Positions 1 to 64,000 of a stretch of 64,000 nt of DNA are shown here, one piece after another; the first letter of the stretch is position 1; the number at the start of each line of letters is the position of its first letter. Under the pieces are notes generated by a model, which did not search any database, had not been told where the DNA came from, and saw nothing but the letters and a program-made list of their open reading frames with translations. Source of the stretch: Terebella lapidaria (lineage: Eukaryota > Annelida > Polychaeta > Terebellida > Terebellidae); the NCBI GenBank assembly GCA_949152475.1, contig OX424569.1, forward strand, positions 29,557,950 through 29,621,949. Direction: 5' to 3'. A program made the translations under genes and the position numbers.

Positions 1-95
1 GAAAATACGTCTATAGTTTCCTTTCATTAGTATTGCCATTTAGCGTCGAATATTTGATTAAGCACCAGTATTCTCTTCACTACAACATAGTCTAC

Positions 96-251
96 CTGAA
101 CAAAGAGTATTGACGTCCCCGGACCGAGTACAAGGTATTTCCTGTTCCTGTAGTCCCGAGGTCAATCGCTCGTCACCATGACAACGTACAATACGGGCAC
201 CATGGGACTGATCTTGCCCGACCTCCTTTGCGTTATTGCTGCATGGTATTT
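96..251 (-). CDS. Cys-rich exon of the mosaic gene (probable)
   Basis: A 52-codon stretch flanked by acceptor TACCAG and donor TTCAG|GTAGAC. It is again phase 1-1 and in line with the sushi exon just upstream. The peptide has four cysteines, at IPCSNN, VRCHGD, IPCTRS and TLCSG. I do not recognise the fold; it lacks the GY and G-x-W marks of a sushi domain. It is supported mainly by phase and position. The left 95 bases of the window would be the following intron. Confidence 0.4.
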
Positions 252-3200
252 CTGGTATTTGCAATGGGGTACAAAGACGCTGAATTGGTTGAAACTTCAA
301 TGGCGCAATTCAGAACACATATTAAGTAGATATAACTATAGATATAACGTGTATTTTAAGCCTATATTTTTGCTATTTTAAAGCCAATATCTGAATTTTG
401 TTAAATTTGATGCTATGCTGACTTGAACGCCTACCGGTACAACGTATTGTAGCAAAATCAGCGCTCCACCTGCCGGTGAATTGGCAAACTACAGAGCGCT
501 GTGTGCCGCCTTCCTCAAAAGCGTATCCATGGTTACAGACGTACACAACGACTGAGCCAATCACGTACCGTCCTTGGGCGACCATTCTAGCATGATGTAT
601 CTCTCGCGGTCTTGGGCACAGAACTGAAAACCGATTGGCATTGCTTGTTAATCGGTTCGTCGAGAGAATTTAAGATCTTTCAACGTAGCTTTCAGCAAAG
701 TTTGTGAATTTTGGAATTAAATGCGTTCTGAAATCGACTTGTTTCGTACGCATATACACGTATGTACGTACTTCGATTTATTCAGATTGAAATAAGCATC
801 AAATAATGACTATAGTATTATACCTAACATATCATCACTCTCTGTAGGCGGTGGTCGAAAGTTCGTACCGCCTGTCTTCGGAGTCTTAGTGATATAGATT
901 TTGGTGACGTCACTGACACCTAGTGATGACGTCATATGTTCCGTCGTGACAATCAACGTACCATCAGAATTGGTGGGTGGAATAGTGTTCCCACTATCGA
1001 GAACAGTAGTTGACTCAAGACCCTGCATAATTTCGGTGGACAATAACACTTCAGAATCTGGAGTCGATTCCGTAATGAACCCATCGATTCCCATTGATGT
1101 TTGCGGTGTAGTGTCACCGATTCCCACAACAGACTCCGTCGTGTTTTCAGTGTGTCCCAGCATTGGTAGCGAAGTTGTACGCCATTCCGCGGTATTGTTT
1201 CTAGTCATATCGTCAATAGTGGAGACGTCTCCGATGTATGGTGTTTCCGTGGTGTTCCCCGTAGTGATATCACTTTGAGTGGAGATGTTTCCGAGGTATG
1301 ATGCATCCGTGGTGTTCCCAGTGGTGATATCACTCTGAGTGGAGATGTTTCCGGTGTCTGGCGCTTCTGTGGTGAGTTGCTCGCTGGGGACTTCAACTGT
1401 CGTCACTGGCTGAGTCGGTCCGCGGTATATCTCCGTCCGCTCCGTCCAAAACGCTGACGTCGACATGTACTCTTTATTGTAGATGAAGAGCAAGAATTTG
1501 AATCAAAATTTGGGGAAAAATACATTCATTTATTTCAGAGTGCGACCTGACTACTTTGTTACTGAATAACAGCCATGAAATAGAATACCAACCAAGCACA
1601 GATCCTGTCGTTTTGTCCGTTGTTAAGTTTAATTTTCGTTTCTTTCCGGGTTTCCAGTTTTAAGTGGAATTAAAAGGTATACACATAGCTTCGCCATATC
1701 ACATGTGCTAGGTGCTTGTCATCCCTATGTGGTACATGCCTTCTTCTTACTACATGTAGTGATACGAACTACAACATCCTTAATTTAGTCTTTTACCAAC
1801 CGTTCACAAATATCAAAGATCTCGACATACAACCTCGTCAGTTCTTCCTCCTCACCAAGAGTTTCGCCCCAGAACAAAAGATTCTAACATATTTGCTCTT
1901 CCCACTAGAACACCACCCAGGATATCATCCCATACCTGGGCAGTCAGCAACCATGAGTACTTGGGTTCCGCTGGCTGGCTCCATGGTGAAATCGTTGTCA
2001 GCGCTGTACAAGCGACAGGTCTGGTCGGCCTGCCAAGTGGCCACATGACAGGAGGTGACCAGACAGTACTGGCGACAGCTCTCGAGGTCGTGGTTGATAT
2101 CCACCGTGAACGTCGCGTTGGGGACGTCAGAATCGGCGTACAAGTCCATCACTTGACCGCATTCTGTGCATATATCAACATTTCTGTGATTTTCTATAGA
2201 TACACATTTGGAGATGGATTTTGTTTGGATGATTGAGGTGCATATAGGAAATTGATTCTTTGTAATTGAATGGAATTTATCATTATACGTGGTAATATAC
2301 ACGTATGATATCGATATTGCATCACAAATTTGATGATAAGGTCAAAGCGCTGAACCCAGTATTTCCCACATGACTTTACTCATGTAACGGATTCACCTAC
2401 ACATGGGGTCGCATGAATCATTACAATCCCTGTATAATCACGGACTCGAAACACCACATTTTTTCTGCACTTTGCAGTGGAAAAAAAATCTTTTAATTTA
2501 TATTCTGTTCAGGATTATCCATGCTCTGCCTAGTAAGCGCTAATTGATTTCTCAAACGCGTTCTCATGTTGCTGCCCCTCCTCAAGCAGTAAAAGGTCAT
2601 TGGACATCATACTTTATCACACCTACACGCTTTGTCACGGTCGTGCGCTTTCATAAATATGCATCGCTATTATATCCTGACGAATTGTCTCGGGAATCGA
2701 TCGGCGGTGAATTTATCATCCGGTCTATTATTCGAAGTGTAACATCGGGCGGCGCGGTATTATTAAAATGAGTTATGAAAATGCGATGATACGAGGTAAA
2801 CCGACATTTATCACCCCTGAGCCGTGATAGGTTTTGTTCAATTATGCAATAGCGGGGTATTTGTCTTTTCGGGTTTTTTTTAAAATTTAGATCGCGTTCA
2901 AATTTTACAGCGTACTCATATCGGTGTATGGCACAATTGATTTCAAACTTGTACTTCATGGTGGGAAGTTTTGCGCATTAGATATGTTCACTTGATATAT
3001 CACCGGATAGATTTATAATAAAAACAATCATAAAAATGTGAACAGTTTTACGTTTTTACATACATTCCCATCAGCTCGATGGAAAACGATGATCAAATGG
3101 AAGATATTTCAATATTAATAATCGATGCTATGATGAACGACTGGAAAATATAATAAATTCGACAATATAAGGTCTGTCAGTGCAGTTATTTCTACACAGA

Positions 3201-3894
3201 TTCTTATTCTTACACAGGTCATATATTACGAATATTTTCTGACGGCATAAGGCACCCGGCAAGGAACACCTCGAATCTGACGATGCCGATATATCTTTTG
3301 GTTGTAATCTCAATCTTCCGCCTGCTGTTTGGATGCATTTCATAGTGTGAACACTTGGCTACAATACATTCAGAAATAGCACTGGATTCCTCTCGATCAC
3401 AATTCTCAAAAATATTACACGTACAATGTAAAAACATTGCGAGTGCAATCAAAATGTATCTCAATAATTAAGAAGGAAGCATAAAACGTCAGGAAATAGA
3501 AGGGCAAATTCATTAATTTCTTTACGATGTGCCCAACAATGGACGAACGTTTGGTACAAACTAAGTTAGAATGTGTTGGTGCCGATTCTTACCGTCACAA
3601 TGCCTGTGTATCATCAACAGTGTCGGTTGATAAACGTTGACTTTTGTCACAGTGTGCCCCGTCGCGAAGAGCCGACACTGCTCCGTGCTGTTGTAAAAGA
3701 CCACGGCCTCGCAGAAAACCGTGGCAAAACATGCTTCGAAGCAATCGTCCCCGGACATAATCTCGTCCCTGTACGGCGCCGGACTCGCCACGTCCGAGCT
3801 GTTCGATATGTCCTCTAATAATCCCTTACTGCAAAACTCTGAAGGAGAGAGAGAGAAAACACGACCCTTTTAAAGCGGAACTTATAGTAATACT

Positions 3895-3950
<56 letters not shown>

Positions 3951-6155
3951 CTACAACAACAACTACAAGTAGCAGTAGTTCATTTTTGTATAGCGCTTAA
4001 AAGTACATTGCTCTCAAAGCGCTAAACACGAAATACAGTATAGGATATAGCGAGCACAATAATAAGTGCTAGTCTGTAGAAATGAGCTAATTGAGCTTTT
4101 GTTACTTGAAACAATTGACTGGATTGACCAGATTAAGTAGCATCAGGTGGGGGTGATCCAAAGGTTGGGTGCACAGACAGAGAAAGCTCTGCAACCATGA
4201 AACTTTGTGTGTAAATGGCACAGCAAGTAGATTTTGACTAGAAATGCGCAATGGGTGGTGTGACTTATTAGTTGTCACACCCTACTTCCGGTTGTTCATA
4301 CAATCTTAGGACATCTTCTGACACCATATACATGTACTTGCGCTAGTCAGAACTTAACCGTTTTTCTGTCAATTTGTATCTTTATTGCGATCACGCTCAT
4401 TCATTCTTTAAAAAAATTATCACCTTCCTGTAGCCACGATACGACAAATACAATTAGTATTTTTCGGTGGTGATTGTGTTTTCATGTTTCAAATATTTAT
4501 GGTGGTAAAAGAAAAAGTTTGTTCCATAATACACGGTCGGATATTTGATATCATACGATTCAACATCGATATCGATCATGGATTGCCACATTGAACAACA
4601 AACAATGAAGTATTATTTTGCAGCATTTTGAACGTTCCTCTGACATTGATCAATTTCAATAGTTCCGCAACAAATTTCTTGAGATGAATTCAAGAAGGAA
4701 TATACCGTACCTAAAAATAACTGGATCACTCAATCTTCAAGTCAATGGGGTTCAGGTAGGAATAAACACAGGACGAATACACGATCGAGAGGATTCATTT
4801 TCCGCCTAATCCCACAATAAATTGGGAAATCATTTTTGGGTCGGTGGTTAATTACACGGATAATATCACTCCGCGGTAACAGTTTACGCAACATCACACA
4901 CGCAAAAAAACTTCTACATCTATTCGATAACCTCATTGTTCAACTACTGTAGTATATACCTGTGCCGTGAGGTTTCAGATCATTCCTAGCTCCACCGTTA
5001 ATTCCATAATTATAAGTTTGTTTTTGTCGTTGTGTATCCTTTGAAAATTTGAGGCCAAAAATAGATCAGTGATTGCTTTTAATTATCACGGTCGTTTATA
5101 ATTAGCAACAAAAAAATGTCTGGTGGCCGGGTGTACGAGTGAACGAGGGTGAATGTGTGCATTGTCGATTATGCGCTTTGTCTCAAAATAAACATATGAT
5201 TAAACTAACTATTGGTACCAATTAATTTAGATACCAAATATAGAGTTCATGGTTATAAATAACACAAATCACATACATTGAACGATATCATGACGGTTCG
5301 TTGAATATAGCAAAAAAATATATAGGTAAATATATTAATATAATAAATTGTTCACACTAAATACCGAAGTTCATTAGCAGTACACGCACATGTATTGTTC
5401 TTGCCTGAAATTAGTTAATTGACCCTTATTGATGCCCTCGACAGCATCGACCTGCCCAATTATATGGTATTTCGGTAAAAACACAGAAGAACTGTATCGC
5501 ATTATTCCGATTATCATGTTGTACATTCTTTAATTACTGTTGATATAGTTTGAAATAAACAAACAAACAAACAAACAAGAAAAGAACAATCTGAAATAGA
5601 ATCACAAATACATTTATCAATTATATCCATATTCACACTGTTTTAATCTCGGGAAGAGAATGTGTCAAATTTACATGTACACTGGCTTTACTGATATTAT
5701 CAGTACATAAATGCTCGATGACTGATTATCTAGGTAATGGAGCGAGTATGAATCCATGTTATTGTTTTTAACAAATTTTTATCAATATTTACAGAGCTAC
5801 GTTTTTTTTTTCATATAGAGTGACACTGATTATTGACAGTGTTTTAATATATCAAATTTGGAGTGAAATAAAATATTTAGAATATAATACAAGTGGGACC
5901 TTTTAACACAACACTGTCCTACCAATGAAGTAAAATAACAAGTAATAAGTTATGAAATCATTGGTAAATTAATTCATCACAATCTTTATTTATCAGTTAT
6001 CAATTTTTTAAAACATGATGTTCACGAACCCTTCAATTTTGACACTGGGACGAACACAATATTCATTGAAAAGTTTCATACTCACTCGCATCTACCATCC
6101 CAAGAAACGTGAGCAAACAACAGATGGTATCCAGGAGATGCGACATCGTCTCCAT
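96..6155 (-). CDS. Mosaic PAN/apple-mucin-sushi extracellular protein, 5' part (partial gene)
   Basis: Minus-strand gene assembled from exons 6155-6086 (signal peptide), 3838-3593 (PAN), 2163-1936 (PAN), 1471-824 (Ser/Thr-rich stalk), 623-435 (sushi/CCP) and 251-96 (Cys-rich). Every exon begins and ends in phase 1, so they join in frame in any combination, which is typical of exon-shuffled extracellular proteins. The signal peptide, disulphide-type domains and mucin-like segment point to a secreted or type I membrane protein whose remaining exons lie left of the window. PAN domains bind proteins or glycans and sushi domains mediate protein contacts; the ligand here is unknown. A further small exon near 3.27-3.35 kb is possible. 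Exon chaining is inferred from shared strand, order and phase, so two neighbouring genes cannot be excluded. No orthologue name is justified. Confidence 0.65.
435..623 (-). CDS. Sushi/CCP domain exon
   Basis: A 63-codon exon in phase 1-1, the classic arrangement for sushi exons, between the acceptor TTTTCAG and the donor ACCG|GTAGGC. The peptide has the complete four-cysteine pattern: opening LCPRPREIHH, a middle YVCNHGYAFEEGG, then SVVCQFTGRWSAD, and closing ATIRCTG. The Tyr before Cys2, the GY after it and the G-x-W before Cys4 are family hallmarks. The domain normally mediates protein-protein contact in complement-type or adhesion proteins. This is the most certain domain call in the gene. 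Confidence 0.75.
824..1471 (-). CDS. Ser/Thr-rich mucin-like stalk exon
   Basis: A 216-codon phase 1-1 exon (acceptor AATAAAG|AG, donor TTAG|GTATAA) dominated by Thr, Ser, Gly and Pro, with no cysteines. It contains tandem copies of a 20-residue unit around GNISTQSDITTGNTT (two near-identical copies and a diverged third) and several N-x-S/T sequons. Such composition predicts dense O- and N-glycosylation and an extended stalk. The reverse strand (901-1278) also stays open, but only as a by-product of this codon pattern. An alternative is that translation runs on a few codons to a stop beyond the donor; the conserved phase argues for splicing. Confidence 0.6.
1936..2163 (-). CDS. PAN/apple domain exon 2
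   Basis: This is a 76-codon exon in phase 1-1, with acceptor TATATGCACAG and donor CCAG|GTATGG. The peptide starts with CGQVMDLYADSD and contains ESCRQYCLVTSCHVATW, then QTCRLYSAD, and ends VADCPG. It aligns with the first PAN exon at the C-x3-C-x4-5-C and C-R-L positions and has the same flanking cysteines. NAT is a likely glycosylation sequon. The two PAN exons are clearly diverged, so this is an old duplication within the gene. Confidence 0.65.
3219..3352 (-). other. Possible extra short exon between the two PAN exons
   Basis: On the minus strand an AG acceptor (ATTGTAG) near 3362 is followed by an open phase-1 stretch containing KCSHYEMHPN and GCLMPSENI. It ends at a GTAATA donor-like site near 3227. 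It has two cysteines and no clear domain match. The phase would fit the surrounding exons, but splice signals are weak, so the call is tentative and the borders are approximate. Confidence 0.2.
3593..3838 (-). CDS. PAN/apple domain exon 1
   Basis: This is an 82-codon exon in phase 1-1. The acceptor is preceded by a CT-rich tract (CTCTCTCTCTCCTTCAG) and the donor is G|GTAAGA. The protein shows PAN-type cysteine spacing: an opening FCSKG, then DDCFEACFATVFCEAVVF, then EQCRLF, and a closing HRHCDG. The central C-x3-C-x5-C followed by a C-R-L-[FY] element is the recognisable PAN/apple core. NSS and NST sequons suggest N-glycosylation. The domain sits directly after the signal peptide. The ligand is unknown. 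Confidence 0.65.
3897..4320. repeat. (AAC)n microsatellite and adjoining 'tatagcgctt' dispersed repeat
   Basis: An AAC trinucleotide tract runs from about 3897 to 3970. It is followed by a block with 'gtatagcgcttaaaagtac' and 'tctcaaagcgctaaacac', a type of dispersed repeat common in marine invertebrate genomes. Nothing coding is seen. It lies in the first intron of the minus-strand mosaic gene. Confidence 0.6.
6086..6155 (-). CDS. Signal-peptide first exon of the mosaic PAN/sushi gene
   Basis: The ATG at 6155 opens 23 codons with a hydrophobic core (LLDTICCLLTFLGMV) and then reaches a strong donor, A|GTGAGT, in phase 1. Phase 1 fits the acceptor of the first PAN exon at 3838. A TATAAAAG box lies about 365 bases upstream on the same strand. 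A second methionine four codons in could also initiate. The exon is too short to stand out as an open frame but reads as a normal secretion signal with likely cleavage just after the hydrophobic stretch. A diverged duplicate lies at 12254-12185. Confidence 0.6.
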
Positions 6156-6517
6156 GCTTAGCCAAGTGGACTCTCCATGATAAGTGTAAGGTCATAACAA
6201 AAAATAATTTCAAATCTCTTTTGGAGATGAGCATCTCCCTTCTGTGTTCAGTGTTGTCAATATCTTCGCATGGTGAGTGGTGCCTTCACTAACGACTGTA
6301 TTTCCCACATTCACGGAAAACAAGTTAATAGTTCTTCGCCAATTTCCCCGCGCTCATGCGCAGAAAAATAGAGCTACCCTCCATTTGGTTTAATCTTCCC
6401 ATGTGGTGCAATGATGAGCAAAGGTTTGCTCATCATTTTCATCGATCCTTGATCCTACTGCCACGGTTCTTCTTGGTTTGACTGTCACGCGACAGCATTC
6501 ACAGCAATATCCCGTCA

Positions 6518-6525
6518 CTTTTATA
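6518..6525 (-). promoter_or_regulatory. TATA box of the mosaic PAN/sushi gene
   Basis: TATAAAAG reads on the minus strand about 365 bases upstream of the signal-peptide ATG. It sits in a block that is conserved in the duplicate near 12.6 kb. In that duplicate the box has changed to CATAAAAG. Conservation of the surrounding GTGACGGGATATTGCTGTGA in both copies suggests a core promoter. Confidence 0.4.
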
Positions 6526-6901
6526 TTTCATGACGCGTTCGGTCGTTATTTAGTAGAGAGACGGGTTGATTCTTTATCAGACGTGGAATTCGAGAGATAT
6601 ATTCTTTTCCGGGTCAATCATTGTCAAGAGTCCTATTGGATAACTTCAGTCTGACTTACATGTACATCAGTGCATGATGTGTAAAAAAAAGGTGTAAATC
6701 GCCACTGAAAAACAGACAAATTTCTATTCCAAGACCAAATTCCAATACCAAAGCTGTCCTAAAGACATCGATATTACAGTTATTCCTCAAGTTTGGATGG
6801 CTATTTGCTGCTTATTCTGAACATTGATATTTCTAGATTTCTACTTCAAATATTACGTCATCAGTTATAGCGACTTGTAAACTTCTTATATCTTAATGTA
6901 A

Positions 6902-7598
6902 AGTTCGACGCCCGCACGTGGGGCGCCGGGTGGTACTATACTAGTACTACAACCAGGTTACAGTCCGTCCGGAGCGAGTCCGGCCGTCATACATCACATC
7001 ATAACACATCACCATCATCATCACCAACATCATATACAACATGCATAGTACATAGTTATGGTAATGTAGCCGTGTGCGGAGCCTGGGAGCGGCACCACAG
7101 AACTCGTGCACGTCGGCATGTTGCTGGCCAGCCTCGCCGACGGCACTGCCGCAGGGATAGAACCCTGGACAGCCCGACGGTCTGCCAGAGCCTGTGTCGC
7201 ACTATCCCGGGTGGGAAAAGACCGGTGATCCACAGGGCTTGCGCCCTCGAGTCAGCAACGGTCTCCCCCAGCCCGGGCCCCCTATGGAAGTCGTCCAGGG
7301 CTGAGGCCCGACGGGCCTTTACGTAAGCAGAGACAAGGAGCCTATGGCGAGAGCTCACCTGTCGTGCTCAGTCTCTGAGACAACTCCGGCCACACAGAAT
7401 CTGACCACAGTATTTATGCCAGAGGCGAGAGCACGAGAGATGACGTAAGCAGCCAGTGTTCAGTATAGTGGATAAGAGGATTAGAGGGCGTTGTCGGGGC
7501 AACGCGTGCTTCGAGCTGAAGCGATCAAAACAAAGGCCGTAAAACTGGTTAGTGTTTTGCAAAGACTCCTACCGCGATCTTTGGGCAAAATCGCCACA
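6902..7598 (-). mobile_element. LTR-retrotransposon remnant with tRNA-Lys-like primer site
   Basis: A conspicuously GC-rich island. Read on the minus strand, it ends at a stretch starting CGGCGCCCCACGTG and running to TCGAAC (about 6927-6902). That stretch closely resembles a primer-binding site complementary to a tRNA-Lys 3' end. Upstream of it, in the same orientation, are a TATA-like CATAAATA (near 7412) and a long region without a gene, as expected for an LTR with its U3 and R parts. No gag or pol frame follows and no second LTR is seen, so it would be a truncated relic. The open frames at 7030-7358 are products of the base composition. Confidence 0.35.
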
Positions 7599-7789
7599 TT
7601 AAGTTGTCATTTTTGTTTTCGATTCTCCAACATATATATCACATGGGAAGTCCATGCGTCGGGGGAATTGCCCACACTTCTCAGACCGCAGCTGAATATG
7701 ATATTTATGACCCAACGAACTATGCCTTGAGGAACACCCAGGATGTTACCAGTGAAAACAACCATTGTTATTATGTGCGTTCTGTGGCC

Positions 7790-8330
7790 TATAAAACACA
7801 TGACATCTTATGGCTTTCTAAAAATGACCTCGTCACATATAATCAACATGTCTTGCTCCAAAAATCAAAGCAAATGCGTACATGCTGATTGTGACAATGC
7901 CCGATTCTCTTGTGAGTTTTGAACAAAGACTCCCTTCCTGCTGCCGTTATATTTTTGGTCAGGAAGAAGTGTGGCTTATACCGGGGGATTCTATTATTAT
8001 GCATTGATCTTGATCTGTCCCTATATTTGAAGTGTTTTGATGTCACGCAGAACTGTATTCAAAGTATGTCTTCCAGGTTTTCCTCAGTCGTAATTCTATT
8101 GGTGACCCCTTTATGTTACATCGAAGCGTATAGATGTTCCCGGATGAAGATTAATATGCTGTCTGAGAGCCAACATCGTACAAGTTAAAAAAAATAATCT
8201 GGCTACGATGAAAATATTGATTTTTTGCAAGAGACAGGAAGATATTTTATCTAATTCGTGTTCAGGGGAGTGGTGAAAATAGATGATAGTTATTATAATA
8301 AAAACAGATACTGTAATATGCCACCTCGTT
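7790..8330. repeat. Triplicated segment, copy 1
   Basis: Shares an ordered series of matches with 8820-9390 and 16905-17480: 'ctaaaaatgacct', 'aacatgtcttg', 'gcattgatcttgat', 'gaagtgttttgatgtcac', 'ggaagatattttat' and 'aaaacagata'. Frames differ between copies and are interrupted, so I see no conserved protein; it behaves as non-coding duplicated DNA. Confidence 0.6.
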
Positions 8331-8466
8331 GACAACCGAGCTGGTTCTTCTGGGTCTCGGAATGTATTGATGATTTTCGCTTCATCTCAAAAATGTTACA
8401 CGTAACTGGAGCGGGGTTGACTCATTGAGTAGATTGAGTTAACAAACAGGCGTGGGGGTCTGACCC

Positions 8467-8820
8467 TACGGTGGCACATAACCGCCACCAGTTTGTCAAA
8501 TAATTTGTAACAAGATATTTTGGTTTCCGCCGAAATATTTTAGTTTCTAATAAGATTTTTTTTGTTTCCAACAAGATTGTTTTTTTTTTGGTTTGTTTTC
8601 AACAAGATATTTTAGTTTCTAAGAAGATTTTTTTGTTTGCAACAAGTTTTTTTCTGTTTTTAATGGGATTTTTTTGTTTCCGCCAGGATTTAATAGTTTT
8701 TAACAATATTTTTTTTAGCTTTTAACAAGTTATTTTTTGTTTCTGCTAGAATTTTTTGTTTCTTCCAGTATTTCCAAGTTTCTAAAACAATTGTTTTCGT
8801 TTCCGCCAGGATTTAATAAA
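8467..8820. repeat. Degenerate T-rich minisatellite beside a TACGGTGGC end
   Basis: The block begins with a 'tacggtggcacataaccgcc' end near 8470. It is followed by about ten degenerate repeats of roughly 30 bases around 'aacaagatattttagtttct' and 'gtttccgccaggatt'. The opening matches the termini of the elements at 53505 and 60046. No matching opposite end is seen, so it is probably a one-ended relic of that transposon group. Confidence 0.45.
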
Positions 8821-9390
8821 CTACATTAAATGACCTTGTCATGCATAATAAACATGTCTTGATGAAAAAATCAAAGTGATATCATAGTATACTTCGTGTG
8901 AATGTCCAATTTACTTGTAAGTTTCGCACAAAGCTTTTTTTCTTTCTGGCTGCCATTACATCTTTCATCACGGCAGAGCGTAGCTTCTAGCCAAAGATTC
9001 TTTATTTCTGGCATTGATCTTGATGTGCCCTCCATATCTGAAGTGTTTTGATGTCACGCATCTGCCATCAATGTGGGCCGTCCCTATCCCCCATCAGTCC
9101 TGCCTGTATTGGTGATGCTTTCATGTTACGATGGATATATAGATACTACAGATCATAACTTACTCTTATGGGAGCAACATTGTATGGCGTATTTCATTGT
9201 CTTTAAAGCTAACTTCCATAAGTGGTCCACATCATGCGAATTACTGAAGTGTGGCTGTGATGAGAATATTGATTCTCGCAACGAGATAGGAAGATATTTT
9301 ATTTCCTGTTCAGGCGACCAGTGATAATGGAGTATGGCCATTCCTAAATCAAAACAGATAATGCAATATTCTGCCTCATTGTAGTGTGCA
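8820..9390. repeat. Triplicated segment, copy 2
   Basis: Second copy of the block described at 7790-8330, in direct orientation about 1 kb further on. The array at 8500-8820 separates it from copy 1. The open frames 9073-9324 and 9153-9425 are not conserved in the other copies. Confidence 0.55.
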
Positions 9391-11178
9391 TTGTGGTGTC
9401 TTTCCCCTTCATCCAAAGCCACCACTAATTATCGAGTTATATCCGGACATTGGCTAAGGAACGATACAGGATCATAACTATCTCATAAAATTAACGAAAA
9501 GACTAAGACTAGTTACCAGAGAAACTTGCAGTTTCAGTTGTTGAAATATTTGCAGCCATATTGCAGGTGAAATTTTTCTTTATACCTTTCAGAAATTGTA
9601 AGTTTCTATTCAGTTAACCCGCCTTCCACTGATACGCTATATTATATTCTGAAGGCTCTTCCGAAAGAAATGACCCTGATTTTTCTGTTAAGTATGAAAC
9701 CTTAAGAGATACTAACAAAATGATCAAAGGAAAACCGATATCATGAAGAGTTATGTGCGTTGTATCATACACGTGCTAGCAGAAATACATAATCTTATGT
9801 ATTTCTGGTGCTAGGAATACAGATTGCATATTTACGTCGGAAACTAAGCACACTCATCTACTTGGCACACCGCTTTCATTCATGCATTCAGGATAGTTTG
9901 TGCATTGATTCAAATCACTTTCATCCATTTATAAAAAAATATATCACCTTCCGGTCACCCTAAAGCAGAAATAATGCATGACTTGATTGTTTTATATGTT
10001 TGGTCGCGAATACTATTATTGGAGAGGAACAAATTCGAGTCTTGTTTCAAAATAGATAAATTGATACTCTACCCACTCCCCATTGATCATCAATAACAAG
10101 TGATCAATGGAAAATTAGTCTGCAGTATGTTGAACATTTATCTGACACTGATAAATTTCAATGGGTGTGCGTCAAATTGTTCAGAATGAATTTAGGAGTG
10201 AATCTTTTGTATATCTGAAGTAACTAGAGACGCTCCAGCTTAATGTCAATGGGGATTTAAGCGGAAATCAATTGGGAAAGAATAAAAATTCGAGACTCAT
10301 TTTCCGCCTAATCCCATAATAAATTGGGGATCATTTCCAGTCGGGTGGCTAAATTACACGGACAATGTCAATTCAGGGTAACAGTTATGCAACACCACAC
10401 ACGCTAAAAACATTTACAGGATAACAACATCATTCAACTGGTATATATTTGTGCCCTAAGATTCAAGCTCCGATATCAGTGAACATACTTTCAGCTCAGC
10501 CATCATCTTGATAATTATAGGTTTGTTTTTGTTATTGTCAATCCAGTGCAAATTTGATGCTAAAATTAGTTCATCCATTAAAACTAACTATTATGGTTGT
10601 TTATTATTAGCAATAAAATAACATGGATAAATGTTCTTTGCAAATCGTTATGTAAATGTAGGATGACAAAATGGGTGAATATGATGAGTGTAGAGTATCT
10701 GTCTAAAAGTATGATTAAAAATGATTATTAGCACCAATCAGTCTAGATACCAAATATAGCTTTTCTGGTTATGGATAACAGACATTGTATACGATGAACA
10801 GTATAATGAATAAATTCACTTGCGCACAAGTACAAAAATAGATAATGTGCTTATATGACGGGACTAATTCAGGGATAATTTGCCAGCAATAGCTATATAC
10901 GTTCACTCACTCATTTGCCATATTGAAAATATAAATGTGGAAAAATACTTTTTGCCATGGTTGTTCACGATAAGATTACATGCATTCTTCTGGCCTCGAA
11001 TTAGTTAGTATTTCGACTCAAAACCTGATGAGTGATTTTTGCTCAAGCCAACAGAGAAAAGGAATAAATCGAATAATGAATGTCACTCATTTTCCTGTCA
11101 CAATTGTATGCAAACACACGAGGATTCATCACCAACAGAATGACTCCATACTGATAAAATCAGGACATTAGCTAAGTA

Positions 11179-11822
11179 CAGGGTGTGCAAAAAGTCACTG
11201 TGCACTTTATAACGTTGTGTGACAGGTATGGTTAATGTAATCGTACCATGTGAAAAAATACACGAAAGTGGATAAAAATAATGTCCTGCGTGAACATGAA
11301 TAAATATTGGATGATTATGACATTATAATGATTATAACTACGTGACAACACAATATTAACATGCCATACTGGTTCATTTCTAAAAAAAATAAATTGGGAG
11401 TTTGGAGATCCACTCCAGACTAGGCATGCGGTCAATGTGGGCCTTCCTTCGCAAGAAAGGATTTTCTGGTCCAACAGGTACGAGGTTATGAAGGAAAATA
11501 ACCCTTAGAGGTTCAAGAATACTTTTGACAATTATATGCTGACCAGAGAGTGCCAAATTGACACATTATGGATGTGTTAGTTAAAAGGTTTGAGGAAATT
11601 GGGTCGCGCTATGCTTTGTAAACAGATGATACCTCGAGCAATTGCTGCAGCTAAAATCACCAAAATTCACAATTATTATTGCTCCACATACTATAATCCT
11701 ATTTATCAGTAATGTATTTTGTATGTAAACACCGCAAATTTATGTATAAACTGGAATGCTACCTGGCAGTGATGCTACCCGAATACATAATGCTACTGCA
11801 CAGTAACTTTTTGAACACCCTG
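11179..11822. mobile_element. Mariner/Tc1-like non-autonomous element
   Basis: Inverted ends CAGGGTGTGCAAAAAGTCAC (left) and the complement of CAGGGTGTTCAAAAAGTTAC (right) enclose 644 bases and are flanked by TA on both sides. TA duplication and CAGGGTG ends fit the Tc1/mariner group. The interior has a degenerate transposase-like flavour but no intact frame. It sits only in copy 2 of the 4.4/9.9 kb duplication, so it inserted after that event. Confidence 0.6.
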
Positions 11823-12184
11823 TATAAAGGCCAAATAGAAAACCGAACTGTTCGTATGACATAGACACACAGAAAAACGTGTTTTCTTAAATGAGACAAT
11901 ACTAGTGATATCAATGAAAAAATGGATACATTTTTCATTACTTCAATGTTTGAGGTTTGGAGTGAATACTATCAAGAATTTATAGAGAACGCTAATGGTA
12001 TATGTACATTAATTGTACATAAATTGTACATTGATTGTGTGTTATCAATTAACTTCACTAATAATATCAATTCCTTATTTCACAATTTAGGCATTTTCCC
12101 ATCAGTTGTCAAATACAATGTTCATGAACCATCAACGTTCACATTGGGACGAACACAAAATTCATTTAAATTTTTCATACGCAC

Positions 12185-12254
12185 TTGTATCTGCCATCCT
12201 TAGAAACGTGAGCAAACAACAGATGATATCCAGCAGATGAGACATCGTCTTCAT
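12185..12254 (-). CDS. Duplicate signal-peptide exon (possible alternative first exon or pseudo-exon)
   Basis: ATG at 12254 opens 23 codons reading MKTMSHLLDIICCLLTFL and then RMADT. It aligns residue by residue with the exon at 6155-6086 and ends at the same A|GT position in phase 1. Two features suggest decay or weaker use: an Arg near the end of the hydrophobic core and a donor of GTGCGT instead of GTGAGT. No PAN exon copy is visible between here and 6.6 kb on this strand. It may therefore splice into the exons of the downstream gene as an alternative start, or be a remnant of partial gene duplication. Confidence 0.4.
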
Positions 12255-12782
12255 GCTTAGCCAACTGAACTCCCCATGATAAGTGTATGGGCATAACAAC
12301 ATTCAACTTTTCCAGTGCTGTCTGGAGACGAACCTCTTTCTTCAGTGTTGAGTGATGTCAGTACCACCGCATGAAGGATGCCATCGCTAGTGATTCCACT
12401 TTCTACATTTACCGAAATCATAATAATAGTTATTCCTCACGCACGCGTGGACAATAATGCTAGTGTTCCATGTGTGGTGCATTGATGAGCAAAGGTTTGC
12501 CTTGAAATCTGTTTTTCTATCTCATCGATCTTTGATCCACGCTGTCTCGGTTCTTCGCGGTCTGACTGTCGCGAGACTACATTCACAGCAATATCCCGTC
12601 ACTTTTATGCCTCGTGACGCCTTTAGTCGTTATTTAGTGAGGAGAGGAGGGAGGGTCCATTGTCAATATTGCGGTGATGGAGATCTCTATTTTCGTATGT
12701 CAATTATAATCGAGAGTCCTAATTGGATAACATCAGGCAAACTTCATCAGTTCCAGAACTCTTCTTAAACACATCAGTATTC

Positions 12783-12814
12783 CATAGAAATAGAGATGCC
12801 TCTCTATTTCTATG
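12783..12814. repeat. Perfect 14-bp inverted repeat
   Basis: CATAGAAATAGAGA, four bases, then its exact complement. It is a stand-alone hairpin at the outer edge of the 9.9-12.7 kb duplicate with no obvious gene context; possibly the centre of a small foldback element. Confidence 0.4.
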
Positions 12815-13299
12815 AGTATTCAACTAAGACAGATGTCACACTTGAATTTCGATGATGATTCAAACGTGGAATGATTCCGGATGTATTTCTGAATTTTATG
12901 TTAGCCATTTCCAATCAATGTTGATTTTATGATGCATCGCAATGTCTTTTTCTACGTTGACTATGTGCAGAAAAGTGATTGATCATTCCTATCATAGTGA
13001 AATTTTCTCTTCAGAGAAGCTACATCCCTATGTCCCAATCATATATATCGTGTTTGAATAACTTATATATATCCCACTTTAGAACTAGTAGCAGTTATGA
13101 TAACTTTGTTCTGAAATTTTTATCTAGTCGTTAAACTGCTGCCACATGGATATGTCTTACGAAGGCTGAACAATGTTAAAAGCTGCGTTCAAGAAATTTT
13201 ATGGACGTCATTGAGATCTGGTTGGTGAACACATCATATATCTGAAAATTATGCAACAAGACCTGTTTGTATATTATTTCGTTTTATGAGTGACACATA

Positions 13300-14661
13300 T
13301 TGGGCAGGAAATACTCACCCAACACCCAAATTCACCTCCCTATAGCCAGGTACAGGTTTTCATGAGGTTCTATACAACTTCCGCGATTTGTATGACACTG
13401 GACTTTGAGATTGGATAACAGACTCGGTTTTAGTCACTCGAAATACTCTATACTTGAGTATTGCCTGTATGTTTATTTCCGTCGCTCCTTCCAATGCACA
13501 CTCACTGAAATGTATAGGGCGGCTCGAAAATTTCAAATTTCAAACATGTTTTGATTCGTCAGTGCGGGCATCACGTGCGATACAGGCCTCATGTCGATAG
13601 AGTGTGATACTTTTAATAACCTAAAAGTACTCAAAATTATTTATAATTTTAATTACTGTTAACTTTGGGGAATTCATGACGAGTGCCACTAGTGGGGCCG
13701 GATATGCTCACTCTTTCCGGAACACCTGATTTCACCTCCTAATGGCCAATTTTGGGGGTTCATGAGTTTCCCTGTCATTTTTGTTTTCTCTCACTTCGTA
13801 TGCCTGATATGACTTTCTGTCCCCGGACTATGAGATTGGATAACGGACCCTGTTTTGTTTGCCCAAATGGGATTTTCCCGTGTTGAATTCTCCTACGCTT
13901 TATGGCACATTTTTTTCGAAATATCTCACGTAATATTGAGATTAGAAATTAGGAATCAATTGTGGACATATAGGAAATGATACATGCTGAATATCCTCAC
14001 GACCTTGAACTTGACTTTTGACCCAATTTTCAAGGTCACATGACACAATGGCTAATATGTCACTTATCATCGACTATACAGCTTAGGAATCAATTGTGAA
14101 CATATAGGAAATGATATATACTGAATATTGTCCTGACCTTGAATTTGACATTTTACCTCATTTCTAAGGTCATAGTATCAAATGGCTAATATCACGCTTC
14201 TTATTGACTTTACAGTCAATTATGAACATATAGTAAAAGATATATACAGATTATTCTCGTGACCTTGAATTTGAATTTTGACCTACATTCCAAGATCATG
14301 GGACAAAATGACTAATGTCTCGCTCATCTTCGACTTCACTAACGGAAATGATAACGGACCCTGTTTTGTTTGCTCGGAATACTTGATACTGGGTATTGAT
14401 TCCACGTCTAATACAGCAAATCCATGTCTGCCATGCAACTAGATCTATTTTCATGGTAATTTTTGGGAATTCACGACGGGTGCCACTAGTGGGGCAGGAA
14501 ATGCTCACTCTTTCCGGAACACCTGATTTCACCTCCTAATGGCCATTTTGGGGGGTTCATGAGTTTCCCTGTCATTTTTGTTTTCTCTCACTTCGTATGC
14601 CTGATATGACTTTCTGTCCCCGGACTATGAGATTGGATAACGGACCCTGTTTTGTTTGCTC
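13300..14661. repeat. Dispersed 'gtgccactagtggggc' repeat, two near-identical blocks and one diverged block
   Basis: About 190 bases starting at 13671 recur at 14468 almost unchanged (gtgccactagtggggc, tttccggaacacctgatttc, ggactatgagattggata). A more diverged relative lies at about 13308-13440. I associate this type of repeat with bivalve genomes from general knowledge. The duplicated blocks interrupt the left arm of the nearby satellite array. Confidence 0.6.
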
Positions 14662-14990
14662 GGAATACTTAATACTGGGTATTGATTCCACGTCTATCAC
14701 ACCTTAGGAAGCAATTGTGAACACATAGAAATGATATATGCTGAATATTGCCATGACCTTGAATTCGACCTTTGACCTCATTTTCAAGTCAATGGACAAA
14801 CTGACTAAAATCTTGCTTCTCTTTCACATTTATAGCTTGGGGACCAATTGTGGACATATATAAATCACTTGTGGAGATATGAGTAAATATATATGTCATC
14901 TACATATATGCGCGATATTCTCGTGACCTTGAATTTGACCAGAGATCTTATTTTCATGATCATGAGACAAAATGGCTAATAATAAAAATT
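13930..14990 (-). repeat. Satellite-like array, inverted arm
   Basis: About five degenerate units of 130-150 bases, each with 'gaccttgaa', 'aggtca' and 'cttaggaatcaattgtgaac', oriented opposite to the array at 15040-16110. It is interrupted by the block at 14340-14690. No gene is seen. Confidence 0.65.
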
Positions 14991-15039
14991 AGCCCAAGGG
15001 CTAAGAAAGGTTACCGGACAATATACATTTTAGATATTA

Positions 15040-16110
15040 GCCTTTTGTCCAGTGACCTTGAAAATAATTTTTCAACAAATATATCACTTCTAGTATGTCC
15101 ACAATAAATTCCTAAGCTGTAAAGTCGATAATAAGTGAGATATTAGCCATTCTGTGATCGGTGATGTGACCTAGAAAATGAGGTCAAAGTTCAAGTTCAT
15201 GAAAAGATTCAGTATATATCATTCCTCTATTTTCGCAATTGATTCCTAAGCTGTAAAGATGATAATAAGCGACATATTAGCCATTTTGTTCTCTGACCTT
15301 GAAAATTGGATCAAAGGTCAAATTCTAGATCACCAAAATATTCAGCATACATCATTTCCTATATGTTCACTATGGACCCCTAAGCTGTGAATTTGATAAT
15401 AAGAGAGATATAAACCATTTTGTATTCTGACCTTGAAAATAAAATGACTGGCCTTGAAATTTAGGTCAAAGGTCAAATTCAAGGTCATGAGAATATTCAG
15501 AATATATCATTTCCTATATGTTCACAATTGATTCCCAAGCTGTAAAGTTGATAATAAGCAAGATATTAGCCATTTTGTCCTGTTGACCTTGAAAATGAGG
15601 TCAAAAGTCAAATTCAAGGTCACTAGAATATTCAGCATATATCATTTCCTATATGTTCACAATTGATTCATAAGGCGTAAAGTCACTAATAAGCAAGATA
15701 TTGGCCATTTTGTCCTGTGACCTTGAAAATGAGGTCAAAGGTCAAATTCAAGGTCACAAAAATATTCAGCATATATCATTTCCTATATGTTCACAATTGA
15801 TTCCTAAGCTGTAAAGTCGATAATAAGCGAGATATTAGCAATTTTGTCCTATGACCTTGGAAATGAGGTCAAGGTCAAATTCGAGGTCACGAGAAAATTC
15901 AGCATATATCATTTCCTATATGTTCACAATGTATTCCTAAGCTGTAAAGTCGATAATAAGCGAGATATTAGCCATTTTGTCCTATGACCTTGAAAATGAG
16001 GGCAAAGTTCAAATTCAAGGTCACGACAATATTCAGCTTATATCATTTCCTATATGTCCACAATTGATTCCTAGTCTCTAATCTCAATATTAAGTGAGAT
16101 ATTAGGCTTA
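15040..16110 (+). repeat. Satellite-like array, about eight units of about 140 bases
   Basis: Units share 'cctatatgttcacaattgat', 'aagctgtaaagtcgataata', 'gccattttgtcctgtgacc' and 'ttgaaaatgaggtcaaaggt'. Landmarks recur at about 15115, 15250, 15383, 15537, 15670, 15806, 15940 and 16072. With the inverted arm to the left it forms a long imperfect palindrome. Most units carry AGGTCA-type half-sites. Confidence 0.75.
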
Positions 16111-16139
16111 ATGTGTCCCATTATAAAGCATAGGAGAAT

Positions 16140-16660
16140 TTAACATGGAAAAGTCCCATTTGGGCCGAGTTTGGGCCCAAAATGGCCCCCTTCAAGCGAT
16201 TCAAGGGCAACGAAAAGTATACATGTCACAGAGGTACATATGAGGAGTGTTATGCATGAATAAGAAAAAAAGTTACTGAACAGATTTTGAGAAAACGACA
16301 GCCAAAGTCCAAAATTGGCCATTTTTGGCGAAAACGGCCGCCATTTTGAAATAATTGCGAAAATCAAAAAACTAAAAAATAGCTCCCTCTCGATATATTT
16401 TTAGGCATTTTTGTGCAAAATTTCAGAAAGATTCGATCGTAAACTTTAAAGATAAAAATGTAGACGGACGACGACGACGACGGACGACGACGGACGACGA
16501 CGACGACGGACGACGGACGCAACGCCACGGCAATAGGTTATCGGACCAAAGGTCCGGTAACCTAATATATAAAACATATATTGTCCGGTAACCTGTGTAA
16601 ACGGTCATGAGACAAAATGGCTAATAATAATATATAAAACATATATTGTCCGGTAACCTG
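16140..16660 (-). repeat. Dispersed CGTCGT-rich repeat with 'ggtccggtaacc' end
   Basis: Contains 'aatggcccccttcaagcg', 'aaaacggccgccattttg', 'aaatttcagaaagattcgat' and a (GAC)n-like tract at about 16462-16520. It ends in 'aaaggtccggtaacctaa', with a further copy of the 'tattgtccggtaacctgtgt' end nearby. Relatives in the opposite orientation lie near 42.75 kb and 56.3 kb. Probably a non-autonomous dispersed element; the frames here are not genes. Confidence 0.6.
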
Positions 16661-16904
16661 TGTAAACGAAGTCTGATTTTACAAAGGGGTGAATATTGCT
16701 TGTGATCGTACAATTTCAATTCAAGATCAGCAGTTGATAACTAACATTCTATATTGTTGTATGGAAAAAAACCATGACCCAATGATTCTGCTTCATATAT
16801 GACACAGAAAGTTATCCAGTGTGAAAAATCCAACTTGCAAGAGGTACATATATGTGATATGGACCGATCGGCGAATATAAAAACTTAAAAAACACATCAC
16901 CTGT

Positions 16905-17480
16905 TATCACTTTCTAAAAATGACCTTGGGCGCCACGAATTATCAATATACATGTCTTGCTCAAAGAATCAAAGTAATTATGTACATATTGTTTGTGACA
17001 AAGCGCGATATTTTGCACAAAGACCTTCCTTACCGGCTGTCAGTATACCTTACGCCAAGAAAGAGCGTAGATTCTACCCAACGCTTCTTTTATTCTTGCA
17101 TTGATCTTGATTTACCCGTCATATTTGAAGTGCTTTTATGTCAGGCAACTGTAATCACTGAATATCCCCATCAGCGGTAATAGTATTGGTGGCGCTTCCA
17201 AGCTATGAATGAGGGCATAGGCCTAGATGCTGTCAGTCATAATTTAGCATCATGGAGGTAGCATTGTATGGCGTTTTTATTCCTTCGAGCTAGATTACAT
17301 AACTGGCCAACATGGTGCAAGTTATAAAATTATCACAAATGTGTCTATGAGAGAAATAACGATTATTTCAACGAAATAGGAAGATATTTTATTTCGTGTT
17401 CAGAGGAGCAAAGATGATTGATTATGGCAATGGCTAAATCAAAACAGATAATGTAATATGCTGCCCCAGTGACATGTGCG
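16905..17480. repeat. Triplicated segment, copy 3
   Basis: Third copy of the 7790/8820 block, in the same orientation and more diverged. It retains 'cattgatcttgatttaccc' and 'ggaagatattttatttcgtg'. The frame 16920-17180 within it is not shared with the other copies. Confidence 0.55.
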
Positions 17481-17675
17481 CTCTGCATTTTTGCTGGACC
17501 TGGAAATTTAATGCCGCTTTTACGTTCAACCTTAATTCACCTTCAGTAATTATTGTCTACTTATCAAGAGAATATAGAGACCTATCGGATGAAGAAAGCT
17601 ATGGGAACATAATTAGTTTTACAACAAAAAAATTCTCAAACTGCTTTTCATTAAAGATGCGTTAGGTTAATATAT

Positions 17676-18553
17676 TTGGAGAGCACAGCAAATATGTTAT
17701 CGTGGGTCATATTTCTACCAATTTTCTCCAGAACATATTATGTCGCACTGGCTTTCGTGTTTGAACTAGTTATTCGTACAAGAAAACACAGGAGCCACAA
17801 TAATAATACGTGTCAATCGAGCACATCGAACATAAATCATAATGTAACCATATATTATGTCAACGATAAAATTAATCAAAAACAGCCAGACACACAAATG
17901 CTATATTCAACAAGTAACCTACAGTGGAGAGAATTATTTTTGTGGCCAGCGGAAATATGTTGGAATGGGAAAGTTTATGTGATTAATAACCTTAATTTAT
18001 TGAATTGAATTCCTCATTATTCTCCATATAATAAACAAAAAAGAACATATCTATAGATGTATATCCGAGCACATACATTCAATGGTTTTTGATTTTGCCC
18101 AATGTTTTGGATCAAATTGATAGTTTATGCGTCTATTTTGGTATAATAGAATATTTTTCATCACATTTCATCACTTTTATATCGTAAACTATAAAAGTTG
18201 GCAACCCTTCGTAACTGTTCTGCCAACATCAGAAATTTAGCTCAATATTTTTATTGCGCTGCTGTATGCGTATGTATTACGGTAAATCAATAAATATTGC
18301 AAAGCTCTCACAATATTTGCGTTTATTCACAATATTAAACCTCATGGAAACAATCAGGAATATTATTTTTGAGAGTGCTGTGATCCTTTTGTTGAGATTA
18401 CTATATTTAACAAACGATAGCAGGACCGGGCCCACTCATGCCTACCCTCCGTGGGTCTGTTATAACCCAGACTTAGAAGACCAGCGCGACGCGTTGGCCA
18501 ATAAACTTAATGCAGCACAAACAATAGATGATTTATTTGCTGTTATCTGTTAA
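17676..18553 (+). other. Orphan open frames, coding status unclear
   Basis: Two frames stand out in an otherwise gene-free stretch. 17676-18008 encodes a hydrophobic stretch followed by a basic RTRKHR and a polar tail, like a membrane anchor. 18254-18553 ends in a protein-like segment (HAYPPWVCYNPDLEDQRDAL, then DDLFAVIC). The second could be a last exon entered at the AG near 18420. Neither has a domain I recognise and no promoter or poly(A) signal fits clearly. Recorded only because their composition differs from the shadows around them. Confidence 0.2.
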
Positions 18554-19412
18554 CAAACGCTGATACTGACACTTCTAAACACCGAATCTTCCCTTCTACT
18601 TTTTCTTTCTTTCTTGATTTCTATTTACAATGATATACCAGCATTGTGATAATTTGAAAGCAACATTAATCGTGCCACATAAATCACATAAATACTGGAG
18701 AGAAAAACCTATTTTTTGGTCACACAAAATATATCCATTTAAGACTACGTGGAACGTTATGATGTCATGTGACCTTGGCTTACACTTTGAGTCCATATTT
18801 TGGACGTCCAAGATAACAGCTGAACACATACCATAGGTATGTTTACATACACCTAAGACTAGAAGTAGCACACCGATAAATATTGTAGATAAACGTGGTA
18901 TGAGACATTAATGTAAGTGTATTTCGGTGACCGGTGACGAATGGATATCAACAATGCGTGTATAGAAAACTTCGACGACTCTTCAAGGATATTTCGGCGA
19001 ATTAATGCGTGTATGTTTTGCACACAATTGCAGTACTGCGCGAGAATGAATCAGGCTCATTTTTGCCGGAAATGTATGAGTGACGTCTATGATGACTTGT
19101 TGAAATATAGAATCTGACAGAATTTCACGTCAGATTAACGCAGATACATAGCAGAAATCACTTCTCCTATGATCCGCGAACACAGGCACAGAATGGCATA
19201 AACGTGAAGTGAGTGTGACCAGAGGTGAGTCCTCACGTATGCTATAAACTGAACAAGTATGATTGTGTTTTCTATATTAATCAGAACTTAATGAATGTAC
19301 TTTCTGGAGCTAATATTGATTGAAACCTTTCATTTTTCCATGCAGTTATTGACACCAGCGTGATCAATCTGGGACAATATTGGATTAAACGCATGACCTT
19401 GGCACTAACACA

Positions 19413-19811
19413 ATGACCTTGAAACCAACGCGGATAAACACCGACAAAATGACGCGGCATCCTCCGACCTTGACCTTGGTTGTGCCTCCAGATAGAGCCT
19501 ATGGCACGATGCTACAACAGACGAAACGGGTCTACGACCAGCTCTTGGCAGATAAACACACCAAACTGTACAAAAGTCTACTTGAAAGTAAGGCCGCTTA
19601 CGACAATGAATGCACAGAGATGGCCGCTCAGAACAAAGACGACGCTCTGGAGCATGGCGTAAAAGCTCAAAAGCAACTGAATGATTTGTGCGAGGAATAC
19701 AGTAATGAAGTGACGGATCTAAGACGGAATTATCAGGAGAAATTGAATAAAATTTACTCACAACTGGATGAGAAGTGGAAAAAAGATCGATCAAAAGAAA
19801 CGGCGGTGTGA
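19413..19811 (+). CDS. Small helical 'QLLADKH' family protein, copy 1 (unknown function)
   Basis: A 132-residue protein, first of five related genes in the window. After a short basic N-terminus comes the family mark PPTLTLVVPP. A helical region rich in charged and Leu/Ala residues follows: QQTKRVYDQLLADKH, LLESKAAYDNEC, then YQEKLNKIYSQL. It has no signal peptide, membrane segment or catalytic motif, and a single coding exon. A likely acceptor (TTTTTCCATGCAG, ending 19345) lies 67 bases before the ATG, suggesting an intron in the 5' leader. This is the most diverged copy (HPP instead of QPP, AAQNKDDALE for ASKDxDxALE). Its frame is more GC-rich than its surroundings. The long antisense frame 19405-19995 is its shadow. 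Confidence 0.75.
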   Translation: MTLKPTRINTDKMTRHPPTLTLVVPPDRAYGTMLQQTKRVYDQLLADKHTKLYKSLLESKAAYDNECTEMAAQNKDDALEHGVKAQKQLNDLCEEYSNEVTDLRRNYQEKLNKIYSQLDEKWKKDRSKETAV

Positions 19812-19897
19812 ACCCAACAGCATTTTGACATTTTAATTCAACGTCCACAAAATCCAAGTCGATGTTTGGTGAATGGTCGTGTGTTGTGCGCGCACTG

Positions 19898-19903
19898 AAT
19901 AAA
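19898..19903 (+). terminator. Poly(A) signal AATAAA of family copy 1
   Basis: Canonical AATAAA about 87 bases after the stop codon of the gene at 19413-19811, followed by a TG/T-rich stretch, as expected for cleavage and polyadenylation. Confidence 0.55.
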
Positions 19904-20529
19904 CGAGCCAATTTTTGTGCATTCATTTTTGTTTTATGTGGTGGCATTATGATGCAATTGGGTGAACTCGGGCTTTTCATAGCAAACAATGTCAACTTGT
20001 CTGTGATGTTAACTTTTCTGTGATATGCTTTTGCCTTGTGATATACCTAACAAAACGGTTACACTGCACATATAGCGTGTTTACACATCTACATGTATAT
20101 ATGTATTTTAAAAAGACGAAATGCCATAGATAGAATGCCATATAATATACGGACGTATAAAATATACACTTATTTTTTATAGATTGTGTGAATTAAAAAT
20201 ATACGCTGATACTAAACCAGGACGGTTATATTGTATTAGACATAATACAATAACTCATTTATTTACAGCTCGCCCCAGTCAAAATGCCTGTGTGCGAAAG
20301 ACCGTGCGATATTGGTCGCTCAGACAAAACAATATCAGATTTATAGTACTCCAGACACTATTGTGTTACATGTATGTGTGTAAATAAAATATGTTCTTAT
20401 ATAGATGCACAATTTTTTTTCGTCTTCATTCAGAGCACGCAACTGTATAAAGTATATTATGCAAAACGTGTGATGTTTGTGTCATATAGATGAATCAGAC
20501 TGAATTAATATAACTGTACCCATAAATTG

Positions 20530-20700
20530 TGTGTTTGAAAATAGTTTTATATCTTTCAGCAATTGTAGACATTTATTCCCATTTAACGCCTTGCATTGAA
20601 ATACTACACGTATGTTTGTATTCTGAAGGTTCTTCAATACATAAAGCATACATGCAGCGCTAGACTTTTCTGTGTTTTTTTTTCCTTTGAAATATGAAGA
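20530..20700. repeat. Duplicated intergenic block (partner near 9570-9710)
   Basis: 'tatctttcagcaattgtaga', 'tattctgaaggttctt' and 'cttttctgtg' recur in order at about 9588-9690. It is non-coding and joins the left duplicated region with the small-gene cluster, suggesting a shared duplication history or a dispersed repeat. Confidence 0.4.
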
Positions 20701-21268
20701 AGCACAAACAAGAAATCTTTTAGCAAACGAAAAAGAATCGCGACGGTACAATAGTTTGATGTGCTATATTGTACGCGTATGACAATCTACAAAGGGCGTA
20801 TTCAGACACCTTACTAGATCTCAAAATCAACACACACGATTCATGTACATCTACTGCGCGAGCAAAGTCGAACTTACGAAGTTGTACTCTGTTCTGACTA
20901 TTGTTTCAACTAGGGTGCACCGATTTAAAGCGAAAAATATTCTAGCCATTTTGATCACAGCATTGATTACAACCTCTGGAAGATAATTTAATTTCAATGG
21001 ATATATCGAAGCTGGTCATAATTACACGTAACTCGACCAATCTCCACATAATGAGAAATCCAACCACCAGAAACGAACTCGTGAGCATCAAAATCAAAAC
21101 ACTTTACGACAAGTGGGTTGTAATATCTTCGGGCGGTCCTTCGATCCCCGTCCAAGTGTATTACACTTGAAGGTGATTAACTCAATATCAAACTTGACAA
21201 GCGTTTGCATTCGGGATGCAGCAAAGGAAACTCAGACACTTATAAATACAGACAACATGAGATTAAAC

Positions 21269-21661
21269 TCATTTCTGTTTCTGGTCCGACTTGGCTTTCT
21301 CGTCCAATTGTACGTACATCTTATTCAGCTTATCCTGGTAGTCTCTCTTGAGTCCCGTCAGCTCATCGTCATATTCCATACAGAGTTTATTGAGGGCCTC
21401 TTGTGCCCTGACGCCGAATTCAAGGGCCCTGTCCTTGTCCTTGCTCGCCAACTCTGTGCACTTAGCGTCGTACTCCGCCTTTCTCCCCAGCAGAGTCTGG
21501 TAGAGCTTCGCGTGTTTGTCAGCGAGCAGTTGGTCGTACACGAGTTTCGTCTGTTGGAGAGTCATCCCGTACGCCTTGTTGGCTGGTACGACCAGGTTCA
21601 AGGTCGGGGGCTGACTAGCCATATCGTCCGTGTGCATCTTGTGGGGCGATCGGTGCGCCAT
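21269..21661 (-). CDS. Small helical 'QLLADKH' family protein, copy 2 (unknown function)
   Basis: A 130-residue protein on the minus strand, facing copy 1 tail to tail. It starts MAHRSPHKMHTDDM, then QPPTLNLVVP, KLVYDQLLADKHAKLYQTLL, EYDAKCTELASKDKDRALEF and KRDYQDKLNKMYVQLDEK. A putative 5'-leader acceptor (CCATATTTTCAG, exon from about 21722) precedes the ATG by about 60 bases. A TATAAAAG lies close to the ATG but seems too near to be the promoter of a full leader. Two conserved cysteines (AKCTE and KLCME) are shared with the other copies, so a disulphide or metal role is possible but unproven. The plus-strand frame 21113-21805 is a shadow. Confidence 0.78.
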   Translation of the reverse strand: MAHRSPHKMHTDDMASQPPTLNLVVPANKAYGMTLQQTKLVYDQLLADKHAKLYQTLLGRKAEYDAKCTELASKDKDRALEFGVRAQEALNKLCMEYDDELTGLKRDYQDKLNKMYVQLDEKAKSDQKQK

Positions 21662-21984
21662 CTTGCGAATTGGAGCTTTTATAGTCGGTGTTTACTATAT
21701 GAAGACTTCCTGTCGTTGTTACCTGAAAATATGGAACATAGAAATATTTTATGGATGTATTTACACGTCAAATACTCACCAGCAAAACGTGTACATGTAG
21801 TTTGATTAATAAATGTTTTATAAATCACAAAGTAAACTAATATTCGCCGTTGAAAATGTTCCGTTGGTAGTTTTGCAACTATAATATATAATCCTGATTT
21901 CCCGTTGCAAGAACAAGTTGAATTTTCCAGATACAGGGAAATGAATTGCACGGGAAAGAGGTCCAAGTTTCCTAAGTACACACA

Positions 21985-23248
21985 CGTGTGTAAGCAAGTC
22001 AGTACTGTCCAAACGACGGGGCGTTTTGTTGTTTAACAAAATATTATCCAGACTGTTGAATATGCAATAAGGCATATCAAATCCATATTGTTACACATTC
22101 CGCACAGAGGCGAAACGGTTGATTGAAAATCTACTAGCAATGGTACACGCGAGTTGCAGCTACCGTTACTCGCATATATTATGGACCTATTACTGATAGT
22201 CTGTATCTTGCAGATATGTATGTATAGGTCTACAGGATATATAGTGGCGAAACAGATGTCTATATGCTGGCGTATAGTTAATTTGCATGCCAGAATCATT
22301 TTCATATTTGATTTATCGAATTGACCATCTCTGTTGGCCTTGTATGTTTGACGAAAATTGATTATTTGTCTACATATAGCAGAACCAAATTGAGAACGTA
22401 TACCAGCATTCAATCAACTGATAAACAGATGCTCGATTAAAACGCCATGGAAAATATGGCGATCGAGAATTACTTACCAGGTGTAATTATAGGCTCACTA
22501 GTTCGTGTTCCATACGATTTCTGGTGTATATTACTGTGGTTTCCAACTCCAAAGTGATGCAATGCTGTTTATACGTAGCTCACTGGTGAAACATCCAAAC
22601 AAAACCCACTCACATTCTTTCGTATCACCGTGAAAAGTTCAGGCGAACACGAGTAATTGTTTTTATCCGAATGGCTAGAACCGCGGGGATCAGATAGAAT
22701 TTCTGACTTGATTTCTCACCAAAAACACCCAAATACACTCTCATCTACCGTCTCTGATGTATAACATTGTGTAATTCCACCGGCGCGCACAAATATAACA
22801 CCGACTGATTGTTCCATGTGGGTTATTTCAGTAATTTTCGGAGTAGACTTTGGAATCACAACTCCATTCAAGCGCATTTCCGTGGTTTTTAGCCGGCGGC
22901 GGAAGATATTTAGTATGATGGGGCCATCAGATACCTCTGTTTTTAACCCCAGCCAGTGTAGGAATCGCGGTAGGGGGCGGTATTTTGTATAACCGCCGCA
23001 AAAATGCGTCTGCCGCCCCCTAATTACCGAAGCGTCGATGTGTTTCATTGGAGAACGCACAGATGTAGAGGGAAATGACCGGCCACGTTTTTACAAAATG
23101 CAGCCACGCACGCATGACGTCCAAAATCGCTTCAACAAATTTATTTGTGGCCGGGTTTTTTGTTGTTGTGGAGATGGGGGCTGGCTCTTTTATTCATGGA
23201 CTGGTAAATTTGTGGGCGCATTTTTTTTTCATGCGTCTGGACTTTAGG

Positions 23249-23284
<36 letters not shown>

Positions 23285-24040
23285 GTCTGGGTGAAGAGCT
23301 TGAAAACTTCAGTTTGGCGTCAAAATTGTCGAGTGTACATAGACTAGTTTACATAACGGTAGAGTTGCTTTTTCTGTTCACACAGCAACGGGGCCTCCAA
23401 CACTTTCTGCCATATATTTACAGTCCGTATTGGCGTGAAATAGTTTTCCTTTCAAGTCTATCGCTACAGATCTATTTTGAAACACGAAGGAGCAATTTTA
23501 TTTAACGTAATTACCACTTTTGAGTTATCAACATTCATTGTCTCGATTCGTTTTATTCTAACTTTATTTTATTAATAAGTACCAAATTTCATGTTGATCA
23601 TTTGACTCCGATCATTTATCAGTGCTATCGGTGCCCTTTACTTAATAATGCTATAACACACAACAGCCTACCAGGTCAACATTTATCGGCAGGTGTTTGA
23701 TTGTCTGTGTTCGATTACTCCAGCGCGGCAGGCGAGGTTAATGAGGACGAAAGTTCATTGCCATGAACTGCTGTCGGGGAAAATCAAACTGCATTATATC
23801 AGGATTTGTCGGAGCATTTCATTCATTTTCTTTGCACCTTTGCATGACGTAGATTCGCATGTTAAGGCACATACATGCATATCATATATTTGCATGTATA
23901 TCTGACACGTTGCATTGATTATTATAATAACGATTTTAACTAATAATTGAAATAGACAATGTAATACTGGTATATTAGAATGGGCATCATACTTTCATGT
24001 TTTGTATGAATGGTATAAGACCAGGTATGCTATAACTACT
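21985..24040. other. Gene-free stretch
   Basis: No frame with domain character. 23252-23285 holds a (GA)n tract running into poly-G. The frames at 22033-22413, 22716-23060 and 23038-23347 are short, lack splice or domain support, and are taken as chance. Confidence 0.5.
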
Positions 24041-24150
24041 ACATGAACATCGTATTATCACAACACTCGAGGAGTCAATGTGTGTGTTTGGGATTTTTTT
24101 GGCTATACTTAGTTAGTGCAGGAGAAAAAAAAACCCAAAACAAATCAGAC

Positions 24151-24297
24151 ACCACTTACCAAGCCACACCCGAACAACAGATGGGTAGCGAGCATCGTTC
24201 ATTAACATGTCTCGAGACATTGTGTGAACTAATAAACGCAGTGATAACTGAATACGCCTCCGTGCGAGAACGTTATGATAAAACATTAGCTTGTTGA
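24151..24297 (+). CDS. Possible 3'-terminal exon of an unidentified gene
   Basis: After an acceptor-like ACAAATCAG the frame encodes YQATPEQQMGSEHRSLTCLE followed by LCELINAVITEYASVRERYD and ends at TGA (24297). The segment is protein-like, with a mixed-charge helical pattern, and an AATAAA lies about 130 bases downstream. I cannot find the upstream exons or name a family, and chance is possible. Confidence 0.25.
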   Translation, partial: TTYQATPEQQMGSEHRSLTCLETLCELINAVITEYASVRERYDKTLAC

Positions 24298-24425
24298 AGG
24301 TATTCATATTGATATCATTAATTGAGGATGATTTGATATATATAGAAGCATGAACGAGGCCTTGTCAAAAAACATCATTGATGTATATTTTTGAGTATGT
24401 ATCATTGAAAATTGTGTTGTGGCAT

Positions 24426-24431
24426 AATAAA
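24426..24431 (+). terminator. Candidate poly(A) signal AATAAA
   Basis: AATAAA about 130 bases after the stop of the possible terminal exon at 24151-24297. It is the main external support for that exon. Confidence 0.3.
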
Positions 24432-26530
24432 GACAATGTTATTTGTTCACCGGAAATCACCAACAAGAAAATAATAAAATAGAATAGAATTTATTCGAAT
24501 CATGAATGTGGAAAATTACATACAGTCAGATAAGTCTTCAATATTTAAGACAATAAACAGAAGATTTGGAACCTCAAACATTAATCGGCCACATATGTTC
24601 CGAAGAGGGAATTTATTGATTGCATACAATCATTCGATCAAAATCGTCTCAGCTTAATAGGTATAAGGCATCATACCACACTAAGATCCTGCATTGGTGG
24701 CAACGATAACGAAAAATAAAAAAAAAAACAAGTCCACAAAATACCTCTATATGACATGATTAGCAAGATCATTACCTTGGAACAAAATAATATCAGATTC
24801 GTGCATAGTCGCCGTTGCAAAACTTTTAAATGTCCCTCGAGTGACAGTTCCGTTCAAATCAGGTGTTTTCTGGCGCGCATCGACACAAGAGCAAGTAGCT
24901 TGTGTACAAAATTTATATTGTTTTGTTTTATAGCCAAACATTACAAAAATTAATTTGCCTTTGCCTGATCAACAAATGCATGTTGATTCACAACACATTT
25001 CTGGGTAGGAAACACTGATATACCACACATTTCGTGGACATTTTTCACCTTTCTCCACAAGATTTATTTTCTCTAAGCCGATTTATAATTGATTTTATTT
25101 TGTAATACTCCAATAGTGTTGTGATCGGTAAGTTCGTTCAAATAGTTCATAATGGCAACGTGTATCTTAAATAAATCTGAATTGCACGATCTTATATATT
25201 GTACTGTAATGCTTGTAGCACATGGACTATCGCTTCGATATCTTCCCCATCCATCGCCGGGTAATCACACGCATGATAATACTACAATAAAATGTTAATT
25301 GTTCCACCCGCAAGGCCACATGGGTAATTACCACAACTGCAAGCATAACAACCTCATACGTTAGCCTCGAGCCGCGAGATAAAACAAATGCATGTGGCAT
25401 TAGGTCAGATATGCTACGTGCAACTAAAAGCTTTAGTACACATGTATTGTAATTTAGGTGTTTTTTTTATTACTGACAATCATATAATAGGAATGTCATT
25501 GGAAATAAGGCATTTACATCGAAAAAGCACATATAAAATACAGTGTACAGTGACACATTATGGATATTTGTCATGATCAAATCTAATTTCTGGTCAATGT
25601 ATCCAAGGTTATGTTTTGCCAAACAGTTACGTGCGCGTGTATATATTGTTTTTGAGTCATTGCCAGAAAATCAGCATCGTCACTGGTTCGAAAAACAGCA
25701 AGATTGGTCGGCCACTTGCCCCCGCACAAAATGGTCACTGTTTTTACATACACATTTTTAGGAAGCTGTATGTCATCTTTCCAACTTGGACCGTCGTATT
25801 GTAACACTGTATGTATCTTGTGTCTGTGTTTCAGACATATATTATAGCTTTATTTGTGTCATATGTTCGGTGTTTGTCGATTTGCCGAAACTCAGATCAG
25901 AACACTGACGGTGAGATCGAGCAACGCCCAGGTAAGTTACAGATTGGCATTCAAATATATTGGCTGTATCTAACTTACTGGTGAATTCTAATTGGTAATT
26001 AGAATGTGCGTTTTTAATTTAGCCTACTGCATGCCTTATGAGGAGAGTTATATAACTTAATATGACCTAATAAGGAGAGTTATATCGTTAAAATAATACT
26101 ACTACAGGAAATCGTTAAATCTAGTCTATAGATAAAAATATCGAGTTATATTGCCGATAATTATTTAATAATACACACACTTATATAATTACAACATTTG
26201 TTGCATGCCTATCGGAATATTCACTCCATTATGGGAAAGCTCAATTTGAAAACATCAAACGTCTGACACGTTCTACCGATTATGTCATTATGTATTTATG
26301 TAGATCCACATTTTTATTATTCGACACAGAACACATTGTTACAAAAGTTGACTGGTTTCTTTCGGCAGAGCACATAGTAATTTTGAAACTTTTTGCGTAA
26401 AACGATAATGTGTGAATAGAGAACTTATCATTGACCAATGTATTCCACCTTACAGGCAACATTCTACAAGATCTGCTATAGTCACTTCTCACTTGAGATA
26501 TACCCCAAAAAGAAGTCAAAACTTGCAAAA

Positions 26531-26938
26531 ATGACTCTACGGTCCCCAGCTAAAATAAACATGGACAAGATGATGCGCCAGCCTCCGACCTTGACCTTGA
26601 TTCTACCGCCGGAAGTGGACTTCGGCGTGACTCTGCAGCAGACGAAACACGTGTACGACCAACTCCTTGCCGACAAACACTCGAAACTCTTCGCTAATTT
26701 ACTCGCTAAAAAGGCCGAATACGATGCCAAGTGTCAAGAACTGGCTGCCAAAGACGTCAACACTGCTATGGAGTACGGCGTTCGCTCGCAGGAGGCTTTA
26801 AATAAGCTCTGCAAGGAGTATGGGGAAGAACTGACCGACCTGCGCAGAGACTACCAAGACAAACTGAACGCCATGTACGGACAGCTGGACGGAGCTAAGA
26901 AAGATCACGTCGATTTCAAGGTTTACTCTCGGAAGTAG
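26531..26938 (+). CDS. Small helical 'QLLADKH' family protein, copy 3 (unknown function)
   Basis: A 135-residue protein from the ATG at 26531, chosen because it aligns with the N-termini of copies 1 and 4 (MTL[KR]). An upstream in-frame ATG at 26438 lies before the acceptor-like TTCCACCTTACAG (ending 26455) and is probably intronic. The family order is intact: MMRQPPTLTLILPPEVDFG, HVYDQLLADKHSKLF, YDAKCQELAAKD, ALNKLCKEYGEEL and YQDKLNAMYGQL. The C-terminus extends a few residues beyond copy 4 (DFKVYSRK). No membrane segment or known domain. The sense frame is clearly richer in G/C at third positions than the flanks. Confidence 0.78.
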   Translation: MTLRSPAKINMDKMMRQPPTLTLILPPEVDFGVTLQQTKHVYDQLLADKHSKLFANLLAKKAEYDAKCQELAAKDVNTAMEYGVRSQEALNKLCKEYGEELTDLRRDYQDKLNAMYGQLDGAKKDHVDFKVYSRK

Positions 26939-27143
26939 TTCGAAAGACTGGAATGCGTGTTTAATACTTCTTTATTTCACAATTTATATAGCTAGTTTCG
27001 CAGTATGTTTTGTTCTTATTCGCAAATGGCGATTGCACAATAGCTGACAATATGTTTGATGGGGTTGATAAAGACGGTATATGATTGTTTTTGCATAATA
27101 TATTTTCTGGATTCTTTATTTGGATAAATATAATGACAATCCC

Positions 27144-27222
27144 GTTTGAACTGGCGGAAGAACACCAGAAAGCAGTCGACCTTCGGTCTCGTGCTCTCTG
27201 GTATTCTTCCGCCAGTTCAAAC
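27144..27222. repeat. Foldback hairpin between family copies 3 and 4
   Basis: GTTTGAACTGGCGGAAGAA and its complement enclose a short loop. The arms continue with ACCAGA against TCTGGT, for a stem of about 26 bases with one mismatch. The element is stand-alone and GC-richer than the surroundings. Confidence 0.55.
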
Positions 27223-27322
27223 TCGATCTTTCCCGTGTGCTGGAAAACACACTCACCTAGTTTTGTTTTTATCACATGCTATGAATTTATGATTCTGAAA
27301 TATTTGGCAACCCAACCCCTGT

Positions 27323-28230
27323 AAATTAAAGTACTAGTATAGTGAAAATATGATGTGAATTTATATGAAAGATCTCATTGATCTGAGCAAAATGGTATTT
27401 ACGGCATGTAAATATCACAATCCATTCAAAAGTTATAGCACTTTAAAGACTGAAATCGGCAAATTTGCTTTTTCAAAACAATTTAGCTAATTAGTATGCA
27501 AATGAGATATTCATGACATCATCGGGGGAAGTTATTTTAATTAGGTACTTTGATTTGTATTTTTCATTCATTTAATGTTATGATTATTCATCAAAACTTA
27601 TTATATACAGATTTCAAGATGAATAATCAGTGTTTTCACTTTTTCTGTTGTTGTCAGGGTAACCAGTGACCTGGTATGGCCCATAGCAACCATGGTTGCT
27701 AGGGCCAGAAACCCACTTGGAACAGAGTATGCACGAATAAAAATGGTGCCAACTTGAGATCTATAATAATTTTTTTCATAAATAATCGACAGAAAGTCTG
27801 TGGATAGACTGACTTGGCAGTTAATGGCCATGGCAACCATGGGTAACTACGGCTATAGGGAACGACTGGTAACCATAGCAACAGTACAGTTTGTGCGGAT
27901 ATTGACTATGTATGGTACATAATAATATGCACTAGTCAGATCGTCAGAACCTTCAATAAGAATCATTATATCATGGCTTGAAATATCCTAATTAAAATTT
28001 GTTCCCCTCGTGACGTCATGAATTCTCATTAGCATCTAATTTGCATATTAATGAGTTGCTAGAACTTTTCAAGTGGCTTCTGTAATGTAGTGCCGGAATG
28101 GCAGTTTCAAATGGCTGTAACTTTTGAACGGATAGAGATATTGATATACCGTAAAGACCATTTTGCTCAGATCAATGAGATCTTTCATATAACAAAACAT
28201 CATGTTTTCACTTTACTAGTACTTTAAAGT
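27323..28230. mobile_element. Long-TIR foldback element (about 0.9 kb)
   Basis: The ends are complementary for roughly 200-240 bases. Left 'ttaaagtactagtatagtga', 'gaaagatctcattgatctga' and 'gcaaaatggtatttacgg' are mirrored at 28110-28230, and 'atgcaaatgag' with 'catgacatcat' is mirrored at 27990-28050. The centre carries further inverted 'agcaaccatgg' motifs. No transposase frame is seen, so it is a non-autonomous foldback or MITE-type element. The target duplication is not clear. Confidence 0.6.
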
Positions 28231-29805
28231 AAAATTGAACCAAAGATTGCAAGAACTTCTTACAATCTTTGATTGTACTCAAGGACCCTGAGTAGAAGAC
28301 CCTTAAACATGTGCGTTGCTAGGAAACAATATAAACAATGCAGATCACCGGGTCGTCAAATACTTTGTATTATGACGTCACAGTGGTTGTACGTTTTCTA
28401 AATGGTTACATGTTACTAAGGCTGAATCGCGTGATGTTTCATGTTTCATAGAACACTCGTGCTTTAATTGTTCTTTAAAGAAAAACGCATTCAGACAAGT
28501 GCATGTGAATATGTGAAACGTGAAGCAAAAATGTGAAGAAAAAAATAGTGCAAACATGATGTTTCCGGCAAAGGTTATCACACTGTCGGAAATCACTGTG
28601 TGTTCTCACTGTTTGTAGTTTAAGATAAATTCATAGCATGTGATAAATATCATTACATGTCAGAGAATTTGCATGTTTGAACTTCTATCAAATGACGATA
28701 TTGCGTTATATATTGTGGGCGTTATGCCGTATGTCATAACGGCCAAATGCTCTTTACTCATGTTTGATATACATGTAAGTGGGCTATTGTCTTTTTAGAC
28801 CGCTGGATAGATCAATTGTGACGTGATACGATGGTGCATATATGTTGAAATATGATTATGTGTGTGGAAACTACGGCCCGGTTAACCCTAAATACCTGTG
28901 TGTTCTAATGTATCTTGGATGATTTCGGTGCATTGTTATAATTATCGAATTTTATTCTATTCTCTTTCCATATATATATGGAACATTTCCTATGTAAAAC
29001 AATCAGTCTATATTTACTACGCATATGAAGTTATCAAGGCTTACAGTTGCATTCTTATATCTGTCAAAAACAGCATCGCAAATGAACATTTCTCAACGAT
29101 ATTTCCTCACATACAGAGATAATTACATACACGAGTACTACCATGTTTTATTGTAGATTCCACGCAGAAATCACACTTTTTGCTAAGTACTGTAGCCATT
29201 GGCCGTTTTGTTTTGACATTAACCCAATAACAGATGAACTCTGCTGGATGCCACTCGTCTGCTATTTCCGTAAACCTGCGATGTTGTTCCATTTCTTACT
29301 GACTTGGCCTTTGTTTAGACGGTGTTTATCCAAGCACAAGGCCACCGGATGCCACGCTGTTTCGTCCAGCGCCGTATCAGACACTGACCAACACCGACCG
29401 TAAATAAAAAACACCAACGTTTCCTAACGATGTACAATTCTGGCAGAGAGTTTTGGCCTGTAATTGCGAATTAGGATCAACTGGGATGCTAAGCAGATAT
29501 CCGAACATTGACAGTATTCGTGTTAGATTGTAAATATTATATTATACAAATACGACGTTTCATTGCTTTATTTCCACGATATATACTGCTAGTGTTTGGG
29601 ATTCTGGAAAGGTCACTTGACAATGTAACTTTGAAGACGGCTCTAAACAAAAAATATACCGACTATTTACTGCTCGGATATTCGCAGGATATTGTGTTAC
29701 TTGATGGATATTCACTGTGGATTTTTTCCAACAATAAATATCTGACAAGATTCCCGGAATGAACTCTCAATCAAGCTTGACGACAAATCAGCAAAATCTG
29801 CCAAG

Positions 29806-30183
29806 ATGACACTCAAGTCGCCATCAAAACTAAATACCGACCGCATGTTGCGTCAACCGCCGACCTTGACCTTGATCCTACCACCGGAAGTGGACTACGG
29901 CATGACCCTCCAGCAGACGAAACTCGTGTACGACCAACTGCTCGCTGACAAACACGCGAAGTTGTACCAGACCCTGCTTGAGAGGAAGGCGGACTACGAC
30001 GCTAAGTGTACAGACTTGGCGAGCAAGGACATGGACAAGGCGCTAGAGTTTGGCGTCAGGGCGCAGGAGGCCATAAACAACTTGTGCTCGGTGTTCAGTC
30101 GCGAGGTGATGGACTTGAGAAGAGACTACCAGGATAAGTTGAATAAAATGTACACACAGCTTGAACAAACAGTAAAATCATAA
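29806..30183 (+). CDS. Small helical 'QLLADKH' family protein, copy 4 (unknown function)
   Basis: A 125-residue protein beginning MTLKSPSKLNTDRMLRQPP. It continues LTLILPPEVDYG, KLVYDQLLADKHAKLYQTLL, YDAKCTDLASKDMDKALEFG, INNLCSVFSREV and YQDKLNKMYTQLEQ. It is very close to copy 5, including the unusual NNLCSVFSRE segment that replaces KLC.EY in the others, so copies 4 and 5 are sisters. It carries a strong G/C third-position bias compatible with high expression. The function is unknown; the predicted architecture is a short proline-bearing N-terminus followed by two or three amphipathic helices. Confidence 0.8.
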   Translation: MTLKSPSKLNTDRMLRQPPTLTLILPPEVDYGMTLQQTKLVYDQLLADKHAKLYQTLLERKADYDAKCTDLASKDMDKALEFGVRAQEAINNLCSVFSREVMDLRRDYQDKLNKMYTQLEQTVKS

Positions 30184-30194
30184 AGCGCAATGGA

Positions 30195-30200
30195 AATAAA
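30195..30200 (+). terminator. Poly(A) signal AATAAA of family copy 4
   Basis: AATAAA 12 bases after the stop codon of the gene at 29806-30183, followed by T-rich sequence. The position implies a very short 3' untranslated region. Confidence 0.5.
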
Positions 30201-30259
30201 TCTTCGGATTTATTTTGCATTATGTTAACTTTCAAAACTGAATGAGTATGTTGACAAAA

Positions 30260-33170
30260 TTGTATGTATTTAGAATCTGTAGTTACGTTGAGCGACATGA
30301 TTAGCACAAGCATCTCTCAATGGCAACGTGTTGATAGATCCTGTCTTCTTATTATGTGAACGTATTATATGTAAACGCATTGTACAAAATATAATGTATG
30401 AACATATTATATATACATAAATGCACAAGCCATGAATAAAAAACGTAATGGAAAAAAAATAGCAATGCAGATACCAACTTGTTACAGAAGTATCCATGTC
30501 TTGTTTGCGGTTTCAAATGATCTGGTTTACCTCACGCGAGGTATGAGTGGAAAAAATAACTATATATGGCAGTTTGAATGTTGCAACGGTAATTATAATC
30601 CCTATGTTCAAACGGTGGCTTATGTTTGGCATATTTTATATTTGCATTCGTTTTGCATAGCAAAAATGCTCCGTGAGTAATTGTATTGTTTTCTATTGTA
30701 TTGTATCGTATTCAAGGCTTCACCAGTGTAACAGGTTTTTCAGTAAATACAAACAAATACATCACCAGAAAGCCCCAGGACACAGTCTGTAGACCGCGAA
30801 GGTTAAACCTCCACATCTGGAGGGTCCCGTGACCTGAGAAACGTATCATTGTTCCGAGCAACACTGTCGGAAAGCCAGCCATTTTCTACCCAGCGTTTTC
30901 ATGCACGATTACATCTTTAGATTGGTTCCACTTTTAAAATGCATATGCACTATCTGTGGTTCATTACGTTTCCAATTGCAAGAGTAACTATCAACCGTGT
31001 GATATCATTGTCAACAAGAGGGGTGTACGAAAAATGGCCATTTTCAATGAGGCAGTGATAATAAAACCATAATGAACCAGGGATGCTTTAGTCTATACTG
31101 TTTTTCAGACCACTGTTTTTTTATTGGTGACTGTGATGATATCCACTCATCAAGTATCTTTCAACCAGAATGCGATGCATGTAACAAGTATAGGCACCGC
31201 GTTAGAAGTAACACATGAAGATAATGATCCCGTGTATTTCTGACGTAAGTTTGTTACCTAATTTACATAACAAAGCAACTACCTTCAACAACAGGCAACA
31301 TGTTTGTATTTTTGAAAACTATATTTCATATCAAACATACTCACACCAAATATTATGACTACAACCAGTCCTCTGTGAAATTTTGCTCATTTTGAACTCT
31401 ATCCATCACACGCGGATGTAAACAAAGCATAACAGATGGTAAGAAAATTCCACGCACACTACAGTGTATCACTGATTATTTTTGTCATAACTCCACTGTA
31501 CATACATTCAGATACAAACGGGAAAATGTAGTCTCTGGCGAATTTTAAGGATGTACGCTCCATGCGGACCCAGACAGAGAGGCTAAAATTGGAGAATTGT
31601 TCGATGGTTGTCAGACTTCTGTGCAATCATCAAAATGACATCGTGCATTCGCGAACAGAAAATTGAGATCAAATATTCTCTTTAGTTTACCGATGGGTCA
31701 TTTTGGTAATTTCCACTAAAATCAATTATTTCATAAAAACTAATGCAAAACAAAATATGAAATTTTGCCTATTTTTTAACAACAGTGTGGGTAAAATTTT
31801 CATACCAAAAATATGGGGGTCACCGTGCCACAGCGCTACAGGCATTCATATCATTTCAGAATAGGAAATTTTACCAAAATTTGCCAACATGTTGATAATT
31901 GCATTGACTTTGATAACTTTAGCAGCATATAACAGAAAAATTACCACGATTACCCCATGTGTATATAAATAAGTAAAAGCTAAAAGGTTTTGCATCATTT
32001 GTTATTTTTTTTTTATTTCTTAAGTATTTTGGGAGTAAAGTCACCCATAATTCCACATTAAAGTTATCCCACAGTTATGTTTTCGAATGCACAATGTCCT
32101 GCTGATGCTTCTTTCAAAGTCTGAAATTTTTTTTTCTTTAAATTTTAGCCCATCTGAGTGGATCGACCTCCTCAAGAAATGTTGGCATTTGTTTGCATTC
32201 GGGTTATATTGTATTATATGTTTTACACAAAAATTTAGTTTTGAGAAGAATATTGCGTAGTTTCGGAGGCAGTTTTCTTTAAGGCACCACGATTGTATAA
32301 ACAGTAAGGGTCAAATAACTGAACCTTTGTAGAATTGATATTTAAGAAACTCTCCGGCCCGCTAATCTCCTGACTGTGTTCATGTGTGAAACAGAATTTC
32401 ACATTAATTGATTTTAAATTCTCAGTGAAAAAGGGGAGATAGGTAGAATTTTGACAGCATTGGTGGCAAATGAAATGGTCCTTCGAGAATTTAACATTTC
32501 TTGTTAAATACGCGTTAAAAAATACGTGCAAACGACTTACTAATTCGGGCAAACGAAGTAGTACTACGTGCAAACGACTTAGTACTTCGTGCGAACGAAG
32601 TAGGTTTCTTTTTCATCATGTCCTATCAGGGGCACCGTAGTAAACTGACTCATTTGATGTGAATTTGTTCTTTGTCTGATGTTTCCTTTCATAAAAGCAG
32701 AAATAAACTTAGTTTACTATTTACTGTAGCATACACAAATCCTCCCACACAGTCCAAAGTACACACATGACACCATGAAATTAAGCAAAGCAAAATCCCT
32801 TTTCACTCCGTTTACTGCGTACAATATAGACAGTGATATAACACAATTGCACTGAATCGCATTCATATACATGTCGAATTGTCGATACAAAATTTGTATT
32901 GTGAGTTATAGAAGACGCATGGATAATGTCTATGCAGACACGGATAATGCTATATCATATATCATTTGTAAGAAACATCCGATCTACAACACAATGCATC
33001 ATGCAGCTGCCAACGTGGAAAACAACGGACTGATGTCGTTTTCATGCTAACAACGATTGAAATATATAAACAGCAACACGCTGTGTATTTCGCTGTGGAA
33101 AGACTATACTCTAATTATTCTGACTTGTTTACACCAGTTTTTTTACGATGTTTTGCAATGCTAGATGGTT
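30260..33170. other. Gene-free AT-rich stretch with dispersed repeats
   Basis: No supported gene. 31310-31540 ('ccatcacacgcggatgtaaa', 'atcactgattatttt') is homologous, in inverted orientation, to 37330-37560 inside the zinc transporter gene. 32521-32602 has tandem units of about 23 bases built from 'acgtgcaaacgacttagtac'. Confidence 0.5.
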
Positions 33171-33171
33171 T

Positions 33172-33584
33172 GGTTCTATAACATGGCATACTTTACCTAG
33201 GAGTCAAACGACAATTTTCTAACAAATTTCAGACTTCTGTCGCAAAAATGGAAGGAAATGGCAATCTACAGCCCAAAAACGGGGTCTCGAGAATCTGACC
33301 ATATTCGAGGATTTCGTCTTGTTTATATGCAACTGATACAAAGTATTTTAGACCAGAAGACAAATTGGGATGCACTCTACACAAAAATGTTGATTTCAAG
33401 ATATTGCTCCGCTACAAAACCGAGCAAATGCACAAAATTGTGTGCGGACCCAGAAATTAAATAACACGGCTAACTTTAACATTGGAGTAGATTGCCAACT
33501 TTTTTCAATTTTCGTGATAGACGACTGGATTGTGGTGGAAAATTGACGTTTAACTCCCAGGTGAAGTATGCCAAGTTATAGAAC
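33172..33584. mobile_element. TIR element (about 0.4 kb) with a hAT MITE at its right edge
   Basis: Left 'ggttctataacatggcatac' with 'tttacctaggagtcaaacg' is mirrored by 'cgtttaactcccaggtgaag' with 'tatgccaagttatagaac' at the right, giving terminal inverted repeats of about 46 bases. No transposase frame. The MITE at 33589 inserted within a few bases of its right end. Confidence 0.55.
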
Positions 33585-33588
33585 GATG

Positions 33589-33713
33589 GGCCCAAGTACC
33601 GTACACTGCTCCTTAATATTACTCGTCCACTGAAAACATACCATTTAATCCGTCTCGCACCTTTTTAATCCTTATTGAATATAGAGGAAGGCGCAGGATA
33701 TGATACTTGGGCC
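33589..33713. mobile_element. hAT-type MITE, copy 1
   Basis: 125 bases with ends GGCCCAAGTA and TACTTGGGCC, flanked on both sides by the identical 8-bp duplication GAACGATG. The interior holds 'tccttaatattactcgtcca' and 'tatagaggaaggcgcagg'. An 8-bp target duplication and a short palindromic-type end fit non-autonomous hAT elements. Confidence 0.85.
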
Positions 33714-34252
33714 GAACGATGTATCCATTTAGCATCTCAAAAATAGCAGCAAAAACAGTGTGAACGAGTTAGAAAGAAAAATCACAGTAAGCAAGCGGGT
33801 TTTATTATCGATACAGATTACAACCTAGTCCACACTTGAGCGATAAACAAACGCACGTGACTGGAGTGCAATGTCCAGAGCATATACACCGGTAATCCGA
33901 TACCACGATATACATGGGTGGATAAACAAATAAGCGAGAAATGAACTGGTAGCAAAGAGTGCTGCTAGGCCCATATGTATATACGGACAAGTGTAAATAA
34001 ACAACAGAAGTGTACACACGGACATGATTAATGGCCAAGTCATCTATACCTCAACAAGTGTTCAAAGATGATGTGTTCAAATGTATCAGTCGGCAGGCTT
34101 ACGTAAGATGTTTCTTCGGATTAATATTATTGAAGGACAGCATCCAGACAGGACCGACCCAGATATATTGCCTATTTATTAACCCCATGGCGATTTCACG
34201 CTGCGTAACATAACATGCAACCTCGGGCGCTACTGACGGGCATTCGTAAATC

Positions 34253-34376
34253 GGCCCAAGTATCATACACTGCGCCTTCCTCTATATTCAATAAGTATTA
34301 AATTGTGACAGACGGATTAAATGGCATTCATTTAGTGGACGAGCAGTATTAAGGCGCAGTGTATGATACTTGGGCC
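34253..34376. mobile_element. hAT-type MITE, copy 2
   Basis: Same family as the element at 33589, in opposite orientation, flanked by the perfect 8-bp duplication CGTAAATC. It lies about 320 bases before the zinc transporter start codon, so it may sit in or near that promoter. Confidence 0.85.
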
Positions 34377-34694
34377 CGTAAATCTAGGAACCTGTCCTGT
34401 CCAAATATAAACATGCCTATACAGGCCTCTACTGGGTGTACACGTGCATTTATCTAGCCTAGCACTTTGAGTCAGTGTCGCTGAATGAAGGCACAACAAC
34501 ATCTACGGTACTTGAGTGATTTGGACAGCGATTTGATGCTGATGATTCAAGTGCAACGGATCATAACACCTCCGATTTTGGTTTTGTTTTGGAATACCAC
34601 AAGCAGAGTTCTACGACAAACTTCGTCGAGTTTCATGGACGCCCATTTCATGAAGAGCGTTACGCTTGTATGATAAAAACAAACAAATAACAAA

Positions 34695-37600
34695 ATGTCG
34701 GGTTACGGCAGCACGGGGACATCGAACCCGTTGGAGAAATCTGGAGCCTCGGATGGCACACACAGAGCAACGTCTCCGTTGCCAGGGGAGACAACGGAGC
34801 AGAACGTGGGGCAGGCGGCCACACGTAAGCAACGTACGTCCATTACGTACGGTGCCCCTGAAGGTCACGCGAATTCTGACAGAACCAGGCACATATCGAA
34901 GAGGTGAGTTTCAGACACATTAATTTGTTTTTGGCGATATGAATGTTTCAGTGGATGATTGTACCAGAAACCCATACGTGTATACGTGTACGACGCACTA
35001 CCTTAAGCATAAGACGAACACTTAGTCCATTAAACTGTCAGTGTTTCTGGCGAGATTAGTTATTCGATGTTTCGAAATATAAGCGATCTTCGTACCTAAC
35101 GTTATCTTTATCACGAACACGTTTTCTGTTTCTGGGTTTCAATTGGCGTCTTGTTGCAGCTGTTCGATTTAAGTATGTACCCATGGTTTATATGGTTCAG
35201 TTATTGATGTACGCACGGCAGCTCCCATATATTTCTGAGGCATTTAAACGCGCTGACGCCTTTGAATATTGAAGCATATGGAGAAGACACGGATAAGTTT
35301 ATGTCTTCTGACCCTGAATGTATCCTTCGACTCGGCAGAAACAATTTATGTGTAAATCGTTAAGTCGCTGGCGTGGGATTGATGCATTCAGCGAATTATT
35401 CGATGACCGTAATTCCATTGTCGAAATCGTCCTGCAATTTACCATACTTTCCATGTAGAAGTGACCGAACTGGATTATAACCATGCCAATTAGGCGGACA
35501 CGTAAAATAGAACCGACTTGTTCACAAGGATAAACTGTTAAATTAACATAGAATATCTTGGATCAGCACATGTTGTATGTGGCATTTAAGCTTCCAATAA
35601 CCAACATATCAGATGCCTAAGTGTAAGGAGTAATTCGTTATGGAAGACTATATGTACATACCGTTGACTCGCGCAAAGAAGTGAGTGGATGTGACGTCAT
35701 CATATTACTACCGTAACTTCGTGTATGTGATAGTGGAATATGATGGAAAAAAATTGCGATAATGTACGGTGATCCAGTGAGCCAGGACATAATCATACAT
35801 TTTTTTTCTTATATGTATTGTTTTTCGCTTCACATTGTTTGAAAATAAATTTCAAAGCTAATTTAAAACCAATTTTATGTGGGGCAAATATATGTTCGGG
35901 TCATTCTGTTTTTATTTGAAATGAATTTACTGTTTTTCATTCCAGATCGGATGTGGAATCGCAGGCGGGGGATTTGTTTAGTCTTGAAGATGATGCTATT
36001 CCAAGTACAGTAAACTCTCATTTTTATGCAACAGGAAGTTCTACTATAAACCCATTATTTGGACAAATTGCACCATTACATCTCAGATTCAATAGTCATT
36101 GATTCGACTAGATCTTCTACATCCGCGTGTAATCCGCTACCTCTGATATGGTCTTGCCTGAGAAGTACAAGGTCACTTCAGGGAATGTTTTTTTATCTGA
36201 TTCATTACTTATCACGCACATTATTTCTTGCATTTTTTAAAAATTTCATTTGAACTTTTTGAAAATAACTTTTTTCGAGTCTCGACAGGAAGACAACTAT
36301 ATCAACCTATGTGATGAATCGGCTATTTCGGATTTAGTAAATGTTTTGGTTTGATTTGATTTGACGTATTAGCCCTACATCCGTGAAAAAAGCTATTCTA
36401 ACTGGCCCCGGACGCAAATTACTTGTCAAGAATGTTTAACATCGCATAACTTGTATTTACATCGAGAAAGGGAAACGATATGGAAACATTTCTTTCTATA
36501 ATAACATATTTTAAGCCACTGGGATGGCTAGGCGTCAGAGGGATACGACATACGCGGTCCTCAGCGATCGGAAAACGTCTAGTTTTGTTTCTTCCCAGGC
36601 GAACACTGCCACGTGATCGAGGATGACCTGCCAAAACTGGACAAGAAAGCCCGGTGTAAACTTGTTACTGCCAGCGTGTTGTGTCTCATCTTCATGACCG
36701 CGGAGATTGTTGGTAGGTGAATTAAATACTTGGCACACATGCAATAAAATAGGTAATGGATGGAATAAAATCACAAAATTGGAAGCTGCACATGTTCAAC
36801 TAGTCGATATATTAACCCATAATCAATTATTTGGACATACTAGTAGGGTAGGCTGTAGCATATTTCAACTGAGGGAATAGATACATGTATCTGTGACTGG
36901 AAATCTGGCTTATATTGTGTGAAATTGCGAATGAATGAAGTAAAATTATCACTTAAGATACATTTGTCTTTATTAAAGTGGAATAATCGGTTTTTAGTTT
37001 TCTCGTTGAAAGTGATCAACAGCTGTTCCCAGAGCAGCTGTACAGTGCAAAAGTTCCAATGCGCACACGAACTTGTCTAAATATGACATTGAAAATCGGA
37101 TTTTAAAGCTGCTGCCTTCGAATGTATGCAATATTTTTTTCAAAACCAATTTTTCGTTAAACACATCTAATGCAAAATAACAAAAAGTGTGCTCAATGAT
37201 TCTGACGATCACAGTACAGTTAGTGCCCGTTTTAGTGCCCATTTTGTACCGGTTTTGTAAATAAACAAACGAAGTGTATCCATCAAACCCGAATGTAAAC
37301 AAATGCTCAAATCACGCTTAAAAGTCCACATCGAGTACATTTTCCAGTTCGTATGTGCATATATAGAGTAGTTGTGAGAAAATAATCAGTGATATACCAT
37401 GATGTGCGTGGAATTGTCAGTCTATCTCGCACGTCTATGCTTTGTTTACATCTGCGTGTGATGGATACAGTTCCTGTACTTACGCTAGAACCGCCTGTTC
37501 AAATGAGCAAAATTTCCCTGAGGACTGGTCATTTTCATTACTTTTGATGTGAGTATGTTTCATTCAATTAGTTTAGCATGTTTAATATAAAAAAACAGTT

Positions 37601-40600
37601 TTCAAAAAATATTGACTGGTTTCGAAGGCAGCTGCTTTAAAAATAGTTTCGCACGGAACAGGTCCCATGCAGTGATGCAACATTAACAAAAATAGCTGAA
37701 AATGTAGGAAAAATACACAGCCCTATCACTTGAAATCCGTATATGTATTGTATATTAGAGTGATGGAACCCCAAATATTCAGTTCGATTCTTTTGTGTTG
37801 CAAATAACGACAAAGATCATGTCTTTGTTTACAATTCGTTCACATCGTGCGTTTTTATAGTATGTTCAAACTCCACTACTGGGTCATCCGGACGTATTTT
37901 GGGGGTTGTACCGGTGCTATATCATCTAATATATGATATCCATTCGATTGATAACGAATTTCAGAAACCGATTATTCCACTTTAAAACCGATTATTCCAC
38001 ATACACACATGACAATTCTCAGGATGTGATAATATTCATTGTTTTCGCTCAGTTATTAAGCAGGTATGCGATATTGATCATATAACAGCACAAAGTGGTT
38101 ATTTTCCCTGAATGCAGCAAATATCCACTCGTTGAGTATCGCTACACGTTTTAACTATATATTTTAATATGCTTTTCAGGCGGCGTTCTCGCGAACAGCC
38201 TGGCGTTGGCGACAGATGCGGCGCATTTGTTGACGGATTTCGCCAGTTTTATGATCAGCCTTTTCGCTATCTACCTGGCGGCTCGTCCGGCTACGAAACA
38301 GATGAGTTTTGGCTGGCACCGGGCAGGTATGTTACAGGTTTTACCCAGCTATAACTTTGGTTGACGAAGCAGTTGCGTAGCTGAAGATATAACATTGGTA
38401 GATGGAACAGGCGCGTGTCCAGATGGAGTGATAACTTTGATAGAAGTAATATTTTGGTATATGAAAAAAAGGTATGTAGCTAGATACATAACTGTAACGA
38501 GAGCACATGCGTAGTTGGTTTTATATTTTCGGTAGATGGAGCAGGTGCGTAGCTAGATATATACTCCTGGTAGATGGAGAAGGTGAATAGCAAGAGTTAT
38601 CATTTCGATAGGTGGAGCAAATACATCTTCCTAGCTAGATACATAACAATGATATATACAGCAGATGCGTAGCTAGAGCTATATTTCTGCAAGATGGAGC
38701 AGGTGCGTAACTAGGTTACAGTGTACTTAGGAAAAATAATGGTATCGTATGTACATAAATGGAGATAACTGTTTTATTATGGTAAGTGGACAGCTATAAA
38801 TAATTGACGAATCAAATGTAGGCATAGTGTATGCATAGCTTGAGAGGGATTGTATAATTAACAGTTTATGTATCGTGTTTCATTTTTTCTTCCGTCATAT
38901 CCGGCATACTTGTTATGTTCTGTATCAATATGATAAAATATGAATATTACTGCACCGCTGTATCACCACAAAATCATAAATTTTCCATTTCAGAAGTGAT
39001 GGGGGCCCTTATATCGGTATTGTTTATATGGGTGGTGACCGGTATTCTGGTGTACATGGCTGCGGAGAGAGTGATGTCAGGCGACTATGAAATTGACGCT
39101 ATGGTCATGTTAATTATTGCAGCCATAGGGATTGGCTTCAATATCATGTGAGTTACTTATAATTCTCGAAATCAGTAAAGATATTCTATTCAAAAAAGGA
39201 ATTCAAAACAATTACTCAGATGAAATACCTGAAAGCATGTGTATGCGTATAGTTACTGTGCATTCCATATTCTTTTCCATTTTTAACACATTTTCAGAAT
39301 GCTAGCTACACTCCACGATACTCACGGGCATTCGCATTCCCATGGCCACAGTCACGGCGGTGTCACCGGAAAACCCAGCCAGAAACTAGCGAAAAACCCC
39401 GACGCATTCAAAGTAAGCGTCGAAACATCCAACGGAAATTACTCCCCGGAAGGAAGCGTAGTTTACAACTGCGTCGACTCGGAGGAAGTCAAATTATTGG
39501 ACTCGAGCGAGAGCGATTTCTCTGGAGACAACCGCACGAATATCAACGTACGCGCAGCGTTTATTCACGTTCTGGGCGATTTGCTACAAAGTGCCGGGGT
39601 TTTCGTGGCAGCCTTGATTATATATTTTAAGGTACAGTCTTCTTGTCCGATAATACTTAACTCAATATACTCATATCACATCATGTGCTATCATATACAT
39701 TGACGTTTGAAGTAAAAATTCGTTCGTACATTCGTTGTAAATAGCTATAGTTCAATTCAAGTTCCAGAATAAATTATAGTAACATTAAGGAAATACATAA
39801 CTATAAAACCATGAATTCCATTTCAGCCTGAGTATAAGCTAGCAGATCCAATCTGTACGTTTCTGTTCTCCGTGCTGGTGCTATTCACAACTATAACAAT
39901 TCTGCGGGATACACTCAATGTCTTGATGGAAGGTAAAATATATCAACATTATTAGATACATTGGTAACTGATATGTATGCACATGTTATACATGTATAGT
40001 TGCTATCGAACTATGTTATCAGAGTTAAGTGAACATGGATAGGTGCTATCAGTAAGATAACAGTACACTTTTTGTTGTATACATCGCGAGACCTGAGTTA
40101 GCACATACTCATATTAGTGAAGAAACAATCGAGTCGTATAAGAACTAGACGTCAAGGCCTGAAGATGCCTTGGAGGCATTTCGGTGTTAGGACTAATTTA
40201 TAATATTTATAACATATTTACCATGGGCTCTACGACACACTGTTTCCAAGATATCGACGAAAAAAAAAGTCAACTCAGTAAAAAAAATTTGAGGTCGAGG
40301 TCAAAGTTAACCCATAATACCCCATAGACATGTTTGTCTGGTGCCACGAGTCCGAAAATAACGTCCGTTTCGCTCTACGACGCACCGTTTCCGAGATATC
40401 GACGAAAACGAAAAATGCTGACTCGGCGAAAAAGTTTCAGGTCAAGGTAAAACTTCATCCATAATAACCTTAAGACATGTTTGTCTAGTGCCACAAGTGC
40501 GAAATTAACGTCCGTTTCGCTCTACGACGCACCGTTTCCGAGATATCGACGAAAACGAAAAATGCTGACTCGGCAGAAAAAAGTCAAGGTCAAAGTCAAA

Positions 40601-42165
40601 GGTCATCCATAATACCCCGTAGACATGTTTGTCTAGTGCCACGAGTCAGAAAATAACGTACGTTTCGCTCTACGACGCACCGTTTCCGAGATATCGACGA
40701 AAACGAAAAATGCTGACTCGGCAGAAAAAAGTCAAGGTCAAGGTCAAAGGTCATCCATAATACCCCGTAGACATGTTTGTCTAGTGCCACGAGTCAGAAA
40801 ATAACGTACGTTTCGCTCTACGACGCACCGTTTCCGAGATATGCAGGAAACCTAAAGGATGGCTGGGCGAAAACTCTTCCGACCTCTAGGTCAAAGGTCG
40901 TTTGACGGATTGATCCCAAAATCAATAGGGTTCTTCCATGTTGATATATGAACCTCCATGCAAAGTTTTGCAGCCATTGCCTACATACTATTTGAGTTAT
41001 CGTGCGGAAACAAAGTCCAGAAAACAACATTGATTTCATCCTCACGGACCTCACGGACCTCGGATGAGGCTGAAAACCATAGGATTCTTCCACATAATAT
41101 GTCTGACCAATGCTGAAAATTCGGCGAAGATACATCGAGGCAAACTAAAGTTATCGGTCGGAAACCAAAACGGCGAAAAAAAAAACAAAACAAAAAAACA
41201 AAACAAATTCTGCTCAAACCATGAAGGCATTTCTTCCGAAATGCCTTAATTATCTGGCAACATCAGTGCTGCATACATTTCAAAATTATACTACACTTTT
41301 TATTCCATACCTTTTTGGCCTTAGTATTTAAAAAACATAAATTCTCTGGAAATCTCAACAATTTTTGACAATTTCTTCAAATTTAACACGAAAGTAAACT
41401 TATCTCTATGATTGTAACGTAATCTCGAATTGTCACAAACCAAACATTTGATTGGTCTTGGATAATATCTCCGATGGTATACTCGACCGAACTTGTTTTT
41501 CTCGCTGTTTCTGAATTGAATGGTTGTGATCATTTCTTTCGTGCAAAAACTATTTTCAGCGACGTATATGTTCCCCAATTGCAGTGTATACCTATATTTA
41601 CATGCATGTACGTACAATGGTTAACAGTTTAACCCTTTACTCCCCAGGTGCTCCGCGAGGGGTGTCCTTCAGTGAAGTAAAGGACAGTCTGTCCAGTATT
41701 CCTGGAGTTCTGGAGTTGCACAACCTCCGACTCTGGTCGCTCACTACATCTAGGACCGCGGTGGCGGTGCATCTGGCAGTGGGTAGGCTGACCGAGAGGG
41801 GGCGTTGGGGGGAGGGAATGGTTAATTATATTGTCATCAATGAACTTAAGAACGTCTAATTGATAAGACGTTCTAATCAATTAGACGTATAAGATATTGC
41901 TCTGCTTTGACATCATGCGAATTGTCATTGATATCGCGAGAATGGCTATATAACTTAATTTTGAAAACATTTTTTTACTCGTTATTTTTTTTATCACGCC
42001 CTCTTCTCCCCCACCACAGCGAAAGATTCCGACCACCAGAAGATCTCGAAGAAGGCGGGTGCCCTTCTCCGTGAGAAGTTCGGAATCAATGAGTGCACAG
42101 TCCAGACTGAACAGTTCGTGGACGCCATGAGGGACTGTACACAGTGTCAGCACCCGGTCGATTGA
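34695..42165 (+). CDS. Zinc transporter, ZnT/SLC30A2-3-4-8 type (cation diffusion facilitator)
   Basis: Nine exons join in frame to 467 residues: 34695-34903, 35946-36004, 36599-36712, 38180-38326, 38994-39147, 39298-39631, 39827-39932, 41648-41782 and 42020-42165. The protein would move Zn2+ out of the cytosol into vesicles in exchange for H+. Visible marks are an N-terminal HCH motif (residues 92-94), typical of the ZnT2/3/4/8 group, and the first zinc-site pair HLLTD in TM2 (His143, Asp147). A histidine-rich TM4-TM5 loop ([16 protein letters not shown], about 234-249) precedes the second pair, HVLGD in TM5 (His318, Asp322). The C-terminal cytosolic domain ends CTQCQHPVD. Six membrane segments fit the family. 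The acidic insert between the His loop and TM5 is longer than in vertebrate ZnT8. The exon 2 donor (A|GTACAG) is the least certain junction; it was chosen because it alone keeps phase into HCH. Confidence 0.92.
36973..37986. mobile_element. TIR element in intron 3 of the zinc transporter
   Basis: Left end 'ttaaagtggaataatcggtt' is mirrored at the right by 'aaaccgattattccacttta' (37964-37984). The interior contains 'ttcgaaggcagctgctttaa' and its complement. About 1 kb, no transposase frame. Part of the interior is homologous to 31310-31540 in inverted orientation. Confidence 0.5.
38385..38720. repeat. Degenerate intronic minisatellite (about 60-base units)
   Basis: Repeats of 'tagatggagcaggtgcgtag' with 'ctagatatataac' variants in intron 4 of the zinc transporter. 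Divergent units, non-coding. Confidence 0.5.
40225..40850 (+). repeat. 148-bp tandem repeat in intron 7 of the zinc transporter
   Basis: 'tttccgagatatcgacgaaa' recurs at about 40386, 40534 and 40682, and its first half near 40830, a period of 148 bases. A diverged first unit starts near 40225. Units include 'gtttgtctagtgccacgagt' and 'gtcaaggtcaaaggtcatcc'. The open frame 40596-40790 on the minus strand merely reads through the repeat. Confidence 0.75.
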
Positions 42166-42739
42166 TTCCACTCCACAATCAATGGGTTTATCTATAAAAA
42201 AAAACCTGAGAAAATAATTATCCATGGACTATGTGTATTTTGACGACTTCCCGACTTTTCTTGTTTTGTGTTCAAAGTGGAACATCATTCAGAAGAGATT
42301 GTAATGTCAAATTTGATTCACTGAAACAAACAGTTGTGTGGCGTCATGATTGGACGCGGTGGACATAATTGCCATATAGGAAATTTCACCATTTCACCCA
42401 CCTTTGAGAGTGCCAAGATATGCCTGCAATGCTTTATGTTGCACGTCTTCCAAAATCATTTGCTCAGAGATACATAAAGTTCATTAAAGATATATTAATC
42501 AAAATGTAAAATGTTGACTTTTAAAATGTATACTTGTTTAACTGTAATGTGTTAGATTTGATTTTCACTAGTGATTATTTCTCATTATTTGAACGCGGGC
42601 CAGCCAGTTCTCATTAATCGGGATAAATATTTCCAAGGCAACAGAAATCCAAATCATGATGACCCCAGTGTGGTTGGTGATCTGTATCGGATTGTCATAA
42701 CGAGTTACACAAACGAGGACAGCAAATATACAAATTCCA

Positions 42740-43620
42740 AACTTACGGTTTTTTTAGTCCGATTACCTATCTGGTCTGATTACCTAATACGTATGGCGCT
42801 GCGTTCGTCGTCGTCCACATTTTTCTCTTTAAAGTTTATATTCTAAATTTGTGCACAAAAATACAAAAAAATATTTTAAGAGGTAGGTAATTTTTTCAGT
42901 ATTTGATTTTCACATTTTATTTTCAAAATGGCTCCTATTTTCGACAAAAACGGCCAATTTTGGACTTTGACGGTCGCTATTAAAAATCTGCTCCGTTACT
43001 TTTTTTGTTATTGATGCATAAGACTCGTACACTGTATGTACCCCAGTGATGTGCATACAGATCGTTAGCCTTGAATCGCCGGTCTACAAGTGGTGACCAT
43101 TTTGATTTTTCAATTTAAAATGAAAATTGTTCCGAATCAAGTCACACTTCGTTTTTAGCCATTTCGAGCTAAAAAAAATAGTTTTTTTCTCCATTGAAAT
43201 ATTTTTGGGGGATTTTTCCCTTCATAATGGGAGCTGTATGGAGTACACGCCTAGAACACATCAAGATAGAGCTTAAGTATTGGCACATTCGAATGGAGAA
43301 TCAAATATGACAGTTCCAGTGGTGACCATGAATTTGACATTCAATGACCTAGAAATTCCACAACAGTGTTTTTTTGTCGAAAAAAATGAACGCCCAATTT
43401 TTTTTCATCAAAGGAAAAATACGCTACGCGGTATCTGTATATAACATATATTAGATACAACCCAAATCCAAATGAAATTCCATTTATCATGCTCCATTCA
43501 ATAGCACACACGAAATCTAATGAACTAGTTTTGCAAACAACAACCCAAATATCTTGATTCGCTCTTGAGATATCATGAACGGTGTTAAATTTCCCTGATA
43601 TCTCGCTTTTACTGATCATT
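42740..43620 (+). repeat. Dispersed CGTCGT-rich repeat, second copy
   Basis: 'gtccgattacctatctggtc', 'tacgtatggcgctgcgttcg' with 'tcgtcgtcc', 'ctctttaaagtttat' and 'ttcgacaaaaacggccaatt' match the complement of 16140-16560 and the block at 56300. No gene is seen; the frame 42571-42846 is within it. Confidence 0.5.
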
Positions 43621-43767
43621 CACCGTCATAAATGAATATCCACGATGTTACACGGGGAGGGCACTTATACTCGAGCTACTATTATAGATTTTTCTTCTTT
43701 ACATTATATCGTAAAATAAGCTCGCTCAATGTGTATCCGGTCCCTCTGTCAACCAGACTGTACATAC

Positions 43768-44460
43768 CACTGTGGCGATACTGGATGCACTAACGATCGT
43801 TAGTGCATCCCGCAAAGACACGGTCAGTTTGGTTTTTAACCGTATTTTATCAAATGACAGGTCCATTTGTGATAAATGGATATTCTGAAGGTAGCTTAGT
43901 GTTTTGGTCAAAGACATGCGTAGTCATTTCAAGCAGATCACGCTTTTTGTTTAGATATGTTGAGGAAAAAAAAATACCGATAAGATTCACCAACGACAAA
44001 AGTGAGATTCCCTAACGATATAGGCCATATCATACACCATTGTGGATTCGTTGATTAAATGCGACATAAATTAGCGAATATCACATTAAAAATAGGAAAT
44101 ACGTACTAGAAGATCATCTGTACACATTAATACATGTCAATTGGTACTTTATTTCACGTTTAACATTTAAATAACGTAGATTTGAATTAATAAACAAAAG
44201 ATCCTTAGGAAATCTTCACATGTTCGTTAGGGAATCTTTCGGCTTTTTTTCAGACGAGTTTTTCATGCTCAAACCAACATAAATCGCCATGTATTTGCAA
44301 CGAACGGTTGTTTCGTGCGCATAAGAATCAGCAGATGTATGTGTGCATTGATCACAATCGTAATTATCGGGAAAATGAAGAAAATTCGAACGAACCGCGA
44401 GTGGGTTCGCCATTGCGGGATGCACTAACGATCGTTAGTGCATCCAGTCTCACCACAGTG
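43768..44460. mobile_element. TIR element whose ends carry a perfect 28-bp palindrome
   Basis: Left end CACTGTGGCGATACTGGATG is mirrored at the right (complement CACTGTGGTGAGACTGGATG). Each end contains the same self-complementary 28-mer centred on GATC (43783-43810 and 44418-44445; half GGATGCACTAACGA). An inner inverted pair 'gattccctaacg' and 'cgttagggaatc' (about 44005 and 44224) adds a second layer. The interior is about 600 bases without a convincing gene. Confidence 0.65.
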
Positions 44461-44469
44461 ACATACGGT

Positions 44470-47300
44470 CCGTAGCAGTGTTTTTGATCTGGAGGGTCCT
44501 ATAATAAATGGCTTCTGTAAAACATCATGATAACACTCGGGACCATTTTTGGCTAAAGGACAACGGACGGACCCACTCACGATGTCTTAAGATTTTGATT
44601 AGATTATTAGAAATCATCAATATGATATTCGAAATTTCGGATGGGATAACCTCTTCAGTTCGGAAGACACTGAGAAGGGGGGTTTGATCTTCAATAAATT
44701 ATTCGGACTGCCACTACAAGTCACACAGAGATGCATTTTTAAAATTTTGTCTGCAGTTTAATTACCAACCCATCCCAGTATCTTCTGAAACCATGTGCAG
44801 ATATGCCGCCCACTTAGCAGATAGGGTAAAATTCACATCAATCAAACAGTACCTCAATATAATCAGGATCCTACACCTGTAAGCTGTCTTCCCTGCAGAC
44901 AAAAGCGAACGGCCAGCATAGCCGTGTGCGTGATCTTGTGTGTTCGAAATCTGGTCATTATGTCCAGAATTTAAAATGACATTAAAAAAAATACCAAAGT
45001 GCACACCTGTCAAGCTATATAGTTAACAGATTTTATAAATCTCAAGTAATAACGAATGCCTGTATATTTTGTTGACATGGTGATTAATTATACATTTACT
45101 TCAATTTATATCAGATATGTTTGCCAGTAAACAACCTTAATTATCAGTCATACTCGTGCAATGTAAATCATACTTCAAATGCGTGACTTTTCGCCAAATG
45201 AAAGCTTTAGTAGCTCCTTTTGGAGATATCGCTGCACCTGCCAAGCTGAGCTCCAGTTTGTAATATCAACACTAAAACATGTGCTCCTAATTTCTTATTT
45301 CATATCGATCGAGGAAATTCGGCACCTCAAAGCCTACATATGACAAGTTACTAGTATTTCATACCTATTTCACTAGCTATATATGCACAGAACACTTCAT
45401 CCTATGCGCCATGTATAATTACTTTGTTTGCTTCACAATGGCACGACGCTTGTGTTCCTTATTATTTCGAACAGTTCGTGGGTCAATACGCAAATTTTCT
45501 ATATTTTTCGATATGTAAATGGTTATATTATAGTGTATGGATAGTATATTTTTTACCTTTCTGGATACATGTAGCGTCTGTTATGCCAAGACTCCCCATG
45601 TGTTTGTTTTCAATATTTCAGCGTTAGAAGCGTTTATTGTCAGTCTGAACAATTTCTCGAGGACCATACCCCTCTCTCCCCCTCTTAGTATAAGAACATA
45701 TAATTATCTGCAAAGGATGTCCATTTTCGGCTAATTTCACTGCAATAGCTTAGCTCACAAGGACATAGAGTGATATAGGTCCCGCTCATTTCGGATGTTA
45801 TGATTTTAGTGTTATGATTGGACGTTATGATATCCTACATCCACTCTCCCCACCCCCTACAGTATTCTCCAAAATATACACGTTGACTGAAAACATTAAA
45901 ATGGTGTTACTGTTTAAACTGAGAAATCCTTGTCAAAATGTAGGGAGAACTGTTTCTCGAGAATGCCCTTCATATATGGATGATATGTTGGTGACCTTGA
46001 ACTTGACCTCAGATTACTTCTGCTAGTAAGCCACAGCAACACAGGTGCTATGTTTTCCCGAAGACGGCTAGCCAATAATTTTTCTGATGTTTTTTTCAAT
46101 GGACTTGCGTACATGGTTTTGATATCCCATATATCAAACGTAATTTCATGTAGAATAAATGGCGTACTGCGGTCAAATTACATGTCATATAGCCGGATTT
46201 CTATTATCCCACTTACATAATTTCTGCCCGTACATTTGTGATGTTGCTGCCATTTTGGGGCTCGAACACAATTTCATGCATTTTATCGTATTATTAATTG
46301 TTCATTATGTGTGATAAAATATAACCGAATATGTCTTTAAATTACAACCATACGTCATCAAATTCGTATATTGTCCCAAATTTGTTCAGATTCCCGAGAT
46401 CCAATTTTGTGCTGACGCAATTTTTGGAGAAGATAAATTTGAAATATGGTGGAAAATTGAGAATTGTTTGTGAGATGAGCTTCGCCAAGCAACATGATAC
46501 ACAACTCTATCGCTGAACTACATACAAATCAGTATGACTGTGAACATTTTGTTTGCCTAAAATATTAAGAGTATAGAACAAGAAGCCACTCTCTGTTTTT
46601 GGATTTACCTCTGCATGTTTAGTACGATTTTGATATTCAAAAGCAGCATGTTCTATATCACAGTAGGGAAACAGTATTCCTGAGTTCACTATAAAACCGA
46701 AATCACAATAGCATCGGCTCCCTCAGCACAACTTATCCGTCAACTGAGAAAATTTTCAGTGGATTATAAAATAATTATTCACGCTCGATTACGGACATTT
46801 TTCATAGGTAACCGCGATGTAAACGCTGCCGTGTATACCTTTGAAGTGCCGCTTCACAAGAGATGTTAATATAAGCTGATGCTTGTTCATCAATTGTTGT
46901 GAAATAAATAAAGTTTTTAAAGTTTAAAGAAGTGCCGCTCTGAACGCCCGTACAAAACGGAGGGAATTTCTACGTCTAATTCCAGCACGTTTAGTTTGCC
47001 TGAATATTTTTGGCTGATGTCGAACAGGTACTTTGCGGTTATCGGACATCCTGGACCATATGAAATATGGAAATTCTAGAGAATCTATCACAATAAAACC
47101 GCAAAAATCAATTGATCGAATCAGTGCGTTTGGGATAGTTGAGAACGAGATCAATAAACATTTGCCTGGTATTTCTTTCAACTGATCGAATATGAACGGA
47201 TTCTGACACGGATATGCACAAATTATTTCCTGGTGAAAAAAATTCTATTGTAAATGTTACTGGAATATTATGACTACATATTCAAGCTCGACACTTTGAT
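44470..47300. other. Gene-free stretch between the transporter and the glycosyltransferase
   Basis: Only short, unconserved open frames. I see no domain, RNA gene or clear repeat beyond simple AT-rich tracts. Confidence 0.5.
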
Positions 47301-47308
47301 TTTCAAAG

Positions 47309-50210
47309 ATGGAAAAGTTATCAGGGAAACTTACAAAATCCCTGGAAAATGTACTTGAGTTCCTGGCGCCACTCGCCAGTGGGGTCAGCCTGAAAGATCT
47401 CTTTCTCAGCCTGGTTTCCATAGCGATAATATTGCTGGGGGTGGGGCACATGGTGGCTACCCACCATCTACTGCCAGCCAGAGAGTACTGGGACGCGGAA
47501 CTTGAAGGGGCGCTCGGAGAAATTCGTAACTCTTCGACTTTGGTAGCAGGTAATAGTAGTAGATGTTGTCTCATTTTTAATTTATTTCTAAAAAAATTGT
47601 CACGATTTCCAAAGGCACTTAGGGTAATCTATTTGCTGTGTACGATATTGAAAGCTGAAATAATACCCGTATGTGTACGAAGCAAATAGCGAAAGAAATA
47701 CGCGAAAAATTGTAATTTCTGCCAATTAAGGTGAAATGTTGGTAATAGCAATATAAACCACACGTACCTGATATGCGCATTCCACATAAATATGTATTTG
47801 ACACTCATAGGTGATGAAAGGTATAGCCAAGTGTCAGTATTTTTAGAAAACACATGTACCAAACAGGCCTACCCCTCCTCTAATTTCGAGCATTTTCGCT
47901 ATCACAGTATGAAAACGGCGGTTTTATTGTTTCCTAATGGGATAAAAGACAACTGTAAGCCAGGTTTGTGGCAAGGAGATATCAATACTGTCATTTGCAA
48001 CCCAAAACATTTTCAAATTGTCATACAAATCGGTCTACATACACATATTTGTTTTGCTGTACGTAGCAAATGTTAACTGTACGCAGCAAACCAATGTATA
48101 TAGACTTGACTGTTGATAATTTCGAGTCTTTTGTAGAATATGGTGAGAACGAAATTGAGCCTTAATAAACAAAAAGAGGAGTGATATTAGAAAAATGTAA
48201 TATACCTTTCTGAGGTCACACCCGTCGAAGTGTGTTTGTTACTAGATATCATGTATCCCTCACCCAAATACACCACGTACTCTGCCCACAAATGCTGACA
48301 ACTACTGACACAAGAGACGAAAGTATTTTTCAAATGAAATCCCAGAGAATATCCACGATTCGACAGTGAAATGTATGTATAATTGGGTTCATGATCACAT
48401 TAGTCGACATTGGATTGCTGCGTACAGTTAACATTTGCTGCGTACGGCAAAAACAATATGTGTATGTAGACCGATTTGTATGACTAATTGACGATGTTTG
48501 AGTTGTAAATGACGGAATTAATATCTTTCTGCCACAAACTTGGTTTACTGTTATATTTTGTCCCGTTAAGAAACAATTAAAAGGTCCGTTCGCAAAAAGA
48601 CAGTAGCGAAATTGGGTGAATTTAGAAGGGGGTAGGCCTGCTTGGTACATATTTTTTTTTCTGGGAATAATGATACTTGGCTATAACTTATTTCACCTAT
48701 GAGTACCTAATACGTATTTATGTGGAATGCACATATTAGGAACTGTGGTTTTCATCGTTATTACCAACATTTCACCATAATTGGCAGAACTTACACTTTT
48801 TTGGAATATTTCTTTTGCTATTTGCTTCGTACACATACGGGTATTCTATTGGCTTTCAATATCGTACGCAGCAAATAGATTACCCTTAGTGAAAGCATTG
48901 AGCTCAATTCAATCAAAATGATATTTGTTCTTTAAAAAATGATAAATTGTTCGGTATCAACGTTCTTTAGTTGTATTTGTATATTTGTTTTTTCCATCAC
49001 TTTCTCATAAAGTCTTTTTATATTGGGTGCAATGAGGTATTGCCATGAGGTATTGCCATGAGGTATTGCGAATGTCTCCTTGTACAGTGACTAGACAAAA
49101 TTATCCAATAAAGCAAGTGATATGTGTAATAATGTATACAATGCTATCACGGTTCCATAGTTAGTGTCTTGTATGTATTTGATCTTCTTCCTTACACATT
49201 TCTGCGGACAGATGACACCAGTGTCGCAGACTATTTACAGCAGAAAGTCCGCGTGCTCTGTATGGTCATGTCCAGTCGTGAGACGCTCTGGTCACGTGCT
49301 GTCCACGTGAACAACACGTGGGGACGTCGCTGCACTAGGCTAATATTCATGACAGATTCCGAGGATAAAGACTTCCCAACAGCAGTCAGTATTCGTAACT
49401 CCTCTGCTCGACAATTTCACACACAGAAAGTCTTCGAAAGTCTGGATTATGTTTACGACCATCATTTCAAAGACGCTGATTGGTTCTTGAAGTGTGATGA
49501 CGACACTTACGTCATAATGGAAAACCTACGCTATTTCCTCCACGACAAGATCCCAAGCGAGGCTGCGTTTTTCGGACAACACTTCCGCAACACGCGGCGA
49601 GTTCATTATTTCACAGGGGGTGCGGGTTACATTATAAGTAGAAAGGCGCTGAAAATGTTCAGAAACAGGGATCTCCCAATATGCAAATCAACTTGGGAAG
49701 GAGCAAATGAGGATGTTCGTACGAGTGAATGTTTGAGCCAACTAGGGGCTCAGATGGGCCATTCACTGGACGATTTGGCTAGAACTCGATTCCACGCCTT
49801 CCCACCAGGGGTGCACATTTCTGGGGAATTTCCAGCTTGGTACAGGTTTCGAAATGTTCTTGGAGTACGGAAGGTAAGTGCCGCAGTAGCCTACTAGTGT
49901 TTTCGCTCAATATTTGCTCACCAGAAACCAGCACTACGTTTCAACATTTCATTGTTATTGAAGACAAAATTTAGGACCTAAAGATTATATAACAACATGA
50001 TTTTAAACGTTATGTTGTTGCTCTCACTGTCTCATTGCCTCAAGTGTTGTGTAATCGTGCTGTCTGTTGCAGGGGAAGGATTCCATATCTCCATACGCTA
50101 TTAGCTTCCACAAGCTTGATTCACCCGAGTCCATGTACTTGTTGGAGTATTTTGTTTACTCTCTGCGACCGGTTGGTGTACAATTTGGACCACAGTTCAA
50201 TCCACAATAA
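47309..50210 (+). CDS. Core 1 beta-1,3-galactosyltransferase-like enzyme (glycosyltransferase family 31)
   Basis: Three exons join in frame: 47309-47549, 49212-49873 and 50073-50210, giving 346 residues, close to the family's usual 360. C1GALT1-type enzymes are Golgi type II membrane proteins that add Gal to GalNAc-Ser/Thr to form core 1 O-glycans. Visible: a short cytosolic N-terminus, a signal anchor (about 28-50, LFLSLVSIAIILLGVG) and a stem. The catalytic domain follows, with VLCMVMSSRE, TWGRRC, the metal/UDP-binding DDD in FLKCDDDTYV (176-178), HYFTGGAGYIIS (212-223), EDVRTSECL and a C-terminal SMYLLEYFVYSLRPVG. Donors are CAG|GTAATA and AAG|GTAAGT, and acceptors GGACAG and TTGCAG. Exon 1 overlaps no conserved catalytic part, so its start rests on the anchor and frame. 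Specificity within family 31 is inferred. Intron 1 holds a large inverted repeat. Confidence 0.9.
47616..48891. mobile_element. Large inverted-repeat element in intron 1 of the glycosyltransferase
   Basis: Ends 'cacttagggtaatctatttg' (left) and the complement of 'cactaagggtaatctatttg' (right) begin arms of about 450 bases that match across 47616-48075 and 48420-48891. Shared landmarks are 'gtacgaagcaaatag', 'tggtaatagc' and 'gtaggcctg'. The centre has further 'gtacgcagcaaa' inversions. No transposase frame. CACT ends with 'aagg' and 'aaag' flanks hint at a 4-bp duplication, one base off. Confidence 0.6.
49029..49070 (+). repeat. Short tandem repeat upstream of exon 2 of the glycosyltransferase
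   Basis: Three copies of 'atgaggtattgcc', about 140 bases before the exon 2 acceptor. Confidence 0.5.
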
Positions 50211-50252
50211 AACCTTTCGACGACTTGCGAAATGACGAATATGAATATTATC

Positions 50253-50258
50253 AATAAA
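50253..50258 (+). terminator. Poly(A) signal of the glycosyltransferase
   Basis: AATAAA 43 bases after the stop codon. A second AATAAA overlaps the stop itself (50206-50211) and is a less likely signal. Confidence 0.5.
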
Positions 50259-50580
50259 AAGCAACGTTTAGTAATTTACCATGTAAAAATAGAGTTCAAT
50301 GATTGGTTACCCTTGATTCGGTATGGGGTGAATGTTTTGTTCTTGAGTCTGTTTGAATGGTCTTTCGATTGTGCCTTTTTGATTGTTTGGACGTGGGTCC
50401 GGGCGCATATCGAAAGCCATTAAAAACGATTGACATGGGAAAATCTCATATCAAGTAAGCTAAAATCGACAAAATTTAATCTGTATGAATTTGTCCTAAT
50501 CTATTTTTTTCTCTGGCCAATTCCTGATCATATGATGTATAGCAGATGGCTACACAAACAAAACCCCACGATTATCACCG

Positions 50581-51302
50581 GAGGGGGGGGGGGGGGGGGG
50601 GAGGGTTTTTTGTTTGTTTCAAGACCATATCATGGAAGCGGTTTTCATGAGTACAGGTTAGGCTGAGTACAGGTTACTGAAAAGGTTAAAATCAAATATT
50701 CGCAAGCGCCCGCTACCATGATTATTTTATTTCTTTATTATTTATTTATTTATTTTGTTGTCGCTGCCCTATCCAAAATCATTTCTTGTAAGAAATTTCA
50801 TGAACAAAATTCCCTAAGGTCCCTCATGTCGAAAAATTAAGGATAGTCAGCTGAAATCATCAATCTATGATATTTCGATATCAAACATAATATATGCAAC
50901 TCAGGTCTGTTAATATTTTAAATATACCTATGTTATAAGCGATATCGTGAATAAATCTATGGGGCGAGGGTCTGTAATGACTGATTGTCTTGTTGTCGTT
51001 TGGTGTTTGAATGAAGGTACGTCGTGAATATTCGTCTACTGACGATTTTATTCGGCTTCCGTGTATTTCATTACAGATACAGATAAAGTCAGTTATTCAA
51101 GTTATTAAACCCTGGTCCCCTGTTTTTTTCTCGCGATAATTTATCCAGGTTTTCAGTTTATCCAGAAATTTCAGTAGCTTTCTTAATTCTTAAGTTCTCA
51201 TGAAGTTTGGACAGTGAACGAAATTTTAGCCTACTCAGCCTATAGAAAATACTGGTGAAATAGATGACGTTTTGATAACGTTTCTACCCCCCCCCCCCCC
51301 CA
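50581..51302. repeat. Homopolymer tracts and gene-free stretch
   Basis: Poly-G at about 50582-50601 and poly-C at about 51288-51301 bracket AT-rich non-coding DNA. No gene is seen from 50.3 to 52.1 kb. Confidence 0.5.
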
Positions 51303-52184
51303 TAGACCAAATGTCTAATTGTTTTTGGTTTGCAGACCCATCTTTCTGAAATTTTGTTCCCGATTAGGCAACTGCGAATTACGTAAACCTTGAGAATTTC
51401 AGGCATATATATACTTTTGAAATTGAATACATTATCGCGAAAAAAAACCCCAGAGGGTCAGAGTTGAATGCCGCCGAATGGGTCGGGGTGTCCGTAAAAA
51501 CAACAGTTCATGTGGTTGTTTCATGTTCTATCTGAAGAGCATTTTCTCTGTAGATTATGCGGAATTTTGATTTACCATTCAACGACGAATGGTGTTATAT
51601 CGGTTCTAAGAAATGAAATGCCCAAATATACCCGAGTAGGAAACAATTAAAGAGGCCTCGATGTAAAATGTACCCAGTGTTTGAGAAAAACACGAGATGT
51701 TTTTTTCCTGTGTTATTGAAGTTTATCCGGAAGGCGATCATGTATGTCAACATGGCGTAATAGAAAAAAAATATAGGACAAATTTTTTTTTTGCCTTCCA
51801 AGAATACTAGTAGTGTGCTAATAAATGTGTCCTGTATTTCAAAACACTCATGCGCTCGGGCCCTTTGTTCGCAGCTATGTTACTAAGCTGAATGGTCATA
51901 AATGTCCATTTATAACCACCGACCAGTTCAACATCAGGTTTCAAATGAAACTATCAAGATCGCGATAAGAGTCACTTAGCACTATTTGGGTATAACAGCA
52001 TGATTGAATGATCCTCGAGCTCCACCTGAAGCGCATATCTATGTGGATTTATGTAGATTTATATGTGGGTGCCGCACTAAACGTACACTGTCTATGGTCA
52101 GTTCCGGCGGAATTAGATAGTGAACGACAGAGGGAATCATTGAGTATGAGTTCGAATTTCTATAAAGTGATCTCTAACTCATAT

Positions 52185-52657
52185 ACAGTAAACACCAGGC
52201 TATTTCACCAGGCTATTTCAAAACGTGTTCACTTATAGGAACAAGTCCTTATATCCGGACACAAGAACACTCCGTTTATTCATATATAAGGCCACCAATA
52301 CACTGATGGGCCTAAGTGTGGGCCTAATTAAATCCTTGGCGCAATTAATTATGTCCGTTTGAGTGACACACAATTTCATGTAGGTCTATAACAAGACCGG
52401 AAGACCAGAAGACTATATATTCGAGATTAAAAGGCTGCGCGTGGTAGCGGAGGTACGTGCTACACGTGTTCAAGTTGCGTCATTTTTCGCAAATTGTAAT
52501 CATCGAGATGCAAAATGTCCCTATATGTGGGTCAGATGTTTTGGAGGCAATTTCTAAACAAGTTCACATATAAGGACAATTGGACATGTTCTTATACCCC
52601 GATATAAGGACATGCTCACATATAAGGACATGTCCTTATATGTACGTCAATACGGTA
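52185..52657 (+). mobile_element. 'TATAAGGACATGTCC' element, copy 1 (left end eroded)
   Basis: Repeats of 'acatataaggacatgtcc' and a right end 'cgtcaatacggta'. The interior ('gtgacacacaattt', 'taggtctataac') is the reverse complement of 54023-54555. The left end is diverged ('tacagtaaac'). Confidence 0.6.
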
Positions 52658-52739
52658 TGCCAGGAGTGCTCATACTATGATTCAATGCATAACGTGAAAT
52701 TTCGTGCCCAGTTATGACTGTTATCATTTTATAAATATA

Positions 52740-53168
52740 AAATCGGTGATAACTCTGAGGTGATAGTTAAAAGCGGGGTGGAAATTATAAACGGGGTGAA
52801 AATTATGAGATGGGAACTATAAACGGGTGGAAATTATAAACGGGTTGATAATTCGGAGGCGATATTTATAGACGAGGTTGAAATTATAAACGTGGTGATA
52901 ATTCTGAGGTGGGAATTATAGACGGGGTGGAAATTATAAACGAGATGATAAGTCGGAGGTGATAATTAAAGACGGGGTGGAAATTATAAACGTGGTAACA
53001 AGTCTGAGGTGGTAAATATAGACGGGTGGAAATTATAAACGGGATGGAAATTATGAGGTGGTAATTATAGACTAGGTGGATATTATAAATGCGATGATAA
53101 TTCTGAGGTGATAATTATAGACGGGGTGAGAAATGTACGAACGTTAGTAGCAGTAGTGAGCTACCGTA
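52740..53168 (-). repeat. Minisatellite arm ending in a TACGGTAGC terminus
   Basis: About 30-base degenerate repeats of 'gacggggtggaaattataaa' and 'gaggtgataattat', finishing with 'gagctaccgta'. It matches the right arm of the complete element at 53505-54950, so it is probably the right part of a truncated relative. Confidence 0.6.
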
Positions 53169-53504
53169 CTGATCACACTATATCCATATTCGGAAATTTC
53201 GAAAGTTTGGTCCCCCTATGGAAAAATTATCAGGTACGCCACTGTCCCTTTCCATGTAACCACTCTTACTTTTGGGGAAGTACATGTGAGTGCCACATTT
53301 CCATGAAATCACGAACAATCGCACGATAGATGCGAGAACTTTGGCAAGAAGTGTCACCCAGCCAGACCATTTTTCGATTGATTAAGGCCGGGCGATAGCC
53401 CGGCATGTCATTCAATGTGGCGTAATGTCTGTGTCGTGGGTGACTTGGAAGGCTCGCCGTCAGTCAAAAAAGGCAAGTGTTTTCTGTGCATTTTATGGTT
53501 AACT

Positions 53505-54950
53505 TACGGTGGCTCATTACCGCCAATTATGTTCGTGTATTTCTCACCCCATTTATAATTACCACCTCATAATATTCACCGCGTTTATAATTTCCACCTA
53601 GTCATAATTATCACCTCAGAATTATCACCGCGTTTAGAATTTCCAGCCGTTTATAATTATCACCTCACAATTTTCACCCCGTTTATAATTTACACCCCGT
53701 TCATAATTATCACCTCAGAATTATCACCGCGTTTATAATTTCCACCCCGTTTATAATTATCACCTCACCATTTTCACCCCGTTTATAATTGACACCCCGT
53801 TCATAATTATCACCTTAGAATTATCACCGCGTTTATAATTTCCACCCCGTTTATAATAATCACCTCACAATTTTCACCCCGTTTATAATTTACACCCCGT
53901 CTATAATTAACACCTCAGAATTATCACCGAGTTTATAATTATGATTTGGTCGCAATCATTACTAGGTACAGAATTTCAATTGGTGCATTGAGTCTTAGTA
54001 TGAACACTCTTGGTATTCTGTGTACCGTATTGACGCGCATATAAGGACATGTCCTCATTATATATGAGCACTTCCTTATATCCGGACATAAGAACATGTC
54101 CTTATGAGTACTTTTTTCAGATACTGCCTGTTAAACATCTGACCCACATATAAGGACATTTTGCATGTCGATGATTATAAGTTGTGAAATATGACGCAAC
54201 TAGAACACATATAGCACGTACCACTACGTATACCATATTCAGCATATCAATCTCGAATATTCTTGTGGTCTTGAAATTAAATTGTATTCTTGTTGAATGT
54301 ATGTGTTATAGACCTACAGGGAATTGTGTGTCACTCAAAGGGACACAATTAATTGCGCCAATAATTTAATTAGGCCCCAATTCTTCAGTTTATAGTAGTG
54401 CATATAGTGTCCTTATATATGAATAAATGGGGTGTTTTATGTCTGGATAAAAGGCCGTCTTCTTATAAGTGAACATGTTTTGAATTCCCGATATATTGTG
54501 AAAATGCACAAATCCACATATAAGGACCTGTCCTTATATGCGCTTCAATACGGTAGCTTCAGAGGTGTTTCCATAAGCATCTTGTTGCTATTGGGCTGCA
54601 TATGTTCATGAAGTGAGGTGATAATTATAAACGGGGTGGAAATTTTAAACGCGGTGATAATTATAGATGGGGTGGATATTTTGAACTCGATGAATATTGT
54701 GAGGTGATAATTATAGACGGGGTGGAATTTATGAACGCGGTGATAATTTTGAGGTGGTAATTATAGCTGGGGTGGATATTTTAAACTCGGTGGATATTGT
54801 GAGGTGATAATTATAGACGGGGTGGAAATTTTAAACGCGGTGATAATTATAGATGGGGTGGAAATTATAAACGCGGTGAATATTGTGAGGTGATAAATAT
54901 AGACGGGGTGAGAAATGCACGAATATAATTGGCGGTAATAAGCCACCGTA
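53505..54950. mobile_element. Complete TACGG-ended element with minisatellite arms
   Basis: Terminal inverted repeats of about 46 bases (TACGGTGGCTCATTACCGCC left, complement TACGGTGGCTTATTACCGCC right) are flanked by the perfect 6-bp duplication TTAACT. Inside, the left arm repeats 'cacctcacaattttcacccc' and 'gtttataat', and the right arm repeats the complement. The middle holds a 'TATAAGGACA' element. No transposase frame is seen. The superfamily is not assigned. Confidence 0.75.
54023..54555 (-). mobile_element. 'TATAAGGACATGTCC' element, copy 2, nested
   Basis: Ends TACCGTATTGACGCGCATAT and the complement of TACCGTATTGAAGCGCATAT. The interior is inverted relative to copy 1 at 52185-52657. 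It lies between the two minisatellite arms of the 53505 element. No clear target duplication. Confidence 0.6.
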
Positions 54951-55422
54951 TTAACTCCATGATACAAATATAATTTTTAGTTATTCACTATCACCACACA
55001 TTTAATTTTGGTTTATGGGGATGACCATGAACACTACTCGTTGTCAAAATGTCGTGGAAACAAGTTTAGTCAGACAGGATATCCTCTTTGGTTTGGTGGT
55101 GACGATGTAGTCCGTAAGCCTACAAGCTCACGCATGGATCAATAGACAATGACGGAACACGTGTACTCAGCAACACATGCATAATGGCTTATTTCTGTCA
55201 TAATTATTCATTCTTGTGAATGTGAATGTTTCTTGTGAATCTTGTGATTTTGGTTACTTTAACTTGAACATATCAATTTGAACATGAACCAAACAAGTTT
55301 CCTATGCGATGTAATATAGTGTACTCTACATATATATCAGCAGATGTTCGTTATGTGAACATAGCAGAAAGTACCAAACAAACTATACACGATAGAAATG
55401 GATCATTCCCAGTAAAAGAAAC

Positions 55423-55547
55423 GGCCCAAGTATCATATTCTGCGCCTTCCTCTATATTCAATAAGGATTAAAAAGGTGACAGACGGATTAAATAGCATTC
55501 ATTTAGTGGCCGAGTAGTATTAAGGCGCAGCGTATGATACTTGGGCC
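55423..55547. mobile_element. hAT-type MITE, copy 3
   Basis: Same family, oriented like copy 2, flanked by the perfect 8-bp duplication AAAGAAAC. Confidence 0.85.
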
Positions 55548-55995
55548 AAAGAAACTTGCAAACTAGGTGTTTTAAGTTGGACATTCATTTGCTACGCGTA
55601 AAAACATTTACTCGAAGGAGAAAACATTTGCTACACGAACACTTGTGAAAAATGTCAGGTTTGAGAGCGTTTTGCTCTTGAGAACTGACTTTTTGCCGAT
55701 TATTCATGAGTATAGCTCCTATGACCCTTAGGTGTTTGTAAAACATATAAAGACATCGGGTAAACCTATAAAGACATATGCTACTTCCGGGAATCAGGTG
55801 ATGATTATCATATTTTATTAATATTATCACAAAAATTCATGGTTTATCCCATTTTATCCCAATATCAATGGGGTTAATGGCGACATTCTCAGACACACTA
55901 GTGGGATAAAGGCAGTTTCTTATACACAAAATGGATTGTTGGGGCGGTGGGGGGACGCCCCTCTCTGACACACTTGTTGGGGGTAAGGGCTAAAT

Positions 55996-56120
55996 GGCCC
56001 AAGTACCGTACACTGCTCCTTAATACTACTCGTCCACTGAAATTATACCATTTAATCCGTCTCGCACATTTTTAATCCTTAATGAATATAGAGAAAGGCG
56101 CAGGATATGATACTTGGGCC
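55996..56120. mobile_element. hAT-type MITE, copy 4
   Basis: Same family, oriented like copy 1, flanked by the perfect 8-bp duplication GGCTAAAT. It is nearly identical in sequence to copy 1. Confidence 0.85.
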
Positions 56121-56224
56121 GGCTAAATATTCATCTATATTTATGCATTAGGGATGACATTTCCAGAATGGAGATTCATCGTGATAGATGGAATTGCATT
56201 GCTTTCTCATTTGTAGTCAAATGT

Positions 56225-57540
56225 GTACGATGGGGGGGGGGGGGGGGATTTTGATACCAAGTGTTTCTTTCAATACCATGAAAGCAATACCATATTTCAA
56301 TATAGGTTACCTTACCTATGCTTCGATAACCTAATGGCATAGCGTTGCGTCTGTTGTGCGTCGTCCCTCCACATATCGTCCACTTTAAAGTTACTTTAAA
56401 GCTAAAGGTAAATCTTTCTGAAATTTTGCAACACATTCCTGAAATGAATTAGAGTTATTGTTTTTACTTTTTTCAGATTTTCTGAAATGGCCATTATCAA
56501 CGAGAATTTTTTTTTTCAATTTGACGATCGTTTTCTCAAAATCCGTTCAGAATATTAGTTTTCAAAATCATGAATACAATTTCCCTTATGTATCTTTGAG
56601 ACGTGTATAAGATACATCACTTACATACAGTCACATTCAAATGTGAAGTAATATATACTGATTTCAGTGGTGACCTTGAAGCTGGCTTTCAGTGACTTTT
56701 GAGGTACAAAAAGGTCTAGCGACATGGCCAAGCTAACAGAAGAGGTATGACATTTCGTGCATGACTAATTGTATTTCAACCAAAATGCGCTATCATCACC
56801 CAGGGTCGACAATTTTAAAGTCAGCAGCTACAATAATCAAATTTTGTGACGTTTCCAATACTCTTACCGACCCAATCCGCTTTTCAAAAAAATATTGAAC
56901 ACAATATCATGCATCATAGGTTTCAGATAATGGATAAAGTTTGGAATGTCGGTAACTGCAAAGAATATCAAAGTCGACAAAAAAGGTCAAAAACACACCC
57001 CATCATTATATTCCACCTCGTTGTATGACTGATGGTCGCACGGAATCTTCATAGCTGGTCAAGGTAAAAACATTCACCACCATGGCCCTGGTATACCATA
57101 TTCAACACCACATCGTAAAACCGCTTTTCCTCAAATTCCTCAAATGCTGTTGAGGAATATCACTAAGAGATTGTACTGGGTTAATTGAAGTAAAACTTTG
57201 ATACTTTGGACCTCAAGATCACTGAAAATTGAAACTACATTCATATCTATGATATTTTTCCATCAATATTTTTTATTTTTCAGGCCCTTTTAACGCCAGG
57301 GGCCGAAAATTAAAGGTTCACCAGCTGAAATCGCCAATTTGTAAAATTTCTGAGGAGTTATCATTGCGAAACTACCTACTGAAGACCCTTTCAAAGAAAT
57401 GTAAAATATAATGATGAAGCTTTGAAACTACACTGTGCGTGTAAGTATCATGAGATACTAAATTTGACATGTAAAAGTGCCGCCAGATTGAACCAAAATG
57501 ACACTCTGAGAGATTACCCGATCAACTCACACGTCTATTG
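56225..57540 (+). repeat. Poly-G tract and dispersed CGTCGT-type repeat, third copy
   Basis: Poly-G at about 56231-56247, then 'taggttaccttacctatgct', 'ataacctaatggcatagcgt', 'ctttaaagttactttaaag' and 'aatctttctgaaattttgc', matching the blocks at 42.75 and 16.1 kb. The remainder is AT-rich and gene-free. Confidence 0.5.
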
Positions 57541-57837
57541 TTTTTTTTTGTTTCGTTTTTTAAATTAAAAGAAAAAATGAAAAAAAAAATCTTGCCGCTC
57601 ATGATTCACTTTTATTGAACTCGTTTACACGTGAATGCATGTTGTTGGAAACTTGACACTAGGAGTTACATGTAGCATGTAGGATATGTAGCTACATATA
57701 AATACTGTTATGGACCTTGGAGAACAAAATCAGGTAATTTCCATATCCCACACAATCACACATACAGCAAAATTGTTTTTGTGTGGTAAATAGTTTGTTC
57801 TTGATATCAGCTCCAATACAATGCTCGGTGAGAGATG

Positions 57838-58227
57838 TCACTGTGGCGGTGTATCGGAGTCCGTCGGTGATTCATTCTGTTCATCTTTCGCTTGCTTAGC
57901 GTCCAACTCGAGTTGCTCGTACAGTTTCCCCAGTTTCGCCTGGTAGTCTCTCCTCAAGTCCACCAACTCCCGACTGAACACCGAGCACAAGTTGTTTATG
58001 GCCTCCTGCGCCCTGACGCCAAACTCTAACGCCGTGTCGATGTCCTTGCTCGCCAAGTCTGTACACTTAGCGTCGTACTCCGCCTTCCTCTCAAGCAGAG
58101 TTTGGTACAACTTCGAGTGTTTGTCAGCGAGCAGTTGGTCGTACACGAGTTTCGTCTGCTGGAGGGTCATACCATAGTCTACTTCCGGTGGTAAGATCAA
58201 GGTTAAGGTCGGAGGCTGACGAAACAT
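57838..58227 (-). CDS. Small helical 'QLLADKH' family protein, copy 5, N-terminus altered (unknown function)
   Basis: A 129-residue protein from the ATG at 58227, which corresponds to the internal Met (about residue 14) of the other copies. The body is intact: FRQPPTLTLILPPEVDYG, KLVYDQLLADKHSKLYQTLL, YDAKCTDLASKDIDTALEFG, INNLCSVFSREL and YQAKLGKLYEQLEL. It then has a longer acidic tail (KDEQNESPTDSDTPPQ). In the same frame upstream, RINTVN still resembles the family N-terminus, but a TGA at 58248-58246 cuts it off from another ATG at 58275. A strong acceptor (polypyrimidine tract then TTTCAG) places the exon start at about 58289. It lies about 28 kb from its sister copy 4 with two unrelated genes between. 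Confidence 0.75.
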   Translation of the reverse strand: MFRQPPTLTLILPPEVDYGMTLQQTKLVYDQLLADKHSKLYQTLLERKAEYDAKCTDLASKDIDTALEFGVRAQEAINNLCSVFSRELVDLRRDYQAKLGKLYEQLELDAKQAKDEQNESPTDSDTPPQ

Positions 58228-58299
58228 GTTAACGGTGTTTATTCGTCACGACGAAACATTCGCAGATTCTGACATAGCTAATAAATTAGCTGAAATATA

Positions 58300-60040
58300 A
58301 AAAAAAGAAAATCTGAATATAAATGTGTGAGAAGCCTCAGAGAAACCAACGATATTTTAATGCTGGACATGTTCTGGCGTGCAGCGATACAGCAGAAAAC
58401 TAGAAATGCCGAGTATCCCCTCTTGTGCAGAATAAAAAAATGATCTCAGAATTCGGTACTCTTTACGGATTCGCCAAAGAACCTCCCCGAGACTCAAGAC
58501 AAAGTTATGAGGACATTGATATCCACATATTGAGTAGACAAATAAAGAAACTTGTGCTAGTGAAAACAGGTAATTTTTAATATGATAATAATGTATAACA
58601 CTAGAATTGCAACACATTTCACTCACTTTTCTGGGAGCAAGTATGAGCTTCTGTACCTATCCCTGTAACGAAGCGTTAATATCCGGAATAAAGCAATCAT
58701 GGAACACAATGATATGTATATAAATTTCTATATTGCATCTGCAATATCATGCATATTCCTCCCTGAGAAACCCCATTGGGCAGTGCCCGTGTGATATCTA
58801 TACTTCGATATCTGTGCTTCAATCCAGATCATTCGCAAAATAACTCGCACAGTGTTACCACGGCGTAGTTTGCCGTTTTTATGTGGATTTCGCCTACTTT
58901 ATTTACACGGGTCTCTATGAGCTAATATTTCAGAAATCATGCCGAGAGCTGTAGGTGAATAGTTTTGTAATATTTACAACAAAACAATGATCTACTATGT
59001 CTCGTTCTCAGCAATTAATTACGTGATTGTTGACGCCTTTGATAGGGAAACACTGCACATTGAGAGAGCGAGAGAGAGAGAGAGTGCACAGATATATTCC
59101 GACAGGTGAAGGCGATGTTTTATGTAGGTGGATTCATATCCAAGATGCAATAATCTGAGTCCCAGAGGCGATAAATAAATCAAGCTTCTGCACTGTGCAT
59201 TGGGATCAAACAAATACCTGATACCTACATCTACAGTTCATATTGCTATATCTAAACAATGCTTTCATATATATCTTTCTATACATACGTGTAGTATTAG
59301 ATTATACGACCTAATTTTATTATACTTTCACAATTACAGTTTTGCGCTGTCCGTGTAATGTTCTTTCGGCACCTATATACAGTTTTGACGATTATATGAT
59401 TATATGTATTTATACAAAGATATCGAAAATGAAACAATACATAAATACTTTGAGGGAAATAGACAATTCATTGTACAAAAAAATATCAACCTAGGGTGAA
59501 CTAGCTCCTTTTCAAATACCTGTAAATTTACCTCACATTGCCTCAAATGCATTCACGTTTGTCGTATTGTATTGTATTCAGGAGTTATATTGTATTAATA
59601 TTTACAAGTCATTTTGGCCAACATGTCATTTTCAACATGTTCAATTTAACACTTGGTCGAAACATTTCAAGAAATAGTTGTTGGTGTTTATCATACCTAT
59701 ATTGTCTGTTAACCTTGTCCATCGTATAAGTATTTCAATTGCAGCCAGTAAAAATAAAATGTAATCTTGTGTCATGTGACAGTTTATGAATAGTCTCATG
59801 CTTTGTATTTTGCGGAAAATATATATTGTAAAACGATAGAAAAGCTGGCATTGATAGTTAATTTGATGTTATTTTAGTGAAAAAAGCCTTTGTTATTTAT
59901 CAAAATATATTCATGGTTTTGAAGCACAATGTCAATCACTGATATGTTTTGGATACGATTGTTGTTATGTGATATGTTATACGCATATTTAATCATTTAT
60001 TACGCATATTTAAAATTTTATATGCATATTTGATCACTTA
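58300..60040. other. Gene-free AT-rich stretch
   Basis: A (GA)n tract lies at 59062-59083. No conserved frame, RNA gene or clear element is seen. The last 60 bases repeat 'gcatatttaatcatttatta' and look like the outer host of the next element. Confidence 0.5.
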
Positions 60041-60045
60041 TTACA

Positions 60046-61378
60046 TACGGTGGCTGATATATGCCATAGTTTTATTTTTCAGATTCCATTTATTTATTAT
60101 TCCCATAATGACATTCTAAAGAATGTGAATAATTAAATGCACGTACTTATTGTTAAATACACGTACTTATTATTCAATTCGAGTACATAATATTAAATAT
60201 GCATACTTAGTAATAAATACGCGTACACAATATTAATACACATACATACGGTGGCTGATATATGCCATATTTTTATTTTTCAGAATTCATTTATTTAATT
60301 TTTCCAGACGGACATTCTAGAGAAAATAAAATAATTGAATGCACGTACTTAATGTTAAATACGCGTACTTAATATTGAATACACGTACTTAATATTAAAT
60401 ACACGTATATAATATTAAATACGCGTATATAATATTAAATACGCGTACTTAATGTTAAATATGCGTACTCAATGTTAAATACGCATACCTAATGTCAAAT
60501 TAGCAAAAAATGGATGTGGTTATGTTACTGTGTATGTCTTGTGAAACATGGCGCTGCAGAAAAAAATATCTAACTGTCTGGTATTCAATATTAGGTATGT
60601 GTATTTAACATTAAATACACGTATTTAATATTATGTACGCGTATTTAATATTAAGTATGCATATTTAATATTATATACGCGTATTTAATATTAAGTACAC
60701 GTATTCAATATTATATACGTGTATTTAATATTATGTACGCGTATTTGATATTAAGTACACGTATTTAATATTATATACGCATATTCAATATTATGTACGT
60801 GTATTTAATATTAAGTATGCATATTTAATATTAAATACGCGTATTTAATATCAAGTACGCATATTTAAACATTAAGTACGCGTATTTAGTATTAGGTACG
60901 TGTATTACAACCGTCTGGAAAATATCGTAAATAAATGCAAACTAAAGAATAAAACTATGGCATATATCATCCACTGTATATACATGATATTAAATATGGT
61001 ACTTAATATTAAATACACGTATTTAATATCCAATATGCGTACCTAATGTTATATTAGCAAAAAATAGATGTGGTCAAGTCCCTGTGCATGTCTCGTGAAA
61101 TATGGTGTATATTAAGCGGCATGGTGTTGCAAAAAAGAACAGATTATCTGACTGTCTGATATTTAATATTAAGTACGCATATTTAACATTGAGTACATGT
61201 ATTTAATATTAAGTACGCATATTTATTATTAAGTATGCGTATTCAAACATTAGGTACGCATATTCAAACATTAAGTACGCGTATTCAAACATTAGGTACG
61301 CATATTACATCCTTCTGCACAAAACCCTAAATAATGAAAACTAAAGAAAAAAAACTATGGCATATATCAGCCACCGTA
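60046..61378. mobile_element. TACGG-ended element with TAC/ATATTAA arrays (outer)
   Basis: Ends TACGGTGGCTGATATATGCC and its exact complement are flanked by the perfect 6-bp duplication ATTACA. The interior is built of 'acgcgtacttaatattaaat' repeats on the left and their complement on the right, so the whole element can fold back. No transposase frame. Confidence 0.75.
60247..60978. mobile_element. TACGG-ended element nested inside the 60046 element
   Basis: A second pair of the same ends (TACGGTGGCTGATATATGCC left; complement of 'tacagtggatgatatatgcc' right) with flanks CATACA and TATACA, a 5/6 match to a 6-bp duplication. The right terminus is more diverged. Confidence 0.55.
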
Positions 61379-61559
61379 ATTACACGCATTTAATATTATG
61401 CGTATTTGAAATTTTATGCATATTAAAAATTTTTTCGCATATTTAATCAATTATTACGTGTATTTAATATTAATATTTTAACAAACAAGAAAATGCAGCT
61501 AACTACGGGAGATGACATTAGAGCTCGAGCACATCATCAGCACCACGACAGCTGAATGT

Positions 61560-62880
61560 ATCTTACACAACGTTACCCCCCCCACCCCCCACCTGCAAAA
61601 AAATGAAAACTGAACCATATCATGCCCCACATGATTCCAATTCATTCCCTATATTATGATGAAACACATAATCGTACTTCAATCATATTCCTAATAAGTA
61701 AACATTTATTTTGAACTCAATGAAACAGGTACGCCTGATTAAATGATATTGAAGTTCAATAAAATATCCTTAAAATATTGGGAACTATGAGGAATATCTG
61801 CATCTGATATCATGATATAGTAACACATGCATACTGAGCAAATTGAAAGACCAGTTTGAAATAAAACGGTTTCGCAACCCAGCAAGGAACACCTCAAGTG
61901 ATAAAATATGTCAAATTACGGTAAATGTAGTCGTGGTATCGCAGACGAATCGTTGTGTTTACTTGATAACGCCAAAAAAAAGGCCACACGCAAAGTTACA
62001 TGTACATGCATGCACAAAATGCTGCACAGAAAATTGTGCGTTCCAAAGTACGCGTCATTGCGGTAAAATTTGCTTTGCATTCTGGGAACGTGAATTTCCA
62101 TCGGCTCCGCCATTTTGACGTTTTTCAGACGAGCTGACCATTTTGCGTAATTTTCTCAAACCTAACACATCGATTTATGCATTATATATCTGTGGAATAT
62201 TCAAAGCTTGCCATCAAATCGAGAGATTTTATGTCAAGGACGAAGAAAATCCTTATTTGAAGTAGGTGTACAAAGGTTTACATGCCAAAACGGACGTTGA
62301 TAGGTTGGTATGAAACCTCCATAAAAAAGTCAGCACATAGACATGTAGAGAGTTGGGGGCTTCGCCCCCAACGCTCTAATGTCAAAAAATAAAAAAAAAC
62401 AATGTCCTATACGAACCAACGTACCATAGAGTGCTTTTATGTACATTTTGTTCCAATACACTAATTTTTTTGGTGCTCTGTATCGAGTGCGAATAATTAT
62501 GCATATATTTTGAATCGATGCTTGCTTTATGAATATCCACAAGCAGGTCGTAAAACATATTTCAAGTGTAAATTATTAGGAAAAAATACATAACAATAAA
62601 GGTATCTGAATGACATCTATCTTATCGTTTGTTCCCCGACACAAATTGACTCTAACGACCACTCAGCGTTACATGCAAAATATCATCATGATTGATATAA
62701 AACGAACGTTAATCATTGTTAATTGGGGGTGATCGTCCATTCATTTTTTCTGCTACCGGAGCTTCAATATTATTGTATTTGGTCTCGCGATAAATTTCAC
62801 CGACATATTCTCCCGTGTATTCAGTCTATCACGACGTAATGCAAAAAAATACATCATTTCTTTTCCGCGATAGCAAACCT
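61560..62880. other. Gene-free stretch
   Basis: No supported gene. A poly-C tract lies near 61577. A GC hairpin (GTTGGGGGC, TTC, complement) is at 62353-62373. The frame 61843-62118 has no domain. Confidence 0.5.
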
Positions 62881-63147
62881 ACGGAGCCCCTAAGGGGACA
62901 TGCAGAAAATTATGTAGAATGACCACTGATTATTTCGAGCCCTCGAAATCATTTCGAGCGCTCGAAATAAAACAATCCGAGCGGCTCGAATTGATCTCGA
63001 TAGCTCGAATTAATCATTTTGAAAGCTCGAAATCATTTCGAGCACTCGAATTAATATATTTCGAGCCCTCGGAATGATCTCAAGCGCTCGAAATAATCAG
63101 TGGTCATTCTAAATTAATTTTCTCCATGTCCCCTTAGGGGCTCCGTA
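62880..63147. mobile_element. TACGG-ended MITE with TCGA-rich core
   Basis: 268 bases. Ends TACGGAGCCCCTAAGGGGAC and complement extend to about 50 bases of inverted repeat. They are flanked by the perfect 6-bp duplication CAAACC. The core repeats 'atttcgagc' and 'gctcgaaat' in alternating orientation. Confidence 0.75.
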
Positions 63148-63417
63148 CAAACCACACTTTCGGAAAGGATTACATTTGTAGATTACAGGAAGCCACATAG
63201 GAATCTCATGGAGTATTCTGTCCTCAAGTATCAATACAAGAAAATTAGTTACTCAAATATAAGCACATCAAACAGATGAATCTAAACAGCTACTACTGTT
63301 GTTTGGTACCGGGATAGTTCAATATATGAGTTTAATATTGCTTACTGTTGTTTAGATATGTCATACCCGTGAGCATAGTGAGTTATACATAAATTGTTTT
63401 AGTTTGATGAGGGTGAG

Positions 63418-63423
63418 TTTATT
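63418..63423 (-). terminator. Poly(A) signal of the receptor-tail gene
   Basis: AATAAA on the minus strand about 50 bases after the stop of the terminal exon at 63904-63472, supporting it as the 3' end of a gene. Confidence 0.5.
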
Positions 63424-63471
63424 CAACAATCTAAGTTCATCGGGTCAATATCTAACTGGTAAACGGCTATG

Positions 63472-63904
63472 TCATTCATCCATACTGTATGCAAAATTCT
63501 CAAGAATTTCCAGCTCATCCGAGTCAGTTTCATACACCGACGCTGCACCATGTCGCACCTCATCTCCGTTGCAAATTTGATGTTTAGTGGCGCGTTCGAA
63601 CGTGTCCATTTGGCAAAAGCTTTCAGAATCACCAACACTGATTCTAGTCAAAGACACCTCATGGTTTAGTGAACGTGCTGGAACGTGTTGTGATCTTGAA
63701 CGCGCTACAGAATCTGTAGCGTTCTTGTCATGATTTATAGCTTCAGAGCGTGAAGTTGCTGCACGGTTCGTTGGAGCCTGAATGTTTTCATACACCACAT
63801 CAATTTTTGTAAATGATTCATCCTGGATTCCAGGTCGTTGAAAGTTGGACGTTTGCTGATCATAGTGAACCGGGTTCTCAAGAGCATCACTGTTGATTTC
63901 TCCC
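63472..63904 (-). CDS. Terminal exon: receptor-like cytoplasmic tail (partial gene)
   Basis: A minus-strand last exon entered at an acceptor with a good pyrimidine tract (TTTTTCTATCCAATTCCAG). It encodes about 143 residues before the stop, in phase 2. The peptide is hydrophilic, without membrane segment or fold, and contains spaced tyrosines: ENPVHYDQQ, IDVVYENIQ, AASVYETDSDELE and NFAYSMDE. VVYENI fits the ITIM consensus (V-x-Y-x-x-I), and YEN is also a GRB2 SH2 site. This composition resembles tails of scavenger or EGF-repeat receptors, but no upstream exon is in the window, so the protein itself is not identified. The plus-strand frame 63469-63669 is its shadow. Confidence 0.6.
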
Positions 63905-64000
63905 CTGGAATTGGATAGAAAAATCAATATCATTCAGATTACACATTTCAGACACATGGTAATGTTCAAAACACAACCTGAACCAATATTAACCTTCAAG

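Follow-up and report, generated by a model that had tools for sequence, protein, structure and literature searches.

The BAR domain is a three-helix crescent dimer, and the proteins that decorate doublet microtubules combine an extended N-terminal segment with a hairpin and a conserved short tail. Conversion of the core in locally duplicated genes is a familiar pattern, and copies made by retroposition usually scatter. Among annelids, the hypothetical protein LSH36_160g02003 of Paralvinella palmiformis (P0004) matched with an E-value of 5.2e-47 and 58% identity across 98% of the query. This protein has the PPTLTL, VYDQLL and DYQ-K motifs of the five proteins encoded in the Terebella lapidaria window (the whole stretch of 64,000 nucleotides analyzed here); unlike them, it keeps both a C-terminal Trp and a PCQVYPHK tail.

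The five genes, c1 to c5, are local duplicates and make up a real gene cluster of an ordinary kind; all frames, of 125–135 codons, are intact at the places given by the sequence-only reading (Table 1). The open frame of c3 contains an earlier ATG at 26438, upstream of the start at 26531. The first 13 residues have no usable equivalent in c5, where an in-frame TGA lies just upstream of the start. Amino acid identity to c4 (the gene at 29806) is 61–87% among the other four copies (70, 67, 87 and 61%). When c2 was used as the query in a six-frame protein search, the other four copies were found with E-values of 1.0e-52 to 5.4e-44, which excludes chance resemblance. At the DNA level, similarity between copies was confined to the frames and at most 18 bases beyond them, and no similarity between flanks was detected by blastn at E <= 1e-5.

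Table 1. Positions of the five copies, the genes between them and the stretch shared by c4 and c5, counted from the first nucleotide of the window.
Feature	Position	Strand	Description
c1	19413..19811	+	132 aa, intact reading frame
c2	21269..21661	-	130 aa, intact reading frame
c3	26531..26938	+	135 aa, intact reading frame
c4	29806..30183	+	125 aa, intact reading frame
c5	57838..58227	-	129 aa, intact reading frame, begins at inner Met
SLC30A-type zinc-transporter gene	36646..42156	+	unrelated; span of exon-like matches, between c1-c4 and c5
Fringe/C1GALT1-like glycosyltransferase frame	49133..49894	+	unrelated; PF02434 E 8.2e-15, between c1-c4 and c5
Shared c4/c5 stretch, c4 side	29831..30133	+	303 bp, 92% DNA identity; middle is the proposed conversion tract
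Shared c4/c5 stretch, c5 side	57939..58241	-	303 bp, 92% DNA identity

All five copies lie within 39 kb. When the 761.6-Mb genome (438 contigs) was searched in six frames, these five alone were found at E <= 0.001; the search used one query, c2, with eight candidates scored, and the single cluster is to be read at the sensitivity of that search. Within the window, a local tblastn search with the fetched relatives and the five copies gave nothing further better than E 0.002; a match of P0030 at 7527–7721 (E 0.002) was taken as chance. The SLC30A-type gene was assigned from a Pfam match in a single frame (PF01545, scoring 26.9 bits where the cut-off is 26.6) and from seven matches to a ZnT query; the glycosyltransferase frame was assigned from PF02434. 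Neither a tRNA gene nor, at gathering scores, an Rfam family was found in the window, and the ten window frames scanned against Pfam contained no mobile-element family. A transposon or viral origin was considered and rejected, given the absence of such a family from these frames and the presence of only five copies in one place.

The codon model (GY+F3X4, five copies, 112 gap-free codons) returned an omega of 0.115 with a lnL of -1395.6; the comparison model, in which omega was set to 1 and kappa to 2, gave a lnL of -1480.3. Pairwise NG86 omega values were 0.10–0.26 in the five pairs with defined dS, and dS was saturated in the other five pairs. Third-position GC of the copies was 0.52–0.73, against an overall GC of 0.29–0.46 in the 2-kb blocks of the window. 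The view that these are constrained genes rather than pseudogenes is borne out by the omega value; the copies are apparently under purifying selection and are probably working genes, or were working until lately.

Profile searches revealed 37 different relatives, several of which are fragments and some of which are only 35–38% identical; the 5-row profile listed 20 proteins, the 21-row profile 33 and the 34-row profile 12. The window copies matched P0001–P0037 significantly over the hairpin described below and have the L-QTK-VYDQLL and DYQ-K motifs, with NYQEK in c1 where DYQ-K is expected. The finding of these relatives means that the family itself is not lineage-specific. In a 31-row tree, built without P0017–P0020 and P0031–P0037, the five copies formed one side of a branch (support 69/0; 72% of 200 bootstrap trees), and the grouping of c4 with c5 was firm (97/93). 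This tree is consistent with one common origin for all five copies, although its support for it is weak. The proposed lineage-specific expansion survives as a grouping that fits the tree, at the weak support of 69/0, within a family that is itself widespread: the family is old, and its multiplication into five is perhaps particular to this lineage. When contigs were scanned with alignment A2 (21 rows, without P0017–P0020), none of 66 pattern matches in viral contigs and none of 87 in genome contigs was confirmed.

Comparison of the copies showed that VYDQLLADKH is identical in all five, whereas the remaining motifs quoted as shared vary: c2 has QPPTLNL, c1 has YDNEC..MA.QNKD and ALEHGVKAQKQ, and c3 has AMEYGVRSQEA. 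Two cysteines had been described as invariant. Both are so among the five copies, but only C68 holds across all 21 rows of A2, where C94 is confined to the five copies and P0001. Alignment A3 (34 rows, without P0017–P0020, P0027, P0032, P0036 and P0037) has no invariant column. In a set of 17 rows (c4 plus 16 relatives), conservation reaches 85% or more of rows at 14 of the 19 positions from 35 to 53, and other residues conserved to this degree are scattered as far as position 123. Analysis of helix 1 by face in these rows localized the strongest conservation to two adjacent sectors (0.84 and 0.85; other sectors 0.49–0.69). The ends of the protein are more varied. A Trp following DYQ-K is present in 23 of the 30 relatives holding DYQ-K or DYE-K and absent in seven; it is usual in the family and not defining, and among the five copies c1 alone keeps it (EKWK). 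A C-terminus of the CKVYPHK type was observed in 8 of 37 relatives and is a subgroup feature, again not a defining one. The tail is missing from c1; c3, which has no Trp, is the only copy with an apparent remnant of it (KVYSRK), so that none of the five retains both Trp and CKVYPHK tail.

The helical body proposed from the sequence agrees with two AlphaFold2 models, each of which is predicted to form a two-helix hairpin. In the model of c4, produced from the 21-row alignment, the helices span residues 32–74 and 76–124 (mean pLDDT 87.7); in the model headed by P0011, produced from the 34-row alignment, they span residues 35–77 and 83–133 (mean pLDDT 87.6), and residues 21–30 and 31–40 have pLDDT values of 94 and 96. 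No 19-residue stretch with a hydropathy above 0.61 is present in any of the five copies, which makes a membrane span unlikely. That the proteins belong to no recognised family was likewise upheld: a Pfam scan of the five copies gave no family above its cut-off, and the PDB sequence searches gave no match better than E 0.15 (5-row profile; 0.45 for the 34-row profile). Scans of 21 and 34 family members returned weak Pfam matches and no convincing family, the best E-value of all scans being 0.00061 for DUF3220 in one member. A weak likeness to FAM184 (PF15665; best E 0.009) was observed in c1 (16.1 bits) and c4 (16.0 bits), where the cut-off is 32.7, with no listed match for c2, c3 or c5, and in three of 34 family members at E <= 0.1. 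Rootletin (PF15035) reached a best E of 0.054, the window copies scoring 13.9 bits against a cut-off of 36, and Apolipoprotein (PF01442) a best E of 0.00091, with three of 34 members matching at E <= 0.1. Foldseek searches with both models gave no match at E <= 0.001, and VIA-align with one model retrieved generic hairpins only. The designed homo-oligomer 5j0l and the BAR protein 3caz are helical hairpins with 9 and 11% identity, respectively, and without a significant Foldseek match. A literature search by peptide string or name found no paper.

The copies c4 and c5 are inverted relative to each other and lie 28 kb apart, with the two unrelated genes between them. By blastn, the stretch that they share lies within the frame or at most 14 bases outside it. 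In ungapped steps of 30 bases, 26–30 positions are identical from the inner Met to +270, after which the values drop to 22, to 15 and then to 7–11; upstream steps have 5–16 identical positions. Beyond the frame, ungapped comparison gave chance-level identity except in the step directly before the inner Met (16 of 30), and the flanks gave no gapped blastn match at E <= 1e-5. Within the core (codons 21–89), 59 of 63 pairs of codons that encode the same residue are identical, compared with 18 of 32 outside it (Fisher P 2.7e-5, with a boundary picked after looking). The longest run of shared variable sites is 35 (permutation P 0.0015, or about 0.015 when corrected for the ten pairs tested). The run test and the Fisher and third-position comparisons cover the 112 gap-free codons only. 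The simplest reading of the patch is gene conversion, which we consider probable, since plain duplication with such silent identity should leave alignable flanks and blastn finds none. A literature search on gene conversion, tandem duplicates and annelids listed papers on other genes.

Two other explanations were weighed against gene conversion. Selection on codons, or on a regulatory element in the frame, could also keep silent sites alike, and the patch does span most of the conserved part of the protein; however, third positions of c4 and c1, for example, are unconserved there (5–7 of 14 per codon block), and we regard this explanation as improbable. The main alternative for c4 and c5 is that one is a retrocopy and, more generally, that retroposition rather than DNA duplication gave rise to some copies or to all of them, as intronless copies of mRNA. 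None of the five reading frames is interrupted by an intron, while in four relatives (P0018, P0019, P0020 and P0034) the sequence stops shortly after VYDQLL-DK(H/Q), at an apparent exon end. The letters there, which are protein letters, fit a splice donor, and this suggests an intron at that spot in other lineages. The absence of flank similarity between copies would also suit retroposition, and it is retained as a rival because of an A-rich stretch at c5, where an AATAAA at +221 is followed at +277 by 17 A in 20 bases, a count of A that is equaled in 2.5% of 450-base stretches taken at random from the window. The 14 A in 20 bases at +256 of c4 are reached by 15.9% of random stretches, and c1, c2 and c3 have no A-rich stretch (10–11 of 20). 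None of the flanking direct repeats is remarkable: they measure from 0 to 10 bases, and a length of 10 is attained by 34% of random pairs. Clustering within 39 kb argues against retroposition, given the usual scatter of retrocopies, and c4 and c5 share none of the untranslated stretches expected if one were a retrocopy of the other. Acceptor-like sites 61–67 bases ahead of the c1, c2 and c5 start codons are a hint of an intron shared by the 5'-untranslated regions of these three; the rule used is satisfied by chance about 0.6 times per 400 bases of one strand (0.29 for YAG only), it found no site upstream of c3 or c4, and the c5 site is out of register with those of c1 and c2 if positions are numbered from the inner Met. 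Retroposition seems unlikely.

As regards function, our best guess, to which we give an even chance, is that the protein would be an oligomeric cytosolic scaffold subunit. It may be a small soluble protein in which an extended, proline-containing N-terminal segment (PPTLTL...R.Y) precedes two long helices that fold back onto one another; in many relatives helix 2 has a Trp close to its end, and in some the C-terminus bears a CKVYPHK tail. The hairpin would oligomerize and serve a larger assembly in the cytosol as one of its scaffold or adaptor subunits. What speaks for the scaffold is that the conservation of residues 35–53 goes beyond the apparent need of an isolated two-helix hairpin, together with the conserved start of helix 1, the ordered extended N-terminus and the short tail conserved in some relatives. 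Since the copies appear to have lost different ancestral end features, they may differ in partner binding, and gene conversion between c4 and c5 may have held the middle parts of these two alike. By analogy with the doublet-microtubule proteins, the combination of a hairpin with an extended N-terminal segment and a short conserved tail would also suit a structural protein of cilia or the sperm axoneme, with the duplicates as tissue- or cilium-type-specific copies; this we consider unlikely. A helical protein that curves membranes or binds lipids (BAR-, apolipoprotein- or perilipin-like) is improbable, as the negative Foldseek result and the two long helices of the models, in place of the three of a BAR domain, argue against it.

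An extension of the scaffold reading, to which we attach very little probability, is that an ancestral homo-oligomer has split into a hetero-oligomer of five copies in which ectopic gene conversion keeps the interface of two partners matched. If so, the copies would have lost different N-terminal, Trp and tail elements of an old animal family. For this conserved family, no name, Pfam model or solved relative was found, and the compact cluster of five copies allows its conserved core to be distinguished from its variable ends. What is noteworthy here is the widespread, unnamed protein family rather than the cluster itself.

Between c4 and c5, two of the five related genes for small helical-hairpin proteins (c1-c5), lie two unrelated genes. 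Seven exon-like matches to an SLC30A-type zinc transporter were found with a ZnT query sequence. The PF02434 match of the Fringe/C1GALT1-like glycosyltransferase falls on its large catalytic frame (49133-49894, +); the frame at 47300-47686 (+), in which a Pfam scan returned no matches, possibly contains its signal-anchor exon. The two PAN-domain frames adjoin a Thr/Ser-rich frame (813-1502) with 60-base repeats, and together these may perhaps constitute a single extracellular protein gene.

Features of the window surrounding and accompanying the gene family
Feature	Position	Strand	Remark
PAN-domain frames (n=2)	1928-3869	-	Pfam
Tandem arrays, 134- and 148-base units	13949-16105; 40227-40842
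Acceptor-/donor-like sites near c1, c2, c5	19225-19346; 21722-21779; 58289	+; -; -
79-base palindrome and inverted pair	27144-28227		close to c3
SLC30A-type zinc transporter	36646-42156	+	exon-like matches
Fringe/C1GALT1-like glycosyltransferase	47300-49894	+	PF02434 on catalytic frame
Large inverted repeat	52217-54484		78% over 992 columns
AT-rich arrays, units ~20 bases	60042-61443		e.g. GTATTTAATATTAAGTACGC

The units of both tandem arrays contain AAGGTCA words, and the AT-rich arrays sit in the lowest-GC block of the window (GC 0.29). A 50-base minisatellite was observed inside the arms of the large inverted repeat. The inverted pair close to c3 (27326-27545 / 27987-28227) is 74% identical; neither it nor the palindrome bears any relation to the gene family.

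In c1, c2 and c5, acceptor-like sites precede the start by 61-67 bases; GTGAGT donor-like words, read by eye, occur farther upstream in c1 and c2. These sequence signals hint at a possible intron in the 5'-untranslated region.
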